From the NCBI RefSeq assembly GCF_000169175.1, contig NZ_AAWS01000002.1:248001-312000 (forward strand): a DNA stretch of 64,000 bases, given 5' to 3'. The notes beneath the pieces were generated by a model. That model had not been told where the DNA came from. It did no database searches and saw nothing but the letters and a program-made list of their open reading frames with translations. Below are positions 1-64,000 of this stretch, piece by piece. Position numbers and translations under genes: made by a program. The first letter of the stretch is position 1. Every line of letters begins with the position of its first letter. This stretch comes from Microscilla marina ATCC 23134 (GTDB lineage Bacteria; Bacteroidota; Bacteroidia; Cytophagales; Microscillaceae).

Positions 1-260
1 TTGTTGGTGTACAAATCATTGAATAACTGGAGTATTTGAAGCAACGCAGCATAGGATGAAGAGTGATATTGGAGAAACTGTAAATTTACTGATATTGGTT
101 TGTGGCTTACTTGTATGTATGCTTCGAGCCAATCTTTTACTTGTTGATAAAAAGCAGTAATGTGTTCACTGTCTTCTCCATAAATTTCGAAGAGGTTTGT
201 ATGTCTATTGAATAAAATATAGCTTTTTCCCTCTTTGTCTTTCATTCTTAAATCGTCCAT
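1..260 (-). CDS. SiaC-like (DUF1987) regulatory protein, N-terminal part
   Basis: The reverse strand reads open from an ATG at 258-260 to the window edge, so 86 residues are visible and the C-terminus is missing. The visible part contains FNRHTNLFEIYGED, then FYQQVKDWLEAY, then a segment with LQFLQYHSSSYAALLQIL. This order (short beta segment, a YxxxxxWLxxY helix, then a Y-x-S-S-S patch followed by a Leu-rich helix) matches the SiaC/DUF1987 family. Family knowledge: SiaC is a small phosphoprotein controlled by a SiaB kinase and a SiaA PP2C-type phosphatase, and its phospho-acceptor lies in the S/T-rich patch. No kinase or phosphatase lies beside it here; the PP2C gene at 25.7-28.1 kb is not adjacent. 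The assignment is by pattern only. Confidence 0.6.
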   Translation of the reverse strand, partial: MDDLRMKDKEGKSYILFNRHTNLFEIYGEDSEHITAFYQQVKDWLEAYIQVSHKPISVNLQFLQYHSSSYAALLQILQLFNDLYTN

Positions 261-481
261 AAGTATTTCTAAATAAAATAGTGTAATTGTGTGTTCAGTG
301 TAAATACTTTAAAAAGGAAAGAATAGGTGGAAAGAATCGTTCAACGTTTGATTCTGTTCGATAAAAGAATGAAAACCCTTCTTTTTTGTCATATTCAATC
401 CAAAACTGATTTTTTAGATTCTCTATAAATTTACTTTCCCGAAAGTTTGCCTGCTTTGTAGCAAGGGTGTATACTTATACC

Positions 482-1276
482 ATGTCAAAGTTTACAAATA
501 AAGTAATATGGATTACGGGGGCTTCTTCAGGCATTGGAGAAGCCCTGGCTTATCATTTTGCCGCACAAAATGCCCGGCTTGTACTATCGGCACGCCGCCA
601 AACTGAGCTCGAACGAGTAAAAAAACAATGTGGTGCTGCTGCCGATGTATTGGTATTGCCCCTTGACCTTGCCCAAAGCAACACTTTTGCCGATAAAGTA
701 GCCGAAGTGGTTCAAAAATTTGGGCAAATAGATTACCTCATCAATAACGGTGGCATCAGTCAGCGGAGCCTTATCAAAGAGACACTCGCCGAGGTAGATC
801 GCCAGATTATGGAAGTCAATTACTTTGGAAACATCTTGCTTACCAAGGCGGTGTTGCCTCACATGGTTGCTCAAAAACAAGGACATGTGACCATTATCAG
901 TAGCGTTGCCGGAAAACTCGCCGCTCCTTTGCGTTCTACCTATTCAGCGTCCAAGGCTGCCGTTATTTCTTTTTTCGAAACCGTCAGGGCAGAATACCAC
1001 CACAACGTAGAGGTGTTGGTGGTGTGTCCTGGGTATATCCAAACCAACGTATCGGTCAATGCCCTTACCGGAGATGGCTCTGCCCAGAATACAATGGACA
1101 GCACCACTGGCAGCGGTATTTTGCCCGAACGTTGCGCAGCCCTTATTGCCAGCGCCATTCGCAAGCGCAAGCAGCAGGTCATTATCAGTGGGGCAAGAGA
1201 AAAACTGGGAATCATTGTCAAGAAATTTTTCCCTCGTTTGTTTGCCCACATGGTGCGCAAGGCTAAAGTAGCGTAG
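482..1276 (+). CDS. Short-chain dehydrogenase/reductase (SDR)
   Basis: This 264-residue classical SDR has a Rossmann N-terminus with TGASSGIG (residues 12-19), an NNGG motif, SSVAGK with catalytic Ser near 141, and YSASK with Tyr154 and Lys158, followed by CPGYIQT. The family uses NAD(P)H to reduce or oxidise carbonyl/hydroxyl groups; the layout recalls the DHRS7B-like group, but the substrate cannot be read. I chose ATG at 482 because the in-frame GTG at 467 only adds five unconserved residues. It is a single gene, followed by a 168-bp gap before a PAP2 phosphatase gene on the same strand. The C-terminus is basic (KKFFPRLFAHMVRKAKVA) and may touch the membrane. Confidence 0.9.
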   Translation: MSKFTNKVIWITGASSGIGEALAYHFAAQNARLVLSARRQTELERVKKQCGAAADVLVLPLDLAQSNTFADKVAEVVQKFGQIDYLINNGGISQRSLIKETLAEVDRQIMEVNYFGNILLTKAVLPHMVAQKQGHVTIISSVAGKLAAPLRSTYSASKAAVISFFETVRAEYHHNVEVLVVCPGYIQTNVSVNALTGDGSAQNTMDSTTGSGILPERCAALIASAIRKRKQQVIISGAREKLGIIVKKFFPRLFAHMVRKAKVA

Positions 1277-1402
1277 TACTCTAGCTTCTAAGTAGGTAAA
1301 TGTTGGGCTGTTTTTAAATACTGAAATTTGGGCTTTGACTGAAAACTAAAGATGAATAACCAAAGCCTGTACACGTCCACTTCCGATTTAAAAAATACTG
1401 AT

Positions 1403-1410
1403 TAACTTTG
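1403..1410 (+). promoter_or_regulatory. Possible Bacteroidota -7 promoter element
   Basis: TAACTTTG fits the Bacteroidota -7 consensus TAnnTTTG and sits 34 bp before the PAP2 start codon at 1445. No clear TTTG -33 box is present at the expected distance, so support is weak. Confidence 0.3.
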
Positions 1411-1444
1411 CCCATAAATTGCTTGTGTTGCAAATAATAGAGAT

Positions 1445-2023
1445 ATGTTACATCAATTAATACAAGCTGATATTCAGCTATTTACTTTTTTAAACGGATT
1501 CCACTCTCCTTTCTGGGACCAAGTGATGTGGTGGATAAGTGCCCGTACCCCCTGGATTCCGTTCTACGTGTTTTTGGTCGTGGCAATGGTCATGCGTTTG
1601 CGTTGGAAAAAAGGCTTGTTGGCGGTAGTATCTATAGTATTGGTGGTCATCATTGCCGATCGTTTTACTTCTGGTTTTATGAAACCCCACTTCAAACGCC
1701 CACGTCCCTCGCACGAACAAAAACTAAGGGCAACCACCCACGTAGTAAAAGACGCCAATGGGCACGAATATCGGGGAGGGGCTTATGGGTTTGCTTCGTC
1801 GCATTCAGCCAATGCTTTTGGCATGGCAATGTTTATGTTTTTGTTGTTTCGGGGGCACTGGCGCTGGATGTTTGCCTGGGCGTTTGTAGTAGCCTATAGC
1901 CGCATTTATTTGGGGGTGCACTACCCCGGCGATATTTTAGTAGGTGGTTTGGTGGGCTGTTTGGCTGCCTGGTTCATGTACCAGGTGTACAAAAGGTTGG
2001 CTGGGGTAATGGTAAAGGAGTAG
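1445..2023 (+). CDS. PAP2-family membrane phosphatase
   Basis: This 192-residue membrane protein carries the three phosphatidic acid phosphatase type 2 signatures: KPHFKRPRPSHE (K-x6-RP), SSHSANAFG (PSGH-like, with the catalytic His), and SRIYLGVHYPGDI (SR-x5-H-x3-D). Hydrophobic segments surround each motif, as expected for a six-helix inner-membrane enzyme with its active site on the periplasmic side. Members dephosphorylate undecaprenyl pyrophosphate or phosphatidylglycerol-phosphate type lipids; I cannot tell which from sequence. The N-terminus (DIQLFTFLNGFHSPFWDQVM) is typical of Bacteroidota homologues. It converges with the LytTR regulator gene, with about 100 bp between them. Confidence 0.93.
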   Translation: MLHQLIQADIQLFTFLNGFHSPFWDQVMWWISARTPWIPFYVFLVVAMVMRLRWKKGLLAVVSIVLVVIIADRFTSGFMKPHFKRPRPSHEQKLRATTHVVKDANGHEYRGGAYGFASSHSANAFGMAMFMFLLFRGHWRWMFAWAFVVAYSRIYLGVHYPGDILVGGLVGCLAAWFMYQVYKRLAGVMVKE

Positions 2024-2126
2024 TTGGGAGCAACAAGGTATAAGCTACAAGTATTTAGGTGCCGATGTATATCGTTGCTGCAATAATGGTTTTAAGAAAA
2101 TCTCTCTCTGTTGAAAAATTGAACCA

Positions 2127-2843
2127 TCAAAAACTCAGCAACTCTTTAAATTTATTGGCTTGCCTTCGCGAAATCTCTATTTCTTCTCCCGTTTTGAGCA
2201 TTACCTTCAGGTTGCCACTAAACCAGGGAATAATTTTGTCAATCCATTGTAAATTGATGATATGCTGACGGTTAGCCCTGAAAAAAACGTGAGGATCGAG
2301 TCGTTGTTCCATATAATTGAGTGAGCGGGCAATGAGGGGTTGGTGGTCTTCGAAAAAGATACGGGTGTGGTTGCCTTCTATCTCAAACAATCGCACCTTT
2401 TTTAATTGAATAAACCAACACTGTTCCCCATCTTTTACAAACACCTGATCGTGTTCGCTCAGTATTTCTTTGGCAGCAGATGGTAGTGGGGTGGTGGCAC
2501 TTGCCAAAAGTTTTTCTATCGCAGTTTTGAGCCTCACAGGTTGCACAGGCTTAAGCAAATAGTCGAGGGCGTTGTATTCAAACGACTTCAGAGCATACTC
2601 GTCAAAGGCAGTGGTAAATATTACCTGTGGGGTAATGGTTAGCTCTTCCAAAAGTTCGAATCCGGTTTTGCCGGGCATTTCTATATCCAAAAAAATAAGG
2701 TCAGGCGAATGTTGCGCTATTTTTTCTGCGGCTTCCATTGCATTGGCTGCTTCGTCGAGTATTTCTATGGTAGGATGTACTTTGAGTAAAGTGCGGAGTT
2801 CCTGACGCGCCAGCCGCGAGTCGTCTATAATGATTGCTTTCAT
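2127..2843 (-). CDS. LytTR-family response regulator
   Basis: The 238-residue protein has an N-terminal receiver domain (about 1-115) with acidic pair Asp7/Asp8, phospho-acceptor Asp53 in FLDIEMPG, Thr78 and Lys98 (LLKPV). A C-terminal LytTR DNA-binding domain (about 140-236) follows, with RIFFEDHQPLIARSLNYMEQ and FFRANRQHIIN. The start is ATG at 2843; an in-frame TTG at 2852 adds only three residues. It lies 31 bp downstream of a LytS-type kinase gene on the same strand, so the two should form a cognate pair. LytTR regulators bind direct repeats upstream of few targets, often exopolysaccharide, autolysis or transport genes; no target is evident here. Confidence 0.93.
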   Translation of the reverse strand: MKAIIIDDSRLARQELRTLLKVHPTIEILDEAANAMEAAEKIAQHSPDLIFLDIEMPGKTGFELLEELTITPQVIFTTAFDEYALKSFEYNALDYLLKPVQPVRLKTAIEKLLASATTPLPSAAKEILSEHDQVFVKDGEQCWFIQLKKVRLFEIEGNHTRIFFEDHQPLIARSLNYMEQRLDPHVFFRANRQHIINLQWIDKIIPWFSGNLKVMLKTGEEIEISRRQANKFKELLSF

Positions 2844-2874
2844 AAGGTGCAAATATAGTTTTTCTTGGAGAAAT

Positions 2875-3924
2875 TTAGCCCGGAATCAAGACCATAGCAT
2901 TTACTTTGCCTTGTTTTTCACTGAGCTTTATTTGAGCTTCGGTTCCATACAACATCTGCAAGCGTTCGCGGACATTTTGTAAACCTGTACCTGTGCTTTC
3001 CTTCGTGTTTTTTAGCGCAAGCGACCCCGTATTTTCTACTTCCAGGGTCACTGTTCCATTATCTTTAGTGCCTTTCAGCAATATTTTACCTCCTTGTGGC
3101 AATTGAGCAATGCCATGTTTGATGCCGTTTTCTACCAGAGTTTGCACGAGCATAGGGGGCACTTGCACATCCATAATAGCTGGGTTGATCTGGTTTTCAA
3201 ACTGTAGCCTGTCTTCAAACTGAATAGAAGCCAGTTGCAGATAACTATCAACCACCGTTAGCTCGTCTGCCAACGATACTTGCCGGGCGTTGCTGTAGCG
3301 CAAAGAATAACGCATCAGCTCTGACAAAGAAGTGAGCATTTCGCGGGCTTTAGTTGGATCTTCTAAAATGAGCGCCCTAATATTGTTTAAGGCATTGAAC
3401 ATAAAGTGCGGGTTAATTTGAGCCTTTAGTGCCATTAGTTGGGCTTCTTGTGCCATAGATGCCATCTTCCATTGATCTATTTCGGCTTGTTTGTAGTTTT
3501 TGAAAAAATGCCAGCCAAAGTATAACAAAGACCACATAAAGGTGACTACCACCACATTGAAAATGATAGAAAGTGCCAAGGGGAGCGTAAATGCTACAGG
3601 CTTGGTATTGATAAAAGCAAGGAGCCTCCAGATAGAAGTATTGGCTACAAACCAAACCATACCAATGACCACACAAGCAGGTAATACCCGCAATATTATC
3701 TGTCCCATGTTTAGTTTGAGCCACCCCTGGCGTTTGATAAAGCTACGGTAGGCGTGAGTAAGCACCAACCCCATCAATGATATAGCAATATTGAATATCA
3801 TAGAATGTAGTTTTGGACTTCCGTAAAGACTCGCAAATCCAAAACCAGTCAATGTATACACGCCCCAACCAATGCCTTGGCAGTACCAATAATACTTGTT
3901 TGCCTGGCGATGTGTGCTTGCCAT
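2875..3924 (-). CDS. LytS/YehU-type sensor histidine kinase
   Basis: This 349-residue kinase has four hydrophobic segments in the first 140 residues, then a helical linker and a His_kinase domain. Phospho-acceptor His173 lies in QINPHFMFNALNN. The ATPase N-box is LVENGIKHGI (Asn266), and GTGLQNVRERLQMLYG forms the G-box. The TM region is not the classic 5TM-LYT domain but the short four-helix type common in Bacteroidota. I chose ATG at 3924 because it follows the stop of the preceding small gene by four bases; a longer in-frame start at 3999 would overlap that gene. It should phosphorylate the LytTR regulator encoded immediately downstream. Confidence 0.92.
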   Translation of the reverse strand: MASTHRQANKYYWYCQGIGWGVYTLTGFGFASLYGSPKLHSMIFNIAISLMGLVLTHAYRSFIKRQGWLKLNMGQIILRVLPACVVIGMVWFVANTSIWRLLAFINTKPVAFTLPLALSIIFNVVVVTFMWSLLYFGWHFFKNYKQAEIDQWKMASMAQEAQLMALKAQINPHFMFNALNNIRALILEDPTKAREMLTSLSELMRYSLRYSNARQVSLADELTVVDSYLQLASIQFEDRLQFENQINPAIMDVQVPPMLVQTLVENGIKHGIAQLPQGGKILLKGTKDNGTVTLEVENTGSLALKNTKESTGTGLQNVRERLQMLYGTEAQIKLSEKQGKVNAMVLIPG

Positions 3925-3928
3925 AGAG

Positions 3929-4132
3929 TTAGCTTTTTTGGGCAGCAATATACTGATTCTTATTGAGATTCCGGGCTTGTTTTTTTTGTGCCAAGCCAAT
4001 GATTAAAAATGTGAACCAAGGAGTATAAAAACTAAAGAAGTCCCAAAAAGGAGTAGACAATAGTAAGTGAATAGCCATACTAACAGTCAAGCCAATGGCT
4101 CCGATAATGATGAATGGTGTTTTTGATTTCAT
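3929..4132 (-). CDS. Small two-helix membrane protein upstream of the kinase
   Basis: This 67-residue frame begins with MKSKTPFIIIGAIGLTVSMA and has two hydrophobic stretches (about 6-26 and 32-48), then a basic, polar tail (QKKQARNLNKNQ). It ends four bases before the chosen kinase start, which suggests translational coupling and one operon: membrane protein, kinase, regulator. I do not recognise a family. A role as an accessory or sensing subunit of the kinase is inference from position alone. The downstream end of the frame overlaps the extra N-terminal codons of the longer kinase alternative, which supports the shorter kinase start. Confidence 0.6.
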   Translation of the reverse strand: MKSKTPFIIIGAIGLTVSMAIHLLLSTPFWDFFSFYTPWFTFLIIGLAQKKQARNLNKNQYIAAQKS

Positions 4133-4157
4133 AATGAATAATGATTATAAGTTTTAT

Positions 4158-4315
4158 TGATCTGGAAAAAATAAGCTGTGCCAATTCAAGAAAATATATT
4201 GTTCTCAGACGATTCAAAAAAAACGATGTATAGCCAAAGCTATGAAACTTTTTTTTGAGAAGAAGGAGGGCAATAGATACACTTTAATGGCTCAAATTTT
4301 TTATGAAAGATCACT
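4158..4315. repeat. Foldback (MITE-like) element, family I, copy 1
   Basis: This 158-bp block is nearly identical to 54089-54247. It begins TGATCTGG and ends AAGATCA(CT), giving short inverted ends. The inner sequence is also an imperfect palindrome: TTCAAAAAAAA pairs with TTTTTTTTGAGAA around TATAGC-CAAA-GCTATG, and the outer CCAATTC...ATATTG region mirrors CTATTG...AATGG. The right end overlaps the stop codon of the alpha/beta hydrolase gene (AAG TGA TC on the reverse strand). It encodes no protein. Flanking duplication is unclear for this copy. Confidence 0.85.
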
Positions 4316-5216
4316 TAAAGCCTGCCCCCTTCAGAAAAGCCCTGAGTTTTTGTATCATCCAGGTTTTGTCGTCATACATAATAAAGTGCTTGGCACTTTT
4401 GTGCATCAAAAACTGGTGTTGAGGAATGCGGGCAATCTGCCGGGTATAATTTTTTTTCACTGCTTCCAGTGGTGCACCGTATTCTTTGCCCCACCAAACC
4501 CCCATGACCAATGTGGGTGCCTTAATGTTGGCTACTTGTTGACGCAAGTCTATAGTATACAGCTCATACATTGCCTGAGCTATAGCTTTAGGGTCAGATT
4601 TTAAGTTCCACTGAAGCACTTGCTTGATGCGTGCCTCCGAGCTAATCATTGCCTGAACCGTCCGGAGTTGATTTTTTTTAGCCACTTCTTTAGAAACAGG
4701 CTTGAGCATTTGTTCTTTCATCTGTTGTGCAATGGGTTGCATACTTTGGGAGGTAGCAGCAGGATTTTGCATGCCACCTAAAAAAGGCAAGCCATCTACT
4801 GAGACCAGTTTTTGAATTAAGTTGGGGCGTTCGGCAGCAATCCAAAACGACATAAATCCTCCCAGGCTATGCCCAATAAGGGTGACATTTTTCAATTGCT
4901 TTTTGTCTATATAAGTAATGATTTGATCCTTGACCACGGGCAACATTGCGTTGGTCTTAAGAGCGGGTTGTCCGGCAAAACCAGCCAAAGTAAACACATG
5001 GCAAGCATACTCTTTTTTAAATACCGCTACAGTTTCGTTCCATACCTCTCCGGGGCAACCCAAGCCAGGAATAAACAATATATTGCCCGATTTATTGGTG
5101 CCGGTTACAGTTACTTTAAATGCTTTGGTACCATTGTCTGGGGTGGCAACAACTGCCGTAATGCCCAAAATAAGCGAGGTGATCAGGCTAATAAAAATAA
5201 CAGGTAATTTTTTCAT
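4311..5216 (-). CDS. Exported alpha/beta-fold hydrolase
   Basis: This 301-residue protein starts at ATG 5216 with a signal-peptide-like N-terminus (MKKLPVIFISLITSLILGIT...). The mature part has the oxyanion region LFIPGLGCPGEVW, the nucleophile elbow GHSLGG, and a late His in MHKSAKHFIMYDD that suits the catalytic triad. The acid residue probably lies near the strand with TLVMGVWWG, but I cannot place it firmly. Substrate is unknown; esters, lactones or amides are all possible. An in-frame upstream start at 5246 would put ten polar residues before the signal peptide, so I prefer 5216. The last codon and stop lie inside the end of a family I foldback element. Confidence 0.88.
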   Translation of the reverse strand: MKKLPVIFISLITSLILGITAVVATPDNGTKAFKVTVTGTNKSGNILFIPGLGCPGEVWNETVAVFKKEYACHVFTLAGFAGQPALKTNAMLPVVKDQIITYIDKKQLKNVTLIGHSLGGFMSFWIAAERPNLIQKLVSVDGLPFLGGMQNPAATSQSMQPIAQQMKEQMLKPVSKEVAKKNQLRTVQAMISSEARIKQVLQWNLKSDPKAIAQAMYELYTIDLRQQVANIKAPTLVMGVWWGKEYGAPLEAVKKNYTRQIARIPQHQFLMHKSAKHFIMYDDKTWMIQKLRAFLKGAGFK

Positions 5217-5722
5217 TGTGATTTGATTTGTGAATGATTTACTCAAAAGTACGGCAATTGATTACGCAAGAAAAGCAAAACATGACGAGCGGTACACCAC
5301 CTTGATAAGCGGTAAATCCAGGGCAAGGTGGCTTTGTCTGAAATAGGTATCAGAGAACTATTGCGTGACAGACAGGCGTGAAATACCTAAAATTTAGTTT
5401 TTATTTACTAATTTTGGCGGTTAATAAAACTACAAAACTCACCTGCTGGTCTAAACAGGTGTTTTGTTTTATAGAACACTTTGGTTTTTACGTTTTAACT
5501 AATGTTACTATGCTCCACAAAGATTTAAGCCAAAATGACTTGTTGATTAGGAGTAACTGATAGTCAACGATAAATTAGGTGAGTTACTTTCTAGCAAAAT
5601 TATAAACACTTAAAAATAAGCAACTTATACGTTTGTTGGTTGCTAGTAGAGCAGGGTGTACCTAAGGATTTGCGACTTGTCTCTTGAAGCTTGTACCTAT
5701 TAGTTAGACACTTTGTCTCCAA
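5217..5722. other. Intergenic gap with two hairpins
   Basis: No gene is supported here. CCACCTTG at 5297-5304 pairs with CAAGGTGG at 5324-5331. CACCTG near 5440 pairs with CAGGTG at 5456-5461 and is followed by a T-rich run, which looks like a terminator or attenuator with no obvious upstream gene. A copy of the dispersed motif AGCAGGGTGTACCT lies at 5650-5663. Confidence 0.5.
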
Positions 5723-7441
5723 ATGATTGAAAATATGAGGAAAAATTTACACTATTCAGCCTGGTTAATGCTATTGGTCTTACTTGTTGGAAACGTGATG
5801 TTTGTGCAAGCACAAACCCAGCGAGGTCCAATTGGAAAAAATGGCATGGTAGTAACTGCCCACCCTGACGCGTCTAAGATAGGTCTGGAGATTTTGAAAA
5901 AAGGAGGGAACGCGTATGATGCTGCTGTAGCAGTACAGTTTGCCCTAGCAGTGTGTTACCCGGCTGCCGGAAATATAGGGGGAGGTGGATTTATGGTGTA
6001 TCGCCATGCCGATGGCACCATTGGTGCCCTGGACTACCGCGAAAAAGCCCCCGCAAAAGCCCATCGTGATATGTACCTCGACAAAGGCGGCAAAGTAATC
6101 AAGAACTTGAGCCGTTATGGGCATTTGGCAGCAGGAGTACCCGGAGCAGTAGATGCCATGCTCAAAGTGCACCAAAGGTTTGGTAAGTTGCCTTTCAAAG
6201 AGGTTATACAGCCCTCTATAGATTTAGCCGCCCGTGGGGTGGTACTTACCGATAAAGAAGCCCAACGCCTGAACAAAAGCCGCAATGCTTTTTTTGACCA
6301 TAACACACAACCTCCTTATCCGCTGGTGCGCAATGACAAAACCCCGTTTAAAAAAGGCGATGTAACTATATATACCGACTTGGCAAAAACCCTGGAGCGC
6401 ATTCGTGACAAAGGTCGAGATGGTTTTTATGCTGGCAAAACTGCCGACTTGATTGTTAAAGAAATGAAAGCCGGAGGGGGCATTATATCCAAAGAAGACC
6501 TTCAAAATTATAGCGCAGTATGGCGCATTCCGGTGGCAGGTACTTACAAAGGTTACCGCATCATTTCTATGTGTCCCCCCTCTGCCGGAGGCATTGTGTT
6601 GTTGCAAATGCTCAAGATGGTAGAACCTTATGACCTGAGTAAAATGGGGTGGCAAACCCCCAAGACTGTACAACTCATGGTAGAAGCCGAGCGCAGGAGC
6701 TATGCCGACCGTGCCAAGTACCTGGGCGATTCTGATTTTTACCCAGTGCCCCTACACAATCTGCTGGATTCCGCCTACCTGAAGCAACGCATGAAAGACT
6801 TTAGCTTTGATAAAGCAGGAAGCTCTACAAAGACCAAAGAAGGCAAGTGGGGGAGCCATAGTGAAGAAACCACGCATTTTTCTATTGTAGACAAGGCAGG
6901 CAATGCAGTTAGCATTACTACTACGCTCAACAGTGGGTATGGGTCTTATGTCATGGTATCGGGTGCAGGTTTTTTGCTTAACAACGAAATGGACGATTTC
7001 AGTGTCAAACCTGGCGTACCCAATATTTACGGGTTGGTAGGCAACGAAGCCAACTCGATAGCACCCGGCAAGCGTATGCTAAGCTCTATGACACCTACCA
7101 TTATAGAAAAAAATGGTAAATTGAAAATGGTTGTAGGCACTCCGGGAGGTTCTACCATTACTACTTCGGTTTTTCAAACCATACTCAATGTGTTGGAACA
7201 TAACATGACTATGCAAGAGGCAGTCAATGCTCCACGGTTTCACCACCAATGGTTGCCCGACGAAGTGTTTGTAGAGAATAAGGCTCTGAGCCAAAAAACC
7301 AGGCAAATCTTGCGTAAACTGGGCTATATGATTCGTCCCAGGTCACCTATAGGTAGGGTAGAAGGTATTTTGGTATTGCCCCAAGGTAAACTGGAAGGAG
7401 GCGCCGATCGACGTGGCGATGATACAGCTTTGGGCTACTAG
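5723..7441 (+). CDS. ggt: Gamma-glutamyltransferase precursor
   Basis: This 572-residue protein has a signal peptide (hydrophobic core AWLMLLVLLVGNV, then FVQAQ) and a full GGT/Ntn-hydrolase body. The self-cleavage site is GSHSEETTHFSIVD, with nucleophile Thr384, giving large and small subunits. SITTTLNSGYGS and GTPGGSTITTSVFQ are the expected small-subunit motifs. The enzyme transfers or hydrolyses gamma-glutamyl groups of glutathione and related peptides in the periplasm. The first ATG is at 5723; ATG 5735 (MRKNLHYSAW) gives an equally good signal peptide. It is monocistronic, with an AGCCAGCAA/TTGCTGGCT inverted repeat downstream. Confidence 0.96.
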   Translation: MIENMRKNLHYSAWLMLLVLLVGNVMFVQAQTQRGPIGKNGMVVTAHPDASKIGLEILKKGGNAYDAAVAVQFALAVCYPAAGNIGGGGFMVYRHADGTIGALDYREKAPAKAHRDMYLDKGGKVIKNLSRYGHLAAGVPGAVDAMLKVHQRFGKLPFKEVIQPSIDLAARGVVLTDKEAQRLNKSRNAFFDHNTQPPYPLVRNDKTPFKKGDVTIYTDLAKTLERIRDKGRDGFYAGKTADLIVKEMKAGGGIISKEDLQNYSAVWRIPVAGTYKGYRIISMCPPSAGGIVLLQMLKMVEPYDLSKMGWQTPKTVQLMVEAERRSYADRAKYLGDSDFYPVPLHNLLDSAYLKQRMKDFSFDKAGSSTKTKEGKWGSHSEETTHFSIVDKAGNAVSITTTLNSGYGSYVMVSGAGFLLNNEMDDFSVKPGVPNIYGLVGNEANSIAPGKRMLSSMTPTIIEKNGKLKMVVGTPGGSTITTSVFQTILNVLEHNMTMQEAVNAPRFHHQWLPDEVFVENKALSQKTRQILRKLGYMIRPRSPIGRVEGILVLPQGKLEGGADRRGDDTALGY

Positions 7442-7455
7442 CGTATTATGAGCAA

Positions 7456-7506
7456 AGCCAGCAACAAATCATTGATATGTTCGTTATCTTTTGAGCTTGC
7501 TGGCTT
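7456..7506 (+). terminator. Inverted repeat after ggt
   Basis: AGCCAGCAA just after the ggt stop pairs with TTGCTGGCT about 35 bp further on. There is no long T run, so it may be a hairpin rather than an efficient terminator. Confidence 0.35.
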
Positions 7507-7751
7507 GAGTAAGTACACAACATATCTTAATTATATTGAAGTGGCACAACACCTCGATATTTGTCACTTCACAAAAACATTTACTTAGTAACAAAATGAT
7601 CCATTATAACAACACTCCATCGCTTTTAACTTCGTGTAGCTCAGCACAACAGCACAGCGTGTGTGCTTTGTCAAATAAAAGCACCAGGAAGAAGGTTTTC
7701 AACCTGTTGAATTTTAGTATAATACCAGGTGTTGATACTCGTACAACAGTG

Positions 7752-8717
7752 ATGGACTACTGTTATAAACATGTTACTTTTTTTGCCTGCCTGTTATTGC
7801 TGAGTTGGGCAAGCCTACAAAACACCGTTGCCCAGCGTCGTCCTTTTGGCGAAACCGAAGGTTATATGAGCTTTGGTATACAGCTCAATGCAATGAACTT
7901 TAAAGGAGATGTTTATTCTGATTTGTCGCTTACCCGTCCAGGTGTTTTTTTGCACGCCACCCGTAAATTGGGCGAAAGGGTACACGCCCGCCTAAGCATA
8001 GGGGTGGGACGTATTATGGGCAACGATATCAAAGCAGAAGAAAACAGTTTCAAGTATGCCCGTAACCTTAATTTTCGCAATGATTTAAAGGAAATCACTT
8101 TGGTAGGTACCTATGATATTGCCGGAAGCCCTGGACGTTTTTTTCGTCGCAGAGACTTTACGCCTTATGTGTTGGGTGGTATAGGTATAGTACATCATAG
8201 CCCCAAAGGACATGCCGAAGCAACCAGCGCCGCCCGCTGGACCGATTTGCAGGCGTTGGGTACCGAAGGACAAGGCAGGCCAGACTACGATACCCCCTAT
8301 AGCAAGGTGCAAGTAGTAGTTCCATTGGGTATTGGTTTACGCTGGAAGCTAAACCGCCGCTGGGACTTTGCCATTGAAGCCAGTGTGCGTTTGTCTCTGA
8401 CCGACTATTTAGATGATGTAGGAGGCAATTTTGTAGACCCCAGTGATTTGAACAGCGACTTAGCCAAAAGTTTTGCCAATCGGTCGTTTGAGGCAATAGG
8501 TGCCATTAACCGTACCCCAAGAAATGTAGGGCAATTGCGTGAGCAATACGGCTCTACCACTTATACTGGGTTTGATGGCAATGCTTACGAAAACCTCAAT
8601 AATTTGGGAGTGGGTGACGCCAGAGGTAAAAAAGGGAAAGATATTTATATTGTCACCGGATTTCACTTTACCTATATTATAGATACAGGGCTAAGCTGCC
8701 CTCAACTAAGGTGGTAA
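7752..8717 (+). CDS. Outer-membrane beta-barrel protein (DUF6089-like)
   Basis: The frame is open from 7536, but ATG 7752 starts a good signal peptide (ACLLLLSWASLQNTVAQR), while the 72 preceding residues look non-coding, so I call 321 residues. The mature protein has alternating beta strands (SFGIQLNAMNF, RLSIGVGRI, FTPYVLGGIGIVHHSP, VPLGIGLRWKLNRRWDFAIEASVR) and ends with a strand of the type FHFTYIID. This fits an OmpA-like or DUF6089-type outer-membrane barrel of Bacteroidota. The function is unknown; some relatives accompany gliding or T9SS loci, but nothing local supports that. A strong hairpin terminator follows directly. Confidence 0.75.
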   Translation: MDYCYKHVTFFACLLLLSWASLQNTVAQRRPFGETEGYMSFGIQLNAMNFKGDVYSDLSLTRPGVFLHATRKLGERVHARLSIGVGRIMGNDIKAEENSFKYARNLNFRNDLKEITLVGTYDIAGSPGRFFRRRDFTPYVLGGIGIVHHSPKGHAEATSAARWTDLQALGTEGQGRPDYDTPYSKVQVVVPLGIGLRWKLNRRWDFAIEASVRLSLTDYLDDVGGNFVDPSDLNSDLAKSFANRSFEAIGAINRTPRNVGQLREQYGSTTYTGFDGNAYENLNNLGVGDARGKKGKDIYIVTGFHFTYIIDTGLSCPQLRW

Positions 8718-8728
8718 AATGTAGGGCA

Positions 8729-8762
8729 TAAAAAAAGCGGGGTGGAAGCCTCGCTTTTTTTA
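8729..8762. terminator. Bidirectional rho-independent terminator
   Basis: AAAAAAAGCGGGG, a short loop, then CCTCGCTTTTTTT form a G/C stem flanked by A and T runs. It separates the barrel gene (+) from the TerB-like genes (-) and can serve both strands. Confidence 0.85.
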
Positions 8763-8770
8763 TCTTCAAC

Positions 8771-9160
8771 TCAATGGTTGGGATAAGGATTTTTGAACTT
8801 GTACCAGTTTTGATTCTTTGAGTCTTCAATAATTTCCTGCAACATTGCTTCGCTTTGTCCTATCTTAATAGCGTACCCCAAACAAAGCTCATACTCTTTC
8901 TCGTGTATTTCTTTGTCAATCATCATTACTTTTACAATGTCTGACAAGTGCAACATTTGTTGTTCTTCGGTATCTGGAATATGAAACTCATCCTGTGTGA
9001 TATTACGCATAATAGTAGCGGAGTCTCTAATACTTAGCCCCATGCGTATAGCTACTCCTACCAGTAACTCCCTTTCTTCGGTGGCTAGTTTTCCATCAGC
9101 AATGGCAACCAAAAAAAGGTTTTGGAAATACTTTTTAGCTCTTTCTTTATCTAGTGTCAT
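8771..9160 (-). CDS. TerB-like domain protein A
   Basis: This 129-residue helical protein has the TerB/TerB-like hallmark LVAIADGKLATEERELL near the N-terminus (ADGK followed by acidic residues) and a second similar half with MMIDKEIHEKEYELC. TerB-like domains are small all-alpha modules that often bind metal through acidic residues; they occur in tellurite-resistance operons and as stand-alone proteins. No other ter genes lie nearby, so tellurite resistance should not be inferred. It is about 30% identical by eye to the next gene downstream of it on the plus coordinate, with the same layout, indicating a tandem duplication. No signal peptide is visible, so it is probably cytoplasmic. Confidence 0.75.
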   Translation of the reverse strand: MTLDKERAKKYFQNLFLVAIADGKLATEERELLVGVAIRMGLSIRDSATIMRNITQDEFHIPDTEEQQMLHLSDIVKVMMIDKEIHEKEYELCLGYAIKIGQSEAMLQEIIEDSKNQNWYKFKNPYPNH

Positions 9161-9278
9161 TGATTTAAATGTTTTATGGCAATGAATTTCTTTCCTGGAT
9201 TTTGCACTTTTTCGAATAAAGTGTACAAAAGTCGAAAAAAACTCGCCAATTCGAAAATTGCTGATGTCTAAAAGTAAA

Positions 9279-9641
9279 TTATTTTAATCTATCCCTTTCA
9301 GCTTTTATACTATCAATGAGCCTATTCAGAGTGATTTCACTTTTACCTATTTTTTCGGCGTACCGTTTACAAAGTTCATATTCTTGGTTGTGAATATTAC
9401 CATCCGACATCATCATACTTACAATGTCTTTGAAGTGAGCCATTTGTTCATCTTTGCTCTGGGGCACCACAAAGTCCCGGTATCGGATATCGAGCATGAT
9501 CTCTGAGGCTTCCCGTGCATTAATCCCCATTTTTTGCGAAAACTTTACCAAAATCTTTTTTTCTTCATCGGCAAGTTTACCATCAGCAACTGCTATCAGA
9601 TACAGATTCTGAAAATAGTGAAGGGCTGTTTGTTTATCCAT
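9279..9641 (-). CDS. TerB-like domain protein B
   Basis: This 120-residue paralogue of the adjacent TerB-like gene begins MDKQTALHYFQNLYLIAVAD and shares the order YFQNLxLxAxADGKLAxEE, MxIxxREASxIM and MMSDGNIHNQEYELC. Both halves of the domain keep the acidic ADGK/SDGN positions. The two genes are on one strand with a 118-bp gap, so they may be co-transcribed or separately promoted. I see no partner gene that reveals a function. The 380-bp AT-rich region before it separates it from a divergent gene. Confidence 0.75.
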   Translation of the reverse strand: MDKQTALHYFQNLYLIAVADGKLADEEKKILVKFSQKMGINAREASEIMLDIRYRDFVVPQSKDEQMAHFKDIVSMMMSDGNIHNQEYELCKRYAEKIGKSEITLNRLIDSIKAERDRLK

Positions 9642-10079
9642 TTTACTTCCAACAATTTTAGGTTATTAAAATTTAGTTAAGCAAATAGTTTGTGTTTAAT
9701 CAACAAAAGTTTAACTATTTTATCGATAGAAATGTAAGCTTTGATCAGGTTGGTTAAGAGTATGCACCCAGCTCTGTTTTTTGAACAACTTGTAGCTCAT
9801 TATTAAAAGTAGAGAAGAGTGATGTGTCTAAATTACTCTCAGAAAGTTGTGTTTTAGGTAAGTTTTGCCAAAGAAGTTATTACTTTTCTTACGAACTACT
9901 TTTACGACAGGTTTTGTTATTGATTAAATACTTGATTAGCAGGTAAAATACTGAGGAGGTTTGGGTACAAATAGGTGGGTAATTTTGTGTTTTTTTGGTG
10001 AAAACCTACTTCTTTCAACGATTTGCTTTGTCTTATTAAAAATACATTTTTAATAAGAACCTTTATAATCAAAACAAGC
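9642..10079. other. AT-rich divergent intergenic region
   Basis: No gene is supported between the TerB-like gene (-) and the ARPP-1 gene (+). The gap should contain both promoters; one candidate is listed separately at 9960-9987. Confidence 0.5.
9960..9987 (+). promoter_or_regulatory. Candidate promoter for the ARPP-1 gene
   Basis: TTTG at 9960-9963 and TAATTTTG at 9980-9987 match the Bacteroidota -33 and -7 boxes. The spacer is 16 bp, shorter than the usual 17-21. The start codon lies 93 bp downstream. Confidence 0.35.
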
Positions 10080-11270
10080 ATGAAAATTATTCATATACTG
10101 TCACTGCTTTTGTTGGCAGGGTTTTGTGGTAGCCTGCAAGCCCAGCAGTTTAACCGCCAACACGTGAAAATCTCTTATGATAAGGGCACTACTGCAGGCA
10201 ATAAAAAGAATTTCACCTACAAAAACCTACGCTTATACCCAATCAGGGCAAGTAAAACATTTTTGAAGGACAGCAAAAACATAGGAAAGTATACGCCACT
10301 CAAGGTTGCCCTAAAAACCAAGAAAGTAGTCATTACCGAACAAAGTGCTCCTAGCAATGTGACCACAAACCCCAACACCAACAATGTACGAGGGTCTGTT
10401 GATACGACTACTCAGAGGTCAAGTAATACTGTTTCTACGCGAGTAAGGCGGTTGCATCGGGTTGACACAGCACAAGTAAGGCAAGCGCGTCGCCAGCATC
10501 GTCAGCATCAGGTACAAAGGCGCAATGTTTACCTACCCCAAAACATACAAAATCGTAGAGGAGGAAGTTCGGCTTCAGTAAACAACCTCTATATAGAAAA
10601 CAAATCACAAGATACTTTGTATATTATGGCAGGCGAAATAGTGCAAGGGGGCAAGCAAGATCGAGTGATTGCTCAAGATATGGTCATTCCTCCCAACAGC
10701 GGCAAGATAAACCTGTCGGTGTTTTGTGTAGAAAAAGGACGTTGGTCTTATAAAAAGTCTAAAAACAAAGATAATTTTGATGGCTATTATGGAGTGTCGA
10801 GCATTGCTTTGCGCAAGGTAGTAGACACCGAACAAAAACAGCAAAAGGTGTGGAAAGAGGTGGAACGATCGAACGCGAAAAATGCCGTAAAAAGTGGGAC
10901 GAGTGCTTATACCGAACAAAAAAAGAATGCCAAGTTTAAGAAAGAGTACCTGGCATACACGCATTTTTTTAAAAATAAATTTAAAGGTAAAAGCAACGTA
11001 ATAGGAGTAATAGTAGCCACGGGTGATCGGGTAGTAGGTTGCGACATGTTTGCTTCCCCTCACTTGTTTCAATCACAATATCAAAACCTATTGGGTTCTT
11101 ATATCAACGAAGCAGTGACCGACGGAGCTCCGGTACAAATAGCCGAAGCCAAGGTAGAAAAATACATGAGCGATTTGTTGGACAAGGAGCTAAAAAACGA
11201 AACAGAATTAAAGAAAAAAGGCAAAGTGTTTAAGCACAATCGAAAGAAGTTGCACGTGTCAAAATACTGA
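10080..11270 (+). CDS. Exported ARPP-1 (DUF6569) domain protein
   Basis: ATG 10080 begins a clear signal peptide (IIHILSLLLLAGFCGSLQAQ), giving 396 residues; the frame is open 19 codons further upstream without sense. The core resembles the ARPP-1 domain: LYIENKSQDTLYIMAGEIVQ, GGKQDRVIAQDMVIPPNSG, and SVFCVEKGRW. A poorly conserved insert rich in Arg, Gln and His (RRLHRVDTAQVRQARRQHRQ and onward) interrupts the domain between its first strands and this core. The tail is Lys-rich. ARPP-1 proteins have no settled biochemical role. The gene stands alone with a perfect 12-bp terminator stem after it. Confidence 0.7.
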   Translation: MKIIHILSLLLLAGFCGSLQAQQFNRQHVKISYDKGTTAGNKKNFTYKNLRLYPIRASKTFLKDSKNIGKYTPLKVALKTKKVVITEQSAPSNVTTNPNTNNVRGSVDTTTQRSSNTVSTRVRRLHRVDTAQVRQARRQHRQHQVQRRNVYLPQNIQNRRGGSSASVNNLYIENKSQDTLYIMAGEIVQGGKQDRVIAQDMVIPPNSGKINLSVFCVEKGRWSYKKSKNKDNFDGYYGVSSIALRKVVDTEQKQQKVWKEVERSNAKNAVKSGTSAYTEQKKNAKFKKEYLAYTHFFKNKFKGKSNVIGVIVATGDRVVGCDMFASPHLFQSQYQNLLGSYINEAVTDGAPVQIAEAKVEKYMSDLLDKELKNETELKKKGKVFKHNRKKLHVSKY

Positions 11271-11290
11271 GGTTGATTTTTTTGTAATTT

Positions 11291-11325
11291 AAGCCTGACT
11301 AGAACGCTAGTCAGGCTTTTTTTTA
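11291..11325 (+). terminator. Rho-independent terminator after ARPP-1 gene
   Basis: AAGCCTGACTAG (11291-11302), loop AACG, CTAGTCAGGCTT (11307-11318), then a T run. The 12-bp stem is perfect. Confidence 0.92.
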
Positions 11326-11433
11326 TCAGAGCAAACGCATCAAGTTATTTGGAAAAATCAGCTTCTTCAGAAGAAAGTTTTCAATAAATAATCTTTCACC
11401 TCTTTTTACAGACTAAATTATATTTTATTAAAT

Positions 11434-11513
11434 TAGACCTCTTGCGAAAGTCCCTAAAAACCGTTTTTGTTCAATACAAAAACAAGATAAAAAACACTTT
11501 CGCAAGAAGTCTA
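11434..11513. mobile_element. 80-bp palindromic MITE-like element flanked by TA
   Basis: TAGACCTCTTGCGAAAGT (11434-11451) is mirrored by ACTTTCGCAAGAAGTCTA (11496-11513) with one mismatch. An inner GTTTTTGT/ACAAAAAC hairpin fills the centre. If the outermost TA is the duplicated target, the element ends are GAC...GTC, as in miniature derivatives of IS630/Tc1-like or some IS5-group elements. There is no room for a transposase. It lies 71 bp upstream of the following hypothetical gene and could influence its transcription. Confidence 0.75.
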
Positions 11514-11584
11514 TTATGTTTTTATTCAGATTTTGATGCGTTAGCCCTGTTTTTTTATACTTTTTATCAACTAATATTAGCATT

Positions 11585-12437
11585 ATGGAACAAGTACTAT
11601 ATCACTATGATGATGACAGTAGAAGTGTTGTAAATGAGGTAAGCTTGGTGTATATTCCTGAGGAACAAACAGGAGTACTTAGGGTGGAGAAAGTTACCCC
11701 TTATGATGTTCAACAAGCAACACCCAATCAGATAGAAGAAATAAAGGCTCCTTTTACTTGTAAAAATTGGTGGAACTTTTCAACAGTGAGTAGTATGGTA
11801 AGTGGGGTTCAGATGGTAGTAACGTTGTACGTAGAAGTATATAATGCTGAAACAAAAATAGTATTGACAGAAACATTGAAACGAGGTTGGGAACCGCCAC
11901 TGGGTTGGACACAAGACCCAACAGAGAACACAGAGGCACTGGTCTTTGAAGTAAAGGATTTGCTTCAGTTGTATCAACGCATGCAAGCCATGGACAACCT
12001 ACAAATGTTGGACATACCTATAGTAGGCAATGTAGCCAAGCAAATTAATGAAGCTATTCGGCGAATGAAATTTAAAAATGCTCCTGGCTATGCCATATTT
12101 GAAAAAATCAAAAAACTGATCGTAGTAAAAGAGATCAACGAGTTGCCTGAGGAAGAAAAAAGCTCTATTGCAGAGCAGTTGGGTATTTTGGCGCATAGTG
12201 TTTGCCAACAATTTTACGATACTAGCATGGCGTTAGAGATTGTAAGTTTAGGACAAGAGGTAGAAGGTGTTTTGCCAACAATACAAGTATTTTTATCAGA
12301 TACTAAAGCGAAATAATCGAAAAGCCACTGAAGTACGTCAGGTAGAGCAGGAAAAACTACAAAATAAAAGTATTTGGTATATTATTGCAGCAGTAGCAGG
12401 GATTGTATTATATATTTTGCAAGAGTTTGTTTTTTAA
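11585..12437 (+). pseudogene. Hypothetical protein with a frameshifted membrane-anchor tail
   Basis: The main frame (11585-12316, 243 residues, MEQVLYHYDDDSRS...) has no family I recognise. It contains a possible small-beta N-terminal part, an amphipathic helix around DLLQLYQRMQAMDNLQMLD, and acidic/helical segments to the end. It stops soon after GVLPTIQVFLSDTKAK. In the +1 frame the reading continues without stop to 12437 as ILKRNNRKATEVRQVEQEK, then a hydrophobic helix IWYIIAAVAGIVLYILQEF. Removing one T from the TTTTT run near 12290 joins the frames as QVFYQILKRNN. The intact ancestor was probably a tail-anchored protein of about 280 residues. It may be a real mutation or a sequence error; the 243-residue product could still be made. 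Confidence 0.6.
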
Positions 12438-12477
12438 ACGAGATTTCTAAAATTAGGTGATATTTTTGAGTAGTAGC

Positions 12478-12511
12478 ACAAAAAAACCGTACAGTTCAAT
12501 ACTGTACGGTT
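12478..12511 (-). terminator. Terminator of tyrS
   Basis: ACCGTACAGT and ACTGTACGGT flank a five-base loop. On the reverse strand the stem is followed by a T7 run, just beyond the tyrS stop at 12537. Confidence 0.9.
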
Positions 12512-12536
12512 CAGTTACATATATGACCAAGTAAAG

Positions 12537-13856
12537 TTATACTTCTACTTCGGCGGCACGTTGTACTACGCCTACTGTTACCAAAAAGTATTTTTTACCC
12601 TTTTTTATTAATAAAAATTTATCCTTCAACAAGCCAAACTCAGGTTTGCTTTCGCCCTGGTCTTTGGTTACAGCTTTTTGGTTGATCTTGATTCCGTTGT
12701 TTTTGATCAAGCGGCGTACTTCGCTTTTAGACACCGGCTTGGCTTCGTCTTCGGTCATGGCACTGGCAATGAGGTCTACAGTACTGTCAAAAGCATCAAA
12801 CTCGGCTTTGGTATAGTTCTTTTTAGGAATGCCCTCAAACACATCCAACAAGGTAGCTTCGTCGGTAGTTTCAAAATCCTCTAAAGTAGATTTTCCAAAC
12901 AATAAACCTGAGGCTTTTTGAGCCCGGTCTAGTTCTTCCTGTGAATGTACCATACGGGTGACCTCTTCGGCAAGAATACGCTTGAGCATTCTTGGGTCGT
13001 TGGCGTAGTCTGCTTCGTGTTTTTCTATAGTTTCCTGATCGAGCAAAGTAAACACCCGCAACAGTTTAGAAGTTTCGCTATCGTCTACATTGAGCCAAAA
13101 CTGGTAAAATTTATAGGGAGAGGTACGTTTGGGGTCAAGCCATACATTGCCTCCTACCGACTTACCAAACTTGCTGCCATCGGTTTTAGTGATCAATGGA
13201 CAAGTAACCGCAAAAGCATTGCCCCCACCCATACGGCGGATAAGCTCAGTACCTGTAGTAATGTTGCCCCATTGATCGGAGCCACCCATTTGTATTTTAC
13301 AGTTTTTGTTTTTGTTGAGCCAGAAAAAATCGTATCCCTGTAGCAATTGGTAGCTAAACTCAGTAAAAGACAGACCACTTTCGAGGCGTTTTTTTACCGA
13401 ATCTTTAGCTGTCATATAGTTAATGGTCAAATGCTTGCCTACGTCTCTCAAAAACTCTAAAAAATTCATTTGCCCAAACCAGTCATAGTTGTTGAGCAAC
13501 TCGGCAGAGTTTTCGCCACAGTCAAAATCCAAAAACTTGGCAAGTTGTTTTCCTATAGCCGCTTCATTATGACGCAAAGTTTTTACATCCAACAAATTTC
13601 TTTCGGCAGATTTGCCCGAAGGGTCACCCACCATTCCGGTAGCGCCGCCTACCAAAGCCACAGGTTTATGTCCTGCCATTTGCAAATGCTTAAGCATCAT
13701 AAGGGTGGCAAGGTTGCCTATATGAATAGAGTCTGCGGTGGGGTCAAAACCAATATAACCCACCGTCATTTCTTTATTGAGTTGTTCTTCGGTACCAGGC
13801 ATTGCGTCGTGCAACATTCCTCGCCAGCGCAATTCTTCAATAAAATTCTTCTTCAT
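12537..13856 (-). CDS. tyrS: Tyrosyl-tRNA synthetase
   Basis: The 439-residue class I aminoacyl-tRNA synthetase shows the HIGH-like HIGNLATLMMLKH, the tyrosine-binding YDFFWL region, a GSDQWGN motif typical of TyrRS, the KMSKS-like KFGKS, and a C-terminal S4 RNA-binding domain with VSKSEVRRLIKNNGIKIN. It charges tRNA-Tyr with tyrosine in the cytoplasm. I chose ATG 13856 (MKKNFIEEL) because family members begin there; upstream in-frame ATGs add eleven unlike residues. The length is a little above the usual 400-430, mainly from the C-terminal tail. It is a single gene, divergent from the giant surface-protein gene. Confidence 0.96.
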   Translation of the reverse strand: MKKNFIEELRWRGMLHDAMPGTEEQLNKEMTVGYIGFDPTADSIHIGNLATLMMLKHLQMAGHKPVALVGGATGMVGDPSGKSAERNLLDVKTLRHNEAAIGKQLAKFLDFDCGENSAELLNNYDWFGQMNFLEFLRDVGKHLTINYMTAKDSVKKRLESGLSFTEFSYQLLQGYDFFWLNKNKNCKIQMGGSDQWGNITTGTELIRRMGGGNAFAVTCPLITKTDGSKFGKSVGGNVWLDPKRTSPYKFYQFWLNVDDSETSKLLRVFTLLDQETIEKHEADYANDPRMLKRILAEEVTRMVHSQEELDRAQKASGLLFGKSTLEDFETTDEATLLDVFEGIPKKNYTKAEFDAFDSTVDLIASAMTEDEAKPVSKSEVRRLIKNNGIKINQKAVTKDQGESKPEFGLLKDKFLLIKKGKKYFLVTVGVVQRAAEVEV

Positions 13857-14273
13857 CTTTGTCAATCTTTTCATTTGGCAGGCATGCATTGGTGGGGTTT
13901 TACTACTGCATACCCATTATTCACTATTGAATTTCTATCAGCCGTAAAATTGAGAAAGTTTTTTCAAATCTGCCAGTGATTAGTAATAAACTTACCACAA
14001 ATGTAGACACCCTGTAGCTGGCTTAATAAAATGGGTGTGGTGTATTTCCTGGTCAGAATCACGATCATTTTATCATTTTTCTTACATCAGTGGGGTAATT
14101 ATGCCTTGTACTCATAATCAACAGGTTATCTTTTGTTACTTTGTACCCATATTTCGCTTTGTATACAGAAAAGAAAGTGGTTACCTGTAGAAGCGTATCC
14201 GTATAAACCCCCATCAGATTATTTAAGGTATATCTGATAAAAGTTTAAAACTAACTACAACGTCTGCATAAAA
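13857..14273. other. Divergent intergenic region tyrS / giant surface protein
   Basis: No gene is supported in these 417 bp. On the reverse strand TACATTTG (13998-14005) matches the -7 box TAnnTTTG and lies 142 bp from the tyrS start; no clear -33 box accompanies it. A forward promoter for the giant gene is expected here but not obvious. Confidence 0.4.
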
Positions 14274-17200
14274 ATGATAGAGTTAAAAAAAGCCTGGTAC
14301 TTGCTACTGGTAAGTACCCTATGCCTGCTATTTTGCAATCGCCTGAATGCGCAACATAAAACCCCTAAATTAATAGATGCCCGAGTAGGAATTGATGGAA
14401 GCAGCCCAGAGCTGCTTACGGCAGTAGGCAACCAAGTTATATTTAAAGGATCGACTGATGGAAAGGGTAAAGAACTATACTTGTCGGATGGCATCAGAGC
14501 CCAAAGCTTTGATGTATGGCCTGGAGGCAACGCCAGTAATCCCTACGACTTTGTGCCATTGAATTTGAACGGCATTCCTTACGCCTATTTTTTTGCCAAT
14601 AATGGTCAAGTGAACTCAGCGTTGTTCCGAATAAGTCTTAAAGGTGAACTGAGCAGTCGCAATGCTGAGTTTGTTGCCAATGTCCATGATATCGGTGACA
14701 ATGGGAAATACTTGGTAAAAATGGGCAGTGAGTTATTTTTTGCTGCTCAAGACCCGGTAGGCAGACAGGAATTGTTCAAGAGTGATGGAACAACCACTAC
14801 TTTGGTCAAAGACTTGAACGCAACGCTTATTCCAGGCGGTGCTGGTGCCACATTACCTTCCGACCCAGAAAACCTTACTGTAATCAATGGTATGTTGTTT
14901 TTTAGTGCTGATAATGGCGGAACAAATGATGCCAACCGCGAGCTCGGCATTAGTAAAGGTGATGAAGCCACTACTTTTATGTTGGACATTAACCCTGATG
15001 GAAGCTCTAAACCCCGGCATTTTGTAGAAAAAGACGGACTTGCTTATTTTATAGCTGAAGACAATACAGGTACCCATCTTTGGAGCAGTGATGGTACCAA
15101 CGCCTCCCCCACTAAAATTTCATTTCCTAACGAAATTACATTCTTCAACGATGATCAAGGCTTGGTAGTGGCTGGTGGGCACTTGTTTTTTAGTGCTACC
15201 AAAACTACCCAAACTGGGTCAGACTATACGCTATGGTCTTGTGATGGGACAAGTTTTGAAGAAATAGCCTCTATGGGTAACCCTAAGTATATGACCAATA
15301 TGGGGGGAATTTGCTTTTTTTCTGCCAGGGGTAAAAATGCCAGTGGGATAGCAGTAGGGTTCGAGTTATGGAAGAGTGACGGAACCAGTGCTGGCACCGA
15401 ATTGGTGAAAGACATTGCCGCCAACTCGTTTTCTTCTTTGCCTTCTGACTTGACCGTAGTAACTACCCAGGTAAATGGCGCAAGCAAAAGTACCTTATAT
15501 TTTTGGGCAGGCCCTAGCTCAACCAAAGAACTTTGGAGAAGTGATGGTACCACGCAGGGTACAGTATTAGTAAACGTGCCTAACTTGAACTCGAGAACTC
15601 CACCTCGTTTTCCTACCATCATAGCAGCAGAAATAAAACCAGGCAAAGAAGGACTTTTTTTTGTGGCTACAGATAAAGACTTGGGGGCAGAACTCTGGTA
15701 TGCCGCCCCTTGCCCTTCGGCTGAGTTGAGCTATGGAAACAATAGTATTTGTAGGGGAAGTGGCCCAATTAACCCTCAGTTGGTGGGTGCCGATGGAGAA
15801 GATGTAAGTGGAGGGGTGTATTCGATAGACAAAACGGGCTTACCTATTGACCCCAGTACTGGAGTGATTACCCCTGACGGGAGTACTGCCCCGGGTGATT
15901 ATACCATTACTTACCAAGTAATTCAGCCAGGTTGTGATATAAAGGCGCAGGCAGTAGTAAAAGTTGGAACAGGTGGCGGTGGAGGAGGAAGTGCTCCCAC
16001 CGCAAAGATAAGCACTTTGGCGAAAGGGTTTAAGTTTGATACAACTATTGAGCCTGAAAAAGATGGTTCGGCAGGAATGGTCATTTCGCTCGATGGCAAG
16101 TACTTGTATGTAGCCGACCAGCGAAACCAGGTCATTAAAAAAGTAGACTTGGTTACCAAGACAGTATCTATTGTAGCCGGAAGTGGCGTAGCTGGTTTTA
16201 AAGACGACAATGGCTCCTTAGCTCAGTTCAATTATCCATCGGGGCTTGCCTTAGACATGGCGGGCAACTTGTATGTGGCAGATAAAAACAACCACGCCAT
16301 ACGCATGATTACCAACCCATCGGGCGGAAGCCCAGTAGTGAGAACCATTGCCGGAAATAGCAGCTACCCCACTGCGGTATCAGGCAATGTTACCGGGGCG
16401 TTGGCGGTTGCCAAATTTAACGAACCATCAGGGGTGGCAGTAGATGCTGCTGGTAATATATACGTAGCAGATAAAAACAATCATCGAATTAAAAAAATAG
16501 CCAATGGGATGGTGACTACATTGGCTGGTCCTATGAATGATGCGGCTTCTATTCCTGGACGCACTGACGGGGCAGCTGATGCAGCCCGGTTCTTTTTCCC
16601 TACGTCTGTAGCTTTAGACATTACAGGTGCTCAATTGTATGTGGCAGACAAGTTGAATAACATCATCCGACAAGTAAACACAGCCGATGGCCATACCCTT
16701 ACTTATGCCGGAGACGTGGCAAACGGCATTGCTGGGCATCAAGACGGTAACGCTGCCAGTGCAAAGTTTAGGTCTCCAGCTGGCATTACAGTAAACGCAG
16801 TAGGTGATGTATATATAGCAGATACTCATAATCAGGTTATTAGAAAAATAAGCCAGGGACAAGTGATTACCATCGCTGGAGAAGTGGAGGTAGCAGATGA
16901 CGATAGCGATGTACTTGCCAGAGATGCTAAATTTAGGTACCCTTCGGGTATATTTGCCGACCTTGAGCAAAACCTTTACATCAGCGATAAGCTTAATTTT
17001 TCTGTGAGAAAGTATCACTTCGACAATACAAATGGCAGGGTGACTACAGGCAAAACAATATGTGCTGGTACCAGCGGAACACTCAAGGTAGAAGGTTTGG
17101 CGGTAGGCAGTACTGTAGATAAGTGGCAATCTTCTACTGACGGGGTAAACTGGACAGACATTGCTGGCACGGCCAATGCCACCAGTATCAACTACTCAAA

Positions 17201-20200
17201 TCTAAGCGTAGTTACTTTTTATCGGGCGTTGGTACTCAGCGGTTCCTGTGGGTCAGATCCCTCCAATTATGCCGTTCTCAAAATAGGAGGACCTGCGGCA
17301 CCAGTAGCAGGCGAAGATCAGACACATTGTGGAAGCGGCAGTGTAACGGTTACTGCCTCAGGTGGCACCAATGGTAGTTATGTTTGGTATGACAAAGACG
17401 GCAATGTAGACAATGCCCAAACCAATGGTTCTTATACCGCCAATTTTACTGCGGGAACTTATACTGTACAAGTGGCGCTCAAAGGAGCCACTTGCGAAAG
17501 TGCCAAGGTGCCCATTAAAATAACCGTAAGTGCTAAGCCTACGCCTGTAATAGACCCAACAGGTGCTCAAACAGTGTGCGTTAATCAGTCACAAATCTAT
17601 CAGGTAACTACTGATAATACCGCCAATGGCAACACCTACAAGTGGGAGGTAACCAATGGAACCATTGTAGGGGCTGATGATCAGCCTCAGGTGACTATAC
17701 AATGGGAAGCCCTGGGCTCTGGTACCCTTAAAGTAACCGAGCAAAGCGGCTCTAATTGTGTAGGGGTATCGGCTATATACAATGTCACCATTAACAGTGG
17801 CACTGTAGTTCCCGAAGGTGTTGGTGGCTCTGGGTGTGGTACAAGTGGCGTAATTATACAGTTGGCAGCAAAAAATGCGACGGGGAGTATGCAATATTTG
17901 TGGTACGATGCCCCCACTGCGGGTAAATTATTAAAGACCTCTGCCGATGCCAATGATGACACTTTTGATACCCCATCCATTTTTACTACCACTACCTACT
18001 ATGTAAGCATTAAAAGTACGAGTTGTGAAACCGAAAGGGTAGAGGTAGTGGCGCATGTGCTGGCGGGTACCCCCAACGACCCAACCAATGCATTGGCAAG
18101 CCCTCAAACCCGTTGTGGTGCTGGAGAAGTAACCTTTAAAGCCGAAGGTGCTGTAAATGGACAAACCTATCGTTGGTATGACCAAGCCACTGGGGGTAAG
18201 TTGTTGCAAGACAACGCAGTAGCTGACTTCAGGACAGGGGTGCCTTTAGGCTCCACTACTTATTATGTAAGCATTCATAATACCAGTTGTGGAGGTGAGA
18301 GTAACCGAGTAGCTGTTACAGTAAATGTAACCAATACAGGGGGTACTCCACCACAGGTAACTCCACGGCAAGGCTGTGGCAAAAGTAATCCAGTGCTAGG
18401 AGCTACTCACCCCGATGCGGATGGCTCGCCTCAGTTTAAATGGTATGAAAACGCTACTGATGCAGTACCTAAAGCGACTAATACGGGGAGTTTTTTGGTG
18501 CCTAATCTTACTACCACTACCACCTACTATGTAAGTTTTGACAATGGTTCTTGCGAAACAGACAGAGTGCCCGTAACCGCTACAATTACCAATTTGACTC
18601 CGCCTCAAGTAATCGATGGATCGAGGTGTGATGCTGGCAAAGTAACCCTGACTGCCACAGGTGCCACAAGTGGGCAAATATACCGTTGGTTTTTATCTGC
18701 TACACCTCCTGATCCATCTACTGCCAATTGGCTGAAAAGCTCAACAGATGAAAAGGATAATAGCTATGAAACTCCTGCCTTGGGTGCTGACAGAAGCTTT
18801 TATGTGGCAATTGTAAATTTGAATGACCCAAACAAGAAAGGCGATGATTGTTACAGCAGTTTGGTAGAGGTAAAAGCAATCATCAAGGAGGCAGGCACAC
18901 CACCTGATGCTCCCGTAGTACGTGCCATCCCACCCAGTTTGTGTACCTCTGGTACGTTTGACCTAGAGGCTACAGGAGCCACGGGTGGGCAAGTATATAA
19001 GTGGTATGCTGATGCAGCCAAGACAGCTTTGAAAAAGACAAGTAGTGATCATCAAGACAATATGTATACTACAGACCCACATACTACCGGAACGACCGAT
19101 TATTATGTAAGTATTGTAGATGCAAGTTGTGGCAACGCCGAAAGCACGCTTACCAAAGTAAGTGTAACTGTAGGTGGCGGAGTGGCAGATCCTGTACCTG
19201 TTCCTGGGGCTACCTGTGGGCCGGGTAAAGTGACCTTGTCGGCAAGCGGAGGTACTGAAGGGCAATACAGATGGTATGCTGACTTGACCAGTGCAACTGT
19301 ATTGGGCACCAGTGCTACCTTTATTACTAAACTCATTAACCAGAATGCTACGTATTATGTGAGTGTATTCAATGGCACTTGTGAAACCAAGCGGGTACCT
19401 GTATTGGCGAGTGTGCAAGAAGCACCTACTGCCAGGTTCGAGGGAAGTAGCCTGGCTTGTGTAAACTCTGAGGTAACTTATACTGCGGCAAGTACTGGGT
19501 TGCAATATACCTGGACAGTGAGCAATGAAGGAACCATTACTGCCGGAGGAGGTGCATCAGATAATTTTGTAAAAGTAAAATGGACAACCAGAGGTTTGGG
19601 CAAAGTAACCCTGGAAGAGCAAGTGGGTACTTGCAAAGCGCAAACCGATAAAAATATCACCTTGAGTGCCAAGCCTGGTGTTCCGGTGGTTACAGGCGAT
19701 ATTACAGAAGTATGCGCCTATGCTATAGGTACCAACAACGAGGCGGTATACGCCATTGGTACACCCAACCCTGCCTATACTTATGTATGGCGCATTGTAA
19801 ACGGTGATGTAGCAGGCAAGATTGTTTTTACCAATGCAGAGGCTACACAAGTACGCATTCGCTGGAGTAACTCTTTGCCCACCGATGTATTTACCGAAAC
19901 ATTTGAGGTGTTTGCTCAGGCAAAAAATACGGGTTGTACCAGCGATGTACTTACCCAGGTGGTAAAGGTAAAGCGGGCACCTATCAAGCCGTTATTAACC
20001 GATAAGGTAGACTCAGTGTATGTAAATACTATCCGCACTTATGCTACTACTACCAACAATGCCGGAGCAGGTATTACGTATGATTGGCAAGTGACTGGAG
20101 GCGCTATTCAAAATCAAAACGCCAATCAGGTAACCATCAAGTGGAGCAATACAGCGGCTACCCGAGAGTTGTATGTCAAAGAAACCGTGACAGCTACGGG

Positions 20201-21431
20201 TTGTATCAACTATTCAGATACGGCTACTATTTACGTTTTTCCTTACAATGTCACAGCAAAAGCCCTGTACCCTGTAATATGCGAAGGAGGACAAGTGCAA
20301 CTACAGGCAAATGATGCAAAGGCAGGTACTTATGCCTGGTATACCACGGCAAACGGAGGAGCAGTCCAGTATCAGTCTACCAACAATGGAACCGACTCAG
20401 ATGTGTTGAAAGTACCCCAAAATGCAGCGGGTTTATATACTTATTATGTGAGCCCGGTAACTCTTTCGGGGGTCAATGGGGCAGATGATTCAGGAGGAGA
20501 CAATCCCCGTATAGCGGTTGCTTTTGACGTAAAAGCCAACAACCCGGCAAACTTTACAGTGGTAGGTGATACTACCAACGCCCAAAACTGTACTCCCAAT
20601 GGCGCTGGTGGTGGGGCAGTGACGCTTACGACCGTATCGGGTGGGTTTGCAGGGGCTCCTTATACTTATGTGTGGAGCAAAACCGAAGAGGCTGTCTATA
20701 GTGCTACCACCCGTGATATAAGCGATTTGACTCCAGGTACTTATACAGTGCAGGTAACCGATGCTGGAGGTTGTATGTCTGACGTATATACTTTTATCAT
20801 AGAAGATAGGCGACAGTATGTGACTGATGCCAAATTGAACGTGACAAGCACTGGAAGCCTTGTGTTAAACGCTGCCAGCGATACTGCCACCATTACGGTG
20901 GGTGAGTCGGTGATTTTGGCCGCTACAGCAACCGATGCAGCTACTTTTGCCTGGACTGCCAACAACAGTGCAGAGGTAGCCAATATCTCGGATGTGACCG
21001 TGGGCAGCCCTACACTTACTCCCAACCAAACCACAAGCTATACGGTACAACTTACCAACTCTAAAGGTTGCGATACTACCCTAACAATGGTAGTGCGGGT
21101 ATTGCGTTTTCAAGTGTTTGTACCTTCTATGTTTACCCCCAACAACGACCAGAAAAACGACCGTTTTCAGGTGTTTGGCAACCAGGTGGCTACCTTAAGC
21201 CTTAAGGTGTATAGTCGTACGGGCTTGCTGGTGTACGAGAGCAATAGCAAAGAAGAGGTGATGGGAAGCAACGAGTTTGGAGCCAAAACGGACGAAACCC
21301 AAAACAACGGGTGGGATGGTACCTACAAACAAAGACCCTTGCCCAAAGGAAACTATGTGTGGTATTTGCGGGGCAAGTACAAAAACGGGGCAGAGTTTAA
21401 AAAATCGGGCAATGTATTGCTGATAAGATAA
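14274..21431 (+). CDS. Giant T9SS-exported surface protein: ELWxxDGT, NHL, Ig-like repeats, CHU_C
   Basis: This 2385-residue protein has a signal peptide (LVSTLCLLFCNRLNAQ). Domains in order: ELWxxDGT-type repeats, about 40-480 (GKELYLSDGI, FELWKSDGTSAGTELVKDI, KELWRSDGT); a linker with a Gly run near 566; an NHL-type propeller, about 590-915, with repeated LYVADxxNHxIRxI; about seven Ig-like modules of the form CGxGxVTLxAxG...YRWY...TTYYVSI...SCET; four PKD-like modules (YxWxVTxGxI...VxIxW); a SprB-like repeat (PYTYVWS...LTPGTYTVQVTDAGGC); and a CHU_C/gliding-associated sorting domain at about 2276-2385 (FVPSMFTPNNDQKNDRF ... GWDGTYKQRPLPKGNYVWYL). The tail predicts type IX secretion and cell-surface display. 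An adhesin or mobile surface-protein role is inference. Confidence 0.9.
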   Translation: MIELKKAWYLLLVSTLCLLFCNRLNAQHKTPKLIDARVGIDGSSPELLTAVGNQVIFKGSTDGKGKELYLSDGIRAQSFDVWPGGNASNPYDFVPLNLNGIPYAYFFANNGQVNSALFRISLKGELSSRNAEFVANVHDIGDNGKYLVKMGSELFFAAQDPVGRQELFKSDGTTTTLVKDLNATLIPGGAGATLPSDPENLTVINGMLFFSADNGGTNDANRELGISKGDEATTFMLDINPDGSSKPRHFVEKDGLAYFIAEDNTGTHLWSSDGTNASPTKISFPNEITFFNDDQGLVVAGGHLFFSATKTTQTGSDYTLWSCDGTSFEEIASMGNPKYMTNMGGICFFSARGKNASGIAVGFELWKSDGTSAGTELVKDIAANSFSSLPSDLTVVTTQVNGASKSTLYFWAGPSSTKELWRSDGTTQGTVLVNVPNLNSRTPPRFPTIIAAEIKPGKEGLFFVATDKDLGAELWYAAPCPSAELSYGNNSICRGSGPINPQLVGADGEDVSGGVYSIDKTGLPIDPSTGVITPDGSTAPGDYTITYQVIQPGCDIKAQAVVKVGTGGGGGGSAPTAKISTLAKGFKFDTTIEPEKDGSAGMVISLDGKYLYVADQRNQVIKKVDLVTKTVSIVAGSGVAGFKDDNGSLAQFNYPSGLALDMAGNLYVADKNNHAIRMITNPSGGSPVVRTIAGNSSYPTAVSGNVTGALAVAKFNEPSGVAVDAAGNIYVADKNNHRIKKIANGMVTTLAGPMNDAASIPGRTDGAADAARFFFPTSVALDITGAQLYVADKLNNIIRQVNTADGHTLTYAGDVANGIAGHQDGNAASAKFRSPAGITVNAVGDVYIADTHNQVIRKISQGQVITIAGEVEVADDDSDVLARDAKFRYPSGIFADLEQNLYISDKLNFSVRKYHFDNTNGRVTTGKTICAGTSGTLKVEGLAVGSTVDKWQSSTDGVNWTDIAGTANATSINYSNLSVVTFYRALVLSGSCGSDPSNYAVLKIGGPAAPVAGEDQTHCGSGSVTVTASGGTNGSYVWYDKDGNVDNAQTNGSYTANFTAGTYTVQVALKGATCESAKVPIKITVSAKPTPVIDPTGAQTVCVNQSQIYQVTTDNTANGNTYKWEVTNGTIVGADDQPQVTIQWEALGSGTLKVTEQSGSNCVGVSAIYNVTINSGTVVPEGVGGSGCGTSGVIIQLAAKNATGSMQYLWYDAPTAGKLLKTSADANDDTFDTPSIFTTTTYYVSIKSTSCETERVEVVAHVLAGTPNDPTNALASPQTRCGAGEVTFKAEGAVNGQTYRWYDQATGGKLLQDNAVADFRTGVPLGSTTYYVSIHNTSCGGESNRVAVTVNVTNTGGTPPQVTPRQGCGKSNPVLGATHPDADGSPQFKWYENATDAVPKATNTGSFLVPNLTTTTTYYVSFDNGSCETDRVPVTATITNLTPPQVIDGSRCDAGKVTLTATGATSGQIYRWFLSATPPDPSTANWLKSSTDEKDNSYETPALGADRSFYVAIVNLNDPNKKGDDCYSSLVEVKAIIKEAGTPPDAPVVRAIPPSLCTSGTFDLEATGATGGQVYKWYADAAKTALKKTSSDHQDNMYTTDPHTTGTTDYYVSIVDASCGNAESTLTKVSVTVGGGVADPVPVPGATCGPGKVTLSASGGTEGQYRWYADLTSATVLGTSATFITKLINQNATYYVSVFNGTCETKRVPVLASVQEAPTARFEGSSLACVNSEVTYTAASTGLQYTWTVSNEGTITAGGGASDNFVKVKWTTRGLGKVTLEEQVGTCKAQTDKNITLSAKPGVPVVTGDITEVCAYAIGTNNEAVYAIGTPNPAYTYVWRIVNGDVAGKIVFTNAEATQVRIRWSNSLPTDVFTETFEVFAQAKNTGCTSDVLTQVVKVKRAPIKPLLTDKVDSVYVNTIRTYATTTNNAGAGITYDWQVTGGAIQNQNANQVTIKWSNTAATRELYVKETVTATGCINYSDTATIYVFPYNVTAKALYPVICEGGQVQLQANDAKAGTYAWYTTANGGAVQYQSTNNGTDSDVLKVPQNAAGLYTYYVSPVTLSGVNGADDSGGDNPRIAVAFDVKANNPANFTVVGDTTNAQNCTPNGAGGGAVTLTTVSGGFAGAPYTYVWSKTEEAVYSATTRDISDLTPGTYTVQVTDAGGCMSDVYTFIIEDRRQYVTDAKLNVTSTGSLVLNAASDTATITVGESVILAATATDAATFAWTANNSAEVANISDVTVGSPTLTPNQTTSYTVQLTNSKGCDTTLTMVVRVLRFQVFVPSMFTPNNDQKNDRFQVFGNQVATLSLKVYSRTGLLVYESNSKEEVMGSNEFGAKTDETQNNGWDGTYKQRPLPKGNYVWYLRGKYKNGAEFKKSGNVLLIR

Positions 21432-21450
21432 AATACGAATGTGTGATTTT

Positions 21451-21487
21451 AAGCCTTGGTGAGCCTTTGCCCGCCAGGGCTTTTTTT
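21451..21487 (+). terminator. Terminator after giant surface-protein gene
   Basis: AAGCCTTGG and CCAGGGCTT form a nine-bp stem with one wobble, followed by a T7 run. Confidence 0.8.
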
Positions 21488-21585
21488 GTGTGGTGATGCG
21501 AGCTGATAGGTGTATAAAAGAAAATCGAGGGTGAGCGTAGTCAACAACGATTTGAATACGTTTCCTGAAGTAAACTTTTGAACCT

Positions 21586-22078
21586 ATGATAAAAATAAGA
21601 ATATTGGTAGTAATGGTTGTTTTGCTGTGGCAACCTGCTGCAGTGGCACAACTGGTAGGCAGGCTGGAAGCCACTTCTCAGGGAGTGGGGGTAGGTGCAG
21701 TGTTTGCTACTTCTGAAAAAAATAATATGGGTTTTAGCGTGGTCAAGTTTGAAAATGATTTTTCGGGCGTAGGCGTAGGGCTGGAGTCCCCTTTGTTTTA
21801 TACCATTCACAATACGACTGATAATCGCCTCATTATTGCTCCTCGTGTATCGTTTGAACACCACAAAAACTTTTGCCCATAGTTTGGGAGGGCGAGCAAG
21901 CATCCTTTATTACACCAATTTTGGCGAAGGTACCCTGGCGCTCCGCCCTGAGCTGGGGCTAACCCTGCGTAGCAATATCTACTTGTTTTATGGGTACCAC
22001 TTTACCTTTGATAAATCTCACTTGATTCCTCGTGTGCACCAACTCACCTTGGGTTTTACATTGGTAGGCAGTCACTGA
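21586..22078 (+). pseudogene. Small exported beta-barrel protein, frameshifted
   Basis: The first part (21586 to a stop near 21882) begins MIKIRILVVMVVLLWQPAAV, a signal peptide, and reads strands such as GVGVGAVFAT and MGFSVVKFEND up to RVSFEHHKNF. In another frame the reading continues to 22078 as AHSLGGRASILYYTNFGEGT, RPELGLTLRSNIYLFYGYHF and a final strand LTLGFTLVGSH. Removing one T from the TTTT run near 21870 fuses them into one protein of about 163 residues with a typical outer-membrane-barrel C-terminus. Either the gene is inactivated or the run is miscalled. Function is unknown. Confidence 0.75.
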
Positions 22079-22118
22079 TAGGGCGTTGTTTTGATGTTTA
22101 AAATCCTATCAGTGACTG
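22069..22118. terminator. Long-stem hairpin between convergent genes
   Basis: CAGTCACTGATAGG (22069-22082) pairs perfectly with CCTATCAGTGACTG (22105-22118) around a 22-base loop. It includes the stop codon of the frameshifted barrel gene and ends just before the SulP stop, so it probably terminates both. Confidence 0.7.
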
Positions 22119-22123
22119 TTTGA

Positions 22124-24331
22124 TTAAGTTTTCAAATGTTTCAACAAGTTGCGGCCAAACTCAAGCATGTTTTCTGTTTCGGTAGGGCTTGAATGACGTA
22201 TATTTTTAAAAATGCAAATGGCGGTACCATTGCTTTCCAGGTGGTAGGTTTCCTGCGATTGCAAAAAGTCGATCAACTCTTCATTAAACAAATAAGTGAT
22301 ATAGGCTTTGTCAACTCCTTTGAGCAAAAAGCGGGATGAAAACTCTTTATGTTCTTTAAAGTTGATATCACCATAGCCGGCAAACTTTTTTAATTTATCA
22401 AGCAACGCCTCTTTTTCCAGCACAAATACAGGAATCTTAAAAGGGAGGTAGAGAATATGCACCGTGGCATAGTACACCTCCGCATCTGACAACAGGCCTT
22501 TTACAAAAGTAATATCAAATATTTCCCAGCGGGTATTACAGTCATCGTGTAGCCCTTGCAGCGTGTTGGTCTTGTACTCTAGTATTTTATTTCTAAAATA
22601 AGGAAACTTCTTGAGTCCGTGGTTGTCCCATTGAATTTCAGGGCGAAAAGAACTGGAGTGTTGCGTTGCAATCTTCTGAAGTGCAAGCTGACGGGGATTC
22701 AAAAACTTCCGCTTGGGGCGACGCAATGCGTGCAAAGCGTTGGGGTGGTTAGAGGTTGTTTGGTGCACATTCAACCCCACGATGTCAAACTGTCCTCCTT
22801 GTTGGTGATAGTTTCGGGCGTACTCCTGAGTGTACTCCAGTAGCGTAAAATCTACCACAGAAGCTTTGGCAAAATCAAGTATAATATGACGATTGCTGCC
22901 TATGTTGTCGAGTAGTTTTTTTACTCTCAGTAGATTATAAAAGTTGGCAATGCCGATAATGCTGATGTGGTAAGTGTTTTCGGTTTCGTGTGTGTAGCTA
23001 ATATTGGGGCGAAACAAATCTGAGAAAAAGTTTTGGTAGTTTTTACGCGAAAAAGCATGGTGCACGCCCAAGGTAAATAATATGCCTATCAGAATACCCC
23101 AGAGTAATCCGAAAAACAGGGTAGACAACAACGTGGCAAGCATGATTGCCAATTGCTCCCAGCCTTTGCGATAAGCATCTCTAAAAACCCTGGGTGCGGC
23201 CAGTTTATACCCTGTATAAATCAAAATTGCTGATAAGGCCGCCCTGGGTATTTCCCGGATGATAGCGCCAAAAAACACGACAAAAATAAGCAGGATAATG
23301 CCGTGATAAAAGTTAGACCATTTGGTGAGTGCCCCATTATTTACATTGACCGAACTGCGCGCCACTACAGTAATGGTGGGCAAGCCCCCTATCAACCCCG
23401 ACAGTACCGTACTAAAACCTACAGCTGCCAGGTCTTGGTTTGCGTGGGTGGGGCGTTTGTAAGGATCAATTTTTTCTATGGCTTTGCTGCTCACCAGGCT
23501 TTCTATAGTGGCAAGCAAGGTGATTTGTAGTACCAATACCCAAAAAGTAACCGTACTTATTTTACTAAAATCAGCCATGGCAAAGCCGTCTTTTAGATTT
23601 TTAGGGATATTTACTAGATGTTGGGGACCTACCTGATAACTTTTGTTAAATAACGGGATGGTGTGTTCTTTGAAGAAATTGAACAAAAACACCAGAGGAA
23701 TAGCAAATAGCAGTACCCAAACTGGCGCAGGCACAAATTGAACAACTTTATTTTTGAACTGGGAGTAAGCCACCAATATAACCAGGCTTATGGTGGATAT
23801 AATGGTAATAAAAGGATTTTGGGTCATAAAAGTAGTCGGTACTGCCATCAATACCTGTATAGTATTGCCTGTTTTGGGGGCTACCCCGCCCAGTGCCACG
23901 TGTAGCTCTTTCGATAAAATCATAACCCCAATTGCTGCCAGCATACCCTGAATAACCGATACGGGTAATAAGTCGCTTATTTTGCCCCACTTGAGCAGCC
24001 CAACCACTATTTGGATACCCCCGGCTACAATAAAGGCGGCCAGCAGGTATTGGTAACCATTGAGCAAGCCTACTCCAGTTGCCACTACTACTATAAGGCT
24101 GTTGGCAGGTCCGTTGATGGCCACATGGCTACTTCTGAACAGCGTAGTAACCGTGCCCCCAATGATTGCCGCCATGATACCTGCCATAGGGCTTACCCCT
24201 GACGATAAGGCAATGCCAATAGACAGGGGCAGTGCCACCAGCGATACGCTAAATGCCGCAATTAAATCTATGCGCCAATGTTTGGTAATTCCTTTAAAAC
24301 CGGTTGCAGGTGTATTTTGTATAAATATCAT
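22124..24331 (-). CDS. SulP-family anion transporter with STAS and an extra C-terminal domain
   Basis: From ATG 24331 (MIFIQNTPATGFKG) the protein has 735 residues. The membrane domain (about 15-440) carries the SulP signatures DLIAAFSVSLVALPLSIGIA and SSHVAINGPANSLIVV and continues through many helices. A STAS-like segment follows (HIILDFAKASVVDFTLLEYTQEY). The last 220 residues are unusual: they include NTRWEIFDITFVKG, FKIPVFVLEKEALLDKL and GDINFKEHKEFSSRFLLKG, a pattern I associate with stand-alone uncharacterised domains of the form GDIDF..FS.R..L.G. SulP proteins move sulfate, bicarbonate or other anions across the inner membrane. An in-frame ATG at 24436 adds 35 residues of unlikely sequence. 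No carbonic anhydrase gene is adjacent. Confidence 0.88.
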   Translation of the reverse strand: MIFIQNTPATGFKGITKHWRIDLIAAFSVSLVALPLSIGIALSSGVSPMAGIMAAIIGGTVTTLFRSSHVAINGPANSLIVVVATGVGLLNGYQYLLAAFIVAGGIQIVVGLLKWGKISDLLPVSVIQGMLAAIGVMILSKELHVALGGVAPKTGNTIQVLMAVPTTFMTQNPFITIISTISLVILVAYSQFKNKVVQFVPAPVWVLLFAIPLVFLFNFFKEHTIPLFNKSYQVGPQHLVNIPKNLKDGFAMADFSKISTVTFWVLVLQITLLATIESLVSSKAIEKIDPYKRPTHANQDLAAVGFSTVLSGLIGGLPTITVVARSSVNVNNGALTKWSNFYHGIILLIFVVFFGAIIREIPRAALSAILIYTGYKLAAPRVFRDAYRKGWEQLAIMLATLLSTLFFGLLWGILIGILFTLGVHHAFSRKNYQNFFSDLFRPNISYTHETENTYHISIIGIANFYNLLRVKKLLDNIGSNRHIILDFAKASVVDFTLLEYTQEYARNYHQQGGQFDIVGLNVHQTTSNHPNALHALRRPKRKFLNPRQLALQKIATQHSSSFRPEIQWDNHGLKKFPYFRNKILEYKTNTLQGLHDDCNTRWEIFDITFVKGLLSDAEVYYATVHILYLPFKIPVFVLEKEALLDKLKKFAGYGDINFKEHKEFSSRFLLKGVDKAYITYLFNEELIDFLQSQETYHLESNGTAICIFKNIRHSSPTETENMLEFGRNLLKHLKT

Positions 24332-24744
24332 GGATTGTACTCTTATTGCTTTTTTGTACCGTGGGATTAAAATAAACGCTATGTTGGGAGGTGTTTTATT
24401 TGTTTTGAGGAGGAGTATGAGTTTTACTTTTTTCACAAAAAGTGTGTGTCAAAAAGGAGTATTTTCCCTTGATAATGTAGCCCGGTAAAAATTCTATTGA
24501 AGCACTATTAAACTGACTACATTGCTTCGCCTCAAATAGGAATAAGTTCAAAATAAGTTTCCAGATTTTGGAAGTACACTCCCCATTAACTGCAAACATA
24601 TTTCTAAATATATAAAAAGCATCAGTTTTTCACCAAATTAATTGTATGTTTACCGCCTGTAAAATGAATCCACCAGAGGTTTTTGGCTGGTGGGCAAAAC
24701 CTTCTGCTCAACCGCTCGACTGCTTGCTTTTTGACTAAAATTTT
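24332..24744. other. Divergent intergenic region, no gene seen
   Basis: This AT-rich gap lies between the SulP (-) and DMT (+) genes. Reading frames on both strands here lack protein-like composition. Promoters for both genes are expected. Confidence 0.4.
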
Positions 24745-25665
24745 ATGAATAAAACTGCCAAGGTACACCTTGCCTTATTTACCGTAAATTTAATTTATGC
24801 AACCAACTATGTAGTGGCTTCCAAAATAATGAAAGACGCTTACATTACACCTTTTGCTATTATTTTATTAAGGGTGTGTGGGGCTTCTCTGTTGTTTTGG
24901 TTTTTTCAGGCGTTTACTTTCAACGAAAGGGTTCAGAAAACCAGCGACTACCTGCGTTTTGCTTATTGTGCCTTGTTTGGGGTAGTCATCAATCAACTGC
25001 TCTTTTTCAAAGGGCTGTCTATGACCGTGCCCATTGATGCATCCATTATACTTACTTCGTCACCTATACTGGTATTGCTTGCCTCAGTCATCATTCTCAA
25101 AGAAAAAGTAACCTGGCTTAAGTTATTAGGGATCATATTGGGAGCCATTGGTGCAGTAATGTTGATCGGTGGCGGTGATTTTTCTTTTAAAGGAGAAAAT
25201 ACCTGGGGCAACCTGTTGGTATTGCTCAATGCCAGTTCGTATAGTGTGTATTTGGTGGTAGTCAAACCATTGATGCGCCGTTATCAAGCGTTTACCGTAG
25301 TCAAATGGGTGTTTTTGTTTGGCTGTATAGGTGTACTGCCTTTTGGCTGGAGCGAAGTGCAACAAGTGCAATGGAGTACCATGCCAGGCTGGGTGTACCT
25401 TATCCTGGGTTTTATAGTAGTAGGGGTTACTTTTCTGGCTTACTTGCTCAATGCCTGGGCACTACGGTTTGTAAGCTCTACTTTGGTGGCATTTTATATT
25501 TACCTACAGCCTGTGCTCACCAGTATTATAGCAGTGCTAAGCAGCCAGGACGAATTGACTTTTAAAAAAGTACTGTTTTCGTTATTGATCTTTACCGGTA
25601 TATTTTTGGTGAGTTACAGTGGGGCACAAGAGGCTAAAAAACGAAAGAAACCAGAAGAAGTGTAG
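24745..25665 (+). CDS. DMT-superfamily (EamA) transporter
   Basis: This 306-residue inner-membrane protein has ten predicted helices in two EamA repeats. The first repeat begins LFTVNLIYATNYVVASKIMK and ends in GAIGAVMLIGGGDF; the second begins NLLVLLNASSYSVYLVVVKP and ends LLIFTGIFLVSY. Each repeat has the usual helix ending in LxExxT-like or LxPxxT-like turns (YIYLQPVLTSIIAVL). Family members export amino acids, nucleobases or other small metabolites; the substrate is not readable. The tail is basic. It converges with the SpoIIE phosphatase gene, 25 bp apart, with an ACCACAA/TTGTGGT inverted repeat spanning the junction. Confidence 0.92.
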   Translation: MNKTAKVHLALFTVNLIYATNYVVASKIMKDAYITPFAIILLRVCGASLLFWFFQAFTFNERVQKTSDYLRFAYCALFGVVINQLLFFKGLSMTVPIDASIILTSSPILVLLASVIILKEKVTWLKLLGIILGAIGAVMLIGGGDFSFKGENTWGNLLVLLNASSYSVYLVVVKPLMRRYQAFTVVKWVFLFGCIGVLPFGWSEVQQVQWSTMPGWVYLILGFIVVGVTFLAYLLNAWALRFVSSTLVAFYIYLQPVLTSIIAVLSSQDELTFKKVLFSLLIFTGIFLVSYSGAQEAKKRKKPEEV

Positions 25666-25690
25666 CCGCAGAAAGTCGACCACAAGTTGT

Positions 25691-28060
25691 CTATCCCTGA
25701 TCGTTTGTGGTTTGTGGGGTGTCTTCCAACGTTTTCTTTTTTTGCGCCGTCTTTTTTTCCTTTACCTTAGTGGCTTGGTTAATACTGACCCCCATCACCA
25801 ACAGATCGTCAATCTGCGGCTTTTTACCTTTCCACTCCTCAAAAGTGCTATCTAGTATTTGCTCCTGCTCAACCATAGGGCGTTGATGAATTGCCAACAG
25901 CAAAGTTTTTAATTGCGACTTATTAAACAACCTGTTTTTGTAATTGGGTTGATCTACGTAGCCATTGGTAAACATATACAACTTGTCATTTTCTTCCAGT
26001 TTTAGGCGGTGTGTTTCAAAAGATTTCTCTTTGATAAACCTGCCTACAGGTTGTTTGTCAGCCTTTACCTCCAACAATGTATACTCACCTTGTTGCATAG
26101 ACCTTATCTGAGCGTTGAACTGGAAGTTTTCCAAGGCTTTGGTAGGGCGTATAATATGCAAAGCGTTGTAAGCCCCCGCATATTGCAGTTCCATTTTTTC
26201 AAGGTCATACATGGCTAGAGCCATTTCTATGCGTCCCTTGTTACTTTCTTCACCTGCCTCATCATTATGGTGCCTAATGGTTTGTTTTACCTTTTCGCGC
26301 AGTTGGTCTAAAATCTCTCCAGCGCTCAGCTCCATGTGGTCGCGTACAATGTTGTTCAAAAACGAAATGGCAAGCATGCCTGTCACTGCGCTAGGTACCC
26401 CGTGTCCGGTGCAATCAGCCGTTACAATTACTACATAAGGCTTCACTTTTTTTACCCAATAAAAATCACCACTTAAAATTTCGCGGGGCTTAAACAAGAC
26501 AAAATGATCGGTAAGTACCCGATTGCGTTTTTTCATATTGGGCAACAACACCTTTTGTATTTCGCTGGTATATACCATGCTGTCATAAATATACTCTTGA
26601 TGTTCAGCTGTTTGCTTTTCGCTTTCAGCAATTTTTTCTTCCTTTAGTTTCAGGGTTTGGTTAGCACCCTTCAGGGCTTCTTCTTTGGTAGAAATCACCT
26701 CTTGTTGGTGGGCAATTTCATTACTTTGTGCTCCTACAATTTCTTTTTTCTGGTTTACCAACTCCTTGAAACGCCTTTTTGTCTTTTTATTTTTTCTAAA
26801 CAGCCATATTAACAATCCGCTGGCGCCAATGCCCACCGTTAGCACCAAAACCAACAACCACAGTGATTTGGCTTGTTCGTTGGCTAGTGTGGCCTTGTGG
26901 GCAGTGCGCAACATATCGGTGCGGTGCTGTATCTTCACCTGTGTCTGAAAGCGTTCTTTGGCAAGTGTGTGGCGGTGGCTTTGCGCCAATAAGCTATCGT
27001 TGAGTATCTGGTATGCCTTCTGGTAGAGCAATGCATTTTTAGTATCTGCTTGCTTATTATAGTACAAACTCAAAGCTTTTGAGGCATCTCTGGCAATCGT
27101 GTGGTTATTGTACTCCAGGCTTTTTTCATACGCTTTTTTAACACATTCAAGGCTTTTTTCCTCATCATCTGCCAAATGCAGCAAACTTAGCCTATAGTAA
27201 CTTTCAGCAACAAATAACTTAGTTCCCAGCCTGTCAGCGAGCTGTAATACCTGCTCAAAACGTTTGATGGCTTTTAGGTTGTTTTGTTGGGTTTGTTGAC
27301 TCAAGCCAATGTAGTAATGTTGGGTGAGTATGCCTAAGTGGTGGTGGTGTTTTTGATAAACAGCCAACGCTTTTTTAAATGCCTTGAGTGCTTGACCGGG
27401 CTGTTTACGGTTGAGATAAAACATGCCGGTTTTTTGGTGAGTAAGCCCCAATTGTTGAAAATCTTTTTGTTGGGTACATTCTTGTGCCGCTTTTGCAAAG
27501 TAGGCCAAGGTTTGAGAGAGGCTGTCTTGTTTGGCAGTGACATCGGCAAGTAACAAGTATATTTGTATCAAGGTTGGTTTTTGTTGGTATTGCTGGGCTG
27601 TTTTCAGGCTTTTACTCAATAGTTTCCAGGCAGTATCGAGATCACCGTAGCGACTATAAATTTTTGCCATTTCGATCAGGCATTGTGCCGACTCTTTTGA
27701 TCGCTTGTCAAGTTTTAGCAAACTGTCAGCTTTTTTATACCAAGTAATTGCTTCAGCGGGTTTATTCTGAGTATACAAAAACTTGCCTTTAGTTTTAGAT
27801 AAATCAATGAGCCCCTGTCGGTAATTGATGCTGGAAGCGTGCTTAAAGGCTTGGGTGAGGTAAAGTTTGGCTTTAAGGGGGCGATTTACAACGTATGCAT
27901 TGCTCAACTGACTCAAGATTTGAATCCGGACAGTGTCAATAAAAGCCTCGCTTAGCTCTTGCTCCAAACTATCGGTTTGAGCCAAAGAAAGTCCATTTTG
28001 CCCTTTAACAGCGGGAAAGCTTATGTTCAATAGCAGGATTAAGAGTATCCATTTATACAT
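25691..28060 (-). CDS. TPR-repeat, membrane-bound SpoIIE/PP2C-type phosphatase
   Basis: The 789-residue protein has a signal peptide (WILLILLLNISFPAVKGQ), then a periplasmic TPR solenoid (about 40-370) with repeats like ALKAFKKALAVYQKHHHHLG, one transmembrane helix (about 400-422, LWLLVLVLTVGIGASGLLIW), a coiled-coil (about 425-505, EEALKGANQTLKLKEEKIAE), and a C-terminal SpoIIE-type PP2C domain. Metal-binding and core motifs are GDFYWVKKVKPYVVIVTADC, TGHGVPSA and GAYNALHIIRP. It probably senses something through the TPR region and dephosphorylates a cytoplasmic Ser/Thr-phosphorylated anti-sigma antagonist or SiaC-type partner. That link is inference; no partner gene is adjacent. Such TPR-SpoIIE proteins are abundant in Cytophagales. 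Confidence 0.9.
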   Translation of the reverse strand: MYKWILLILLLNISFPAVKGQNGLSLAQTDSLEQELSEAFIDTVRIQILSQLSNAYVVNRPLKAKLYLTQAFKHASSINYRQGLIDLSKTKGKFLYTQNKPAEAITWYKKADSLLKLDKRSKESAQCLIEMAKIYSRYGDLDTAWKLLSKSLKTAQQYQQKPTLIQIYLLLADVTAKQDSLSQTLAYFAKAAQECTQQKDFQQLGLTHQKTGMFYLNRKQPGQALKAFKKALAVYQKHHHHLGILTQHYYIGLSQQTQQNNLKAIKRFEQVLQLADRLGTKLFVAESYYRLSLLHLADDEEKSLECVKKAYEKSLEYNNHTIARDASKALSLYYNKQADTKNALLYQKAYQILNDSLLAQSHRHTLAKERFQTQVKIQHRTDMLRTAHKATLANEQAKSLWLLVLVLTVGIGASGLLIWLFRKNKKTKRRFKELVNQKKEIVGAQSNEIAHQQEVISTKEEALKGANQTLKLKEEKIAESEKQTAEHQEYIYDSMVYTSEIQKVLLPNMKKRNRVLTDHFVLFKPREILSGDFYWVKKVKPYVVIVTADCTGHGVPSAVTGMLAISFLNNIVRDHMELSAGEILDQLREKVKQTIRHHNDEAGEESNKGRIEMALAMYDLEKMELQYAGAYNALHIIRPTKALENFQFNAQIRSMQQGEYTLLEVKADKQPVGRFIKEKSFETHRLKLEENDKLYMFTNGYVDQPNYKNRLFNKSQLKTLLLAIHQRPMVEQEQILDSTFEEWKGKKPQIDDLLVMGVSINQATKVKEKKTAQKKKTLEDTPQTTNDQG

Positions 28061-28383
28061 ATATAGGGTTTTGTTTCGAGGGATTTTGTGTATTTAATAA
28101 TTTTTTACTTATAAAACAATTATTGCTCCCTGATTATAGATTATAAACATAGTAGTCTGAGCAGACACTTTTATAGCCTAACAATTTATTTACCAAATAG
28201 TTGTAAAGGCTACTTTTTTCTGGATATACCCTCCGTTGATTGAAATAAAATATTTTTTGTTTAACATAATATTAAGTTATTAAACAATTATTAGAAACAC
28301 CTGCAATGAAAGGCACAAAGCAAATAGGCAAACCCAGAGAAAGGGGAAAAAAGAGGGTGGGAGAGTGACCAAACCAAAAACAA
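28061..28383. other. AT-rich intergenic region, no gene seen
   Basis: The gap upstream of the SpoIIE phosphatase gene is AT-rich, with no protein-like frame and no strong repeat. It should hold that gene's promoter. Confidence 0.4.
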
Positions 28384-28416
28384 CAAAGCCCCTGACCGAA
28401 CGATCAGGAGCTTTGC
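28384..28416 (-). terminator. Terminator of the M57 protease gene
   Basis: CAAAGCCCCTGACCG and GATCAGGAGCTTTG flank an AAC(G) loop. On the reverse strand the stem is followed by a T/G-rich run. Confidence 0.75.
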
Positions 28417-28441
28417 TATATTATATAGTTTAATATGTCAA

Positions 28442-29299
28442 TTAGAAGTTATTCTTATACATCCAGTTCAAAGCAGCCTGGTCGCCGCTGGTAAAAGGAC
28501 GATCACTACCGTCGGTACAAGCCAACATCCAAGATCCGTTATCAGCCAAATCAGCGTCTTTTAAAGTGCCAGGAATGTTGATAGCACCTACATCACTTGC
28601 GCCTTCGTTTGCGGTACTGCCACCACAGCTAATAGAGCGGTCAAAGTAGTCGGTATGACGGAAACCAATGCAGTGCCCCATTTCGTGTCCAATGATGGTA
28701 GCAATTCCATCAGTACTCAATCCGTAAGAAGACTCAAGTACTCCACTCATTTTAATTTCATTGTAAGGGTTGCCATTGGTTGGAAAACCAGCTGAACCTA
28801 ATACACCTCGTTGTTCATCTGTTCTGCTCAAACGAGTCATTTTGATGTCAGCGTTCCAAGATGAAGTAGTACGAGAAAAGGTAAGGTCTAAGCCCAAAGC
28901 ATTGTAACGACTGATGGCTTCGTCTAAGCCAGCCAACATTGCAGAACTGTAGCCTCTGTAACCAGTAGGTGCATAAATGGTGATGTTACGATTGCCGTTC
29001 GTGTTTACCACATTACTGGTACGGAACTGCTCGCTTTTTCCAACGACTAGATTGTGTTGCTTGGGTGTGCTGTTCAAATCTGTCTCAGAAAGGAAAATAT
29101 CGCCTTCTACAATGTAACCACCATCGGTTTTTATTACTCCAGTGTTGGTAAAGCCTAAAGCATTGATCTGGTGTAATACTTTTTCAGAAACTTTGTTGTT
29201 AGGTGCAACATTTTTCTCGTCATTTTGCTTACAAGCAAAAGTAAAAGTAAGTATCGCGATTAAAGCGGCGGAAGATAATTTTGATAAAATTTTCATCAT
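28442..29299 (-). CDS. M57-family (HEIGH-type) metalloprotease lipoprotein
   Basis: From ATG 29299 the protein has 285 residues and a lipoprotein signal (ILTFTFAC, Cys as acceptor). The zinc site is HEMGHCIGFRH (His205, Glu206, His209, His215), followed by TDYFDRSISCGG; this matches the M57/dual-action HEIGH metallopeptidase family of Bacteroidota. Upstream segments QLNTPKQ-like and ITIYAPTGYRGYSSAMLAGL are typical of the pro- and N-terminal regions. The mature enzyme should be anchored to the periplasmic or outer membrane and cleave proteins. ATG 29296 is an equivalent start. It has its own terminator and is separated from the subtilase gene by a relic region. Confidence 0.88.
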   Translation of the reverse strand: MMKILSKLSSAALIAILTFTFACKQNDEKNVAPNNKVSEKVLHQINALGFTNTGVIKTDGGYIVEGDIFLSETDLNSTPKQHNLVVGKSEQFRTSNVVNTNGNRNITIYAPTGYRGYSSAMLAGLDEAISRYNALGLDLTFSRTTSSWNADIKMTRLSRTDEQRGVLGSAGFPTNGNPYNEIKMSGVLESSYGLSTDGIATIIGHEMGHCIGFRHTDYFDRSISCGGSTANEGASDVGAINIPGTLKDADLADNGSWMLACTDGSDRPFTSGDQAALNWMYKNNF

Positions 29300-29625
29300 G
29301 TAATATATATTTGTTGAGTGTAATATTATGGTTGTAAATGTATGGTAGTTATTTTTATTACACAAATTTTGTTTCGGAATTTACAAACAGCATGTTTTTG
29401 TTAATGTTATGATTATCAGGTATTTAAATTATTTTTTATTTGTATAAAATAGTAGTATTTACTATATAAAATGAGAAATATCCCTATATGTAATAGGTAT
29501 AATTACTATAGATTAGGGGTGTATGTTTTTTCCGATATGATAATATAAGTATTATATATTAATATTATATGATTACATGATCATAACTAATTATGATATG
29601 CTTTTGGTACTATTTTGCTCTAAAC

Positions 29626-29661
29626 AAAAAAAACAAGGTTGGAGTAATGATCCAACCTTGT
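29626..29661 (-). terminator. Orphan terminator belonging to a lost gene
   Basis: CAAGGTTGGA (29634-29643) and TCCAACCTTG (29651-29660) form a perfect ten-bp stem. On the reverse strand it is followed by T8. No intact gene precedes it; it follows the relic at 29700-29770. Confidence 0.85.
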
Positions 29662-29699
29662 CAACTTATTATTTAAACAAAACGCAAAAATAATTACTT

Positions 29700-29770
29700 G
29701 TATAATACATCTTTTTTATGCCTTTTCACCTCCTTTAGTTTGTACTTTTGGTAAGGGCAAGCTACCTACC
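29700..29770 (-). pseudogene. Relic 3' end of a T9SS-secreted protein gene
   Basis: On the reverse strand the sequence reads VGSLPLP-KVQTKGGEKA followed by a stop and KRCIIQ. This mirrors the last residues of the adjacent subtilase, VGNLPKGIYLIKVQTKGGQK, with a small internal deletion and degenerate end. The downstream DNA also matches: both copies share a stretch like TTTAAACAAAACGCA and an ACAAGxTTGxA/TCCAACCTTGT terminator. It is the remnant of a tandem duplicate or of a neighbouring paralogue whose 5' part was deleted. Confidence 0.75.
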
Positions 29771-29813
29771 TATCCAGTGATATATGCAGGTTTGTACTAT
29801 TTCATTTTAAGGC

Positions 29814-29850
29814 AAAAAAAAACAAGATTGAAGCATAGCTCCAACCTTGT
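29814..29850 (-). terminator. Terminator of the subtilase gene
   Basis: ACAAGATTGAAGC and GCTCCAACCTTGT form a stem with few mismatches; on the reverse strand a T9 run follows. It resembles the orphan terminator at 29626-29661. Confidence 0.85.
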
Positions 29851-29886
29851 TCCCTTATTTTTTAAACAAAACGCAGTGGTAATTCC

Positions 29887-32800
29887 TTATCTGACCACCA
29901 CTTTCTGTATTTTTTGTCCCCCCTTGGTTTGTACTTTTATTAAGTAGATGCCTTTGGGTAAGTTGCCTACCTTAAATTGTTGAGTAGCTTCTCCATTGTT
30001 GGCTTGAGCCACTTTACGCATCATACTTCTACCATTGATACTTACCAAAGTAAAGCTTACCTGGCTATTGTTGGCTGCTTGAGCCTTTACCGTTACCACG
30101 TCAGTAGCAGGATTGGGCGATACGCTTACTTCTTCTAACAGAATTGGGAAGCGCTCAGTTTGGCTGGCAAAGGTAGCCGTACCACTTGGAGCAATATTGA
30201 TGGTATAGTCTTCTACTTCACCATAATTGAATGTTCCACAAGAAGTCGGAATAGCGTTGTACCTCATAGATACCCGCATACGAGTGCTGCCAGTAGTCAC
30301 CGATGTGGGTATATTGATTGTACCTGAAACAGGAGTGTTTCTGGTAGCTGCCTGGGTAAACACTTGTTCTCCGGCATCAGTAAAGTCACCATCACGGTTA
30401 AAGTCAATCCAAACGCTGTAGCCTTCATTATATACAGTGCCTGTCCATACGGGGGTAATCGTAATGGTATTACTTGACCCTTGTGCCAAAGACGTAGAGG
30501 TAGAAGTAAAGTCGGTATAGCCATTGCTTCCGTTCGAAGAGTTATCTATGCTGCCCAACTGTACCCTGCCAATATATTCTTCGGTAGAGTTGTTACCCTC
30601 AGAGGCACAATAAACCAAAGGAGGAGTACTGGCCTCTACCCGTACATGGTCTATAGCAATATCGCTTTGCCAGCCACTAGAGCCTGTACCTGTGGTTACT
30701 GTAAACCTCACCGATACATTGCTGCCTTTGTAAGCATTCAGGTCAATGGTTTGGGTAGTCCAGCTATTGCCTTGATCACCCGACTTATTAAAAATCTCTG
30801 CCCAGCTGCTACCATTGGTGCTTACTTCAGCCTTAAGGTTGTTTACTTGCGACCCATACATGTGGTAGTCAAATTTAAGCGTAGGGCTGCTTACGGCCGA
30901 TAGGTCAAAACAAGGACTGATCAAAGTAGCCGTTTTTGCCGGATAATTAGAGCCAGACGCTTCTACATACATATAAAATGAACCATTGTTGGCAGCCGAA
31001 GGTCCGGTACTGTTGGATGCCGTACCACCTGACTGGCGGGTCCAGTTGATGTCGTCTGCTGATGATTGTACCCAGGCACCCAACCCCGTTTCGAAGCTTT
31101 CGTTGTAAGGAAATGCTGTAATACAACTTGCCGGAGTGCCAGTAGTAAAACTTGCCGAAGCAGAATAAGCACTTGAGCCATTGCTACAGTTGGTTCTTAC
31201 CTGAAACTCATAAGTAGTCCCTTCAACCAAACCCGATACATTGGTAGACGTTCCGTTTACTCCATTGACTGTTGCCCAGTTGGCGCTGCCTTGAGCTCTG
31301 TAGCGTACATCATAAGTGGTTGCGCCGTTTACTGCGCTCCAGTTAAGTGTAGCCGAAGTAGTCGCAAGGTTAGAAGTAGTGAGGCCACCTGCAACTGCAC
31401 AAGCTGAGCTGCCAGTAGTAATACCTGTTACAATGATAGAAAAAGCCTGGTTACCACCGTTCAAAGCACCTTTATGATTGACTGTAATAGTATAAGTGCC
31501 TGCGCCAGGATTGGCAATAAATACCTTCTCTACATTGTCGCGGTCGTTATCACCTTTAGTAGCCGCTGCACTTGGGTTGGCTGGGTTGAGTATCCAAGGT
31601 TGGTAAGTGTTACCATTGCCCGAAAGACGCAAATCCAAATCATTGACCAACATACGGTTAGTAGGATCAAGCGCGGGTGCAGTGGGTGTACCTGGAGCGT
31701 CGGTCCATACTATGGTAGCCACCAAAGGTTCGTTGCCCGTAGCGTTTACCTGAATAGAATAAGTACCATTGTTATTCAAAGTTTCTTCTTCTATTTTAGA
31801 CGATACATTGCGGTTGGTAATTACATCAGCCGCTGCTTTGGTATTCATCAAACCCCAACCATTTGAATAATCAGGACCATTGGCATTGCCTGCTTCGTCG
31901 GCAGTGTGAATCACCAACGCCTTAAGGGTAGCTGCACGCATAAAGCTCCCTCCATTCTTATTTTTATAGTGTTGTTGTAGTAGTCCCAAAGACCCGGTTA
32001 CACTAGGCGAAGACATCGACGTACCACTTTTATTACCGTAGTCGGTATCGCTGCCACTATCTGGCGAGAAAAGACTGGCACCATTTGCCACAAGGTCTGG
32101 TTTGATCCGTCCATCGTCGGTAGGTCCCCAAGAGCTAAAACTGGTTTGCACCACGTCAGAAGGTTGCGAATAACCCGAACTGATGTCGTTTACTGCACCT
32201 ATAGTCAATATATTCTTGGCTACCCCACCTGCGCCTATACAATCATAGTCACCATCTCTTTTGCGAAAAGCAGTAGAATTTACCCAGCTAGTGCCATTGT
32301 AGTATTGGTGGCTGCCCGAATGGTTGTCGTTACGGTCGTTACCCGCCGCTTTACAAATCAGGTAAAAAGGTGCATCAAAGGCAATTTGGTCCATGTCTTT
32401 AGAGTAATCGCTGTAAAAACCAAACCTGTAGTCTTCAGTAGTGCTGATGTTTACATCGCCGTACCAGCGCCAGCCACTTCCACTAAATGCCCATCCAGTA
32501 ATAAAACCATACGAGTGGTTAGACAGTAGCAAGCCGTTTGAGGCAGCATTTGCCATTTCGGCAAGGTCGCTGTTCCAGTCATAGGCATGAATAGTAGCGT
32601 TGGGTGCCATTCCTTTGGCATTACTGCTTACCCCGGCAGCTCCCATAGTACCCGCCACGTGGGTAGCGTGTGAGCTCAGAGTAGTAGCATTGTCTTGTTG
32701 GGTTACCCGGTTGCCAAACTCCTGGTGAGTGGTTCTTACTTTTCCACCGTCCCAAATGCCCAGCACAATGCCTGTACCTGTAAGTCCTAGTTGGGCTTGT

Positions 32801-33117
32801 ACTTTATCAGTAGAAATGGTGCGGGCAGCGTTGAGATTAAAATTGGTAAAGTACAAAGGTGTTCCACCATTGGGGCGGCTAAACCCCTGCAGTTCTATCA
32901 CCCTGTCTTTGGTCACTACTCTCAGGGGTAGCTTTGCCTTTAGTGCCCTGGCATAAGCACGGGCGCGTTGGGTTTTGTACTTTGCTGTGTAGGCATTGCT
33001 TAGACCTTTTAGCTTTTGCGTTTGGCGCTGACTATAGCGCTGTTGTGCCATTACAGGTGTTACCACCAGTGCTGCCAATAATAATAGGCAGACTGTCATT
33101 GCTTTTTTGTTAATCAT
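29887..33117 (-). CDS. Subtilisin-family (S8) protease with FnIII, MAM-like, GEVED and T9SS domains
   Basis: This 1076-residue exported protease has a signal peptide (MTVCLLLLAALVVTPVMAQQ) and a propeptide to about 100. The S8 domain carries catalytic Asp123 (GIWDGG), His150 (SSHATHVAGT), oxyanion Asn260 (AAGND) and Ser367 (SGTSMSSPSV). A jelly-roll P-domain-like segment follows, then an FnIII module (about 575-660), a MAM-like domain (about 665-830, SFETGLGAW...), a GEVED domain (about 835-985, ending FNYGEVEDYTINI), and a Por-type sorting tail (VSPNPATDVVTVKA ... LPKGIYLIKVQTKGGQK). The tail predicts T9SS export and surface attachment or release. All catalytic residues are intact. Confidence 0.94.
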   Translation of the reverse strand: MINKKAMTVCLLLLAALVVTPVMAQQRYSQRQTQKLKGLSNAYTAKYKTQRARAYARALKAKLPLRVVTKDRVIELQGFSRPNGGTPLYFTNFNLNAARTISTDKVQAQLGLTGTGIVLGIWDGGKVRTTHQEFGNRVTQQDNATTLSSHATHVAGTMGAAGVSSNAKGMAPNATIHAYDWNSDLAEMANAASNGLLLSNHSYGFITGWAFSGSGWRWYGDVNISTTEDYRFGFYSDYSKDMDQIAFDAPFYLICKAAGNDRNDNHSGSHQYYNGTSWVNSTAFRKRDGDYDCIGAGGVAKNILTIGAVNDISSGYSQPSDVVQTSFSSWGPTDDGRIKPDLVANGASLFSPDSGSDTDYGNKSGTSMSSPSVTGSLGLLQQHYKNKNGGSFMRAATLKALVIHTADEAGNANGPDYSNGWGLMNTKAAADVITNRNVSSKIEEETLNNNGTYSIQVNATGNEPLVATIVWTDAPGTPTAPALDPTNRMLVNDLDLRLSGNGNTYQPWILNPANPSAAATKGDNDRDNVEKVFIANPGAGTYTITVNHKGALNGGNQAFSIIVTGITTGSSACAVAGGLTTSNLATTSATLNWSAVNGATTYDVRYRAQGSANWATVNGVNGTSTNVSGLVEGTTYEFQVRTNCSNGSSAYSASASFTTGTPASCITAFPYNESFETGLGAWVQSSADDINWTRQSGGTASNSTGPSAANNGSFYMYVEASGSNYPAKTATLISPCFDLSAVSSPTLKFDYHMYGSQVNNLKAEVSTNGSSWAEIFNKSGDQGNSWTTQTIDLNAYKGSNVSVRFTVTTGTGSSGWQSDIAIDHVRVEASTPPLVYCASEGNNSTEEYIGRVQLGSIDNSSNGSNGYTDFTSTSTSLAQGSSNTITITPVWTGTVYNEGYSVWIDFNRDGDFTDAGEQVFTQAATRNTPVSGTINIPTSVTTGSTRMRVSMRYNAIPTSCGTFNYGEVEDYTINIAPSGTATFASQTERFPILLEEVSVSPNPATDVVTVKAQAANNSQVSFTLVSINGRSMMRKVAQANNGEATQQFKVGNLPKGIYLIKVQTKGGQKIQKVVVR

Positions 33118-33884
33118 CGTTGTGTAAAAGTTTTGTGTAATAATAATTGGGCATAGTGGTCATTTAGACGTTGCTAAAATGGATGTTTTTTACGATAAAG
33201 CAAGGAAAAGCAGGTATACAAAAAGTAAACAAAGGCTGAAAAGAGGTAAATAAAAAGTAAACAAACCGGGTAAAACCAGGATTTTTTCCTGATTGATGTG
33301 TAAACATGAAAATATTTGAATAGTCATACTATGAAATGATATTTTTATATAAAACAATGGTCAACTATTAACCATTGGTCATCTAGCTTCATAAGTAGGC
33401 AAAGCAGTAGTTGATTTTGTTAGGTTTTACCTATATTTTTAGAAAGGTGGTAGGTTTGACAAGATTTGCTCCTTGACAGTCTTCAATATTTATCATGTAG
33501 AGTACCAGGCAAAAGAAACAAAATAATGCTCTGCCTATACAGTGTCTCGAATATTGGATAAAATTTACAAAATAAGCGTTAAAAAATGCCCAATTCAATC
33601 TGCCTGGCAAACAAAGCATCGAACTTGTTTTTGTACAATAAATATAATGAGTGACTTACTGGGCAAGCCAAGAGAATAAAGTAGTGGGTGGGGGCTTGGT
33701 GAGAAAAAAACTGGGTAACCTTGGGGAAAACTGAGTAGTTTTACGGGTGTTGTCTTCATACAATTACCTGAACTGATGAGGTGTCATAAAAAATACAAAT
33801 TAATTTTCGTAATTTGCTGCACTGAGTAAATGCGTACTTACTCAGTCGTATGCTTTCAATTATATATTTCTTTCAATTCTTCCA
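33118..33884. other. Long intergenic region with a short hairpin
   Basis: No convincing gene occurs. ACTGAGTAA (33821-33829) and TTACTCAGT (33838-33846) form a perfect nine-bp hairpin. A short reverse-strand frame at 33431-33619 lacks protein-like features. Confidence 0.45.
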
Positions 33885-34082
33885 TTAGGAATGGTGTAAA
33901 AATAAAGTTCTATAGTAGCGCCAAAATATTTTGTTGGCAGGAGAGGTAGGGCAATATCCAGTGGATGTTGAGCCAGCCCTGCGGGACGGCGTCATAGCAG
34001 CGCTACGTCAAGTTTTTTTAACGAATTCTGTCAGCGAAAGATGACGTTAAAAATGTAAATTTATTTTGGTACTATTCCTTAG
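33885..34082. repeat. Foldback (MITE-like) element, family II, copy A
   Basis: The left end TTAGGAATGGTGTAAAAATA is mirrored by the right end TATTTTGGTACTATTCCTTAG. An inner palindrome GTCATAGCAGCGCTACG lies mid-element. It shares ends and layout with 41210-41416 and 54370-54561. It sits 39 bp upstream of the di-heme peroxidase start. Confidence 0.7.
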
Positions 34083-34120
34083 TCAATGCGAACAACAATG
34101 GAAGAGTAATTTTAAATTTT

Positions 34121-35479
34121 ATGACAATTACCAAATTCTCAACCTGGGCAATCCTGCTAGTATTGCTGCCATTGACGTGGGGTTGTATCAAACAAGAAAA
34201 CCCTCACCCTACTACCTTGGATCAGGAACTGGAAAATACCCTGAAAAATGTGTCTAATGGGCAAGGCAAAGCTTTTTTTACTTTACCCGACAGCGACGAA
34301 CTGGCAAAAATACCGCAAGACCCCAAAAACCCCCTTACTTTAGCCAAGGTAAAACTCGGACAAATGCTTTTTCATGAAACAGCCTTGGCGATTAAGCCTA
34401 AAAAAGAGGTAGGCGTGAATACTTATTCATGCTCAAGTTGCCATCACGCCGGGGCTGGTTTTCAGGCTGGTGTAAAGCAAGGCATCGGCGAAGGAGGAAC
34501 TGGCTATGGCAGCAATGGGGAAGGGCGCACCAAACACACCGATTACCCCGGTGATATGATAGATGTGCAACCTTTGCGGTCTCCATCGGCTATGAACAGT
34601 GCCTATCAGCAAGTAATGCTATGGAACGGGCAGTTTGGGGCAACTGGTCTCAATGCGGGTACCCAGGCAAACTGGACGGTAGGCACCCCTATAGCTACCA
34701 ACCACCTGGGCTACGAAGGGGTAGAAATACAAGCTATAGCTGGGCTTACTGTACACCGAATGGAGGTAAATACAGCAGTATTGTTTCCTATGGGCTATAA
34801 GGCATTGTTTGACGAAGCTTTCCCAAATGTGCCCGAAGCCCAGCGTTATACCAACGAAACCGCCGGGCTCGCCATTGCTGCCTTCGAGCGTACCATTTTG
34901 GCAAGCGAGGCGCCTTTTCAAAAATGGCTTAAAGGTGACTTGGCGGCCATGAGCAATGCTCAAAAATCGGGAGCAATTTTGTTTTTTGGCAAAGCCAATT
35001 GTGGCAGCTGTCATACTGGTCCTGCCTTAAGCTCGATGAGTTTTCATGCCTTAGGGATGAACGATTTTAGTGGGGCGGGGGTATTTGGCCTTACACCTAC
35101 TCAAATAACCGACGCAGGCAAGGGAAGGGGAGGTTTTACCAAACAGCCCTCTGATATGTATAAGTTTAAAGTGCCCCAATTGTATAACTTAAGCAACTCA
35201 CCTTTTTATGGACACGGTGGTAGTTTTACCAGTATCAAAGAGGTAGTGGCTTATAAAAACAAGGCAGTGGCACAAAACCTTCAAGTACCCCACAGCCAGT
35301 TGGCAAGCGAGTTCAAAGCATTAGACCTAAGCGAGACTGAGCTAGATCAAGTAGTAGCATTTTTGCAAAAAGGTTTGTATGATGCCAATCTTAAACGCTA
35401 CGAACCAGCTCGACTTCTCTCTGGCAATTGTTTTCCTAACGCCGATGCTCAGTCAAAAACAGACAAAGGGTGTAATTAG
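34121..35479 (+). CDS. Di-heme cytochrome c peroxidase/MauG-family lipoprotein
   Basis: This 452-residue protein has a lipoprotein signal (LLVLLPLTWGC) and two heme c motifs: CSSCH at 104-108 and CGSCH at 294-298. The first is followed by HAGAGFQ and RSPSAMNSAYQ; the region after the second includes MSFHALGMND, FKVPQLYNLSNSPFYGHGG and SIKEVVAYK, all typical of bacterial cytochrome c peroxidase (CCP)/MauG proteins. Such enzymes reduce hydrogen peroxide or modify a substrate using two hemes in the periplasm. A family II foldback element lies directly upstream, possibly within the 5' untranslated region. No cytochrome c biogenesis genes are nearby. Confidence 0.92.
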   Translation: MTITKFSTWAILLVLLPLTWGCIKQENPHPTTLDQELENTLKNVSNGQGKAFFTLPDSDELAKIPQDPKNPLTLAKVKLGQMLFHETALAIKPKKEVGVNTYSCSSCHHAGAGFQAGVKQGIGEGGTGYGSNGEGRTKHTDYPGDMIDVQPLRSPSAMNSAYQQVMLWNGQFGATGLNAGTQANWTVGTPIATNHLGYEGVEIQAIAGLTVHRMEVNTAVLFPMGYKALFDEAFPNVPEAQRYTNETAGLAIAAFERTILASEAPFQKWLKGDLAAMSNAQKSGAILFFGKANCGSCHTGPALSSMSFHALGMNDFSGAGVFGLTPTQITDAGKGRGGFTKQPSDMYKFKVPQLYNLSNSPFYGHGGSFTSIKEVVAYKNKAVAQNLQVPHSQLASEFKALDLSETELDQVVAFLQKGLYDANLKRYEPARLLSGNCFPNADAQSKTDKGCN

Positions 35480-35582
35480 AAATAGGGCGTAGTTTGGGAC
35501 TGTCTTCTAGTAATTTCAACTAAAATATTAGGAGGCAGCCCATACTTTATTTATAAACTGAATACTTCTCCACAAGCACTAT

Positions 35583-36535
35583 TATAAAATCAACCTCCCG
35601 CGAAGGTCTTACCGCAGGGCGACCTGAGCAATGCTCACCCAAAACTTTGTAAATGACTTGTATATGATGTTTCGAGTGTTTGCGTGCTTTAGTCTCGTTT
35701 CACTAAGACCAAAGCAGGGGACTATGAACTTCGTCATTAAATAAACACCTCCTGCGAAGGTCTTACCGCAGGGCGACCTGAGCAATGCTCACCAAAAACT
35801 TTATAAACGACTTATATATGATGTTTCGAGTGTTTGCGTGCTTTGGTCTCGTTTCACTAAGACCAAAGCATGGGAGTATGAACTTCGTCATTAAATAAAC
35901 ACCTTCCGCGAAGGTCTTACCGCAGGGCGACCTGAGCAATGCTCACCCAAAACTTTGTAAATGACTTATATATGATGTTTCGAGTGTTTGCGTGCTTTGG
36001 TCTCGTTTCACTAAGACCAAAGCATGGGAGTATGAACTTCGTCATTAAATAAACACCTTCCGCGAAGGTCTTACCGCAGGGCGACCTGAGCAATGCTCAC
36101 CCAAAACTTTGTAAATGACTTATATATGATGTTTCGAGTGTTTGCGTGCTTTGGTCTCGTTTCACTAAGACCAAAGCATGGGAGTATGAACTTCGTCATT
36201 AAATAAACACCTCCTGCGAAGGTCTTACCGCAGGGTGACCTGAGCAATGCTCACCCAAAACTTTGTAAATGACTTGTATATGATGTTTCGAGTGTTTGCG
36301 TGCTTTGGTTTTTTAGCGTCGCTTGCGCTCATTAGCTAAAGCAGAGCTCCCTCATTCGTAATTAACCCATTCGTAATTAGCCAAAAGGCAGAGCTCCCCA
36401 CCTCCTGCGAAGGTCTTACCGCAGGGTGACCTGAGCAATGCTCACCCAAAACTTTGTAAATGACTTGTATATGATGTTTCGAGTGTTTGCGTGCTTTAGT
36501 CTTGTTTCACTAAGACCAAAGCGCAGGGGACAATA
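35583..36535. repeat. Six-copy tandem array, 154-bp unit
   Basis: A unit beginning GCGAAGGTCTTACCGCAGGG starts at about 35600, 35754, 35908, 36062, 36216 and 36407. The first five are exactly 154 bp apart; the last spacing is 191 bp because unit 5 has a different, longer end. Each unit contains a hairpin of GCTTTGGTCT and AGACCAAAGC around ten bases (copies 1 and 6 have GCTTTAGTCT), and GAGCAATGCTC. Units differ at only a few positions. Each unit also holds a short forward frame beginning MMFRVFACF (26 codons in units 1-4) and a 42-codon reverse frame beginning MTKFI; neither is shown to be translated. Confidence 0.95.
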
Positions 36536-36652
36536 ACCCTTCAGCCCAATTCTTTATAAGAGCCAATTTCAATTGTCTCTACTATTAGATAAAAGTACCA
36601 TATATGGGTTTTGAGTTATGAGGTAGCCTCGTATTGGTGGTCAATGATACAA

Positions 36653-37198
36653 CTACCCAATTATTTTTTTGCCTGCTGCCGAATATTCAATCAATTTGTT
36701 TAAACGTCTTATTTGAGTAGTCTCTTTTTTAGCTCTGATGACCCACCAAATCATTTGGCGTTGATAAAAAGGAGCCGATTGACTAAAAAACTTCCAGGCA
36801 ACCGGGTTGGCCTCCAAAAGTTGTTGATAAGCTTCAGGCAACTTTGCTTCCTTCTCATCGTTTTCGGGGTTGCGCTTTTCATAAATGGCCAGGCCGGGAG
36901 CTTCCATTAGCCCTTGCTCTTGCAAAACTTTCATTTTTTTGAGGTTTACCGCACTCCATACACTATTGGGACGTCGCGGAGTAAAACGCACTTTATAACT
37001 TTCCTCATCTACCGTTTTACGAATGCCATCGATCCAACCATAGCATAACGCTTGGTCTACTGATTCGCTCCAGGTAATGCTGGGTTTTTGGGTCGCTTTT
37101 TTATAGTAAGCCACCCACAGCTCCTTTTGTTGGTTGTGGTTTTGGGCGAGCCACTCTCTGAAGTCTTGGGGAGTTTTGAAGAAAAGCATGTTTTCCAT
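36653..37198 (-). CDS. YdeI/OmpD-associated family protein
   Basis: This 181-residue protein begins MENMLFFKTPQDFREWLAQN and contains LWVAYYKKATQKPSITWSES, ALCYGWIDGIRKTVDEESY, RFTPRRPNSVWSAVNLKK and a C-terminal part with YQRQMIWWVIRAKKETTQIRR. This order matches the YdeI/OmpD-associated (DUF1801-related) family. Family knowledge: Escherichia coli YdeI is linked to peptide/antimicrobial tolerance through OmpD, but the biochemical function is unknown and this protein is presumably cytoplasmic. It lies between the tandem repeat array and the oxygenase-WD40 gene, on the same strand as the latter with a 77-bp gap. Confidence 0.87.
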   Translation of the reverse strand: MENMLFFKTPQDFREWLAQNHNQQKELWVAYYKKATQKPSITWSESVDQALCYGWIDGIRKTVDEESYKVRFTPRRPNSVWSAVNLKKMKVLQEQGLMEAPGLAIYEKRNPENDEKEAKLPEAYQQLLEANPVAWKFFSQSAPFYQRQMIWWVIRAKKETTQIRRLNKLIEYSAAGKKIIG

Positions 37199-37275
37199 GA
37201 GTGCTGTTATTTAGGTAAACGATTGATGTGATTATATAGCCAAACTGAGTACTAATAGTAAACTTAACTTCTTGG

Positions 37276-38781
37276 TTAGTAAGCATTCACCGCAATCTTG
37301 CCGTCATACGATACACTCACCAACTGCTGATCGAGCAGGAGCACATCTTGTACAAAGTTATTGTGTGCATAGGTCTTGAGCGGTTCAAACCCAAGGTTTG
37401 CCTCTACCAGTTTGGTCAACTGCCATAGCTTTACCAGATTGTCTTCTGCCCCACTTACCAACAAATGCTGGTGTATTTTTAGGCATCGTATAATGCCCTG
37501 GTGCGCATATATGCTATGCAATGGGGTAAGTTTTAGTGTTTGATTGTCCCATTGCAGGCATTCTATAGTACCATTATTTCTACCCACAAACAGCCATTGA
37601 TTGGGAGCGTCAAACACCAACGCTGTCACTGGAACTCTACTATGTGCCCATTCGCCCAATAATGCCCGTTTTTGATAATCCCACCACTTCAGCGACCCAT
37701 CCTCGCTTCCAGTAAGCACACATGCATCGTTCATTTTCACCATTGCCCAAATCCACTCATGGTGGGCCAGCCAGTTTTTTTTGAGTTCCCCTTTAGTCGT
37801 TATCATTTGCACCATTCCATCTGCCCCCAGGCTGGCAAAACGTTGGTCGTCTATTTTGCACAAGTTAAGAATGGTAGCTTCGTGTGCCCACACTTGCCAC
37901 AAGGGGCGCAAAAGGAGCTTGCCTGTGGTATCGTCGAGTTGCCAGCCTCTTACTGTCTGGTCACGCGAAGCCGTTATTACCAAATCATTGCCATAAGGCA
38001 GTATAGCCACCACCGAGTTGGCGTGCGCCTGTACCGAAGTCAACGCCTCGCCATCTTTGCTCCATACCTTTAGCAGTTTATCTCTACCTCCAGTAAATAC
38101 ATAGTGTGGGTTATGAGCTATAGCCCAAATATAGCCCAGGTGCCCTTCGGCAAAAGGCTGGTCAGTTGAAGAAGAAACTGGGGAAGTTTTTTGGTAAAGA
38201 ATATCACTGCGAAGAATGTATTTGATCCCTGAATGGAGCACTTCGCCGGCGTGCCAAATATTGTGATCAAATATGATAAGGTCACCCGTTTCGGGCAAAA
38301 ACTCTTGGATCACCTCATCACTGTCTTTAGAAGCAAAGAACAAAGTACGCCCTCCGATAAACTCGTGACTATCGTTGAGGTAGACCATAAAAGTAAGCTT
38401 AGACTGTACTGTGGCAGATTGATAGTGTACGCCGTCCAGGTGTTTGTTAAAGTATTGTTCGGGCTGGTAGCGACATATCCGCAGTCTATGATTGAGTTCT
38501 TTGAGTTGCCAGTTGCCCGCTTCGTCTTTGCCTACACCTGCTATATCAATAGACGAAGGCACATACTGTTTTATCTCCTCAAACAGCAAGGCAGCAAGTG
38601 TGTCATCGTCTACCACCTGGCGGTCGTTGTTGCGGTAAGAAGTAGGGTAGTGGGTAATGGCTTTGGCAAAATTGTTTTTTCGTTCTTCAATTATTTTTTT
38701 ACAAAGCTCAGGAGCAAACGCTTTTTTTACTACCATACATACATAAGGTTGCTGAGGTAAAAGGTGTATTACTTGTTTCAT
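37276..38781 (-). CDS. 2-oxoglutarate/Fe(II) oxygenase fused to a WD40 propeller
   Basis: The 501-residue protein has two parts. Residues 1-200 are a prolyl-4-hydroxylase-like 2OG-Fe(II) domain: iron ligands His114 and Asp116 (FNKHLDG) and His177 (NIWHAGE), with Lys187 or Arg191 (GIKYILRSD) for 2-oxoglutarate. Residues about 205-501 form seven WD40 blades (LGYIWAIAHNPHYVFTGGRD, KLLKVWSKDG, ACVLTGSEDGSLKWWD, HLLVSGAEDNLVKLWQL). The propeller should dock a protein substrate for the oxygenase; this is inference. No signal peptide is visible. I know of few bacterial proteins with this combination. It is downstream of the thioesterase gene on the same strand, with a 53-bp gap. Confidence 0.88.
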   Translation of the reverse strand: MKQVIHLLPQQPYVCMVVKKAFAPELCKKIIEERKNNFAKAITHYPTSYRNNDRQVVDDDTLAALLFEEIKQYVPSSIDIAGVGKDEAGNWQLKELNHRLRICRYQPEQYFNKHLDGVHYQSATVQSKLTFMVYLNDSHEFIGGRTLFFASKDSDEVIQEFLPETGDLIIFDHNIWHAGEVLHSGIKYILRSDILYQKTSPVSSSTDQPFAEGHLGYIWAIAHNPHYVFTGGRDKLLKVWSKDGEALTSVQAHANSVVAILPYGNDLVITASRDQTVRGWQLDDTTGKLLLRPLWQVWAHEATILNLCKIDDQRFASLGADGMVQMITTKGELKKNWLAHHEWIWAMVKMNDACVLTGSEDGSLKWWDYQKRALLGEWAHSRVPVTALVFDAPNQWLFVGRNNGTIECLQWDNQTLKLTPLHSIYAHQGIIRCLKIHQHLLVSGAEDNLVKLWQLTKLVEANLGFEPLKTYAHNNFVQDVLLLDQQLVSVSYDGKIAVNAY

Positions 38782-38834
38782 TTAAAACGTAAGTTTGTTT
38801 AACCAACCGCCACTGCACAACAAAGTCTAAAAAA

Positions 38835-39278
38835 TCACGATTTTCGCTTTACGCTGTAAATAGCCCTTCCCTCAGCCAGAATGTGTTCAGGCTTGCCTTG
38901 GTGGTACGCCTGAATGTGGGTAAAAACTACTCTATTGCCACTTTTTTGCACTTGAGCCTCTACTACCACGTTGTTGTCTTTTTTTGCCGGCGATAAAAAA
39001 TCAGTTCTAATGTCAATGGTAGCTATTTTGTCTACCTTAATATCTATCATAGTCATGGCCGCCATGCCACCTATCGAGTCCATTGCCGATACAATGACAC
39101 CCCCGTGAAAATTGCCTGCTACAATATTTCCTAACAGTTCTTTTTTGTAAGGAATAATCAAGCTTGCTTTGCCCTGCTGCAGCACGTCAAGCTCAAAGCC
39201 CAGCAAACGGTGATAAGGAATATAGTCGGCAAATATTTTCCGATAAAGCGCAATGTCTAGCTCTGTAGCTTCTTGCAT
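38835..39278 (-). CDS. PaaI-family hotdog thioesterase
   Basis: This 147-residue hotdog-fold protein has the PaaI motif FHGGVIVSAMDSIGG, with His58 and Asp67 at the active site, preceded by PYHRLLGFELDVLQQGKA and followed by strands VDKIATIDIRTDFLSPAK and NRVVFTHIQAYHQG. Such enzymes hydrolyse acyl-CoA thioesters, often aryl-, short- or medium-chain. It is 102 bp downstream of an acyl-CoA ligase gene on the same strand; the pair could form and break the same thioesters. Cytoplasmic; no special regulation seen. Confidence 0.88.
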   Translation of the reverse strand: MQEATELDIALYRKIFADYIPYHRLLGFELDVLQQGKASLIIPYKKELLGNIVAGNFHGGVIVSAMDSIGGMAAMTMIDIKVDKIATIDIRTDFLSPAKKDNNVVVEAQVQKSGNRVVFTHIQAYHQGKPEHILAEGRAIYSVKRKS

Positions 39279-39380
39279 TGTAGGATTGTCTTTTTTTTAA
39301 ATGATTGGTTTTAAGTTAAACAAAAGCAAGGTTTCCTCAGAAATGTAGGCGAAAACCCTGCTTTGTCTTAAGCATACGCG

Positions 39381-41051
39381 TTAGCCCTCCCAAATCACCT
39401 GATCAGGTTGTTGGTGCCAAGCCAGTAGTTGTTCGTTGTAATGCTTGTTGAGTATATTACGCTTTACCTTTAAGGTAGGTGTAAGCAAGCCATTCTCTAC
39501 ACTGAAGGCTTCTTTGGCTATAATCAGGGTAGAAATTTTTTTGTCGTTTTTCGAGCCTTCGTTGGCTTTTTCAAGCGAAGCAATTAGACTTTCTTTGACT
39601 TCTTCTTTTGACTTCATCTCGCCTAGCTCCGATAACGTGACAATGCCCATAGGCTGAGGCATACCCAACCCCACAATACAGATTTGTTCAATGTCGGTAT
39701 TGGCATCAAACACCCACTCCATAGGTGCAGGCACTATATAAATACCTTTAGAGGTTTTAAAAGTGTCTTTTACCCTACCCGTAAGGTAAAGGTAACCATC
39801 CTCGTTTACCCAACCCTGGTCGCCAGTATGTAGCCAGCCATCTCTGAGCACCTCAGCGGTTTTTTCAGGGGCATTGTAATAACCTTGCATTACAAAATCG
39901 GCTTTCATGCATACCTCGCCAGTGTCTTCGTCAATCTTTAGGTCAACTCCTGCAGCTGGTTTTCCTACCGAGCCAGGTTGGTCTTCATCTCCGGATAAGA
40001 AAGAGCAAACCGCGCAGTTTTCTGTCATTCCATATCCCTCTGATATAGAGATTCCTAAACGTTTGTACCAGTCTTTGAGGCTTTGGGCTATAGGCGCAGC
40101 TCCCGACACACAGGCACGTGCGTTGCTAAGCCCCAGCCCTTTCTTTATTTTGTTTTTTACCAAGCCCGAAAGAATAGGGATTTTGAGAAAGAGGTTGAGT
40201 TTTTTTTGCGACATTTTGCCCAATACCCCTAGTTGAAACTTAGTCCAGATGCGGGGCACTGCAAAAAACATGGTAGGTTGGGTTTCGCGCAGGTTTTTGG
40301 CAAAAGTATCAATGGTTTCAACAAAAGAAATTTCGCCCCCGTGGGCAATGCACAAAAACTCTATAAGGGCACGCTCGGCAATGTGGTTGAGTGGTAAAAA
40401 AGAGAAAAAACGATTGTCACCATCAAACGATACTTTGACATAGTTTTGTTGGTGCACCATAGCATCGAGGCTGGCAAGGGCCTGGTGGTTAAGCATTACA
40501 CCCTTGGGAGTACCCGTGGTACCCGATGTAAATACTATAGTCCATAAATCTTCCATGTCGGGCAAAGGATTGCCCTGCAAAGGTTCAAAGCGGTCAAGAA
40601 AAGTGTCCCACTGCTCACCTTCGGTTACTTTAGAGTTGCCTTCGTAATGCGGAAAAGCAATAATGGGCAGGTCAGCAGGCACGCCTTTTTTCATATCTTC
40701 CCATACTTCAGTTTTGCCCACAAACAATGCCTTTACATCGCCCAGGTGGATTACTTCCTTGATTTGCTCTCCAGTAAGGGTGGGGTAAAAAGGTACCGAT
40801 ACATAACCCGCAATCATAATGGCCAGATCAGCTATGATCCACTCTCGACAGTTTTTAGATACCAGCCCTATATGACTTTTGGCTGGCAAGCCCAACGATT
40901 GAAGTCCTGTAGCAAGCTTGCGCGCCATTTGTGCCGCCTGTTGCCAGGTATAGGTTTCCCAACGGTCACCAAAAGGTTGTCTTAAAAAAGACTTGTTGGG
41001 CATTATTTGCTCTTTTTCGTAAAATGACTGGAGTATTGTTTTTTGTCCCAT
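39381..41051 (-). CDS. Long-chain acyl-CoA synthetase (AMP-binding)
   Basis: The 556-residue ANL-superfamily enzyme has the phosphate-binding loop IVFTSGTTGTPKGVML (about 168-183), an A5 motif SEGYGMTENCAVCSF, the adenosine-contacting LHTGDQGWVNEDGYLYLTGR, and a C-terminal Lys in LKVKRNILNKHYNEQL for catalysis. The insertion with NHIAERALIEFLCIAHGG is typical of long-chain fatty acid ligases. It activates fatty acids with ATP and CoA. It lies upstream of a PaaI thioesterase gene. An in-frame start is ATG 41051; a family II foldback element lies 159 bp upstream. Confidence 0.93.
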   Translation of the reverse strand: MGQKTILQSFYEKEQIMPNKSFLRQPFGDRWETYTWQQAAQMARKLATGLQSLGLPAKSHIGLVSKNCREWIIADLAIMIAGYVSVPFYPTLTGEQIKEVIHLGDVKALFVGKTEVWEDMKKGVPADLPIIAFPHYEGNSKVTEGEQWDTFLDRFEPLQGNPLPDMEDLWTIVFTSGTTGTPKGVMLNHQALASLDAMVHQQNYVKVSFDGDNRFFSFLPLNHIAERALIEFLCIAHGGEISFVETIDTFAKNLRETQPTMFFAVPRIWTKFQLGVLGKMSQKKLNLFLKIPILSGLVKNKIKKGLGLSNARACVSGAAPIAQSLKDWYKRLGISISEGYGMTENCAVCSFLSGDEDQPGSVGKPAAGVDLKIDEDTGEVCMKADFVMQGYYNAPEKTAEVLRDGWLHTGDQGWVNEDGYLYLTGRVKDTFKTSKGIYIVPAPMEWVFDANTDIEQICIVGLGMPQPMGIVTLSELGEMKSKEEVKESLIASLEKANEGSKNDKKISTLIIAKEAFSVENGLLTPTLKVKRNILNKHYNEQLLAWHQQPDQVIWEG

Positions 41052-41209
41052 AGATTGAATGTTTTTAATTTAAGTTCTTTGGCTATCAGATACTTTCAAA
41101 CCATTGACAGCGATTGGTTTGCTATACAAATAGCAGACAAGATTGTTTTATTATATTTGCAAATATGATATTGCAGGTAACACAACTGGTTGAGCGTTTT
41201 AAAAATTAC

Positions 41210-41416
41210 TTAGTAATGGTTGAAAATAAGGCATCCATTTGGAGATAGAGATTTACCACTGAGGCGAGGCATTTTTTGCGTTCGTAGCAGCGCTACGAGC
41301 AATAACCGATGGCTACAGCTTTGCTGTGCCGAGCTCTGCCAAAGGCTAAAAATAACGAAGTATCAGTGGTAAAGGTCATTTCCTAAATCGAAAGATTATT
41401 TTTTGTCCATTACTTA
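41210..41416. repeat. Foldback (MITE-like) element, family II, copy B
   Basis: TTAGTAATGGTTGAAAATAA at the left end mirrors TTATTTTTTGTCCATTACTTA at the right end. Just inside, TTACCACTGA mirrors TCAGTGGTAA, and the middle holds CGTAGCAGCGCTACG. The sequence GAGCTCTGCCAAAGGCT also resembles, in reverse, AGCCAAAAGGCAGAGCTC in the 154-bp array (36399-36417). Confidence 0.75.
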
Positions 41417-41753
41417 ATGTCTCGTGATAAATCAGTTTTTTAAATACATTTTGTTGACTCAGCGAGGTAAACATACAACCATTGTATTAGTAAAAGCTCA
41501 AAAATCAAATTAAATATTTTTAGCTGAATCAGAAAAGTAAAATAGTATTTTAATACTAACACAATCACTTTTGTTTTGTTTTGGGGTACATTTAATCCAG
41601 TCGGTGTCTTACTAAGGAAAGCAACTTGATGAGTGGTAAAGAGGGAAGGAGGCTTTGAGAAAGGTTAGAGTTTAACAACTTGCCTGCGTTGTTTTATAGC
41701 CACGGGGGAGAAGTAGCCATAAAACAATGCCTCAAACACAGGCTTTATAGTAG
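41417..41753. other. Intergenic region, no gene seen
   Basis: This 337-bp AT-rich stretch upstream of the DUF2306 stop has no supported gene. A reverse frame overlapping the DUF2306 gene 5' of its stop is an artefact of that gene. Confidence 0.4.
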
Positions 41754-42356
41754 CTATGATACTTGTTTTGCCAAACGATGTGCTACCCACAAGTTGGGCA
41801 CCCAACATAGCCAGGCTACTATCAGGTAAGCTTTGGTAAAGTCCCCCAGGGTAACAATCAACAAGGGAAGCCACAAACGCAAAGTAACCGCAGCAAAACA
41901 AGCCGCGTAGCTATAAATCATCATTTTCTGATGGATGACGACCTGCTTTGCTTTAATGCTGGTATACGCCTTGTAGGTAGTAAAAAACCACACCAAACCT
42001 AAGCCTATAAAACCGACGGCAGCCACTGCCCCTCCATTGGCATACCAACCAAGGTAAATACCCGCCACTGCACTCAATAGCGCCGATATTATATATACTT
42101 TGCCCAGCCTTCGGTGCCATTCCAGATGTTGGGTTCTCCACCGCTTGCCAAACTGCGCCCAACCCACCAACAAAGCCACCCCGCCCAGTACAATGTGGGT
42201 ATAAAAACTGGTATACCACACCATGTTGTTGAGCAGTGCCAGACTCTTGGAGCCCAAAAATCCCTTGCTCATATCTACAAAAAAGTAAGCCGCTGGATAA
42301 AGCCCAATAGCAATGGCAAAAAACGCCATCAAAAAATGTAAGGTTTTGTTTTTCAT
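41754..42356 (-). CDS. DUF2306 membrane protein
   Basis: This 200-residue protein has about six transmembrane helices, with the hallmark HIVLGGVALLVGWAQFGKRW, then HLEWHRRLGKVYIISALLSA and HQKMMIYSYAACFAAVTLRL. Conserved His residues in the loops (THIVLG, EWHRRLGK, IHQKMM) resemble DUF2306 family membrane proteins. These may bind heme or metal, but no function is established. The gene stands alone. Confidence 0.85.
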   Translation of the reverse strand: MKNKTLHFLMAFFAIAIGLYPAAYFFVDMSKGFLGSKSLALLNNMVWYTSFYTHIVLGGVALLVGWAQFGKRWRTQHLEWHRRLGKVYIISALLSAVAGIYLGWYANGGAVAAVGFIGLGLVWFFTTYKAYTSIKAKQVVIHQKMMIYSYAACFAAVTLRLWLPLLIVTLGDFTKAYLIVAWLCWVPNLWVAHRLAKQVS

Positions 42357-42642
42357 GGAAATAGAGGGTATTGTTTGTTAATAAATAGTTCGACTTTTTG
42401 CTGGAGGTGATGAGCCCCAATGCTAGTTACTTTTTGTTTTATATAAAATGTTTGTCCGAAGAAACCACGAATAACTTGCCCCAAGCGTAGAAAAAAGCAG
42501 ACGAAATGCTGGGTTGTTTTTAGATAAAACCACCATTTTTTATTACATCTACTTGCTTTCGTGTGTGGTTTTCAAACCAGGTTTGGCAATAAATTCGTAG
42601 ATTGCAAGTCAGTTTTTTTTAAGGATAAACACCTTACTCGTT
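42357..42642. other. Divergent intergenic region, no gene seen
   Basis: The gap between the DUF2306 gene (-) and the flavoprotein gene (+) contains no supported gene, strong repeat or hairpin. Confidence 0.4.
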
Positions 42643-44214
42643 ATGATGAAACAACTCAAATTGACTTTGTCTCCCGAAATCGCCTATAACGATGAGGCAT
42701 TGGCCCAATACATTGCCACTAAAATATCGGCAGTTAACCAAGACGACTTTACCATTCGTAAACTCAAACGCTCGATCGATGCCCGTGGTAAAAACATTAA
42801 GGTACACCTTCAGGCAGAGGTTTACTTCAACGAAAGTCCCCCTCCCTTGTTAGATTACAAGCAAGACTATCCTAACGTAGCCCAGGCTCCACAAGTAGTG
42901 GTAGTAGGAGCTGGTCCAGGAGGTTTGTTTGCTGCTTTGCGTCTTATAGAGTTGGGGTATAAACCCGTAGTACTAGAGCGGGGCAAAGATGTACAAACCC
43001 GCCGCCGCGACCTGGCATCTATCAACAAAGACCACTTGGTCAATGGAGAGTCTAACTATTGCTTTGGCGAAGGGGGGGCAGGCACTTACTCAGACGGTAA
43101 ACTATATACCCGTTCAAAGAAAAGGGGGAGTGTCAGACGTATTCTGGAGATTTTGGTGGCACATGGGGCGGTAGACGATATTTTGGTAGATACTCATCCT
43201 CATATTGGCACCAACAAACTGCCCCGCATTGTGTCTAACTTACGTGAGAGCGTACTACAGGCGGGTGGCGAGGTACACTTTGACACAAAGGTGACTGACT
43301 TTGTGTTGAAAGAGGGAGAAATGAAGGGAGTGATTACCCAACAGGGTGACAAGATAGAGGGTTTGGGAGTCATATTGGCTACTGGACACTCGGCACGCGA
43401 TATTTTTATTCGTTTGCACGAACAAGGCATCTATATCGAGTCAAAGCCTTTTGCTTTGGGGGTACGCATAGAACATCCACAACAATTGATAGATCAGATA
43501 CAGTACAACTGCAAAGACCGGGGCGAATACCTGCCTGCCTCGTCTTATTCGTTGGCTGCTCAAGCGGTGTATGAAGGCAAACAACGAGGCGTTTTTTCGT
43601 TTTGTATGTGTCCTGGAGGCTTTATAGTACCCGCTGCCACTGCCCCTGGCGAGGTGGTAGTAAACGGGATGTCGCCCTCACGTCGTAACTCTAAGTTTGC
43701 CAACTCAGGTATGGTGGTGTCTGTATTGCCCGAAGACCTGGAACCTTACCAACAATATGGAGCGCTTGCAGGCATGCACTTTCAGCGAGAAGTAGAGCAA
43801 CGTTCTTGTCAAATAGCGGGCACTACCCAAACTGCACCCGCACAAAAAATGCGTGATTTTGTTAACAAAAAAATATCTGGGCAGTTATTAGAGACGTCTT
43901 ATCAGCCAGGGCTTAAGTCTATAGCCATCGATGAGGTGTTGCCACCGTTTATTGCCCAAAGTTTGCGCAAAGGTTTTCAGCTTTTTGGAAAAAAAATGAA
44001 AGGTTATTTAACCAATGAGGCGCAAATTGTGGGGGTAGAGAGCCGTACTTCGTCACCAGTACGTATTCCACGTAACAAAGAATCTTTTGAGCATGTGCAA
44101 ACCAAACGCTTGTATCCGTGTGCCGAAGGCGCAGGCTATGCTGGTGGCATTATGTCGGCAGCGATTGACGGTGAAAAATGCGCCGAAAAGTTGGTAGAAA
44201 AGTACGGAAAATAG
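42643..44214 (+). CDS. FAD-dependent dehydrogenase (COG2509-type)
   Basis: The 523-residue protein has an N-terminal all-alpha/beta extension (about 1-85), then an FAD-binding Rossmann motif VVVVGAGPGGLFAALRLIEL (about 86-105) and the linked RGKDVQTRRRDL. GESNYCFGEGGAGTYSDGKL is the family signature, followed by a flavoprotein core and C-terminal YPCAEGAGYAGGIMSAAIDG that closes over FAD. COG2509 proteins are putative NAD(P)/FAD dehydrogenases; the electron acceptor and substrate are unknown. ATG 42643 or 42646 may be used. It is monocistronic, with a long hairpin downstream. Confidence 0.9.
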   Translation: MMKQLKLTLSPEIAYNDEALAQYIATKISAVNQDDFTIRKLKRSIDARGKNIKVHLQAEVYFNESPPPLLDYKQDYPNVAQAPQVVVVGAGPGGLFAALRLIELGYKPVVLERGKDVQTRRRDLASINKDHLVNGESNYCFGEGGAGTYSDGKLYTRSKKRGSVRRILEILVAHGAVDDILVDTHPHIGTNKLPRIVSNLRESVLQAGGEVHFDTKVTDFVLKEGEMKGVITQQGDKIEGLGVILATGHSARDIFIRLHEQGIYIESKPFALGVRIEHPQQLIDQIQYNCKDRGEYLPASSYSLAAQAVYEGKQRGVFSFCMCPGGFIVPAATAPGEVVVNGMSPSRRNSKFANSGMVVSVLPEDLEPYQQYGALAGMHFQREVEQRSCQIAGTTQTAPAQKMRDFVNKKISGQLLETSYQPGLKSIAIDEVLPPFIAQSLRKGFQLFGKKMKGYLTNEAQIVGVESRTSSPVRIPRNKESFEHVQTKRLYPCAEGAGYAGGIMSAAIDGEKCAEKLVEKYGK

Positions 44215-44322
44215 TACTACTTGTCTGGTGTTCAACAATTAGCCAGGTAGTTAGTTATTGTTATGAAGGACTTACAAAGAGAGAGGGTAATATACCCTGC
44301 CTTTTCTACTGCTCTGCCATTT

Positions 44323-44378
44323 AGTAGCAACAAGTCTTGGATACCGATGCGTATTGGTACCCAAGACTTGCTGCTACT
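44323..44378 (+). terminator. Long near-perfect hairpin after the flavoprotein gene
   Basis: AGTAGCAACAAGTCTTGG-ATACC pairs with GGTA-CCCAAGACTTGCTGCTACT around a short loop (44323-44348 with 44353-44378). There is no strong T run, so it may be a hairpin or foldback relic rather than a classic terminator. Confidence 0.5.
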
Positions 44379-44429
44379 TATATTGAATACTTAAACATAG
44401 TTGTCAGTAATAAACCCCTAACCTCTTGA

Positions 44430-47400
44430 ATGAAGATCACAGGTAAAAAAATAATAAAGTTTTCTGTAAAATTTATTGTCTATAGTGTAGCCTCGGTGCT
44501 GCTGTTGTTTTCGGTGGTCTGGGGGGCTATTCAAATACCAGCCGCGCAACAATATCTGGTAGATCAGGCAACTGGTTACTTGCGTAAAAAGCTCAAAACC
44601 AAAGTAGAAATAAAACGTGTCAATATCGAGTTTTTTAAAACGGTGGTATTGGAAGATATTTTTGTGGCAGATCGTCAAGACGACACTTTGCTATATGCCA
44701 AGAAATTCAAAGTAACATTGCACAGTTTTTCGCTGTTAGACAAACAATTGCAAACCCAGGAAGTAGGTTTTGAAGGGGTCAATCTGTACTTGCATCGCTC
44801 TTCGAAATCGCCCGATTTTAATTATCAGTTTTTGATTGATGCTTTTAGCAGCAGTGACTCTACCAAAAAGCCTGAACCCAAAAAAGACAGCACAGCAGGC
44901 TGGGACATAGACTTGCACAAGGTACGCTTAAAAAACCTGAAGTTACACTGGTGGGACGACCGAAGCAAGTTGTTTTTGCAAACTCAAATGAAAGATTTCA
45001 AAGCAGATTTTGAAACGTTGGGGCTAGATAACAAGCACCCTGTCATCAATCAATTGATGTTTGACGGGCTTGATTTGAAATTTAGACAGGCTCCTCATCA
45101 ACAAGAGGCTGAGGCAGAGGTAGAGGCTGAAGTGGAGTTGGAGGCAGGCAAAAAGCTGACTCCAAAAGATAGCACCCAAAAAGCGGTCACAGATACGCTT
45201 GACACTGCCTTGAACTCCAGTGGGTATAGAATTGACCTTAAATCTTTGGTGTTTAAAAATTGTGATTTCCGCTATGACGACGACTCACGCAAGCCTGCCA
45301 ATAGGAGTAGTATTGACTACAACCATCTGATAGCCAAAGATTTTAGTGCTGATATAAGACAGATAAAAATAGGGAAAAACAACCTCAGTTTTGATATGAG
45401 ATCGTTGGCTTTTGCCGAAAAAAGTGGTTTTAGGTTAAAACAATTCGCCCTGAGCATGGACCTGGATTACCCGCAGGTATCGATAGATGCCGGAAAGATA
45501 CAAACCAACAATTCGGTATTTCACCGGGGCTTTAAGTTGCGCTTACCCTCCATAGAAAGCATTGAAGCATCTGTTGATTCTACTTTTTTTGATGCCGATT
45601 TCACCCAGGATTCGTTGGGATTCAAAGACATTACTTTCTTTACCGGGGCGTTGCCTCCCGCTTTGCAAGGCCAAACTGTAAAGTTTGGCGGAAGCATTAA
45701 AGCGGATAAAAACAAACTATATTTAGACAAGTTTATGGTGGGTTTCAATGCCCGCAATAGTTTTGAAACCACTCTGGAGGTTAACAACTTTACCGACTAT
45801 GCCCAGGCACATTATAACTTAAACCTACACTACTTAAAAGTAGCTCCTGCCTTTTTACAAAGTTTGTTGCCTACGCCTTTGCCTGCCCAGTTGATGCTTG
45901 TACCTGATATTCGCACCGAACTTAGATTGAAGGGGTATTTGTCGCAGCTCGAAGGTGATTGTCTTTTGCAAACGGTGTTGGGAGAGCTGGAAAGCGACTT
46001 TAAACTGCAAACCAATGCCAAATTTGATAATAATCGCCTGCAGGCCAACCTGAGCGGCAAAGCCATACAAGTAGGCACGCTTACCGGAGTGGCTGATGTT
46101 GGTGCTTTGAATTTTTCGGCTTCTACCAGTATTGCCCAGAGCCCCCACTTGTTTCGAGTGGATACTTTGAGTGCCGATGTCAATAGCTTTGAGTATAAAA
46201 AGTATGTGTATAAAGGCTTAAAAATTGCCAGCAAATTTGTAGACGACATCGCCGAAAGTAAGGTAGTTTATAAAGATGATGAGGCACATGTAGTATTGCG
46301 AAATGTGATAAACCTGAAAGAAAAAAGGCCTAAGGTGTTTTTGTTGGGCGATGTACACCAATTGCATTTAAAGAAGTTGAACTTGTTTGACCAAAAGCTG
46401 GACATTAAAACCCAAATAGTAGGCGAAGTACAAGGTTTTGATGCTGACAGCCTTACTGGGTATTTGAAAGTAACTCATGCAAAGGTGGCTTACCAGGAAC
46501 GAAACCTGGAACTTGACTCGCTTCGCCTTACCATTAGCCAACAAGATAGTACGCGCAATATTGTGCTAAAGTCGGACATAATGGATGCCCACGTCAAAGG
46601 ACAGTTTCACTTGTCAGAGTTGCCCCAGGCGTTTGATATTTTTGCGCACAGTTATTATACCGGTTATGCTACCGATTCGCTCAAACTCAAGCATACCGAA
46701 CAGTTTACCGTCAATGCCCATATACACAAAAACCCTCGTTTGTTGTATGCTTTTGCACCTACTCTTAAGCTTCCTTTCGAACTGGACATTGATGTTACTT
46801 TTGACGCCAGTACTAATTTTTTGATGGCACAGGTAAGTACGCCAGCGCTTGGGTATGCAGGACAAAAAGCCAACAATTTTTACTTGAATCTACGCACCAG
46901 GCGCAAAAAACTCAAGGTATTCTGGTCGTGCTCCAACATTGAAACCAAAGAAAATATAGACATCAAGTCGCCCAGTTTCCGCACTACTATAGAAAAAGAC
47001 AAGGCATCGTTTAATTTTAGGGTAAAGTCTGACTCGCTTAAAACAGATATGGCATTGTATGGAAAGGTAAATGCCAAAACCGATACTTTTGCTATAGCCC
47101 TGCACGATTCTTTTATAGAAATAGAAAAGCAAAAGTGGAAATTTAAGCAAGATTGCAAAATTACTTTTAACCCTTACAATGAGTACTTGTTTGTAGATAG
47201 CCTGGCGCTGACTCACAACGATCAAAGCCTATTGCTACAGAGTCGCACTAATGATGATAACAAAATTGTACAGGAGTTAGATATTATCAAGTTTGATATT
47301 GACTCTATTCCTCTGTTGTTTGGCTTAAGCCCCTACAAACTGGGCGGGGTGATCAATGGCAATCTGGCGGTGACCAATGTGTTTGATATTGAAAAAATCA

Positions 47401-49367
47401 CCAGTGATATTAAGGTGAAAAACCTAAAAGCAATGGACCTGGCAATGGGTGACCTTACTGTGGGGGTGAGCGACAAAGATCTTGCGGGGATTACCAAGAT
47501 ACAAGTATTGCTGAAGGGTAGAAATAATCGCCTGCGTGCCAACGGTTCGTATGACCTTAACAAAGACAGCTTATACTTGTTTGCTGGAATATCTCAGATC
47601 AGGCTTGAACCCTTCAGGCCTTTGGTGTCTGACTATATAACCAAGCTACATGGCAGGTTGAGCGCCCGACTGCGCATTGCGGGGCCTTTGCTTCAGCCCA
47701 ATATCAATGGAGATATTAGGTTTAAAGGTAAAAATACGGTGCAGGTAAAAATGTTGGGAGAGCCTCATTTTATCGAAGACCAACGCATTTACTTTGATGG
47801 TGACCAAGTCAAGTTTAAAAACTTTACCATTACCGACCAAAACGGACAAACCAATACAATCAATGGTAAAATTCATAACCTGGGCTTTAGTGCTTTTTAT
47901 ACCAACCTTAAGGTAAAAGGAGATAATTTTCAATTGATGAAGTCGAGTGCCTACAATTTTAAAACCTTGTATGGTACCATTGTGAGCGATTATGACATTA
48001 AAGTAGATGGTTTGCTGGATGACCTGAAAATAAAGGCAGATGTAACAGTGAAGCCTGGCTCTAATGTGTATACATCGATAGATGATGAAGGGGCTGCCAG
48101 TGTAAGACAAAGCGATTTTATTAAGTTTGTAGATGCTGACTCTACCAAAACCAAAGACACTACCAAAGCAAGAGCCCAGACTGATCTTACTGGCTTTACA
48201 ATCAAGTCGGTGATTAGGGTAACCCCCGAAACAAAGCTACATATTATAATAGATGAAGCTACCAACGACCGTATGGAGTGTTCGGGTACTACGGTGCTGA
48301 GTGTAAACATGGACAGTACTGGAGAAATTGAGCTATCAGGTGACTATATTATAGAAACCGGAAAGTATACCATGAACTTGTTTGAAGTGGTGCGCAAAGA
48401 AATTGAAGTGCAAAAGGGGAGCAGTGTACACTTTTTTGGCGACCCTATGCAAGGCATCATGAATATTACGGCTATTTATGAAACCAAAACATCTACTTAT
48501 AATTTACTGGTCGATCGTATTTCGGCAGAACAAACTGCGGAGATAGAGCAGGCAAAACGAATTATTCCGGTGCAAGTACTGATACACTTGCGGGGCAAGT
48601 TTATGGAGCCTCAAATTAGTTTTGATATTGAGTTGCCCAAAGACAAGGTGCGCAACCCCAGCCCGGCACTTACCAGTAAACTTAACGAAATAAGAAATGA
48701 CCAAAACCAACTCTACAAACAGGTTTTTGGGTTGATAGTACTGGGGCACTTTATTACTTCCGAAGAGGCACAAGGCGGCAATGGGGTAGATGTAACCTCC
48801 CAGTTGGGGTCGGGGCTGAGTGGTTTTTTGAGTTCTCAGCTCAACAAATTGTCTGATGATTATTTGGGAGGAGTACAAATTGACATTGATTTAAGTAATA
48901 ATAGTGATTATTCGCAAGACCGGGAACTAGCGGTACAATTGTCCAAGAAGTTTTTCAACGATCGACTCAAGGTATCGGTGGGTAGTTTTGTAAGCCTTGA
49001 CAACCACGACAATAATGAAGAAAATTCGCACCAAAACCTGATAGGAGATGTAACAGTAGAGTATCGTTTAAATGAATCGGGTAATTTAAGCCTTAAGTTT
49101 TTTCGCCGAACCAACAACAATGGGGCCGCAAGCGGTCTTACCCAGCAAAACAACCAAACCAATGGGTTTTCGGTGAGTTACCAGAAAAACTTTAATAGAT
49201 TAGGGGATTTGTTTAGACGCAAAAAGGTGAAAAACAGTCGGCCACCCAAGAAAGAAAATACCCAGAAAGAAAACACTCCCAAAAAAGATACCCCGAGAAA
49301 AGACGAGGAAACAAAAAAGACGGAATTAAAAGGGAAGGAGAGCAAGAAAGAAGAAAAAAAGGACTAA
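44430..49367 (+). CDS. TamB-like translocation and assembly protein
   Basis: The 1645-residue protein has an N-terminal membrane anchor (FSVKFIVYSVASVLLLFSVV), an AsmA-like start (LVDQATGYLRKKLKTKVEIK) and a very long series of beta strands, ending in the DUF490/TamB domain at about 1100-1560 with ETGKYTMNLFEVVRKEIEVQ and EIELSGDYIIE. The final 60 residues are strongly charged (KKENTQKENTPKKDTPRKDE and onward). An acidic insert (EAEAEVEAEVELEA) interrupts the beta region near residue 230. TamB proteins span the periplasm and help insert outer-membrane proteins or move lipids with TamA/BamA-like partners. No omp85 gene is adjacent here. Confidence 0.9.
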   Translation: MKITGKKIIKFSVKFIVYSVASVLLLFSVVWGAIQIPAAQQYLVDQATGYLRKKLKTKVEIKRVNIEFFKTVVLEDIFVADRQDDTLLYAKKFKVTLHSFSLLDKQLQTQEVGFEGVNLYLHRSSKSPDFNYQFLIDAFSSSDSTKKPEPKKDSTAGWDIDLHKVRLKNLKLHWWDDRSKLFLQTQMKDFKADFETLGLDNKHPVINQLMFDGLDLKFRQAPHQQEAEAEVEAEVELEAGKKLTPKDSTQKAVTDTLDTALNSSGYRIDLKSLVFKNCDFRYDDDSRKPANRSSIDYNHLIAKDFSADIRQIKIGKNNLSFDMRSLAFAEKSGFRLKQFALSMDLDYPQVSIDAGKIQTNNSVFHRGFKLRLPSIESIEASVDSTFFDADFTQDSLGFKDITFFTGALPPALQGQTVKFGGSIKADKNKLYLDKFMVGFNARNSFETTLEVNNFTDYAQAHYNLNLHYLKVAPAFLQSLLPTPLPAQLMLVPDIRTELRLKGYLSQLEGDCLLQTVLGELESDFKLQTNAKFDNNRLQANLSGKAIQVGTLTGVADVGALNFSASTSIAQSPHLFRVDTLSADVNSFEYKKYVYKGLKIASKFVDDIAESKVVYKDDEAHVVLRNVINLKEKRPKVFLLGDVHQLHLKKLNLFDQKLDIKTQIVGEVQGFDADSLTGYLKVTHAKVAYQERNLELDSLRLTISQQDSTRNIVLKSDIMDAHVKGQFHLSELPQAFDIFAHSYYTGYATDSLKLKHTEQFTVNAHIHKNPRLLYAFAPTLKLPFELDIDVTFDASTNFLMAQVSTPALGYAGQKANNFYLNLRTRRKKLKVFWSCSNIETKENIDIKSPSFRTTIEKDKASFNFRVKSDSLKTDMALYGKVNAKTDTFAIALHDSFIEIEKQKWKFKQDCKITFNPYNEYLFVDSLALTHNDQSLLLQSRTNDDNKIVQELDIIKFDIDSIPLLFGLSPYKLGGVINGNLAVTNVFDIEKITSDIKVKNLKAMDLAMGDLTVGVSDKDLAGITKIQVLLKGRNNRLRANGSYDLNKDSLYLFAGISQIRLEPFRPLVSDYITKLHGRLSARLRIAGPLLQPNINGDIRFKGKNTVQVKMLGEPHFIEDQRIYFDGDQVKFKNFTITDQNGQTNTINGKIHNLGFSAFYTNLKVKGDNFQLMKSSAYNFKTLYGTIVSDYDIKVDGLLDDLKIKADVTVKPGSNVYTSIDDEGAASVRQSDFIKFVDADSTKTKDTTKARAQTDLTGFTIKSVIRVTPETKLHIIIDEATNDRMECSGTTVLSVNMDSTGEIELSGDYIIETGKYTMNLFEVVRKEIEVQKGSSVHFFGDPMQGIMNITAIYETKTSTYNLLVDRISAEQTAEIEQAKRIIPVQVLIHLRGKFMEPQISFDIELPKDKVRNPSPALTSKLNEIRNDQNQLYKQVFGLIVLGHFITSEEAQGGNGVDVTSQLGSGLSGFLSSQLNKLSDDYLGGVQIDIDLSNNSDYSQDRELAVQLSKKFFNDRLKVSVGSFVSLDNHDNNEENSHQNLIGDVTVEYRLNESGNLSLKFFRRTNNNGAASGLTQQNNQTNGFSVSYQKNFNRLGDLFRRKKVKNSRPPKKENTQKENTPKKDTPRKDEETKKTELKGKESKKEEKKD

Positions 49368-49401
49368 AATACTGTAAGCCACTATTGTTATCCTACCTTA
49401 T

Positions 49402-49692
49402 GAAAGTTTAAAGTCTACCCTACTATTTTTTCGCCTCGATTTGTGTCTCCACAACCGAGTTTACGAGTCCTCAGATACCGATGAATGTCGGTGCTCAGCA
49501 AAGCTAAATCACCCTGTCGCAGAGCCTGGGAACAGTGCTTTTCAAGGTTTCGATCAGCTCATGGAGACACGACCTGAGGCGATGACGGTACTTTGGAAAA
49601 ACCGAAGCTATTTCTAAATCCTGATTCATCAAGACAGTTTTACTGTGCTGAGTTCAACGAAGTTAAAAACTGGGTAGAGTAGTTCAAAGTCT
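49402..49692. repeat. Foldback region after tamB
   Basis: CGCCTCGATTTGTGTCTCCA (49432-49451) is mirrored by TGGAGACACGACCTGAGGCG (49562-49581). Inside lies ACCGATGAATGTCGGT, and the outer AAAGTCTACCCTACT/GGGTAGAGTAGTTC stretches are also roughly inverted. There is no protein frame; it looks like a diverged foldback element, not an obvious member of families I or II. Confidence 0.55.
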
Positions 49693-49874
49693 TGTACTTA
49701 TTAAAAAATAAAAACTACAAAACAATACTTTTGTGATTTTCCGAACTTACTTACATTACACCTATTCAAATATAAAGCTTATCTTTTCCAAGAGTTTTGG
49801 ATGCCCTTGGAAAGCAATTTTTATCTAAGATGCACGCAAGCACAGATAAACCCTGTTGGGGGAGTGTTTTTTCC

Positions 49875-50504
49875 TTAAAACTTAAGTGTTAAACTCAAGG
49901 CCGCAAAGTTGCTAAATGGGGTACTCTCCATGGTTGGTTCTAACCTGAAACTGAGGTCGTCGTTCAGGTCAAAGTCCATCAGGTGGGCATCTACGTTGGC
50001 ATCTACCATTTGTAAACCATACACCAATACCGAAAGAATAATCATAAAGTCACGGTCGCGTTTTGCCTGATCTTGAATAGTTTTAAGGTTTTCGGCAGTC
50101 AGGTTAAAGGATGCTTCATAGTTGGGGTCCTGGCTTTTTTTTACGTATTCGTTTCTAAACTGTAAAAACCGTTGGTGTTGGCGGTTTATTTCCAGACCAA
50201 GCAAGGCACCTCCTCCGTAAATAATGATTAGTTTCCAGGGTTTACGGTTATATATTTGCCCAAACCCCGGAAAAGCAGCCGAATATAACAGGGCTTTGCG
50301 GGGAGAGTTACTCCTTCTTTTTCGCTTTTTGTTCGATAACCGTCCCCCTTTTTTTATTACCACAGTATCTTTCACGGTGAGAGTAGGTTTTACCGTAGTC
50401 GAGGGCTTGATTTGGGGCACAGAGTCCTGCACCTGAGCTTCAGACACACCTATGGACATTAGCAAAATACCCGCAAGGCAAAATAATCCTCTATACAAGT
50501 TCAT
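49875..50504 (-). CDS. DUF5683 membrane protein
   Basis: The 209-residue protein starts at ATG 50504 with a signal/anchor (FCLAGILLMSIGVSEAQVQ), then a basic linker (NKKRKRRSNSPRKALLYSA), then SAAFPGFGQIYNRKPWKLII and a glycine-rich helix pair ending FMIILSVLVYGLQMVDANVD. This order matches DUF5683, a Bacteroidota family of membrane proteins related in pattern to TM2-type proteins. Function is unknown. An in-frame ATG at 50525 only adds seven residues. It converges with tamB across the foldback region. Confidence 0.82.
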   Translation of the reverse strand: MNLYRGLFCLAGILLMSIGVSEAQVQDSVPQIKPSTTVKPTLTVKDTVVIKKGGRLSNKKRKRRSNSPRKALLYSAAFPGFGQIYNRKPWKLIIIYGGGALLGLEINRQHQRFLQFRNEYVKKSQDPNYEASFNLTAENLKTIQDQAKRDRDFMIILSVLVYGLQMVDANVDAHLMDFDLNDDLSFRLEPTMESTPFSNFAALSLTLKF

Positions 50505-50887
50505 TTTCAAAAAATATTTGCACATCTTACGCTCTTTGTTAAAATTATAAATTTAATGTCATTAACCTTAAAAAACACTTCAAACCTTGCTACAGGTTGT
50601 TTTTCTGTCAAAATCCTGTCAGATTCTTCATTTCATTCTTATTTTGGTTTATATTGTTACGTTTTTTAAAAAATATTTGCTACAAGTTTTGGGTTACGTT
50701 CTACTTTAATTTTGTATAAATGTTTACAAAAACTGTAATACCTTACATCGAAGAAAACTTCGCGCAAATCAAAAAAAATAACAGGAATTATTTTTAAATA
50801 AAGTATTTTTGAACAATATTTGATCGCTTAAAACGCGTGAAATTCAAGGATGCAAATATAGCGGTTTCATTTAAAAACATATAAATT
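50505..50887. other. AT-rich divergent intergenic region
   Basis: No gene is supported between the DUF5683 gene (-) and the OppA-like gene (+). The AT content is high and no strong hairpin was seen. Confidence 0.4.
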
Positions 50888-51754
50888 ATGATGCGACGAT
50901 TCACCCTTTTAGCTGCACTTGCTGTTTGTTTATTATCCTGTGGGCCAGGAAACAAAACAACAAACAACACTAATGACAGTAAAAAGATTTTTCGCTTGAA
51001 CCTGACAGGGGGACTGACTTCGCTTGATCCGGTTTTTGCCGATCAAAGAACAAACATTTGGGCTACTACTCAATTGTACAATGGGTTATTTACCTTTGGG
51101 GAAGATTTACACGTTCACCCTGAGTTGGCAGAAAACTACAAGATTTCTGAAGATGGGCTGACGTATACCTTCACCATCAAAAAAAATGTTTACTTTCACG
51201 ATGATCAGGCTTTTAAAAATGGCCGGGGACGTGAAGTAATTGCCGATGACTTTGTTTACTCATTCAAGAGATTAATGGATCCTAGAACTGCCGCAAAAGG
51301 TTCTTGGATATTTGCCGACAAGGTAAAGCAAAGCGCCGACAAGAAATTGGCGGATGACTGGATTGAAAAAATAGATGATTATTCATTTAAAATTACTCTT
51401 AATCGACGATTTCCCGCATTTTTACAAATCTTGTCTATGCCGTTTACTTTTGTAGTAGCAAAAGAAGCAGTAGAGAAGTATAACAAAGACTTCAGAAAAC
51501 ACCCAGTAGGCACTGGTCCTTTTATGCTTAAGACCTGGAACGAAAAAGATCGTCTGATCTTGGTAAAAAACACCAAATACTGGAAGCGTGACGTAAAAGA
51601 TCAAACGTTGCCTTACCTTGATGCAATAGATGTATCATTTATTGAAGATAAAAACCAAGCTTTCTTAAGCTTCGAAAAAGGTAGCTTACACTTCCTGACC
51701 AGTATTTCGGAAACTTCTCGTAACAAGATTCTTAACAAAGATGGAAGCATTAAA

Positions 51755-53224
51755 TTGTAGAAATTAAAAAGGGTATAAAAAATTGAATTCCAATTAATTA
51801 TACCCATAATTCATTGCAAAAGGTTATTATTATATCTCCTAAAACATCATAATAGCTTTTACAATGAATATACATTTTAAAAAAACTTTCGTAAAGAACT
51901 ATCCTCTTTAGTAAAAAAATATTTTCGTGGTCATTTTTGTGAGGAGGTCAACATATTTACTACCATTTCGGAAACATTTGATAAATCGTGTTTGAGTTTA
52001 GAGGAATGCACTAAACTAGAAAAGCTTCTGCAGGTTTTTTATTTGGGTCAATTGGTAGGTTTACCTACTTTGAACAGTATCTTAGTGAAGCATGGGGTTG
52101 TGAGCAATTCTGCTCAAATCAGCTATCAAAAGTTGGCTTCTAATTTATCTATTAGCACCATTCGGAAGCTATTTGAAGAGGTTTTTTCGGCTCAGTAAGG
52201 GTCAGGTACTCCAAGAAATGAGTGAAAAAGATTCAAGTTGTTGGTCAAAAACAACGGTCACTGTTGTGTTGGATGATAGCGTGTTTCGGTGTTGGCTATC
52301 TTCTCAGAATCATTTGAAAGATTTTGAGGAGTGCTACGGGAAATTTTTTAGTGGTCAGTTTGGTACAAGTGTGTATGGTTTTCGGGTGTTGACCCTTGGG
52401 GTGAGCATTGATGGGGTATTTTACCCACTTTTCTTTGATTTTATCAAGAAGAAAACCTCCAACGCTTATCAGAAACCAGCAAAAGTAGCTCAAAAGCTTG
52501 TGAGGCGCTGGGGAGAATATCGCAAAAAGCTGACTAGAACTGGGTATGATTTTCCTACACTTCACCTGAGTTGTGACAATGGATATAGTAATGAGGCTTT
52601 GGCAGAAAGTTGTGCCCAAAATGGACTTTGTTACATCAGTGTAACCAAAAAATCTCATTATGTGGTAATAGAGGGTCAAAAGGTAAAGCTCTCTGATTGG
52701 ATTGAGAAAGAATTTATCCCAGCAGAGCAAGCTCATCAAGCGAGTCAAAAAATGCTTCCTGAGGAAGATAAAACCACTTTTAAAAGGAGAATAAGTGCCT
52801 ATTATTGTAGCAAGAAACAAGCTGTAACTTTGCTGTTTTTTCGGCTCAATGGATCAAAGAAAGTAAGTGTTATTTATAGCACAAGTAAACATATTTTCGC
52901 CAAAACCTTGCGAAGACACTGGTTTCAGAGAACTTATATTGAACAGTTTTTCAAATTACTCAAACATGTGCTCCAAATTGGGGAAGCCAGAACAAAAGAC
53001 AAAAAAGGTTTTGAATTCAAGTTATACCGATTTTCTTATGTAGCCTTGCACGCACAAAAACTGGTGAAATGGATCAGAAAACAAATGAAGGGTTTTAACA
53101 AAAAAGGGTTCATTACCATACAGCGAACCCTTAATTCAGACCCGGATATTTTAGACCTTTTGCAAGAAAAATTAATAGCAAACATTTGTAAATCAAATAG
53201 TTATAAACAATGAAATAATTACAA
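51755..53224 (+). mobile_element. IS4-superfamily insertion sequence
   Basis: The 1470-bp element is bounded by TTGTAG...TACAA imperfect inverted ends (about 31 bp) and by ATTAAA on both sides (51749-51754 and 53225-53230), a 6-bp target duplication. It carries one transposase gene broken by two frameshifts. It interrupts the OppA-like gene in frame with intact flanks, which suggests a fairly recent insertion. Confidence 0.88.
51864..53213 (+). pseudogene. IS4-like DDE transposase with two homopolymer frameshifts
   Basis: ATG 51864 reads MNIHFKK, then an A7 run shifts the frame to KNFRKELSSLVKKYFRG and on to STIRKLFEEVF; a T6 run near 52185 shifts it again to RLSKGQVLQEMSEKDSSCW, which runs open to 53213. 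Adding one A and removing one T would join the three parts into one protein of about 449 residues. Catalytic candidates are DDSVF, SCDNGYSNEA and the C-terminal RTYIEQFFKLLK (R-x3-E-x6-K, the IS4 signature with Trp in place of the usual Tyr). No programmed frameshift is known for this family, so it is probably inactive unless the runs are miscalled or slipped in transcription. Confidence 0.8.
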
Positions 53225-54088
53225 ATTAAAGATGATTTCAGTAGCAAATTTGTAGTAGAGAAAAAACCTTACATGCTCACCGAGTATATTGGTATTTTGA
53301 TGGAAGGCACTGACGAAAAAGCCAATCCAATGCTCAATAAAAAGGTACGTAAGGCTTTGAGTTATGCCATTAACCGCAAAAACCTGATTTCGTTTATCAG
53401 AAATGGCTTAGGTACACCAGGTAGCCACGGTTTTATACCTGATGCACTCTCTTCGTTTGACTCTACACAAATTCAAGGGTACAAAGTAGACATTAAAAAA
53501 GCGCAGGAATTGCTAAAAGACGCTGGATACCCACAAGGCAAAGGTTTTCCTGAGATTACGTTGAGTACTTATACTACTGACAAAGAAATTGCTGGATTCT
53601 TGCAAAAGCAATGGGAAGATAACTTGGGAATAAAGGTGAAAATTGAAAGCAATCAGTTTGCTACCCACAAAGATATGGTAGACAACGCCAAAGTGAAGTT
53701 CTTCCGTGGCTCGTGGATTGGTGACTATCCAGATGCCGAAAACTTCCTTTCTTTGTTTTACAGCAAAAACTTCTCACCAGATGGACCTAACAAGACTCAC
53801 TTTGCCGATGAGACTTATGATAAACTGTTTGAAGAAGCACACGAAACAGACAACACTTTTACCCGATACTCTGATTACAATAAGATGGATCAGATCATTA
53901 TGGACAATGCTCCTGTAATTGTATTGTTTTATGATGAAGTGTTGAACCTGAAGCAAAAAAATGTGACTGGTTTGAAAACCAACACAATGAATACGTTGGT
54001 ACTTGAAAAAGTAGACCTTAAATCAGGCAACAACGCTTCGGCAAACGCTGATGACAAAAAAGAAGAAAAGAAAGAGGAAACCTCTAAG

Positions 54089-54247
54089 TGATCTGGAAAA
54101 AATAAGATGTGCCAATTCAAGAAAATATATTGTTCTCAGACGATTCAAAAAAAACGGTGCATAGCCAAAGCTATGAAGCTTTTTTTTTGAGAAGAATGAG
54201 GGCAATAGATACACTTTAATGGCTCAAATTATTTATGAAAGATCACT
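54089..54247. repeat. Foldback (MITE-like) element, family I, copy 2
   Basis: A 159-bp near-copy of 4158-4315, with TGATCTGG and AAGATCA ends and the central CATAGC-CAAA-GCTATG palindrome. The outer bases are flanked by CTAAG on both sides (54084-54088 and 54246-54250), which fits a 5-bp target duplication. Its left end supplies TGA as the stop codon of the OppA-like gene; without it the codon after AAG would be TAA, so the protein end would be unchanged. Confidence 0.88.
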
Positions 54248-54281
54248 AAGTAAAACTTTTACTACAAATAATATAATGAAG

Positions 54282-54308
54282 AGCACGCAAACTTTGCGTG
54301 CTTTTTTT
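54282..54308 (+). terminator. Terminator after the OppA-like gene
   Basis: AGCACGCAAA and TTTGCGTGCT form a stem of eight or more pairs with a tiny loop and T7 tail. It was probably the native terminator before the foldback element inserted. Confidence 0.85.
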
Positions 54309-54369
54309 GTTTTTAGACCTCAAATAATAAGCCTGCCTACTCCTTTTTCATTTCTCATGGGTCTTTCTG

Positions 54370-54561
54370 TTAAGGAATGGTGAAAAAATAAGTTACCGAT
54401 TTCGGGGGAGAGGTTTTCTTCTAAGGCGCGGCACTTTTTGCAGGCGTAGCCATAGCTACGGCTAAAAAAAGCTCCCAGTCCCGGCGGAATTGCCGGGGTA
54501 ACAAAGCATTAGGTGGAAAGACTTTCTCTAAACTGAAAAGTTATTTTTTGTCCATTCCTAA
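54370..54561. repeat. Foldback (MITE-like) element, family II, copy C
   Basis: TTAAGGAATGGTGAAAAAAT at the left mirrors ATTTTTTGTCCATTCCTA at the right. The centre has CGTAGCCATAGCTACG. The order GGCGCGGCACTTTTTGC before this palindrome parallels GGCGAGGCATTTTTTGC in copy B. Confidence 0.78.
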
Positions 54562-54589
54562 ATCATACATTAAAAAATAACTCCTGTAA

Positions 54590-55177
54590 ATGATGAAAAA
54601 GTTAAGTTATTCTCTGATTATTCTTTTTGCCATGATGTTGACCAGCATAAGCGCACAAGCACAGTTTAAGCATCTAAAAATCGAAGGAAAAACCATTGAG
54701 GCAACACTCTCGAAGGGTGTGAAAGTTATATTTGAAACTGATAAAATAGACCTGGAGGCTTACACCAGAGTAAAAAGTATTCAAATCGAACGCAAAGGTG
54801 AACCTACGCAAACATTTCGTAAACTAAGGGTGAGGGTTATTTACACCAACGATCACTTATCGGGAAATAAACCTTTGAGCTACGACCTCAAAACTAAACG
54901 TGAATTTTTAAATACCGGGCTTTATATCTGCTTTCTCGCCAATACTAAAAAACACCCAAAGCTCAAAGGACGATTGAAAATTGCCAATGGAAAACTTACT
55001 TCTACCGTGATTACTATGTATGCCCATTGCCAGTCATCTATGAAGAAAATATACTATCGCCTTGACAATGAGCAATTTTTTATAAGTCATGTCAAACAAT
55101 ACCCCAGATCGAATACAAACCCTAATAAGCCCCGGTTGAAACGTCCTATAGAGCTTATCAAAAAGAAGAATGAATAA
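54590..55177 (+). CDS. Exported hypothetical protein
   Basis: This 195-residue protein has a signal peptide (LSYSLIILFAMMLTSISAQA) and a mostly beta mature region: KHLKIEGKTIEATLSKGVKV, FRKLRVRVIYTNDHLSG, RLKIANGKLTSTVITMYAH. One Cys lies before the hydrophobic FLANTKKH segment and another in YAHCQSS. I recognise no family. It could be a small periplasmic or surface protein. It starts 28 bp after a family II foldback element, whose right half may contain its promoter. The C-terminal tail is basic (LKRPIELIKKKNE). Confidence 0.7.
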   Translation: MMKKLSYSLIILFAMMLTSISAQAQFKHLKIEGKTIEATLSKGVKVIFETDKIDLEAYTRVKSIQIERKGEPTQTFRKLRVRVIYTNDHLSGNKPLSYDLKTKREFLNTGLYICFLANTKKHPKLKGRLKIANGKLTSTVITMYAHCQSSMKKIYYRLDNEQFFISHVKQYPRSNTNPNKPRLKRPIELIKKKNE

Positions 55178-55284
55178 GGTTTACCTTCTAAAAAATTCTT
55201 ATTTCCGCTATTTAATTTTGCAATCCCTTGCCTCCTGCCTAATTTGGTAAACTATTTATTTGTTCTAATAAATCTTTTACTCAA

Positions 55285-56604
55285 ATGAAAAACATATACG
55301 TTTCGTTTCGTTTTTTATGCCTGCTATTGGTGGCGAGTGCTGCATTGACTACGACTACTTTTGCCCAAAAAAAACTTCGCCAAAAGATAGATAAACTAGC
55401 TGAAGACATAGAGCCACAGGTGATCAAGTGGCGACGACATATCCACCAAAACCCTGAGTTGTCGAACCGGGAGTTTAAAACTGCTGAAATGGTGGCTCAA
55501 CATTTAAAAAAACTAGGGTTGGAGGTAAAAACCAAAATCGCACATACCGGAGTAGTGGGTATTCTGAAGGGGGGCAAGCCAGGACCAGTAGTGGGGTTGA
55601 GGGCTGACATGGATGCATTGCCCGTGACCGAACGCGTAAAATTGCCTTTTGCTTCTAAGGTAAAGTCTACCTACAATGGCAAGCCTACCGGGGTGATGCA
55701 TGCCTGTGGACACGATACCCATGTAGCTATGTTGATGGGAGTGGCTGAGGTGTTGAGCAAGGTAAAGAAAGACCTGAGAGGAACTGTAAAGTTTGTGTTT
55801 CAACCTGCCGAAGAAGGTGCGCCTCAAGGCGAACAAGGTGGGGCAAGTTTGATGGTAGCCGAAGGGGTGCTCAAAAATCCTAAGGTAGACGTCATGTTTG
55901 GTCTACACATTAATTCTGCCACCGAAGTGGGCACCATTCGCTACCGTTCGGGAGGAATTATGGCAAGCTCTGACCGCTTTGTGATCAAGGTAAAGGGCAA
56001 GCAAACCCACGGTTCTACACCTTGGACCGGGATTGACCCTATTGCTGTGTCGGCACAGATTATCAATGGATTGCAAACTATTATCAGCCGCCAAACCGCT
56101 TTGACCAAAGAGGCAGCAGTAATTTCGGTAGGAATGATTCGTGGAGGAATTAGGAACAACATTATTCCTGAGCAATGCGAAATGGTGGGAACTATTCGGA
56201 CACTGGATACTAAAATGCAGGCAATCATTCATAAAAAAATCAAACTAACTGCGACCAAAATTGCCGAAAGTGCTGGAGCAACTGCCGAAGTAACTATTCA
56301 GAAAAACACCCCGGTTACTTATAATGACCCTCGTTTGACAGCTCAAATGTTGCCTACTTTGCAAAGGCTTGCCGGAAAACGCAACGTACTGTTAACCAAT
56401 GCGGTGACAGGTGCCGAAGATTTTGCTTTTTATGCTTTGCAAGTCCCTTCGCTTTTCTTCTTTTTGGGAGGAATGACCAAGGGACAAGACCCTCGCACCG
56501 CTGCTCCTCATCATACACCCGATTTTAAAATAGACGATTCAGGAATGAAGCTGGGAATAAAAGTCTTGTCTAACCTGACCATAGATTATATGCTTAAAAA
56601 ATAA
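55285..56604 (+). CDS. M20-family amidohydrolase/peptidase, exported
   Basis: The 439-residue protein has a signal peptide (FRFLCLLLVASAALTTTTFA) and the M20D layout: WRRHIHQNPELSNREFKTAE, GLRADMDALPVTE, metal ligands in HACGHDTHVAMLMG, a QPAEEG segment with the catalytic Glu, and a dimerisation lid (SDRFVIKVKGKQTHGSTPW) before GAEDFAFYA and HHTPDF. It resembles N-acyl-amino acid amidohydrolases and IAA-amino acid hydrolases; the export signal suggests the periplasm. It follows an exported hypothetical gene by 107 bp and is bounded downstream by a long hairpin. Confidence 0.93.
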   Translation: MKNIYVSFRFLCLLLVASAALTTTTFAQKKLRQKIDKLAEDIEPQVIKWRRHIHQNPELSNREFKTAEMVAQHLKKLGLEVKTKIAHTGVVGILKGGKPGPVVGLRADMDALPVTERVKLPFASKVKSTYNGKPTGVMHACGHDTHVAMLMGVAEVLSKVKKDLRGTVKFVFQPAEEGAPQGEQGGASLMVAEGVLKNPKVDVMFGLHINSATEVGTIRYRSGGIMASSDRFVIKVKGKQTHGSTPWTGIDPIAVSAQIINGLQTIISRQTALTKEAAVISVGMIRGGIRNNIIPEQCEMVGTIRTLDTKMQAIIHKKIKLTATKIAESAGATAEVTIQKNTPVTYNDPRLTAQMLPTLQRLAGKRNVLLTNAVTGAEDFAFYALQVPSLFFFLGGMTKGQDPRTAAPHHTPDFKIDDSGMKLGIKVLSNLTIDYMLKK

Positions 56605-56702
56605 ATAGCCCTGATAAGGCTCTAGGGACTAGCTTTTAGGTTCTAGGTACACCCTACTTATCACAGTATGTTTATTTTCAGTCAGTTACGAATGTGTTAG
56701 TT

Positions 56703-56751
56703 AGCTATTAGCGGCAAGCTTGCGACTTGTCGCTTGCCGCTAATAGCTTTG
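56703..56751. terminator. Perfect 17-bp hairpin between convergent genes
   Basis: AGCTATTAGCGGCAAGC (56703-56719) pairs perfectly with GCTTGCCGCTAATAGCT (56732-56748), followed by TTT. It lies between the M20 gene (+) and pncB (-). The loop TTGCGACTTGTC resembles the stretch at 5671-5682. Confidence 0.75.
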
Positions 56752-56773
56752 ATACATAAGCACTAAAACCTGT

Positions 56774-58249
56774 TTAGCTTTGTTTTCGCTTACGCAAATC
56801 GCGGATGAGGTCATACTTATAATCACTGAGGGTTTTTTCAAGCCCCACCGGATAACTGTGTGGGTTGATAAAACGTTTGACCCCCGCATGAAAGTTTTTT
56901 AGCTCATTGGCTGCGTGGGCTTTTACCTCATCAATGGTAGGTATTCTGTAGGTCAACTCGCCACTTTTGAACAATGGTTGCAGTAAATCTTTAAATTCAG
57001 CATTGGCAGGCATATCGCGTTGGCGGGTAGCATCCATTGGGTCAATAATGGTGGCCACTTCGGGTATCTTCTCCACTTCATTGAAAATCATATCGCCAAT
57101 ATACTCTCCGTCTTGATAAAAACGACGCACTTGCAACACACCAGGGTTCGATATCTTGATTACCTGCTCCGACAGCTTTACCTTATAATCCCAACTGCCA
57201 TCGTCTTTTCGCATGGCGGCTATTTTGTATACCCCACCCAAAGCAGGTTGGTCGTAGGCAGTCACAAGTTTGGTTCCAATGCCCCATACATTTATTTTGG
57301 CATCCTGTAGTTTCAAACTGTTGATAATATTTTCGTCCAGGTCGTTGCTTGCCACAATGGTAGCTTCCGGAAAACCTGCCTCATCTAAAATCTCACGGGC
57401 TTTGATACTCAAGTAGGCAAGGTCACCAGAGTCTAACCTGACGCCAATCATTTCGTGTCCTTGTGCCCGCAACTTTTTACCTACTTCTACTGCGTGCCTT
57501 ACTCCTTGTACAGTGTCGTAAGTATCTACCAAAAACACACAGTTGTTGGGCAATACATCGGCGTAAGTTTCGAAAGCATCCATTTCGGTGTCAAACGACA
57601 TTACCCAGCTATGGGCGTGGGTGCCCTTTACGGGAATGCCAAACAAGCGCCCCGCCAATACATTAGACGTGGCTCCACAACCACCAATGTATGCAGCCCT
57701 GCTTGCAGCCAGTCCACCGTCTATGCCTTGGGCTCTGCGCAAACCAAACTCAAGCACAGGCTCCCCTTTGGTAGCCAGGTTCATACGGGCAGCTTTGGTG
57801 GCTACCAGGGTTTGGTAATTGACAATATTGAGCAGAGGAGTTTCCAGCAACTGACACTGGGCTATAGGGCCTTTGATCCGGATGAGGGGTTCTTGAGGAA
57901 AAACCACCGTGCCTTCAGGCACTGCCTCTACATCGCAGGTAAACTTCAGGTCAGCCAAATAGTCCAAAAAACCCTGTTCAAACATTGGCTTGTCATCGTT
58001 GCCCTTCAGGGTAGCCAGGTAAGCAATGTCATCTTCCGAAAACTTGAAGTTATCTAAATAATCAATGACATACTCTAGACCACAGGCAATCGTAAACCCG
58101 CCTTTGAACGGGTGGCTGCGGAAAAATAAATGGAATACAGATTCGTTTTCCGACCTGCCCGCTTTCCAATAGCCATAAGCCATGGTTAATTGGTAAAGAT
58201 CGGTTAACAAAGAAAGTGAAGTTTGATAAAGGTCTTTTGTTAGTTTCAT
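56774..58249 (-). CDS. pncB: Nicotinate phosphoribosyltransferase
   Basis: The 491-residue enzyme has the family landmarks LLTDLYQLTMAYGYWKAGR, SVFHLFFRSHPFKGGFTIAC, ETPLLNIVNYQTLVATKAAR, EFGLRRAQGIDGG, KGTHAHSWVMSF, GVRLDSGDLAYLS and GIGTKLVTAYDQPALGGVYK. It makes nicotinate mononucleotide from nicotinate and PRPP, with ATP, in the Preiss-Handler NAD salvage pathway. All expected active-site regions, including the GxKGTHAHS and RLDSGDL loops, look intact. It is a single gene on the reverse strand with a hairpin after it. Confidence 0.96.
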   Translation of the reverse strand: MKLTKDLYQTSLSLLTDLYQLTMAYGYWKAGRSENESVFHLFFRSHPFKGGFTIACGLEYVIDYLDNFKFSEDDIAYLATLKGNDDKPMFEQGFLDYLADLKFTCDVEAVPEGTVVFPQEPLIRIKGPIAQCQLLETPLLNIVNYQTLVATKAARMNLATKGEPVLEFGLRRAQGIDGGLAASRAAYIGGCGATSNVLAGRLFGIPVKGTHAHSWVMSFDTEMDAFETYADVLPNNCVFLVDTYDTVQGVRHAVEVGKKLRAQGHEMIGVRLDSGDLAYLSIKAREILDEAGFPEATIVASNDLDENIINSLKLQDAKINVWGIGTKLVTAYDQPALGGVYKIAAMRKDDGSWDYKVKLSEQVIKISNPGVLQVRRFYQDGEYIGDMIFNEVEKIPEVATIIDPMDATRQRDMPANAEFKDLLQPLFKSGELTYRIPTIDEVKAHAANELKNFHAGVKRFINPHSYPVGLEKTLSDYKYDLIRDLRKRKQS

Positions 58250-58686
58250 TTATACTGTAAGTTTTGAGGATTACGAATGATTTAATTACGAATTTTTTAA
58301 AGTGCTAATAGGGATTAGTCCAGAGCACCGACAAGATTCTAGGGACTAGGTTCTAGGTATACCCTGTTCCCTAAGTAACTACACTTTTTCTATCATGTTG
58401 ATTTTTAGTAACTTATAAAAAGCGTAGTTAAGAGTCGGTAGCTTCCCTATAGACCTCACGCTGTTTTAAGTGTTCTTTAGGGTACTTAAAACTTATAGAT
58501 AAAAAGAAGTCTCCGATCTTTACAAGACGGGCTTTCTAGCCGAATGGCTCAGTAGACTTTGACCATTACTGAGCTTTGCATTCGTAAACAAGTCTGGAGA
58601 CTTATATTCATCAACACTTTTAAGTCTCCTAAAGGAAGACTTAAAGGAATGGGTGAGCGCGCCACCAATGGCTTTCGCCCAACAAA
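58250..58686. other. Structured intergenic region with nested hairpins
   Basis: No gene is supported. GTTTTAAGT (58463-58471) pairs with ACTTAAAAC (58484-58492). AAGTCTCC (58507-58514) pairs with GGAGACTT (58596-58603) and encloses GCTCAGTA/TACTGAGC (58547-58554 with 58567-58574). AAGTCTCC/GGAAGACTT at 58622-58642 forms another small stem. A copy of the dispersed motif (AGGTATACCCT) lies at 58355-58365. It may be a foldback relic or a structured RNA. Confidence 0.5.
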
Positions 58687-60357
58687 TTACTTTTTTTGAT
58701 ATACTTGCTCGCCTCCCACAAAAGTATGCAAGACCTTAACTTGGCGTAGTTCGGCTTTTGGAGACGTCATTAAATCTTTTTCAGTCACGACAAAGTCCGC
58801 CATTTTACCTGGTTCAATGCTTCCTTTTTCGTTTTCTTCAAAATTGCTGAATGCCGCCCAAATGGTCATCCCCTTGAGTGCTTGCTCGCGGCTAATGGCG
58901 TTCTCCATTTGGAACCCACCTTCGGGGAAATTCTTGGCGTCCTGGCGTGCCACCCCCGCATGAAAACCATACAGTGGGTTGATGTGCTCCACCGGAAAAT
59001 CACTGCCAATTGCCAACAACCTGCCTTGTTTCAATAAGTCTTTATACGCATAAGCAGTTTTTACCTTTTCGTTGCCCAAACGTTCGTCTGCCCAGTACAT
59101 GTCAGAGGTTCCGTGGGTAGGTTGCACCGAAGGAATTATGCTAAACTGGGCAAATTTTTGTAAATCAGCCTTGCTTACTACTTGAGCATGCTCTATGCGC
59201 CAGCGTAAATCATTGTTGCCCTTAAGGTATTTGCCATAAATGTCTAACAACAAACGGTTTGCTGAGTCGCCTATGCAGTGGGTGTTTACCTGAAAACCTT
59301 TGGCTGCTATGCGTTGCACCAAGCTATCTAAAGTTTGGGGAGAAGACAACAAAAAACCTTGTTCTTCGGGTTTGTCATGGTAAGGATGCAGCAAACAAGC
59401 CCCGCGCGAACCCAAAGCGCCATCGGCGTATACTTTTACCGAGCGAACATGGAGGTAGTCGGTTTTTATCTTACCTTTTGCCAAATAATAATCCAGGTTG
59501 GCCTTGGTAGCGCTTATCATAGCATATACCCTCATTTTTAGCTTGTTAGCTTTATGTAGTTCATCTATCAATTCAATATTGCTGCGGTTGAGCCCCGCAT
59601 CTACTACACTAGTGAGCCCCACCGCAAAACACTGCTTTTGGGCATTGAGCAAAGCGGTTGTTTGTTCTGCTTTGCTGGCTTCCGGAATGGCTTTACTCAC
59701 CAATTGTATGGCGTTGTCTATCAATATCCCGGTAAGTTGGTCATTTTTGGTGGCAATGACCCCTCCATTTATTTTTGCCCCCTTTTTTACTCCGGCAAGA
59801 TCCAACGCTTTTTGATTGGCCAAAGCTGCGTGCCCGTCTACCCTGGTCAAAAATACAGGGACATCAGGAAAAACCTTGTCCAAAGTGTCTTTAGAAGGAA
59901 ACTCCTTTAATTCCCAATCGTTTTGATCCCAACCACGCCCAATCAACCAAGCCTGCGCAGGGTTTTGCTTACGAAAGGCTTGCAACTTAGTGACAATGCT
60001 GGCAAAAGAAGTGGTACCTACCAAGTCTACCTGACGCAACCCCAACCCATAGCGGTAAAAATGGCAATGCGCATCGAAAAAACCAGGATATACCGGCTTT
60101 TTCTGTAAATCAATTTTCTTTTTAGCCTTGTATTTTGTCAAAATGTCTTTGGAGCTGCCTACTGCCACAAATTGACCATCTTTGACCGCAAAAGCCTCTA
60201 CCTGGCTAAAGGTGCTGTCTACAGTATATACCTTGGCGTTGTGTACAATCAAGTCTACCTCGTTGCTTTTAGTAGCGTCGCGCTCTTGGATTTTTGAGCC
60301 ACAGGCATTCAATAAAATAAATAATAATGGAATAAAAGCGAATAAATACTTTTTCAT
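58687..60357 (-). CDS. YtcJ-like metal-dependent amidohydrolase, lipoprotein
   Basis: The 556-residue protein has a lipoprotein signal (FIPLLFILLNACGSK). The amidohydrolase fold shows the metal pair HxH in DAHCHFYRYGLG, followed by GRGWDQNDWELKEFPSKDTL, VFLTRVDGHAALANQKALD, HCIGDSANRLLLD, RIEHAQVVSKADL, and a final AIGSDFPVEHINPLYGF. It matches the YtcJ/Amidohydro_3 group, which hydrolyses N-acyl or exocyclic C-N bonds; the real substrate is unknown. The reverse-strand start at 60357 lies inside copy 1 of a 431-bp tandem duplication whose copy 2 repeats this gene's first codons. Confidence 0.92.
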   Translation of the reverse strand: MKKYLFAFIPLLFILLNACGSKIQERDATKSNEVDLIVHNAKVYTVDSTFSQVEAFAVKDGQFVAVGSSKDILTKYKAKKKIDLQKKPVYPGFFDAHCHFYRYGLGLRQVDLVGTTSFASIVTKLQAFRKQNPAQAWLIGRGWDQNDWELKEFPSKDTLDKVFPDVPVFLTRVDGHAALANQKALDLAGVKKGAKINGGVIATKNDQLTGILIDNAIQLVSKAIPEASKAEQTTALLNAQKQCFAVGLTSVVDAGLNRSNIELIDELHKANKLKMRVYAMISATKANLDYYLAKGKIKTDYLHVRSVKVYADGALGSRGACLLHPYHDKPEEQGFLLSSPQTLDSLVQRIAAKGFQVNTHCIGDSANRLLLDIYGKYLKGNNDLRWRIEHAQVVSKADLQKFAQFSIIPSVQPTHGTSDMYWADERLGNEKVKTAYAYKDLLKQGRLLAIGSDFPVEHINPLYGFHAGVARQDAKNFPEGGFQMENAISREQALKGMTIWAAFSNFEENEKGSIEPGKMADFVVTEKDLMTSPKAELRQVKVLHTFVGGEQVYQKK

Positions 60358-61142
60358 AAAATCTAACTTTGAAGCGTAATCTTGTTATTATAAGTAAAAA
60401 AATGAAGTTTATGATCATATTTGCAAATATTATTAAGCCAGCCTAACCCCTACACTAAAGACTCTTCCAAGGAAACAGCATTGAATTCCGGCCTCCCATC
60501 TGTCGGTTTTATACCAAGTCTGATTGAAAACCCATACAAACTCACTTGTAGTGGTCTTTTTTGGCAAGACCAAGTTCTTCGCTATCGTTACCCGCTCTCT
60601 TGGTCAGCTGTGCTTAAGACCAAGAGGAGAGGATAAGCTTGGTGATGGCTTTTAGGTGTAGACATACAAAGAATTTAGTGTATGGGTAATGGCAACGATT
60701 TGGTATTATAAACCGCGATTAGTTGCTTTCAGAGCAGGGTGTATAAAATAAATAATAATGGAATAAAAGCGAATAAATACTTTTTCATAAAATCTAACTT
60801 TGAAGCGTAATCTTGTTATTATAAGAATAAAAAAATGAAGTTTATGATCATATTTGCAAATATTATTAAGCCAGCCTAACCCCTACACTAAAGACTCTTC
60901 CAAGGAAACAGCATTGAATTCCGGCCTCCCATCTGTCGGTTTTATACCAAGTCTGATTGAAAACCCATACAAACTCACTTGTAGTGGTCTTTTTTGGCAA
61001 GACCAAGTTCTTCGCTATCGTTACCCGCTCTCTTGGTCAGCTGTGCTTAAGACCAAGAGGAGAGGGCAAGCTTGGTGATGGCTTTTAGATGTAGACATAC
61101 ATTAGTGTATGGGTAATGGCAACGATTTGGTATTATAAACCG
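60312..61142. repeat. Tandem duplication, about 431 bp, two copies
   Basis: Copy 1 (60312-60742) and copy 2 (60743-about 61142) share long near-identical stretches, including ATAAAATAAATAATAATGG at the left and GGTATTATAAACCGC at the right. Copy 2 repeats the first 15 codons of the adjacent amidohydrolase on the reverse strand (MKKYLFAFIPLLFIL, ATG at 60788) and then runs into a stop (YTLL*). Small differences are a 2-bp insert near 60825 and a 6-bp indel near 60676/61100. The forward frames at 60421-60636 and 60854-61078 are identical only because of this duplication. Confidence 0.93.
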
Positions 61143-61182
61143 CTAAAAACCAACGTACCGTAAAACCTGTAATTACTTCCAA

Positions 61183-61196
61183 AGCAGGGTGTACCT
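61183..61196. repeat. Dispersed 14-bp motif AGCAGGGTGTACCT (one of about five)
   Basis: Close matches occur at 5650-5663, 56645-56655 (reverse), 58355-58365 (reverse, one mismatch), 60733-60743 (partial) and here. All lie in intergenic gaps, often near ATTAGC- or TATAAACCGCTA-type sequence. Significance is unknown. Confidence 0.55.
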
Positions 61197-61282
61197 GGTA
61201 CCTAGAGTCTATCAACCTACCGATTTTATAAACCGCTAAAAACCAACAAGCTATAAAATAGGTAGTATGTCTGCAAACCAGC

Positions 61283-61322
61283 CTCAAGCTAAAAGCTAAC
61301 AGCTAAAAGCTTGAGGCTTTTT
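61283..61322. terminator. Hairpin encoding the C-terminus of the hydroxy-acid oxidase
   Basis: AGCCTCAAGCT and AGCTTGAGGCT form an 11-bp stem around AAAAGCTAACAGCTAAA, followed by a T run on the forward strand. The last codons of the reverse-strand gene (KPQAFSC and stop) lie in the stem, so the element seems to have replaced the original end of the gene. Confidence 0.6.
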
Positions 61323-62579
61323 TAATAGCTCCCGACCAAGTTCACCTACCGATTTGCAGCCAGCCAACGCCATATTGAGCTCAAAGTCTGCCATGAGGTT
61401 GGCGAGTACTTCCTGCACCCCAGCAGCGCCCGCAAGTGCCAGCCCATACACATAGGGTCGCCCCACACATACTGCCTTGGCACCTATAGCAAGTGCCTTC
61501 AACATATCGGCTCCGCTCCTTACCCCGCTGTCGAGCAGTACAGGTATTTGGTCTTTTACCTTTTGTACAATGTCTGGTAAAGCAGCAAAGCTCCCTATAG
61601 CCCCATCTACCTGACGCCCTCCGTGGTTCGACACCACAATGCCATCCATACCATAGTCTATAGCTTTTTGGGCATCATCAGGGTGCAAAATCCCCTTAAG
61701 TAACAAAGGCAATTGAGTGTGTTTACGCAAAAACTGGAGGTTTTCCCAGGTAAGCGAATCTCTGGAATAAATATTCACAAACCGCTTAACGGCTTTGATG
61801 GGGCGGTCAGAGCTGAAGTTTTTCCACAAGCCGCCAGGGTAGTTTTTTTTCATTCGAAGGGCATTTTTTATCAGCGAAAGCGTCACCTTAGGCTTAAACT
61901 CAGGAGCTTGATGATCTATAGGTTCGTCCATTAATTGTTGAAAAACCGGATCACTCGTATATTGGGCAATGCCTTTACCTTGCAAAAAGGGCAAAAAAGC
62001 CAGGTCAAGGTCTTGAGTTCGCCAACCCAATACCGAGGTGTCAAGAGTGACTACTATAGCCGAGCAACCACTGGCTTCAGCGCGTTTGAGAAAGCTCAAC
62101 ACCAACTCGTTAGATTTGCTCCAGTACAATTGAAACCAGCGCGGGTTGTTGCCCATCAGACTTGCACAAGCTTCCATTGGGTAAGATGCCTGGTTAGAAA
62201 AGATCATAGGCACCCCCAAACTACTGGTGGCTTCGGCAACGGCAAGGTCGGCGCGTTTGTGTACCATCTCTAACACACCTACAGGAGCCGTGAGCAAGGG
62301 TGAAGGAAATTTTTGCCCAAACAAGGTAATAGAAGTATCGCGTTTTGATACATCTTTGAGCATACGGGGCACAATTTGATACTGGTCAAAAGCGCTCCGG
62401 TTGTTTTGCATAGTTTTGCCCAATCCCGCCCCGCCAATAATATAGCCTGTCGCCTCTTTTGTCATGCGCCGGGCAGCTTTTTCTTCTAACAGTTGAGGCG
62501 TAACAGGCACCAAAGGAGTTTTACCACTGGCGCCGGAGGTATAAATAATGCGTTGACGATTGATGGCTTCAAATTTCAT
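61296..62579 (-). CDS. FMN-dependent alpha-hydroxy-acid oxidising protein
   Basis: The 427-residue protein is a lactate 2-monooxygenase/LldD-type TIM barrel. It shows RMLKDVSKRDTSITLFGQKF, APVGVLEMVHKRADLAVAEA, FQLYWSKSNELVLSFLKRAE, VVTLDTSVLGWRTQDLDLAF, LPLLLKGILHPDDAQKAIDY, and VVSNHGGRQVDGAIGSF with the catalytic His, then DSGVRSGADMLKALAIGAKA for FMN phosphate binding. It oxidises 2-hydroxy acids such as lactate, using FMN and oxygen or a quinone. The N-terminal ~70 residues (EEKAARRMTKEATGYI) match lactate 2-monooxygenase-like members. The C-terminal end lies in a hairpin. Confidence 0.9.
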   Translation of the reverse strand: MKFEAINRQRIIYTSGASGKTPLVPVTPQLLEEKAARRMTKEATGYIIGGAGLGKTMQNNRSAFDQYQIVPRMLKDVSKRDTSITLFGQKFPSPLLTAPVGVLEMVHKRADLAVAEATSSLGVPMIFSNQASYPMEACASLMGNNPRWFQLYWSKSNELVLSFLKRAEASGCSAIVVTLDTSVLGWRTQDLDLAFLPFLQGKGIAQYTSDPVFQQLMDEPIDHQAPEFKPKVTLSLIKNALRMKKNYPGGLWKNFSSDRPIKAVKRFVNIYSRDSLTWENLQFLRKHTQLPLLLKGILHPDDAQKAIDYGMDGIVVSNHGGRQVDGAIGSFAALPDIVQKVKDQIPVLLDSGVRSGADMLKALAIGAKAVCVGRPYVYGLALAGAAGVQEVLANLMADFELNMALAGCKSVGELGRELLKKPQAFSC

Positions 62580-62771
62580 GGGCGTTTTATAAATCTTATG
62601 TTACACGGTTTCTTTAAGTGATAGTTTAATGCGGTTTCATTCACAAAGCTTTTGGTAGGGTTTTATAAACCACTAATAATCAACGAGCTATAAAATCGGC
62701 AGAAACTGGCAGAGCAGCTTCAACTTGGAACACTGATATGTATTGGCATCTAAGGACTTGTGGCTTGTTCC
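62580..62771. other. Intergenic region with repeat fragments
   Basis: TATAAACCACTAATAATCAACGAGC resembles segments near 61137-61160 and 61228-61255 (split here for length: TATAAACC then CAACGAGC). No gene is supported. Confidence 0.4.
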
Positions 62772-63257
62772 TTAAGGCTGTAGAAGCTCCACCACTTCAA
62801 AATCATATTCGTCTTTTTCACCCGCAGCAAAAGCCTGGGTACTGACTACCTGCCACTGGTCGAGGTTTTCAATCTCAAAAAAAGCATCTCCTTTTACCTC
62901 AGCTTTCACCCTGGTTAGGTAAATTTTATCGGCTTTGGGCAACACCTGACGGTAGATTTGTGCACCACCTATCACAAATACCTCACTGTCTGCCTTGGCA
63001 GCTTCTAGAGCAACCTCTATGCTTTGAAACACCTCGCAACCCTCTGCTATATATGCAGGGTCTCTGCTAATGACCAGGTTGCGACGTTTGGGCAAAGGCT
63101 TGCCGATCGATTCGTAAGTTTTGCGCCCCATGAGTATGGTGTGCCCAGAGGTAAGTTTTTTAAAGTTTTTGAGGTCAGACGATAGTCGCCAGGGCAACCC
63201 ATTGTCTATTCCAATTACTCCATTTTCGGCTATAGCCACTACAATTGATACTTTCAT
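62772..63257 (-). CDS. folA: Dihydrofolate reductase
   Basis: From ATG 63257 (MKVSIVVAIAENGVIGIDNG) the 161-residue enzyme matches bacterial DHFR. GLPWRLSSDLKNFKKLTSG carries the substrate-binding acidic residue, HTILMGRKTYESIGKPLPKR the NADPH-binding part, and VFVIGGAQIYRQVLPKADK the conserved GG. It reduces dihydrofolate to tetrahydrofolate with NADPH. A longer frame upstream to 63335 is rejected because DHFR proteins begin at the chosen Met. It lies 192 bp from the hydroxy-acid oxidase gene on the same strand and diverges from a Ppx/GppA gene. Confidence 0.96.
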   Translation of the reverse strand: MKVSIVVAIAENGVIGIDNGLPWRLSSDLKNFKKLTSGHTILMGRKTYESIGKPLPKRRNLVISRDPAYIAEGCEVFQSIEVALEAAKADSEVFVIGGAQIYRQVLPKADKIYLTRVKAEVKGDAFFEIENLDQWQVVSTQAFAAGEKDEYDFEVVELLQP

Positions 63258-63365
63258 ACAATTAAATTTGACGATGTGTGCCCAAAAAACATTCAATTTT
63301 GCATCATTACTTACGCAAAAGCAATTTAAAACCACACATCTTTTAACAAGGCTTTACTTTTTTAT

Positions 63366-63373
63366 TATTTTTG
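63366..63373 (+). promoter_or_regulatory. Possible -7 box for the Ppx/GppA gene
   Basis: TATTTTTG matches TAnnTTTG and lies 40 bp before the start codon at 63414. A -33 TTTG box is not clear (a TTTT lies at 63341). Low support. Confidence 0.3.
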
Positions 63374-63413
63374 ATGTCAAATTTATGACTTATCATTCAA
63401 AAAACGAGAAAGT

Positions 63414-64000
63414 TTGAAATTAGCAGCAATTGATATAGGATCGAATGGAGCGAGAATGCTCATTGCCAGAACATTACACAACAACGGGAAAACATCTATT
63501 AAAAACATTGAATATGTGCGTTATCCGCTGCGACTCGGCAAGGACGTGTTTGCCAATAAGATGATTGGTGAAAAAAAACAAGAAAAAATACACAAACTCA
63601 TGCACGCTTTTAAGCTACTTATGGAACTCCATAAAGTAGAAGATTACCTCATATTGGCTACTTCGGCGTTTCGCGAGGCAGACAATGGTGCTCAAATTGT
63701 AGAGGATGTGAAACAATCGCTTGGAATGGACATACAAGTGATTGACGGTGACGAAGAAGCCCAATATATGCACTTGGCTATTCAAACATTTTTGAGCCCC
63801 AACCAAAACTATTTGCATGTAGACGTAGGAGGCGGTAGTACCGAGCTCAACATTTATAGTAATATGCAAAAAATAGATGCCTTTTCTTTTCAGATAGGCT
63901 CTATTCGCAACAATGAGCCCGGAGGCTCCAATCACCGTTTTGAGAGCATGCGTCAATGGATTGTAGAACGCAAAGAGCTGCTGGGGCAGGGCAACAACAT
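63414..64000 (+). CDS. Ppx/GppA exopolyphosphatase family, N-terminal part
   Basis: The frame opens at TTG 63414 (KLAAIDIGSNGARMLIARTL) and runs to the window edge, 195 residues visible. It has the actin-like phosphate motifs: DIGSNGARMLIA, LATSAFREADN, IDGDEEAQYMHLA and HVDVGGGSTELNIY. These match the Ppx/GppA fold that hydrolyses polyphosphate or guanosine pentaphosphate. TTG is chosen because family members begin with the DIGSN strand at this distance, and no ATG fits; the in-frame ATG at 63456 lies inside the motif. It diverges from folA. The C-terminal part is outside the window. Confidence 0.88.
   Translation, partial: MKLAAIDIGSNGARMLIARTLHNNGKTSIKNIEYVRYPLRLGKDVFANKMIGEKKQEKIHKLMHAFKLLMELHKVEDYLILATSAFREADNGAQIVEDVKQSLGMDIQVIDGDEEAQYMHLAIQTFLSPNQNYLHVDVGGGSTELNIYSNMQKIDAFSFQIGSIRNNEPGGSNHRFESMRQWIVERKELLGQGNN

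Follow-up and report, generated by a model that had tools for sequence, protein, structure and literature searches.

The window analysed here, a stretch of 64,000 nucleotides from a Microscilla marina contig, contains two nearly identical foldback elements at the ends of genes, which raises the question of what they are, how they came to lie there, and whether they seek gene ends or act there as terminators. Both belong to a repeat that we call Family I. Their limits, flanks and host genes are given in Table 1, together with three sister elements from the same window.

The two copies and their family

Both foldbacks are real and both fold (copy 2, -51.1 kcal/mol, z -7.6; copy 1, -39.0 kcal/mol, z -4.4; 60 shuffles each). 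Their description in an earlier note as almost full-length palindromes stands as regards the foldback, but the palindrome is imperfect, since 55 of 78 columns match when the arms of copy 2 are aligned without favouring G-U. The ends TGATCT/AGATCA are present as described, but the true ends have one base more (GTGATCT...AGATCAC), and the limits become 4157-4314 for copy 1 and 54088-54246 for copy 2. The adjacent genes do end in AAG TGA with the TGA inside the element. The 5-bp duplication CTAAG proposed at copy 2 is actually a 3-bp TAA/TAA duplication standing beside two chance letters (C+TAA+G).

Table 1. Family I copies, their flanks and sister elements in the window
Feature	Position	Strand	Remarks
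Copy 1, target duplication, left TTA	4154..4156		
Family I element, copy 1	4157..4314	+	158 bp; base 1 is T, family has G
TGA within copy 1, stop of alpha/beta-hydrolase gene 4311-5246	4311..4313	-	
Copy 1, target duplication, right TTA	4315..4317		
Sister foldback, tips GGAATGG/GGAATAG	33888..34078	+	TTA duplication, AAATAA box
Sister element, tips GTAATGG	41213..41413	+	TTA both sides; left box one base shifted; by eye, not folded
Copy 2, target duplication, left TAA	54085..54087		single TAA in sister species G001
Family I element, copy 2	54088..54246	+	159 bp, GTGATCT...AGATCAC
TGA within copy 2, stop of upstream gene 53273-54091 (SBP_bac_5 domain)	54089..54091	+	
Copy 2, left-end AAATAA box, bases 13-18	54100..54105	+	columns 13-18 invariant in family alignment A1
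Copy 2, apical hairpin CATAGCCAAAGCTATG, A-run one side, T-run other	54160..54175		terminator-like, both strands
Copy 2, right-end AAATAA box, bases 13-18	54229..54234	-	
Copy 2, target duplication, right TAA	54247..54249		
Sister foldback, tips GGAATGG	54374..54558	+	TAA duplication, AAATAA box

The Microscilla marina genome harbors 90 copies of Family I, the sequence of copy 2 being the commonest (14 of 90). As extracted they measure 156-192 bp, with 61 of the 90 at exactly 159 bp, and are thus too short for a transposase gene. The first seven bases are the same at both ends in 84 of the 90 copies, in agreement with the protein-free, many-copy mobile family with consistent ends that had been foreseen. 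The 5-bp duplications predicted across the family are instead 3 bp long: identical TWA triplets (TTA or TAA) lie on both sides of 78 copies, TGA/TGA on both sides of one, and the triplets are mismatched in 11. Moreover, AAATAA occupies bases 13-18 at both ends in 82 of 90 copies, whereas among TWA-G sites of the background 20 of 6076 single ends have it. Ten extra end matches were also read: one relic (L142), one shortened Family I copy (L143), one subfamily II element (L145), two matches that lack a second end (L146, L147), three isolated 24-base remnants (L222, L223, L224), a 24-base remnant split by another element (L225) and a right-end relic (L226). An Rfam search of window positions 53900-54500 gave 10 matches with E of 1 or less, none of which reached its gathering score.

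Ten chosen, non-random Family I sites were compared with the sister species (G001); none carries the element there and five are clean empty sites with one TWA each, as expected of clean insertion. Among these results, the empty site AAG TAA restored by the earlier note for copy 2 is present in the sister species as ...CTCTAAGTAA..., with the gene ending AAG TAA. At the copy 1 site the element is likewise absent, but about 95 unrelated bases stand in its place, so that this site does not count as clean. For copy L008, an empty site occurs in a paralogous sequence. Conversely, at one TTA where Microscilla marina has no insertion, the sister species carries two GGAATGG-type elements in tandem. 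A DNA search of 57 relatives found Family I only in Microscilla marina (G000) and the sister species, and the foldback relatives beyond these two were recognised by a covariance model alone. Short, multi-copy and devoid of a transposase gene, with terminal inverted repeats, a target duplication and empty sites, Family I has the make-up of a MITE.

Ends shared with ISAzo13 transposons

Two ISAzo13 elements in a genome of the same taxonomic family (G003; L227, L229) have both ends together with TAA and TTA duplications. Their ends, GGAATGGTAATTAAATAA and GTAAGGGGCAAAAAATAA, closely resemble the ends GGAATGGTGAAAAAATAA and GTAAAGCGGAAAAAATAA of the foldbacks. On plasmids, six of eight ISAzo13 elements, taken among 30 listed of 156 matches, likewise have TWA duplications and G-starting ends, while the other two (L234, L237) have no resolvable ends. 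The same signature of TWA, leading G, matched tips and usually a box also occurs in ISAzo13-family transposons of three other phyla. The AAATAA box is exact at bases 13-18 in 11 of the 16 ISAzo13 ends compared, but it is not universal: the Skermanella element has GAATAA/AAATAA, and Streptomyces boxes read AAACAA/AATCAA and CATCAA/CATTAA. Other foldback families of the order Cytophagales likewise have TWA on their flanks, G as first base and 7-base tips that match each other but are particular to the family, and a box resembling AAATAA usually occupies bases 13-18. Since TWA flanks, leading G, matched tips and, in most ends, the AAATAA box are shared with ISAzo13 transposons, Family I is very likely an ISAzo13-family MITE that depends on an ISAzo13 transposase for its movement in trans. 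It shares with the ISAzo13 elements of G003 and of plasmids (PF07592) the 3-bp TWA duplication and inverted ends with element-specific tips. The ISAzo13 elements are 1.3-1.75 kb long and carry a transposase gene, whereas Family I, at 159 bp, folds over its whole length.

The ISAzo13 domain PF07592 gave no match at E 0.001 in the Microscilla marina assembly (98% complete), nor in three genomes with weak foldback relatives (G060, G180, G192), and the sister species has a fragment only. A transposase in the same genome is usual for an active MITE but unnecessary for an orphan one. As the assembly yielded no ISAzo13 gene, mobilisation by an ISAzo13 enzyme is an inference; the enzyme may have been lost from Microscilla marina or may be encoded in the unassembled part. 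The search for an insertion sequence with the same ends, proposed earlier, thus gave a class with the same kind of ends but no insertion sequence of this genome with ends close to those of Family I. No such autonomous partner was found genome-wide with a left-end pattern (up to 3 mismatches) or a right-end pattern, among the first 100 listed of 364 matches to the exact 9-base end, or by a scan for long inverted repeats in the DNA examined, and no ends were recognised in inverted repeats around single-copy transposase loci.

Relatives of IS5/PIF-Harbinger also use TWA or TNA targets, and Microscilla marina has 22 DDE_Tnp_1 matches, including single-copy loci (L126, L127, L131) whose ends were not resolved, so that the target type would suit a MITE of such a transposase as well. 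However, three multi-copy DDE_Tnp_1 elements have different ends, DDE_Tnp_4 has no match in the genome and DUF4096 one broken match below the cut-off, and genome-wide end patterns gave no insertion sequence. In addition, the fixed-distance AAATAA box was met in ISAzo13 ends, to which this comparison of insertion-sequence ends was confined. We consider an IS5/PIF-Harbinger origin highly improbable.

For an ISAzo13 transposase acting on Family I, recognition would involve both ends, through the leading G, the 7-base tip and AAATAA at bases 13-18. Once cut, these ends would be joined by the enzyme to a T-W-A target whose strands are staggered by 3 bp, so that the inserted element has TTA or TAA at either flank. 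By this rule for the ends (TWA flanks, G first, matched tips, AAATAA at bases 13-18), orphan palindromic repeats of the order can be assigned to a named transposase family, and the rule is usable to annotate similar repeats elsewhere.

Some known elements invite comparison. Enterobacterial ERIC elements are full-length foldbacks with a TA target, and the Correia elements (NEMIS) of Neisseria differ from Family I in ends and target. ERIC elements are described as short, intergenic and present in tens to hundreds of copies, with reported effects at gene 3' ends, and Correia elements as MITEs with transcripts that RNase III cleaves at the inverted ends (PMC10969869). Family I is like ERIC in being a short, intergenic, multi-copy foldback, but has another sequence, other hosts and another target; with Correia elements it shares the MITE nature. 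It also shares this with MITECca01 of Cardinium, which we take to belong to the order Cytophagales. MITECca01 is about 240 bp long and derived from an IS982-family element, an origin that sets it apart (PMC9769881). A published account gives the ISAzo13 duplication as 3 bp and describes the eukaryotic Zator transposons as related to ISAzo13, also with a 3-bp duplication (PMC10045372); Family I has this duplication in common with Zator, likened here by description only. The open-licence literature, as far as its text was available, held no passage linking ISAzo13 with MITEs, and it held no miniature inverted-repeat report for Microscilla or Cytophagales; subscription journals and ISfinder were outside this scope, and may hold such a link.

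Placement relative to genes

Family I disrupts an ORF of at least 100 aa in 5 of 90 copies, compared with 2077 of 3000 random TWA sites. Genes were called for the placement and orientation tests with a home-made, non-standard hexamer caller. The placement test left out the 8 of the 90 copies that lie deeper than 12 nt within a predicted ORF, including window copy 1, whose empty-site ORF extends 25 nt further; by the same criterion the background lost 2164 of the 3000 sites, and a further 12 because neighbours were missing. Among the gene-sparing remainder, the stretch from 12 nt inside a stop to 30 nt beyond it holds 25 of 82 copies, compared with 166 of 824 random TWA sites (odds ratio 1.7, p 0.03 uncorrected), and convergent gaps hold 11 of 82 against 54 of 824. 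The placement p values of 0.03-0.04 are uncorrected for the eight comparisons and two rank tests made.

The suggestion that the elements target gene ends, or are selected there as terminators, is favoured by these small excesses. Of the 3'-end enrichment it foresaw, a weak, about 1.7-fold effect near stops stands, but the excess at the exact stop is not significant (6 of 82 versus 28 of 824, p 0.12), nor is the difference in distance to the nearest stop between gene-sparing copies and random TWA sites (p 0.10), and divergent gaps are about as common as expected (25 of 82 versus 209 of 824). Most of the stop-proximal enrichment follows from avoidance of gene bodies and from TAA being both stop codon and target. 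Since the avoidance is large and the enrichment only about 1.7-fold, targeting is not needed, and we regard it, or selection as a terminator, as highly improbable. The mostly intergenic placement probably reflects loss of insertions inside genes: such insertions would be lost, the survivors would lie between genes or at stop codons, and at stop codons the element would supply its own TGA. The two Microscilla species offer natural filled and empty gene pairs for testing the effect of a foldback MITE on transcript ends at stop codons.

Origin of the conserved foldback

The foldback is conserved through paired changes across subfamilies. Its model has 47 pairs, 14 of them with changes on both sides, and 98.0% of cells are paired compared with 42.0-53.3% when slid. 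Such conservation would be expected if the transcribed foldback ended, protected or processed neighbouring mRNAs and were kept for that reason, which is compatible with mobility. Folding energies are suggestive of selection on an RNA strand, the forward strand giving the better fold in 88 of 89 copies and, by z-score, in 12 of 13 exemplars. Among arm mismatches, those of G-U type outnumber the others (96 versus 62, binomial p 0.008 if independent), and copy 2 has a terminator-like hairpin on both strands. However, the 17 exemplars counted for G-U are relatives of one another, and from composition alone a G-U share of 0.48-0.61 is expected, the observed share being 0.61. Moreover, neither the copies beside stops (17 sense, 14 antisense, p 0.72) nor the orientation of the flanking genes (24 versus 19, p 0.54) shows a strand preference, and copy 1 has no terminator-like site. 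We think a role as RNA unlikely.

Paired changes could also arise without selection, if at replication the hairpin let one arm serve as template for correcting the other, the foldback then being a by-product. Template switching is known to act on long inverted repeats, and the tips agree at 5-7 of 7 bases in all 26 elements compared, yet differ between families. Many arm mismatches nevertheless persist (18 transversion columns in copy 2), so that such correction is not general, and we hold this origin rather doubtful.

Among the other foldbacks, some features count against the ISAzo13 assignment. In those of G060 and G192 the box is AAGTAA or AAGAAA, paired with AAAAAA, and it is missing altogether from foldback L189. 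The matches L218 (G192) and L206 (G180) from the covariance model show no TWA pair at the matched limits, and their membership is therefore doubtful. In G060 and G192, TTAA stands on both sides in 5 of 7 copies read, which would fit a 4-bp duplication. As a tentative reading, to which we give a small chance, the foldbacks may form a structure-constrained superfamily over several genera of one order, in which the transposase or the host would recognise the AAATAA box together with the fold, and the terminal 7 bases would be free to vary provided that both ends vary in step. If so, a function would fall to the conserved apical hairpin (CATAGC...GCTAYG), either in RNA or in extruded DNA.

Copies of Family I, their ends and target duplication

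Family I, a protein-free foldback element best explained as a MITE moved in trans by an ISAzo13-family transposase, reads GTGATCT...AGATCAC, and 61 of its 90 copies are exactly 159 bp long. The ends given in the earlier note (TGATCT/AGATCA) are one base short. The 90 copies were identified in the genome of M. marina (G000; 9.77 Mb, 135 contigs) through a 32-base core with at most three mismatches, the same core read backwards giving no match there at this threshold, and all were extracted for comparison. Their flanks are TAA/TAA (44), TTA/TTA (34), TGA/TGA (1) or unmatched triplets (11). The predicted abundance of copies is thus observed, but with TAA/TAA or TTA/TTA at 78 of the 90 instead of 5-bp duplications, and the supposed CTAAG duplication at window copy 2 is a single TAA duplication with a C and a G beside it by chance.

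These copies comprise 63 distinct sequences; window copy 2 carries the commonest, found 14 times, which points to recent spread. Not counted among the 90 are a further copy that has lost part of its interior (L143) and a relic of 30 bases (L142). By DNA search, Family I was found in two of 57 relatives, M. marina itself and the sister species of the same genus (G001). A 24-base remnant, GTGATCTTTCATAAATAAGATCAC, made of both tips with the interior gone, is present at three loci, and a fourth has it in interrupted form; it may be the product of repeated deletion or a very small mobile element. The element nested in the fourth has ends TACCAAATCG...TTGGTA with TAA on both sides, and similar sequence occurs in a duplicated block of the window (60395-61143). 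Another inverted-repeat insert, with ends AACTGACCTTTCGCAG, splits a Family I copy at L144/L115 (G000:C5:233458-233867).

Window copies of Family I and loci of the 24-base remnant
Feature	Location	Position	Flanks
Window copy 1	window	4157-4314	
Window copy 2	window	54088-54246	
L222, remnant	G000:C14	near 85644	TTA/CTA
L223, remnant	G000:C26	near 76267	TTT/TTT
L224, remnant, first base changed	G000:C40	near 46297	TTA/TTA
L225, remnant, interrupted	G000:C55	near 7295	

Empty sites and placement relative to genes

Joined flanks of ten of the 90 sites, a non-random sample picked for coding flanks and including both window sites, were searched in G001, with alignments judged by eye, and Family I was present at none. 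The expectation of clean insertion held at five, which are empty with a single TWA (TTA or TAA): L078, L075, L077, L103 and window copy 2; in the remaining five (L073, L048, L017, L091, window copy 1), different sequence lies at the site or close by. For window copy 2, the G001 sequence is CTCTAAGTAA, matching the restored site proposed earlier, with the same final codons. An empty TTA is also found in L005 and L071, copies of the repeat within which Family I copy L008 lies. Two insertions are common to both species (L029/L153, L043/L159), so part of the family is older than their split. G001 also harbors a tandem pair of elements, judged from their ends to be of the GGAATGG kind, at a TTA where G000 has no insertion.

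With gene models from a home-made caller, an ORF of 100 aa or longer is disrupted at a distance of over 25 nt from the stop by 5 of 90 copies versus 2077 of 3000 random TWA sites. The stop-proximity test was limited to sites that spare predicted ORFs or fall within their last 12 nt, which left 82 of 90 copies (window copy 1 being among the eight dropped) and 824 of 3000 background sites. The enrichment at gene 3' ends suggested earlier persists as a slight excess near stops (25/82 versus 166/824; odds ratio 1.7, p 0.03) and is not significant for the stop codon itself (6/82 versus 28/824, p 0.12), while convergent gaps are more frequent (11/82 versus 54/824, p 0.04) and tandem gaps rarer (34/82 versus 496/824, p 0.001), all p values being uncorrected for eight comparisons and two rank tests. 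This avoidance of gene bodies and small stop excess favour loss of harmful insertions over targeting as the cause of the placement, and the counts allow that Family I may also have a mild preference for gene ends.

Comparison with ISAzo13 elements

The earlier note called for an insertion sequence with the same ends that could mobilise Family I; searches with both element ends revealed none in the G000 assembly. The multi-copy DDE_Tnp_1 elements of this genome were rejected as partners, their ends being different. ISAzo13 elements begin with G and duplicate 3 bp, and PF07592 was therefore searched in six genomes: two matches were found in G003, another genome of the order, and one fragment in G001, with none in G000, G060, G180 and G192. 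The G001 fragment of an ISAzo13 transposase (L228, G001:C32:17692-18009) may be a relic of a lost Family I partner. Both G003 elements are flanked by TWA duplications and have ends GGAATGGTAATTAAATAA (first) and GTAAGGGGCAAAAAATAA (second); the second (L229, G003:C63), whose 313-aa ORF may encode less than a whole transposase, is nested within a foldback-like element, with a TTA duplication. From 156 plasmid records matching the transposase, eight elements were fetched, of which six (Calothrix, Methylomonas, Thiothrix, two Streptomyces, Skermanella) show TWA duplications and G-starting ends; the remaining two yielded no clear ends.

Across 26 elements (18 foldbacks, 8 ISAzo13), the tips (terminal 7 bases) agree in 5-7 of 7 bases. 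Exact AAATAA at bases 13-18 is present at 28 of 52 ends (11/16 ISAzo13, 17/36 foldback) versus 20 of 6076 background TWA-G sites, and the looser NANNAA at 48 of 52 versus 229 of 6076, one foldback row being off register in both counts. Family I carries exact AAATAA at both ends in 82 of 90 copies. This box is absent from the Streptomyces ISAzo13 ends and from foldback L189. PMC10045372 gives 3-bp duplications for ISAzo13. Within the open-licence literature searched, one of the ten papers that name ISAzo13 also mentions MITEs (PMC9208149), and its excerpts do not link them, and the text of the prokaryotic MITE review PMC10969869 mentions neither ISAzo nor Bacteroid.

Hairpin structure and other repeats

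A structural alignment of 32 elements chosen for diversity (22 of the 63 distinct G000 sequences, three G001 Family I copies, two of subfamily II, five of subfamily III) spans three subfamilies with tips GTGATCT, GTGATGT and GTAAAGC. It yields a 47-pair structure with changes on both sides in 14 pairs and 98.0% paired cells versus 42.0-53.3% with slid partners; covariation scores 0.184, versus 0.061 when shuffled. The derived covariance model matched six of 291 genomes of the order (G000, G001, G003, G060, G180, G192). In the G060 and G192 foldbacks the tips vary among copies, yet both ends of one copy mostly agree (5-7 of 7 bases), and TTAA lies on both sides in five of seven copies read. At the limits of the match, a TWA pair is missing from L218 (G192) and L206 (G180), which may be different elements.

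A scan for TNA-flanked foldbacks in the window and 20 further stretches of 20 kb (21 stretches, 464 kb in all) retained 8 of 49 candidates versus 3 of 31 in reversed sequence; it recovered window copy 2 and missed window copy 1, which has a mutated first base. Besides Family I, two GGAATGG elements and GTAACGT (L192) look real, as perhaps does GAGCTTG (L189). The remaining three resemble chance finds.

The forward strand gives the better fold in 88 of 89 copies, and the z-score is lower on the strand named forward in 12 of 13 exemplars, a choice that is arbitrary for families without homology to Family I. Arm mismatches, counted without favouring G-U, are 96 G-U-type versus 62 A-C-type (p 0.008 assumes independence, the exemplars being related), a share at the upper edge of the composition-based prediction. 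No orientation preference of Family I beside genes was found. An RNA-level function of the hairpin is thus a possibility.

Other repeats were also observed. Beside window copy 2 lies a transposase-like ORF (346 aa, window 52173-53213). The insertion sequence to which it belongs, about 1480 bp long, is represented by nine near-identical copies among the loci identified. A unit in six copies, with a period of mostly 154 bp, occupies window 35593-36522, and seven TAAGTGATC motifs on one strand of G000:C4:141301-142169, spaced by 127-183 bases (three by 138), probably form a tandem array.
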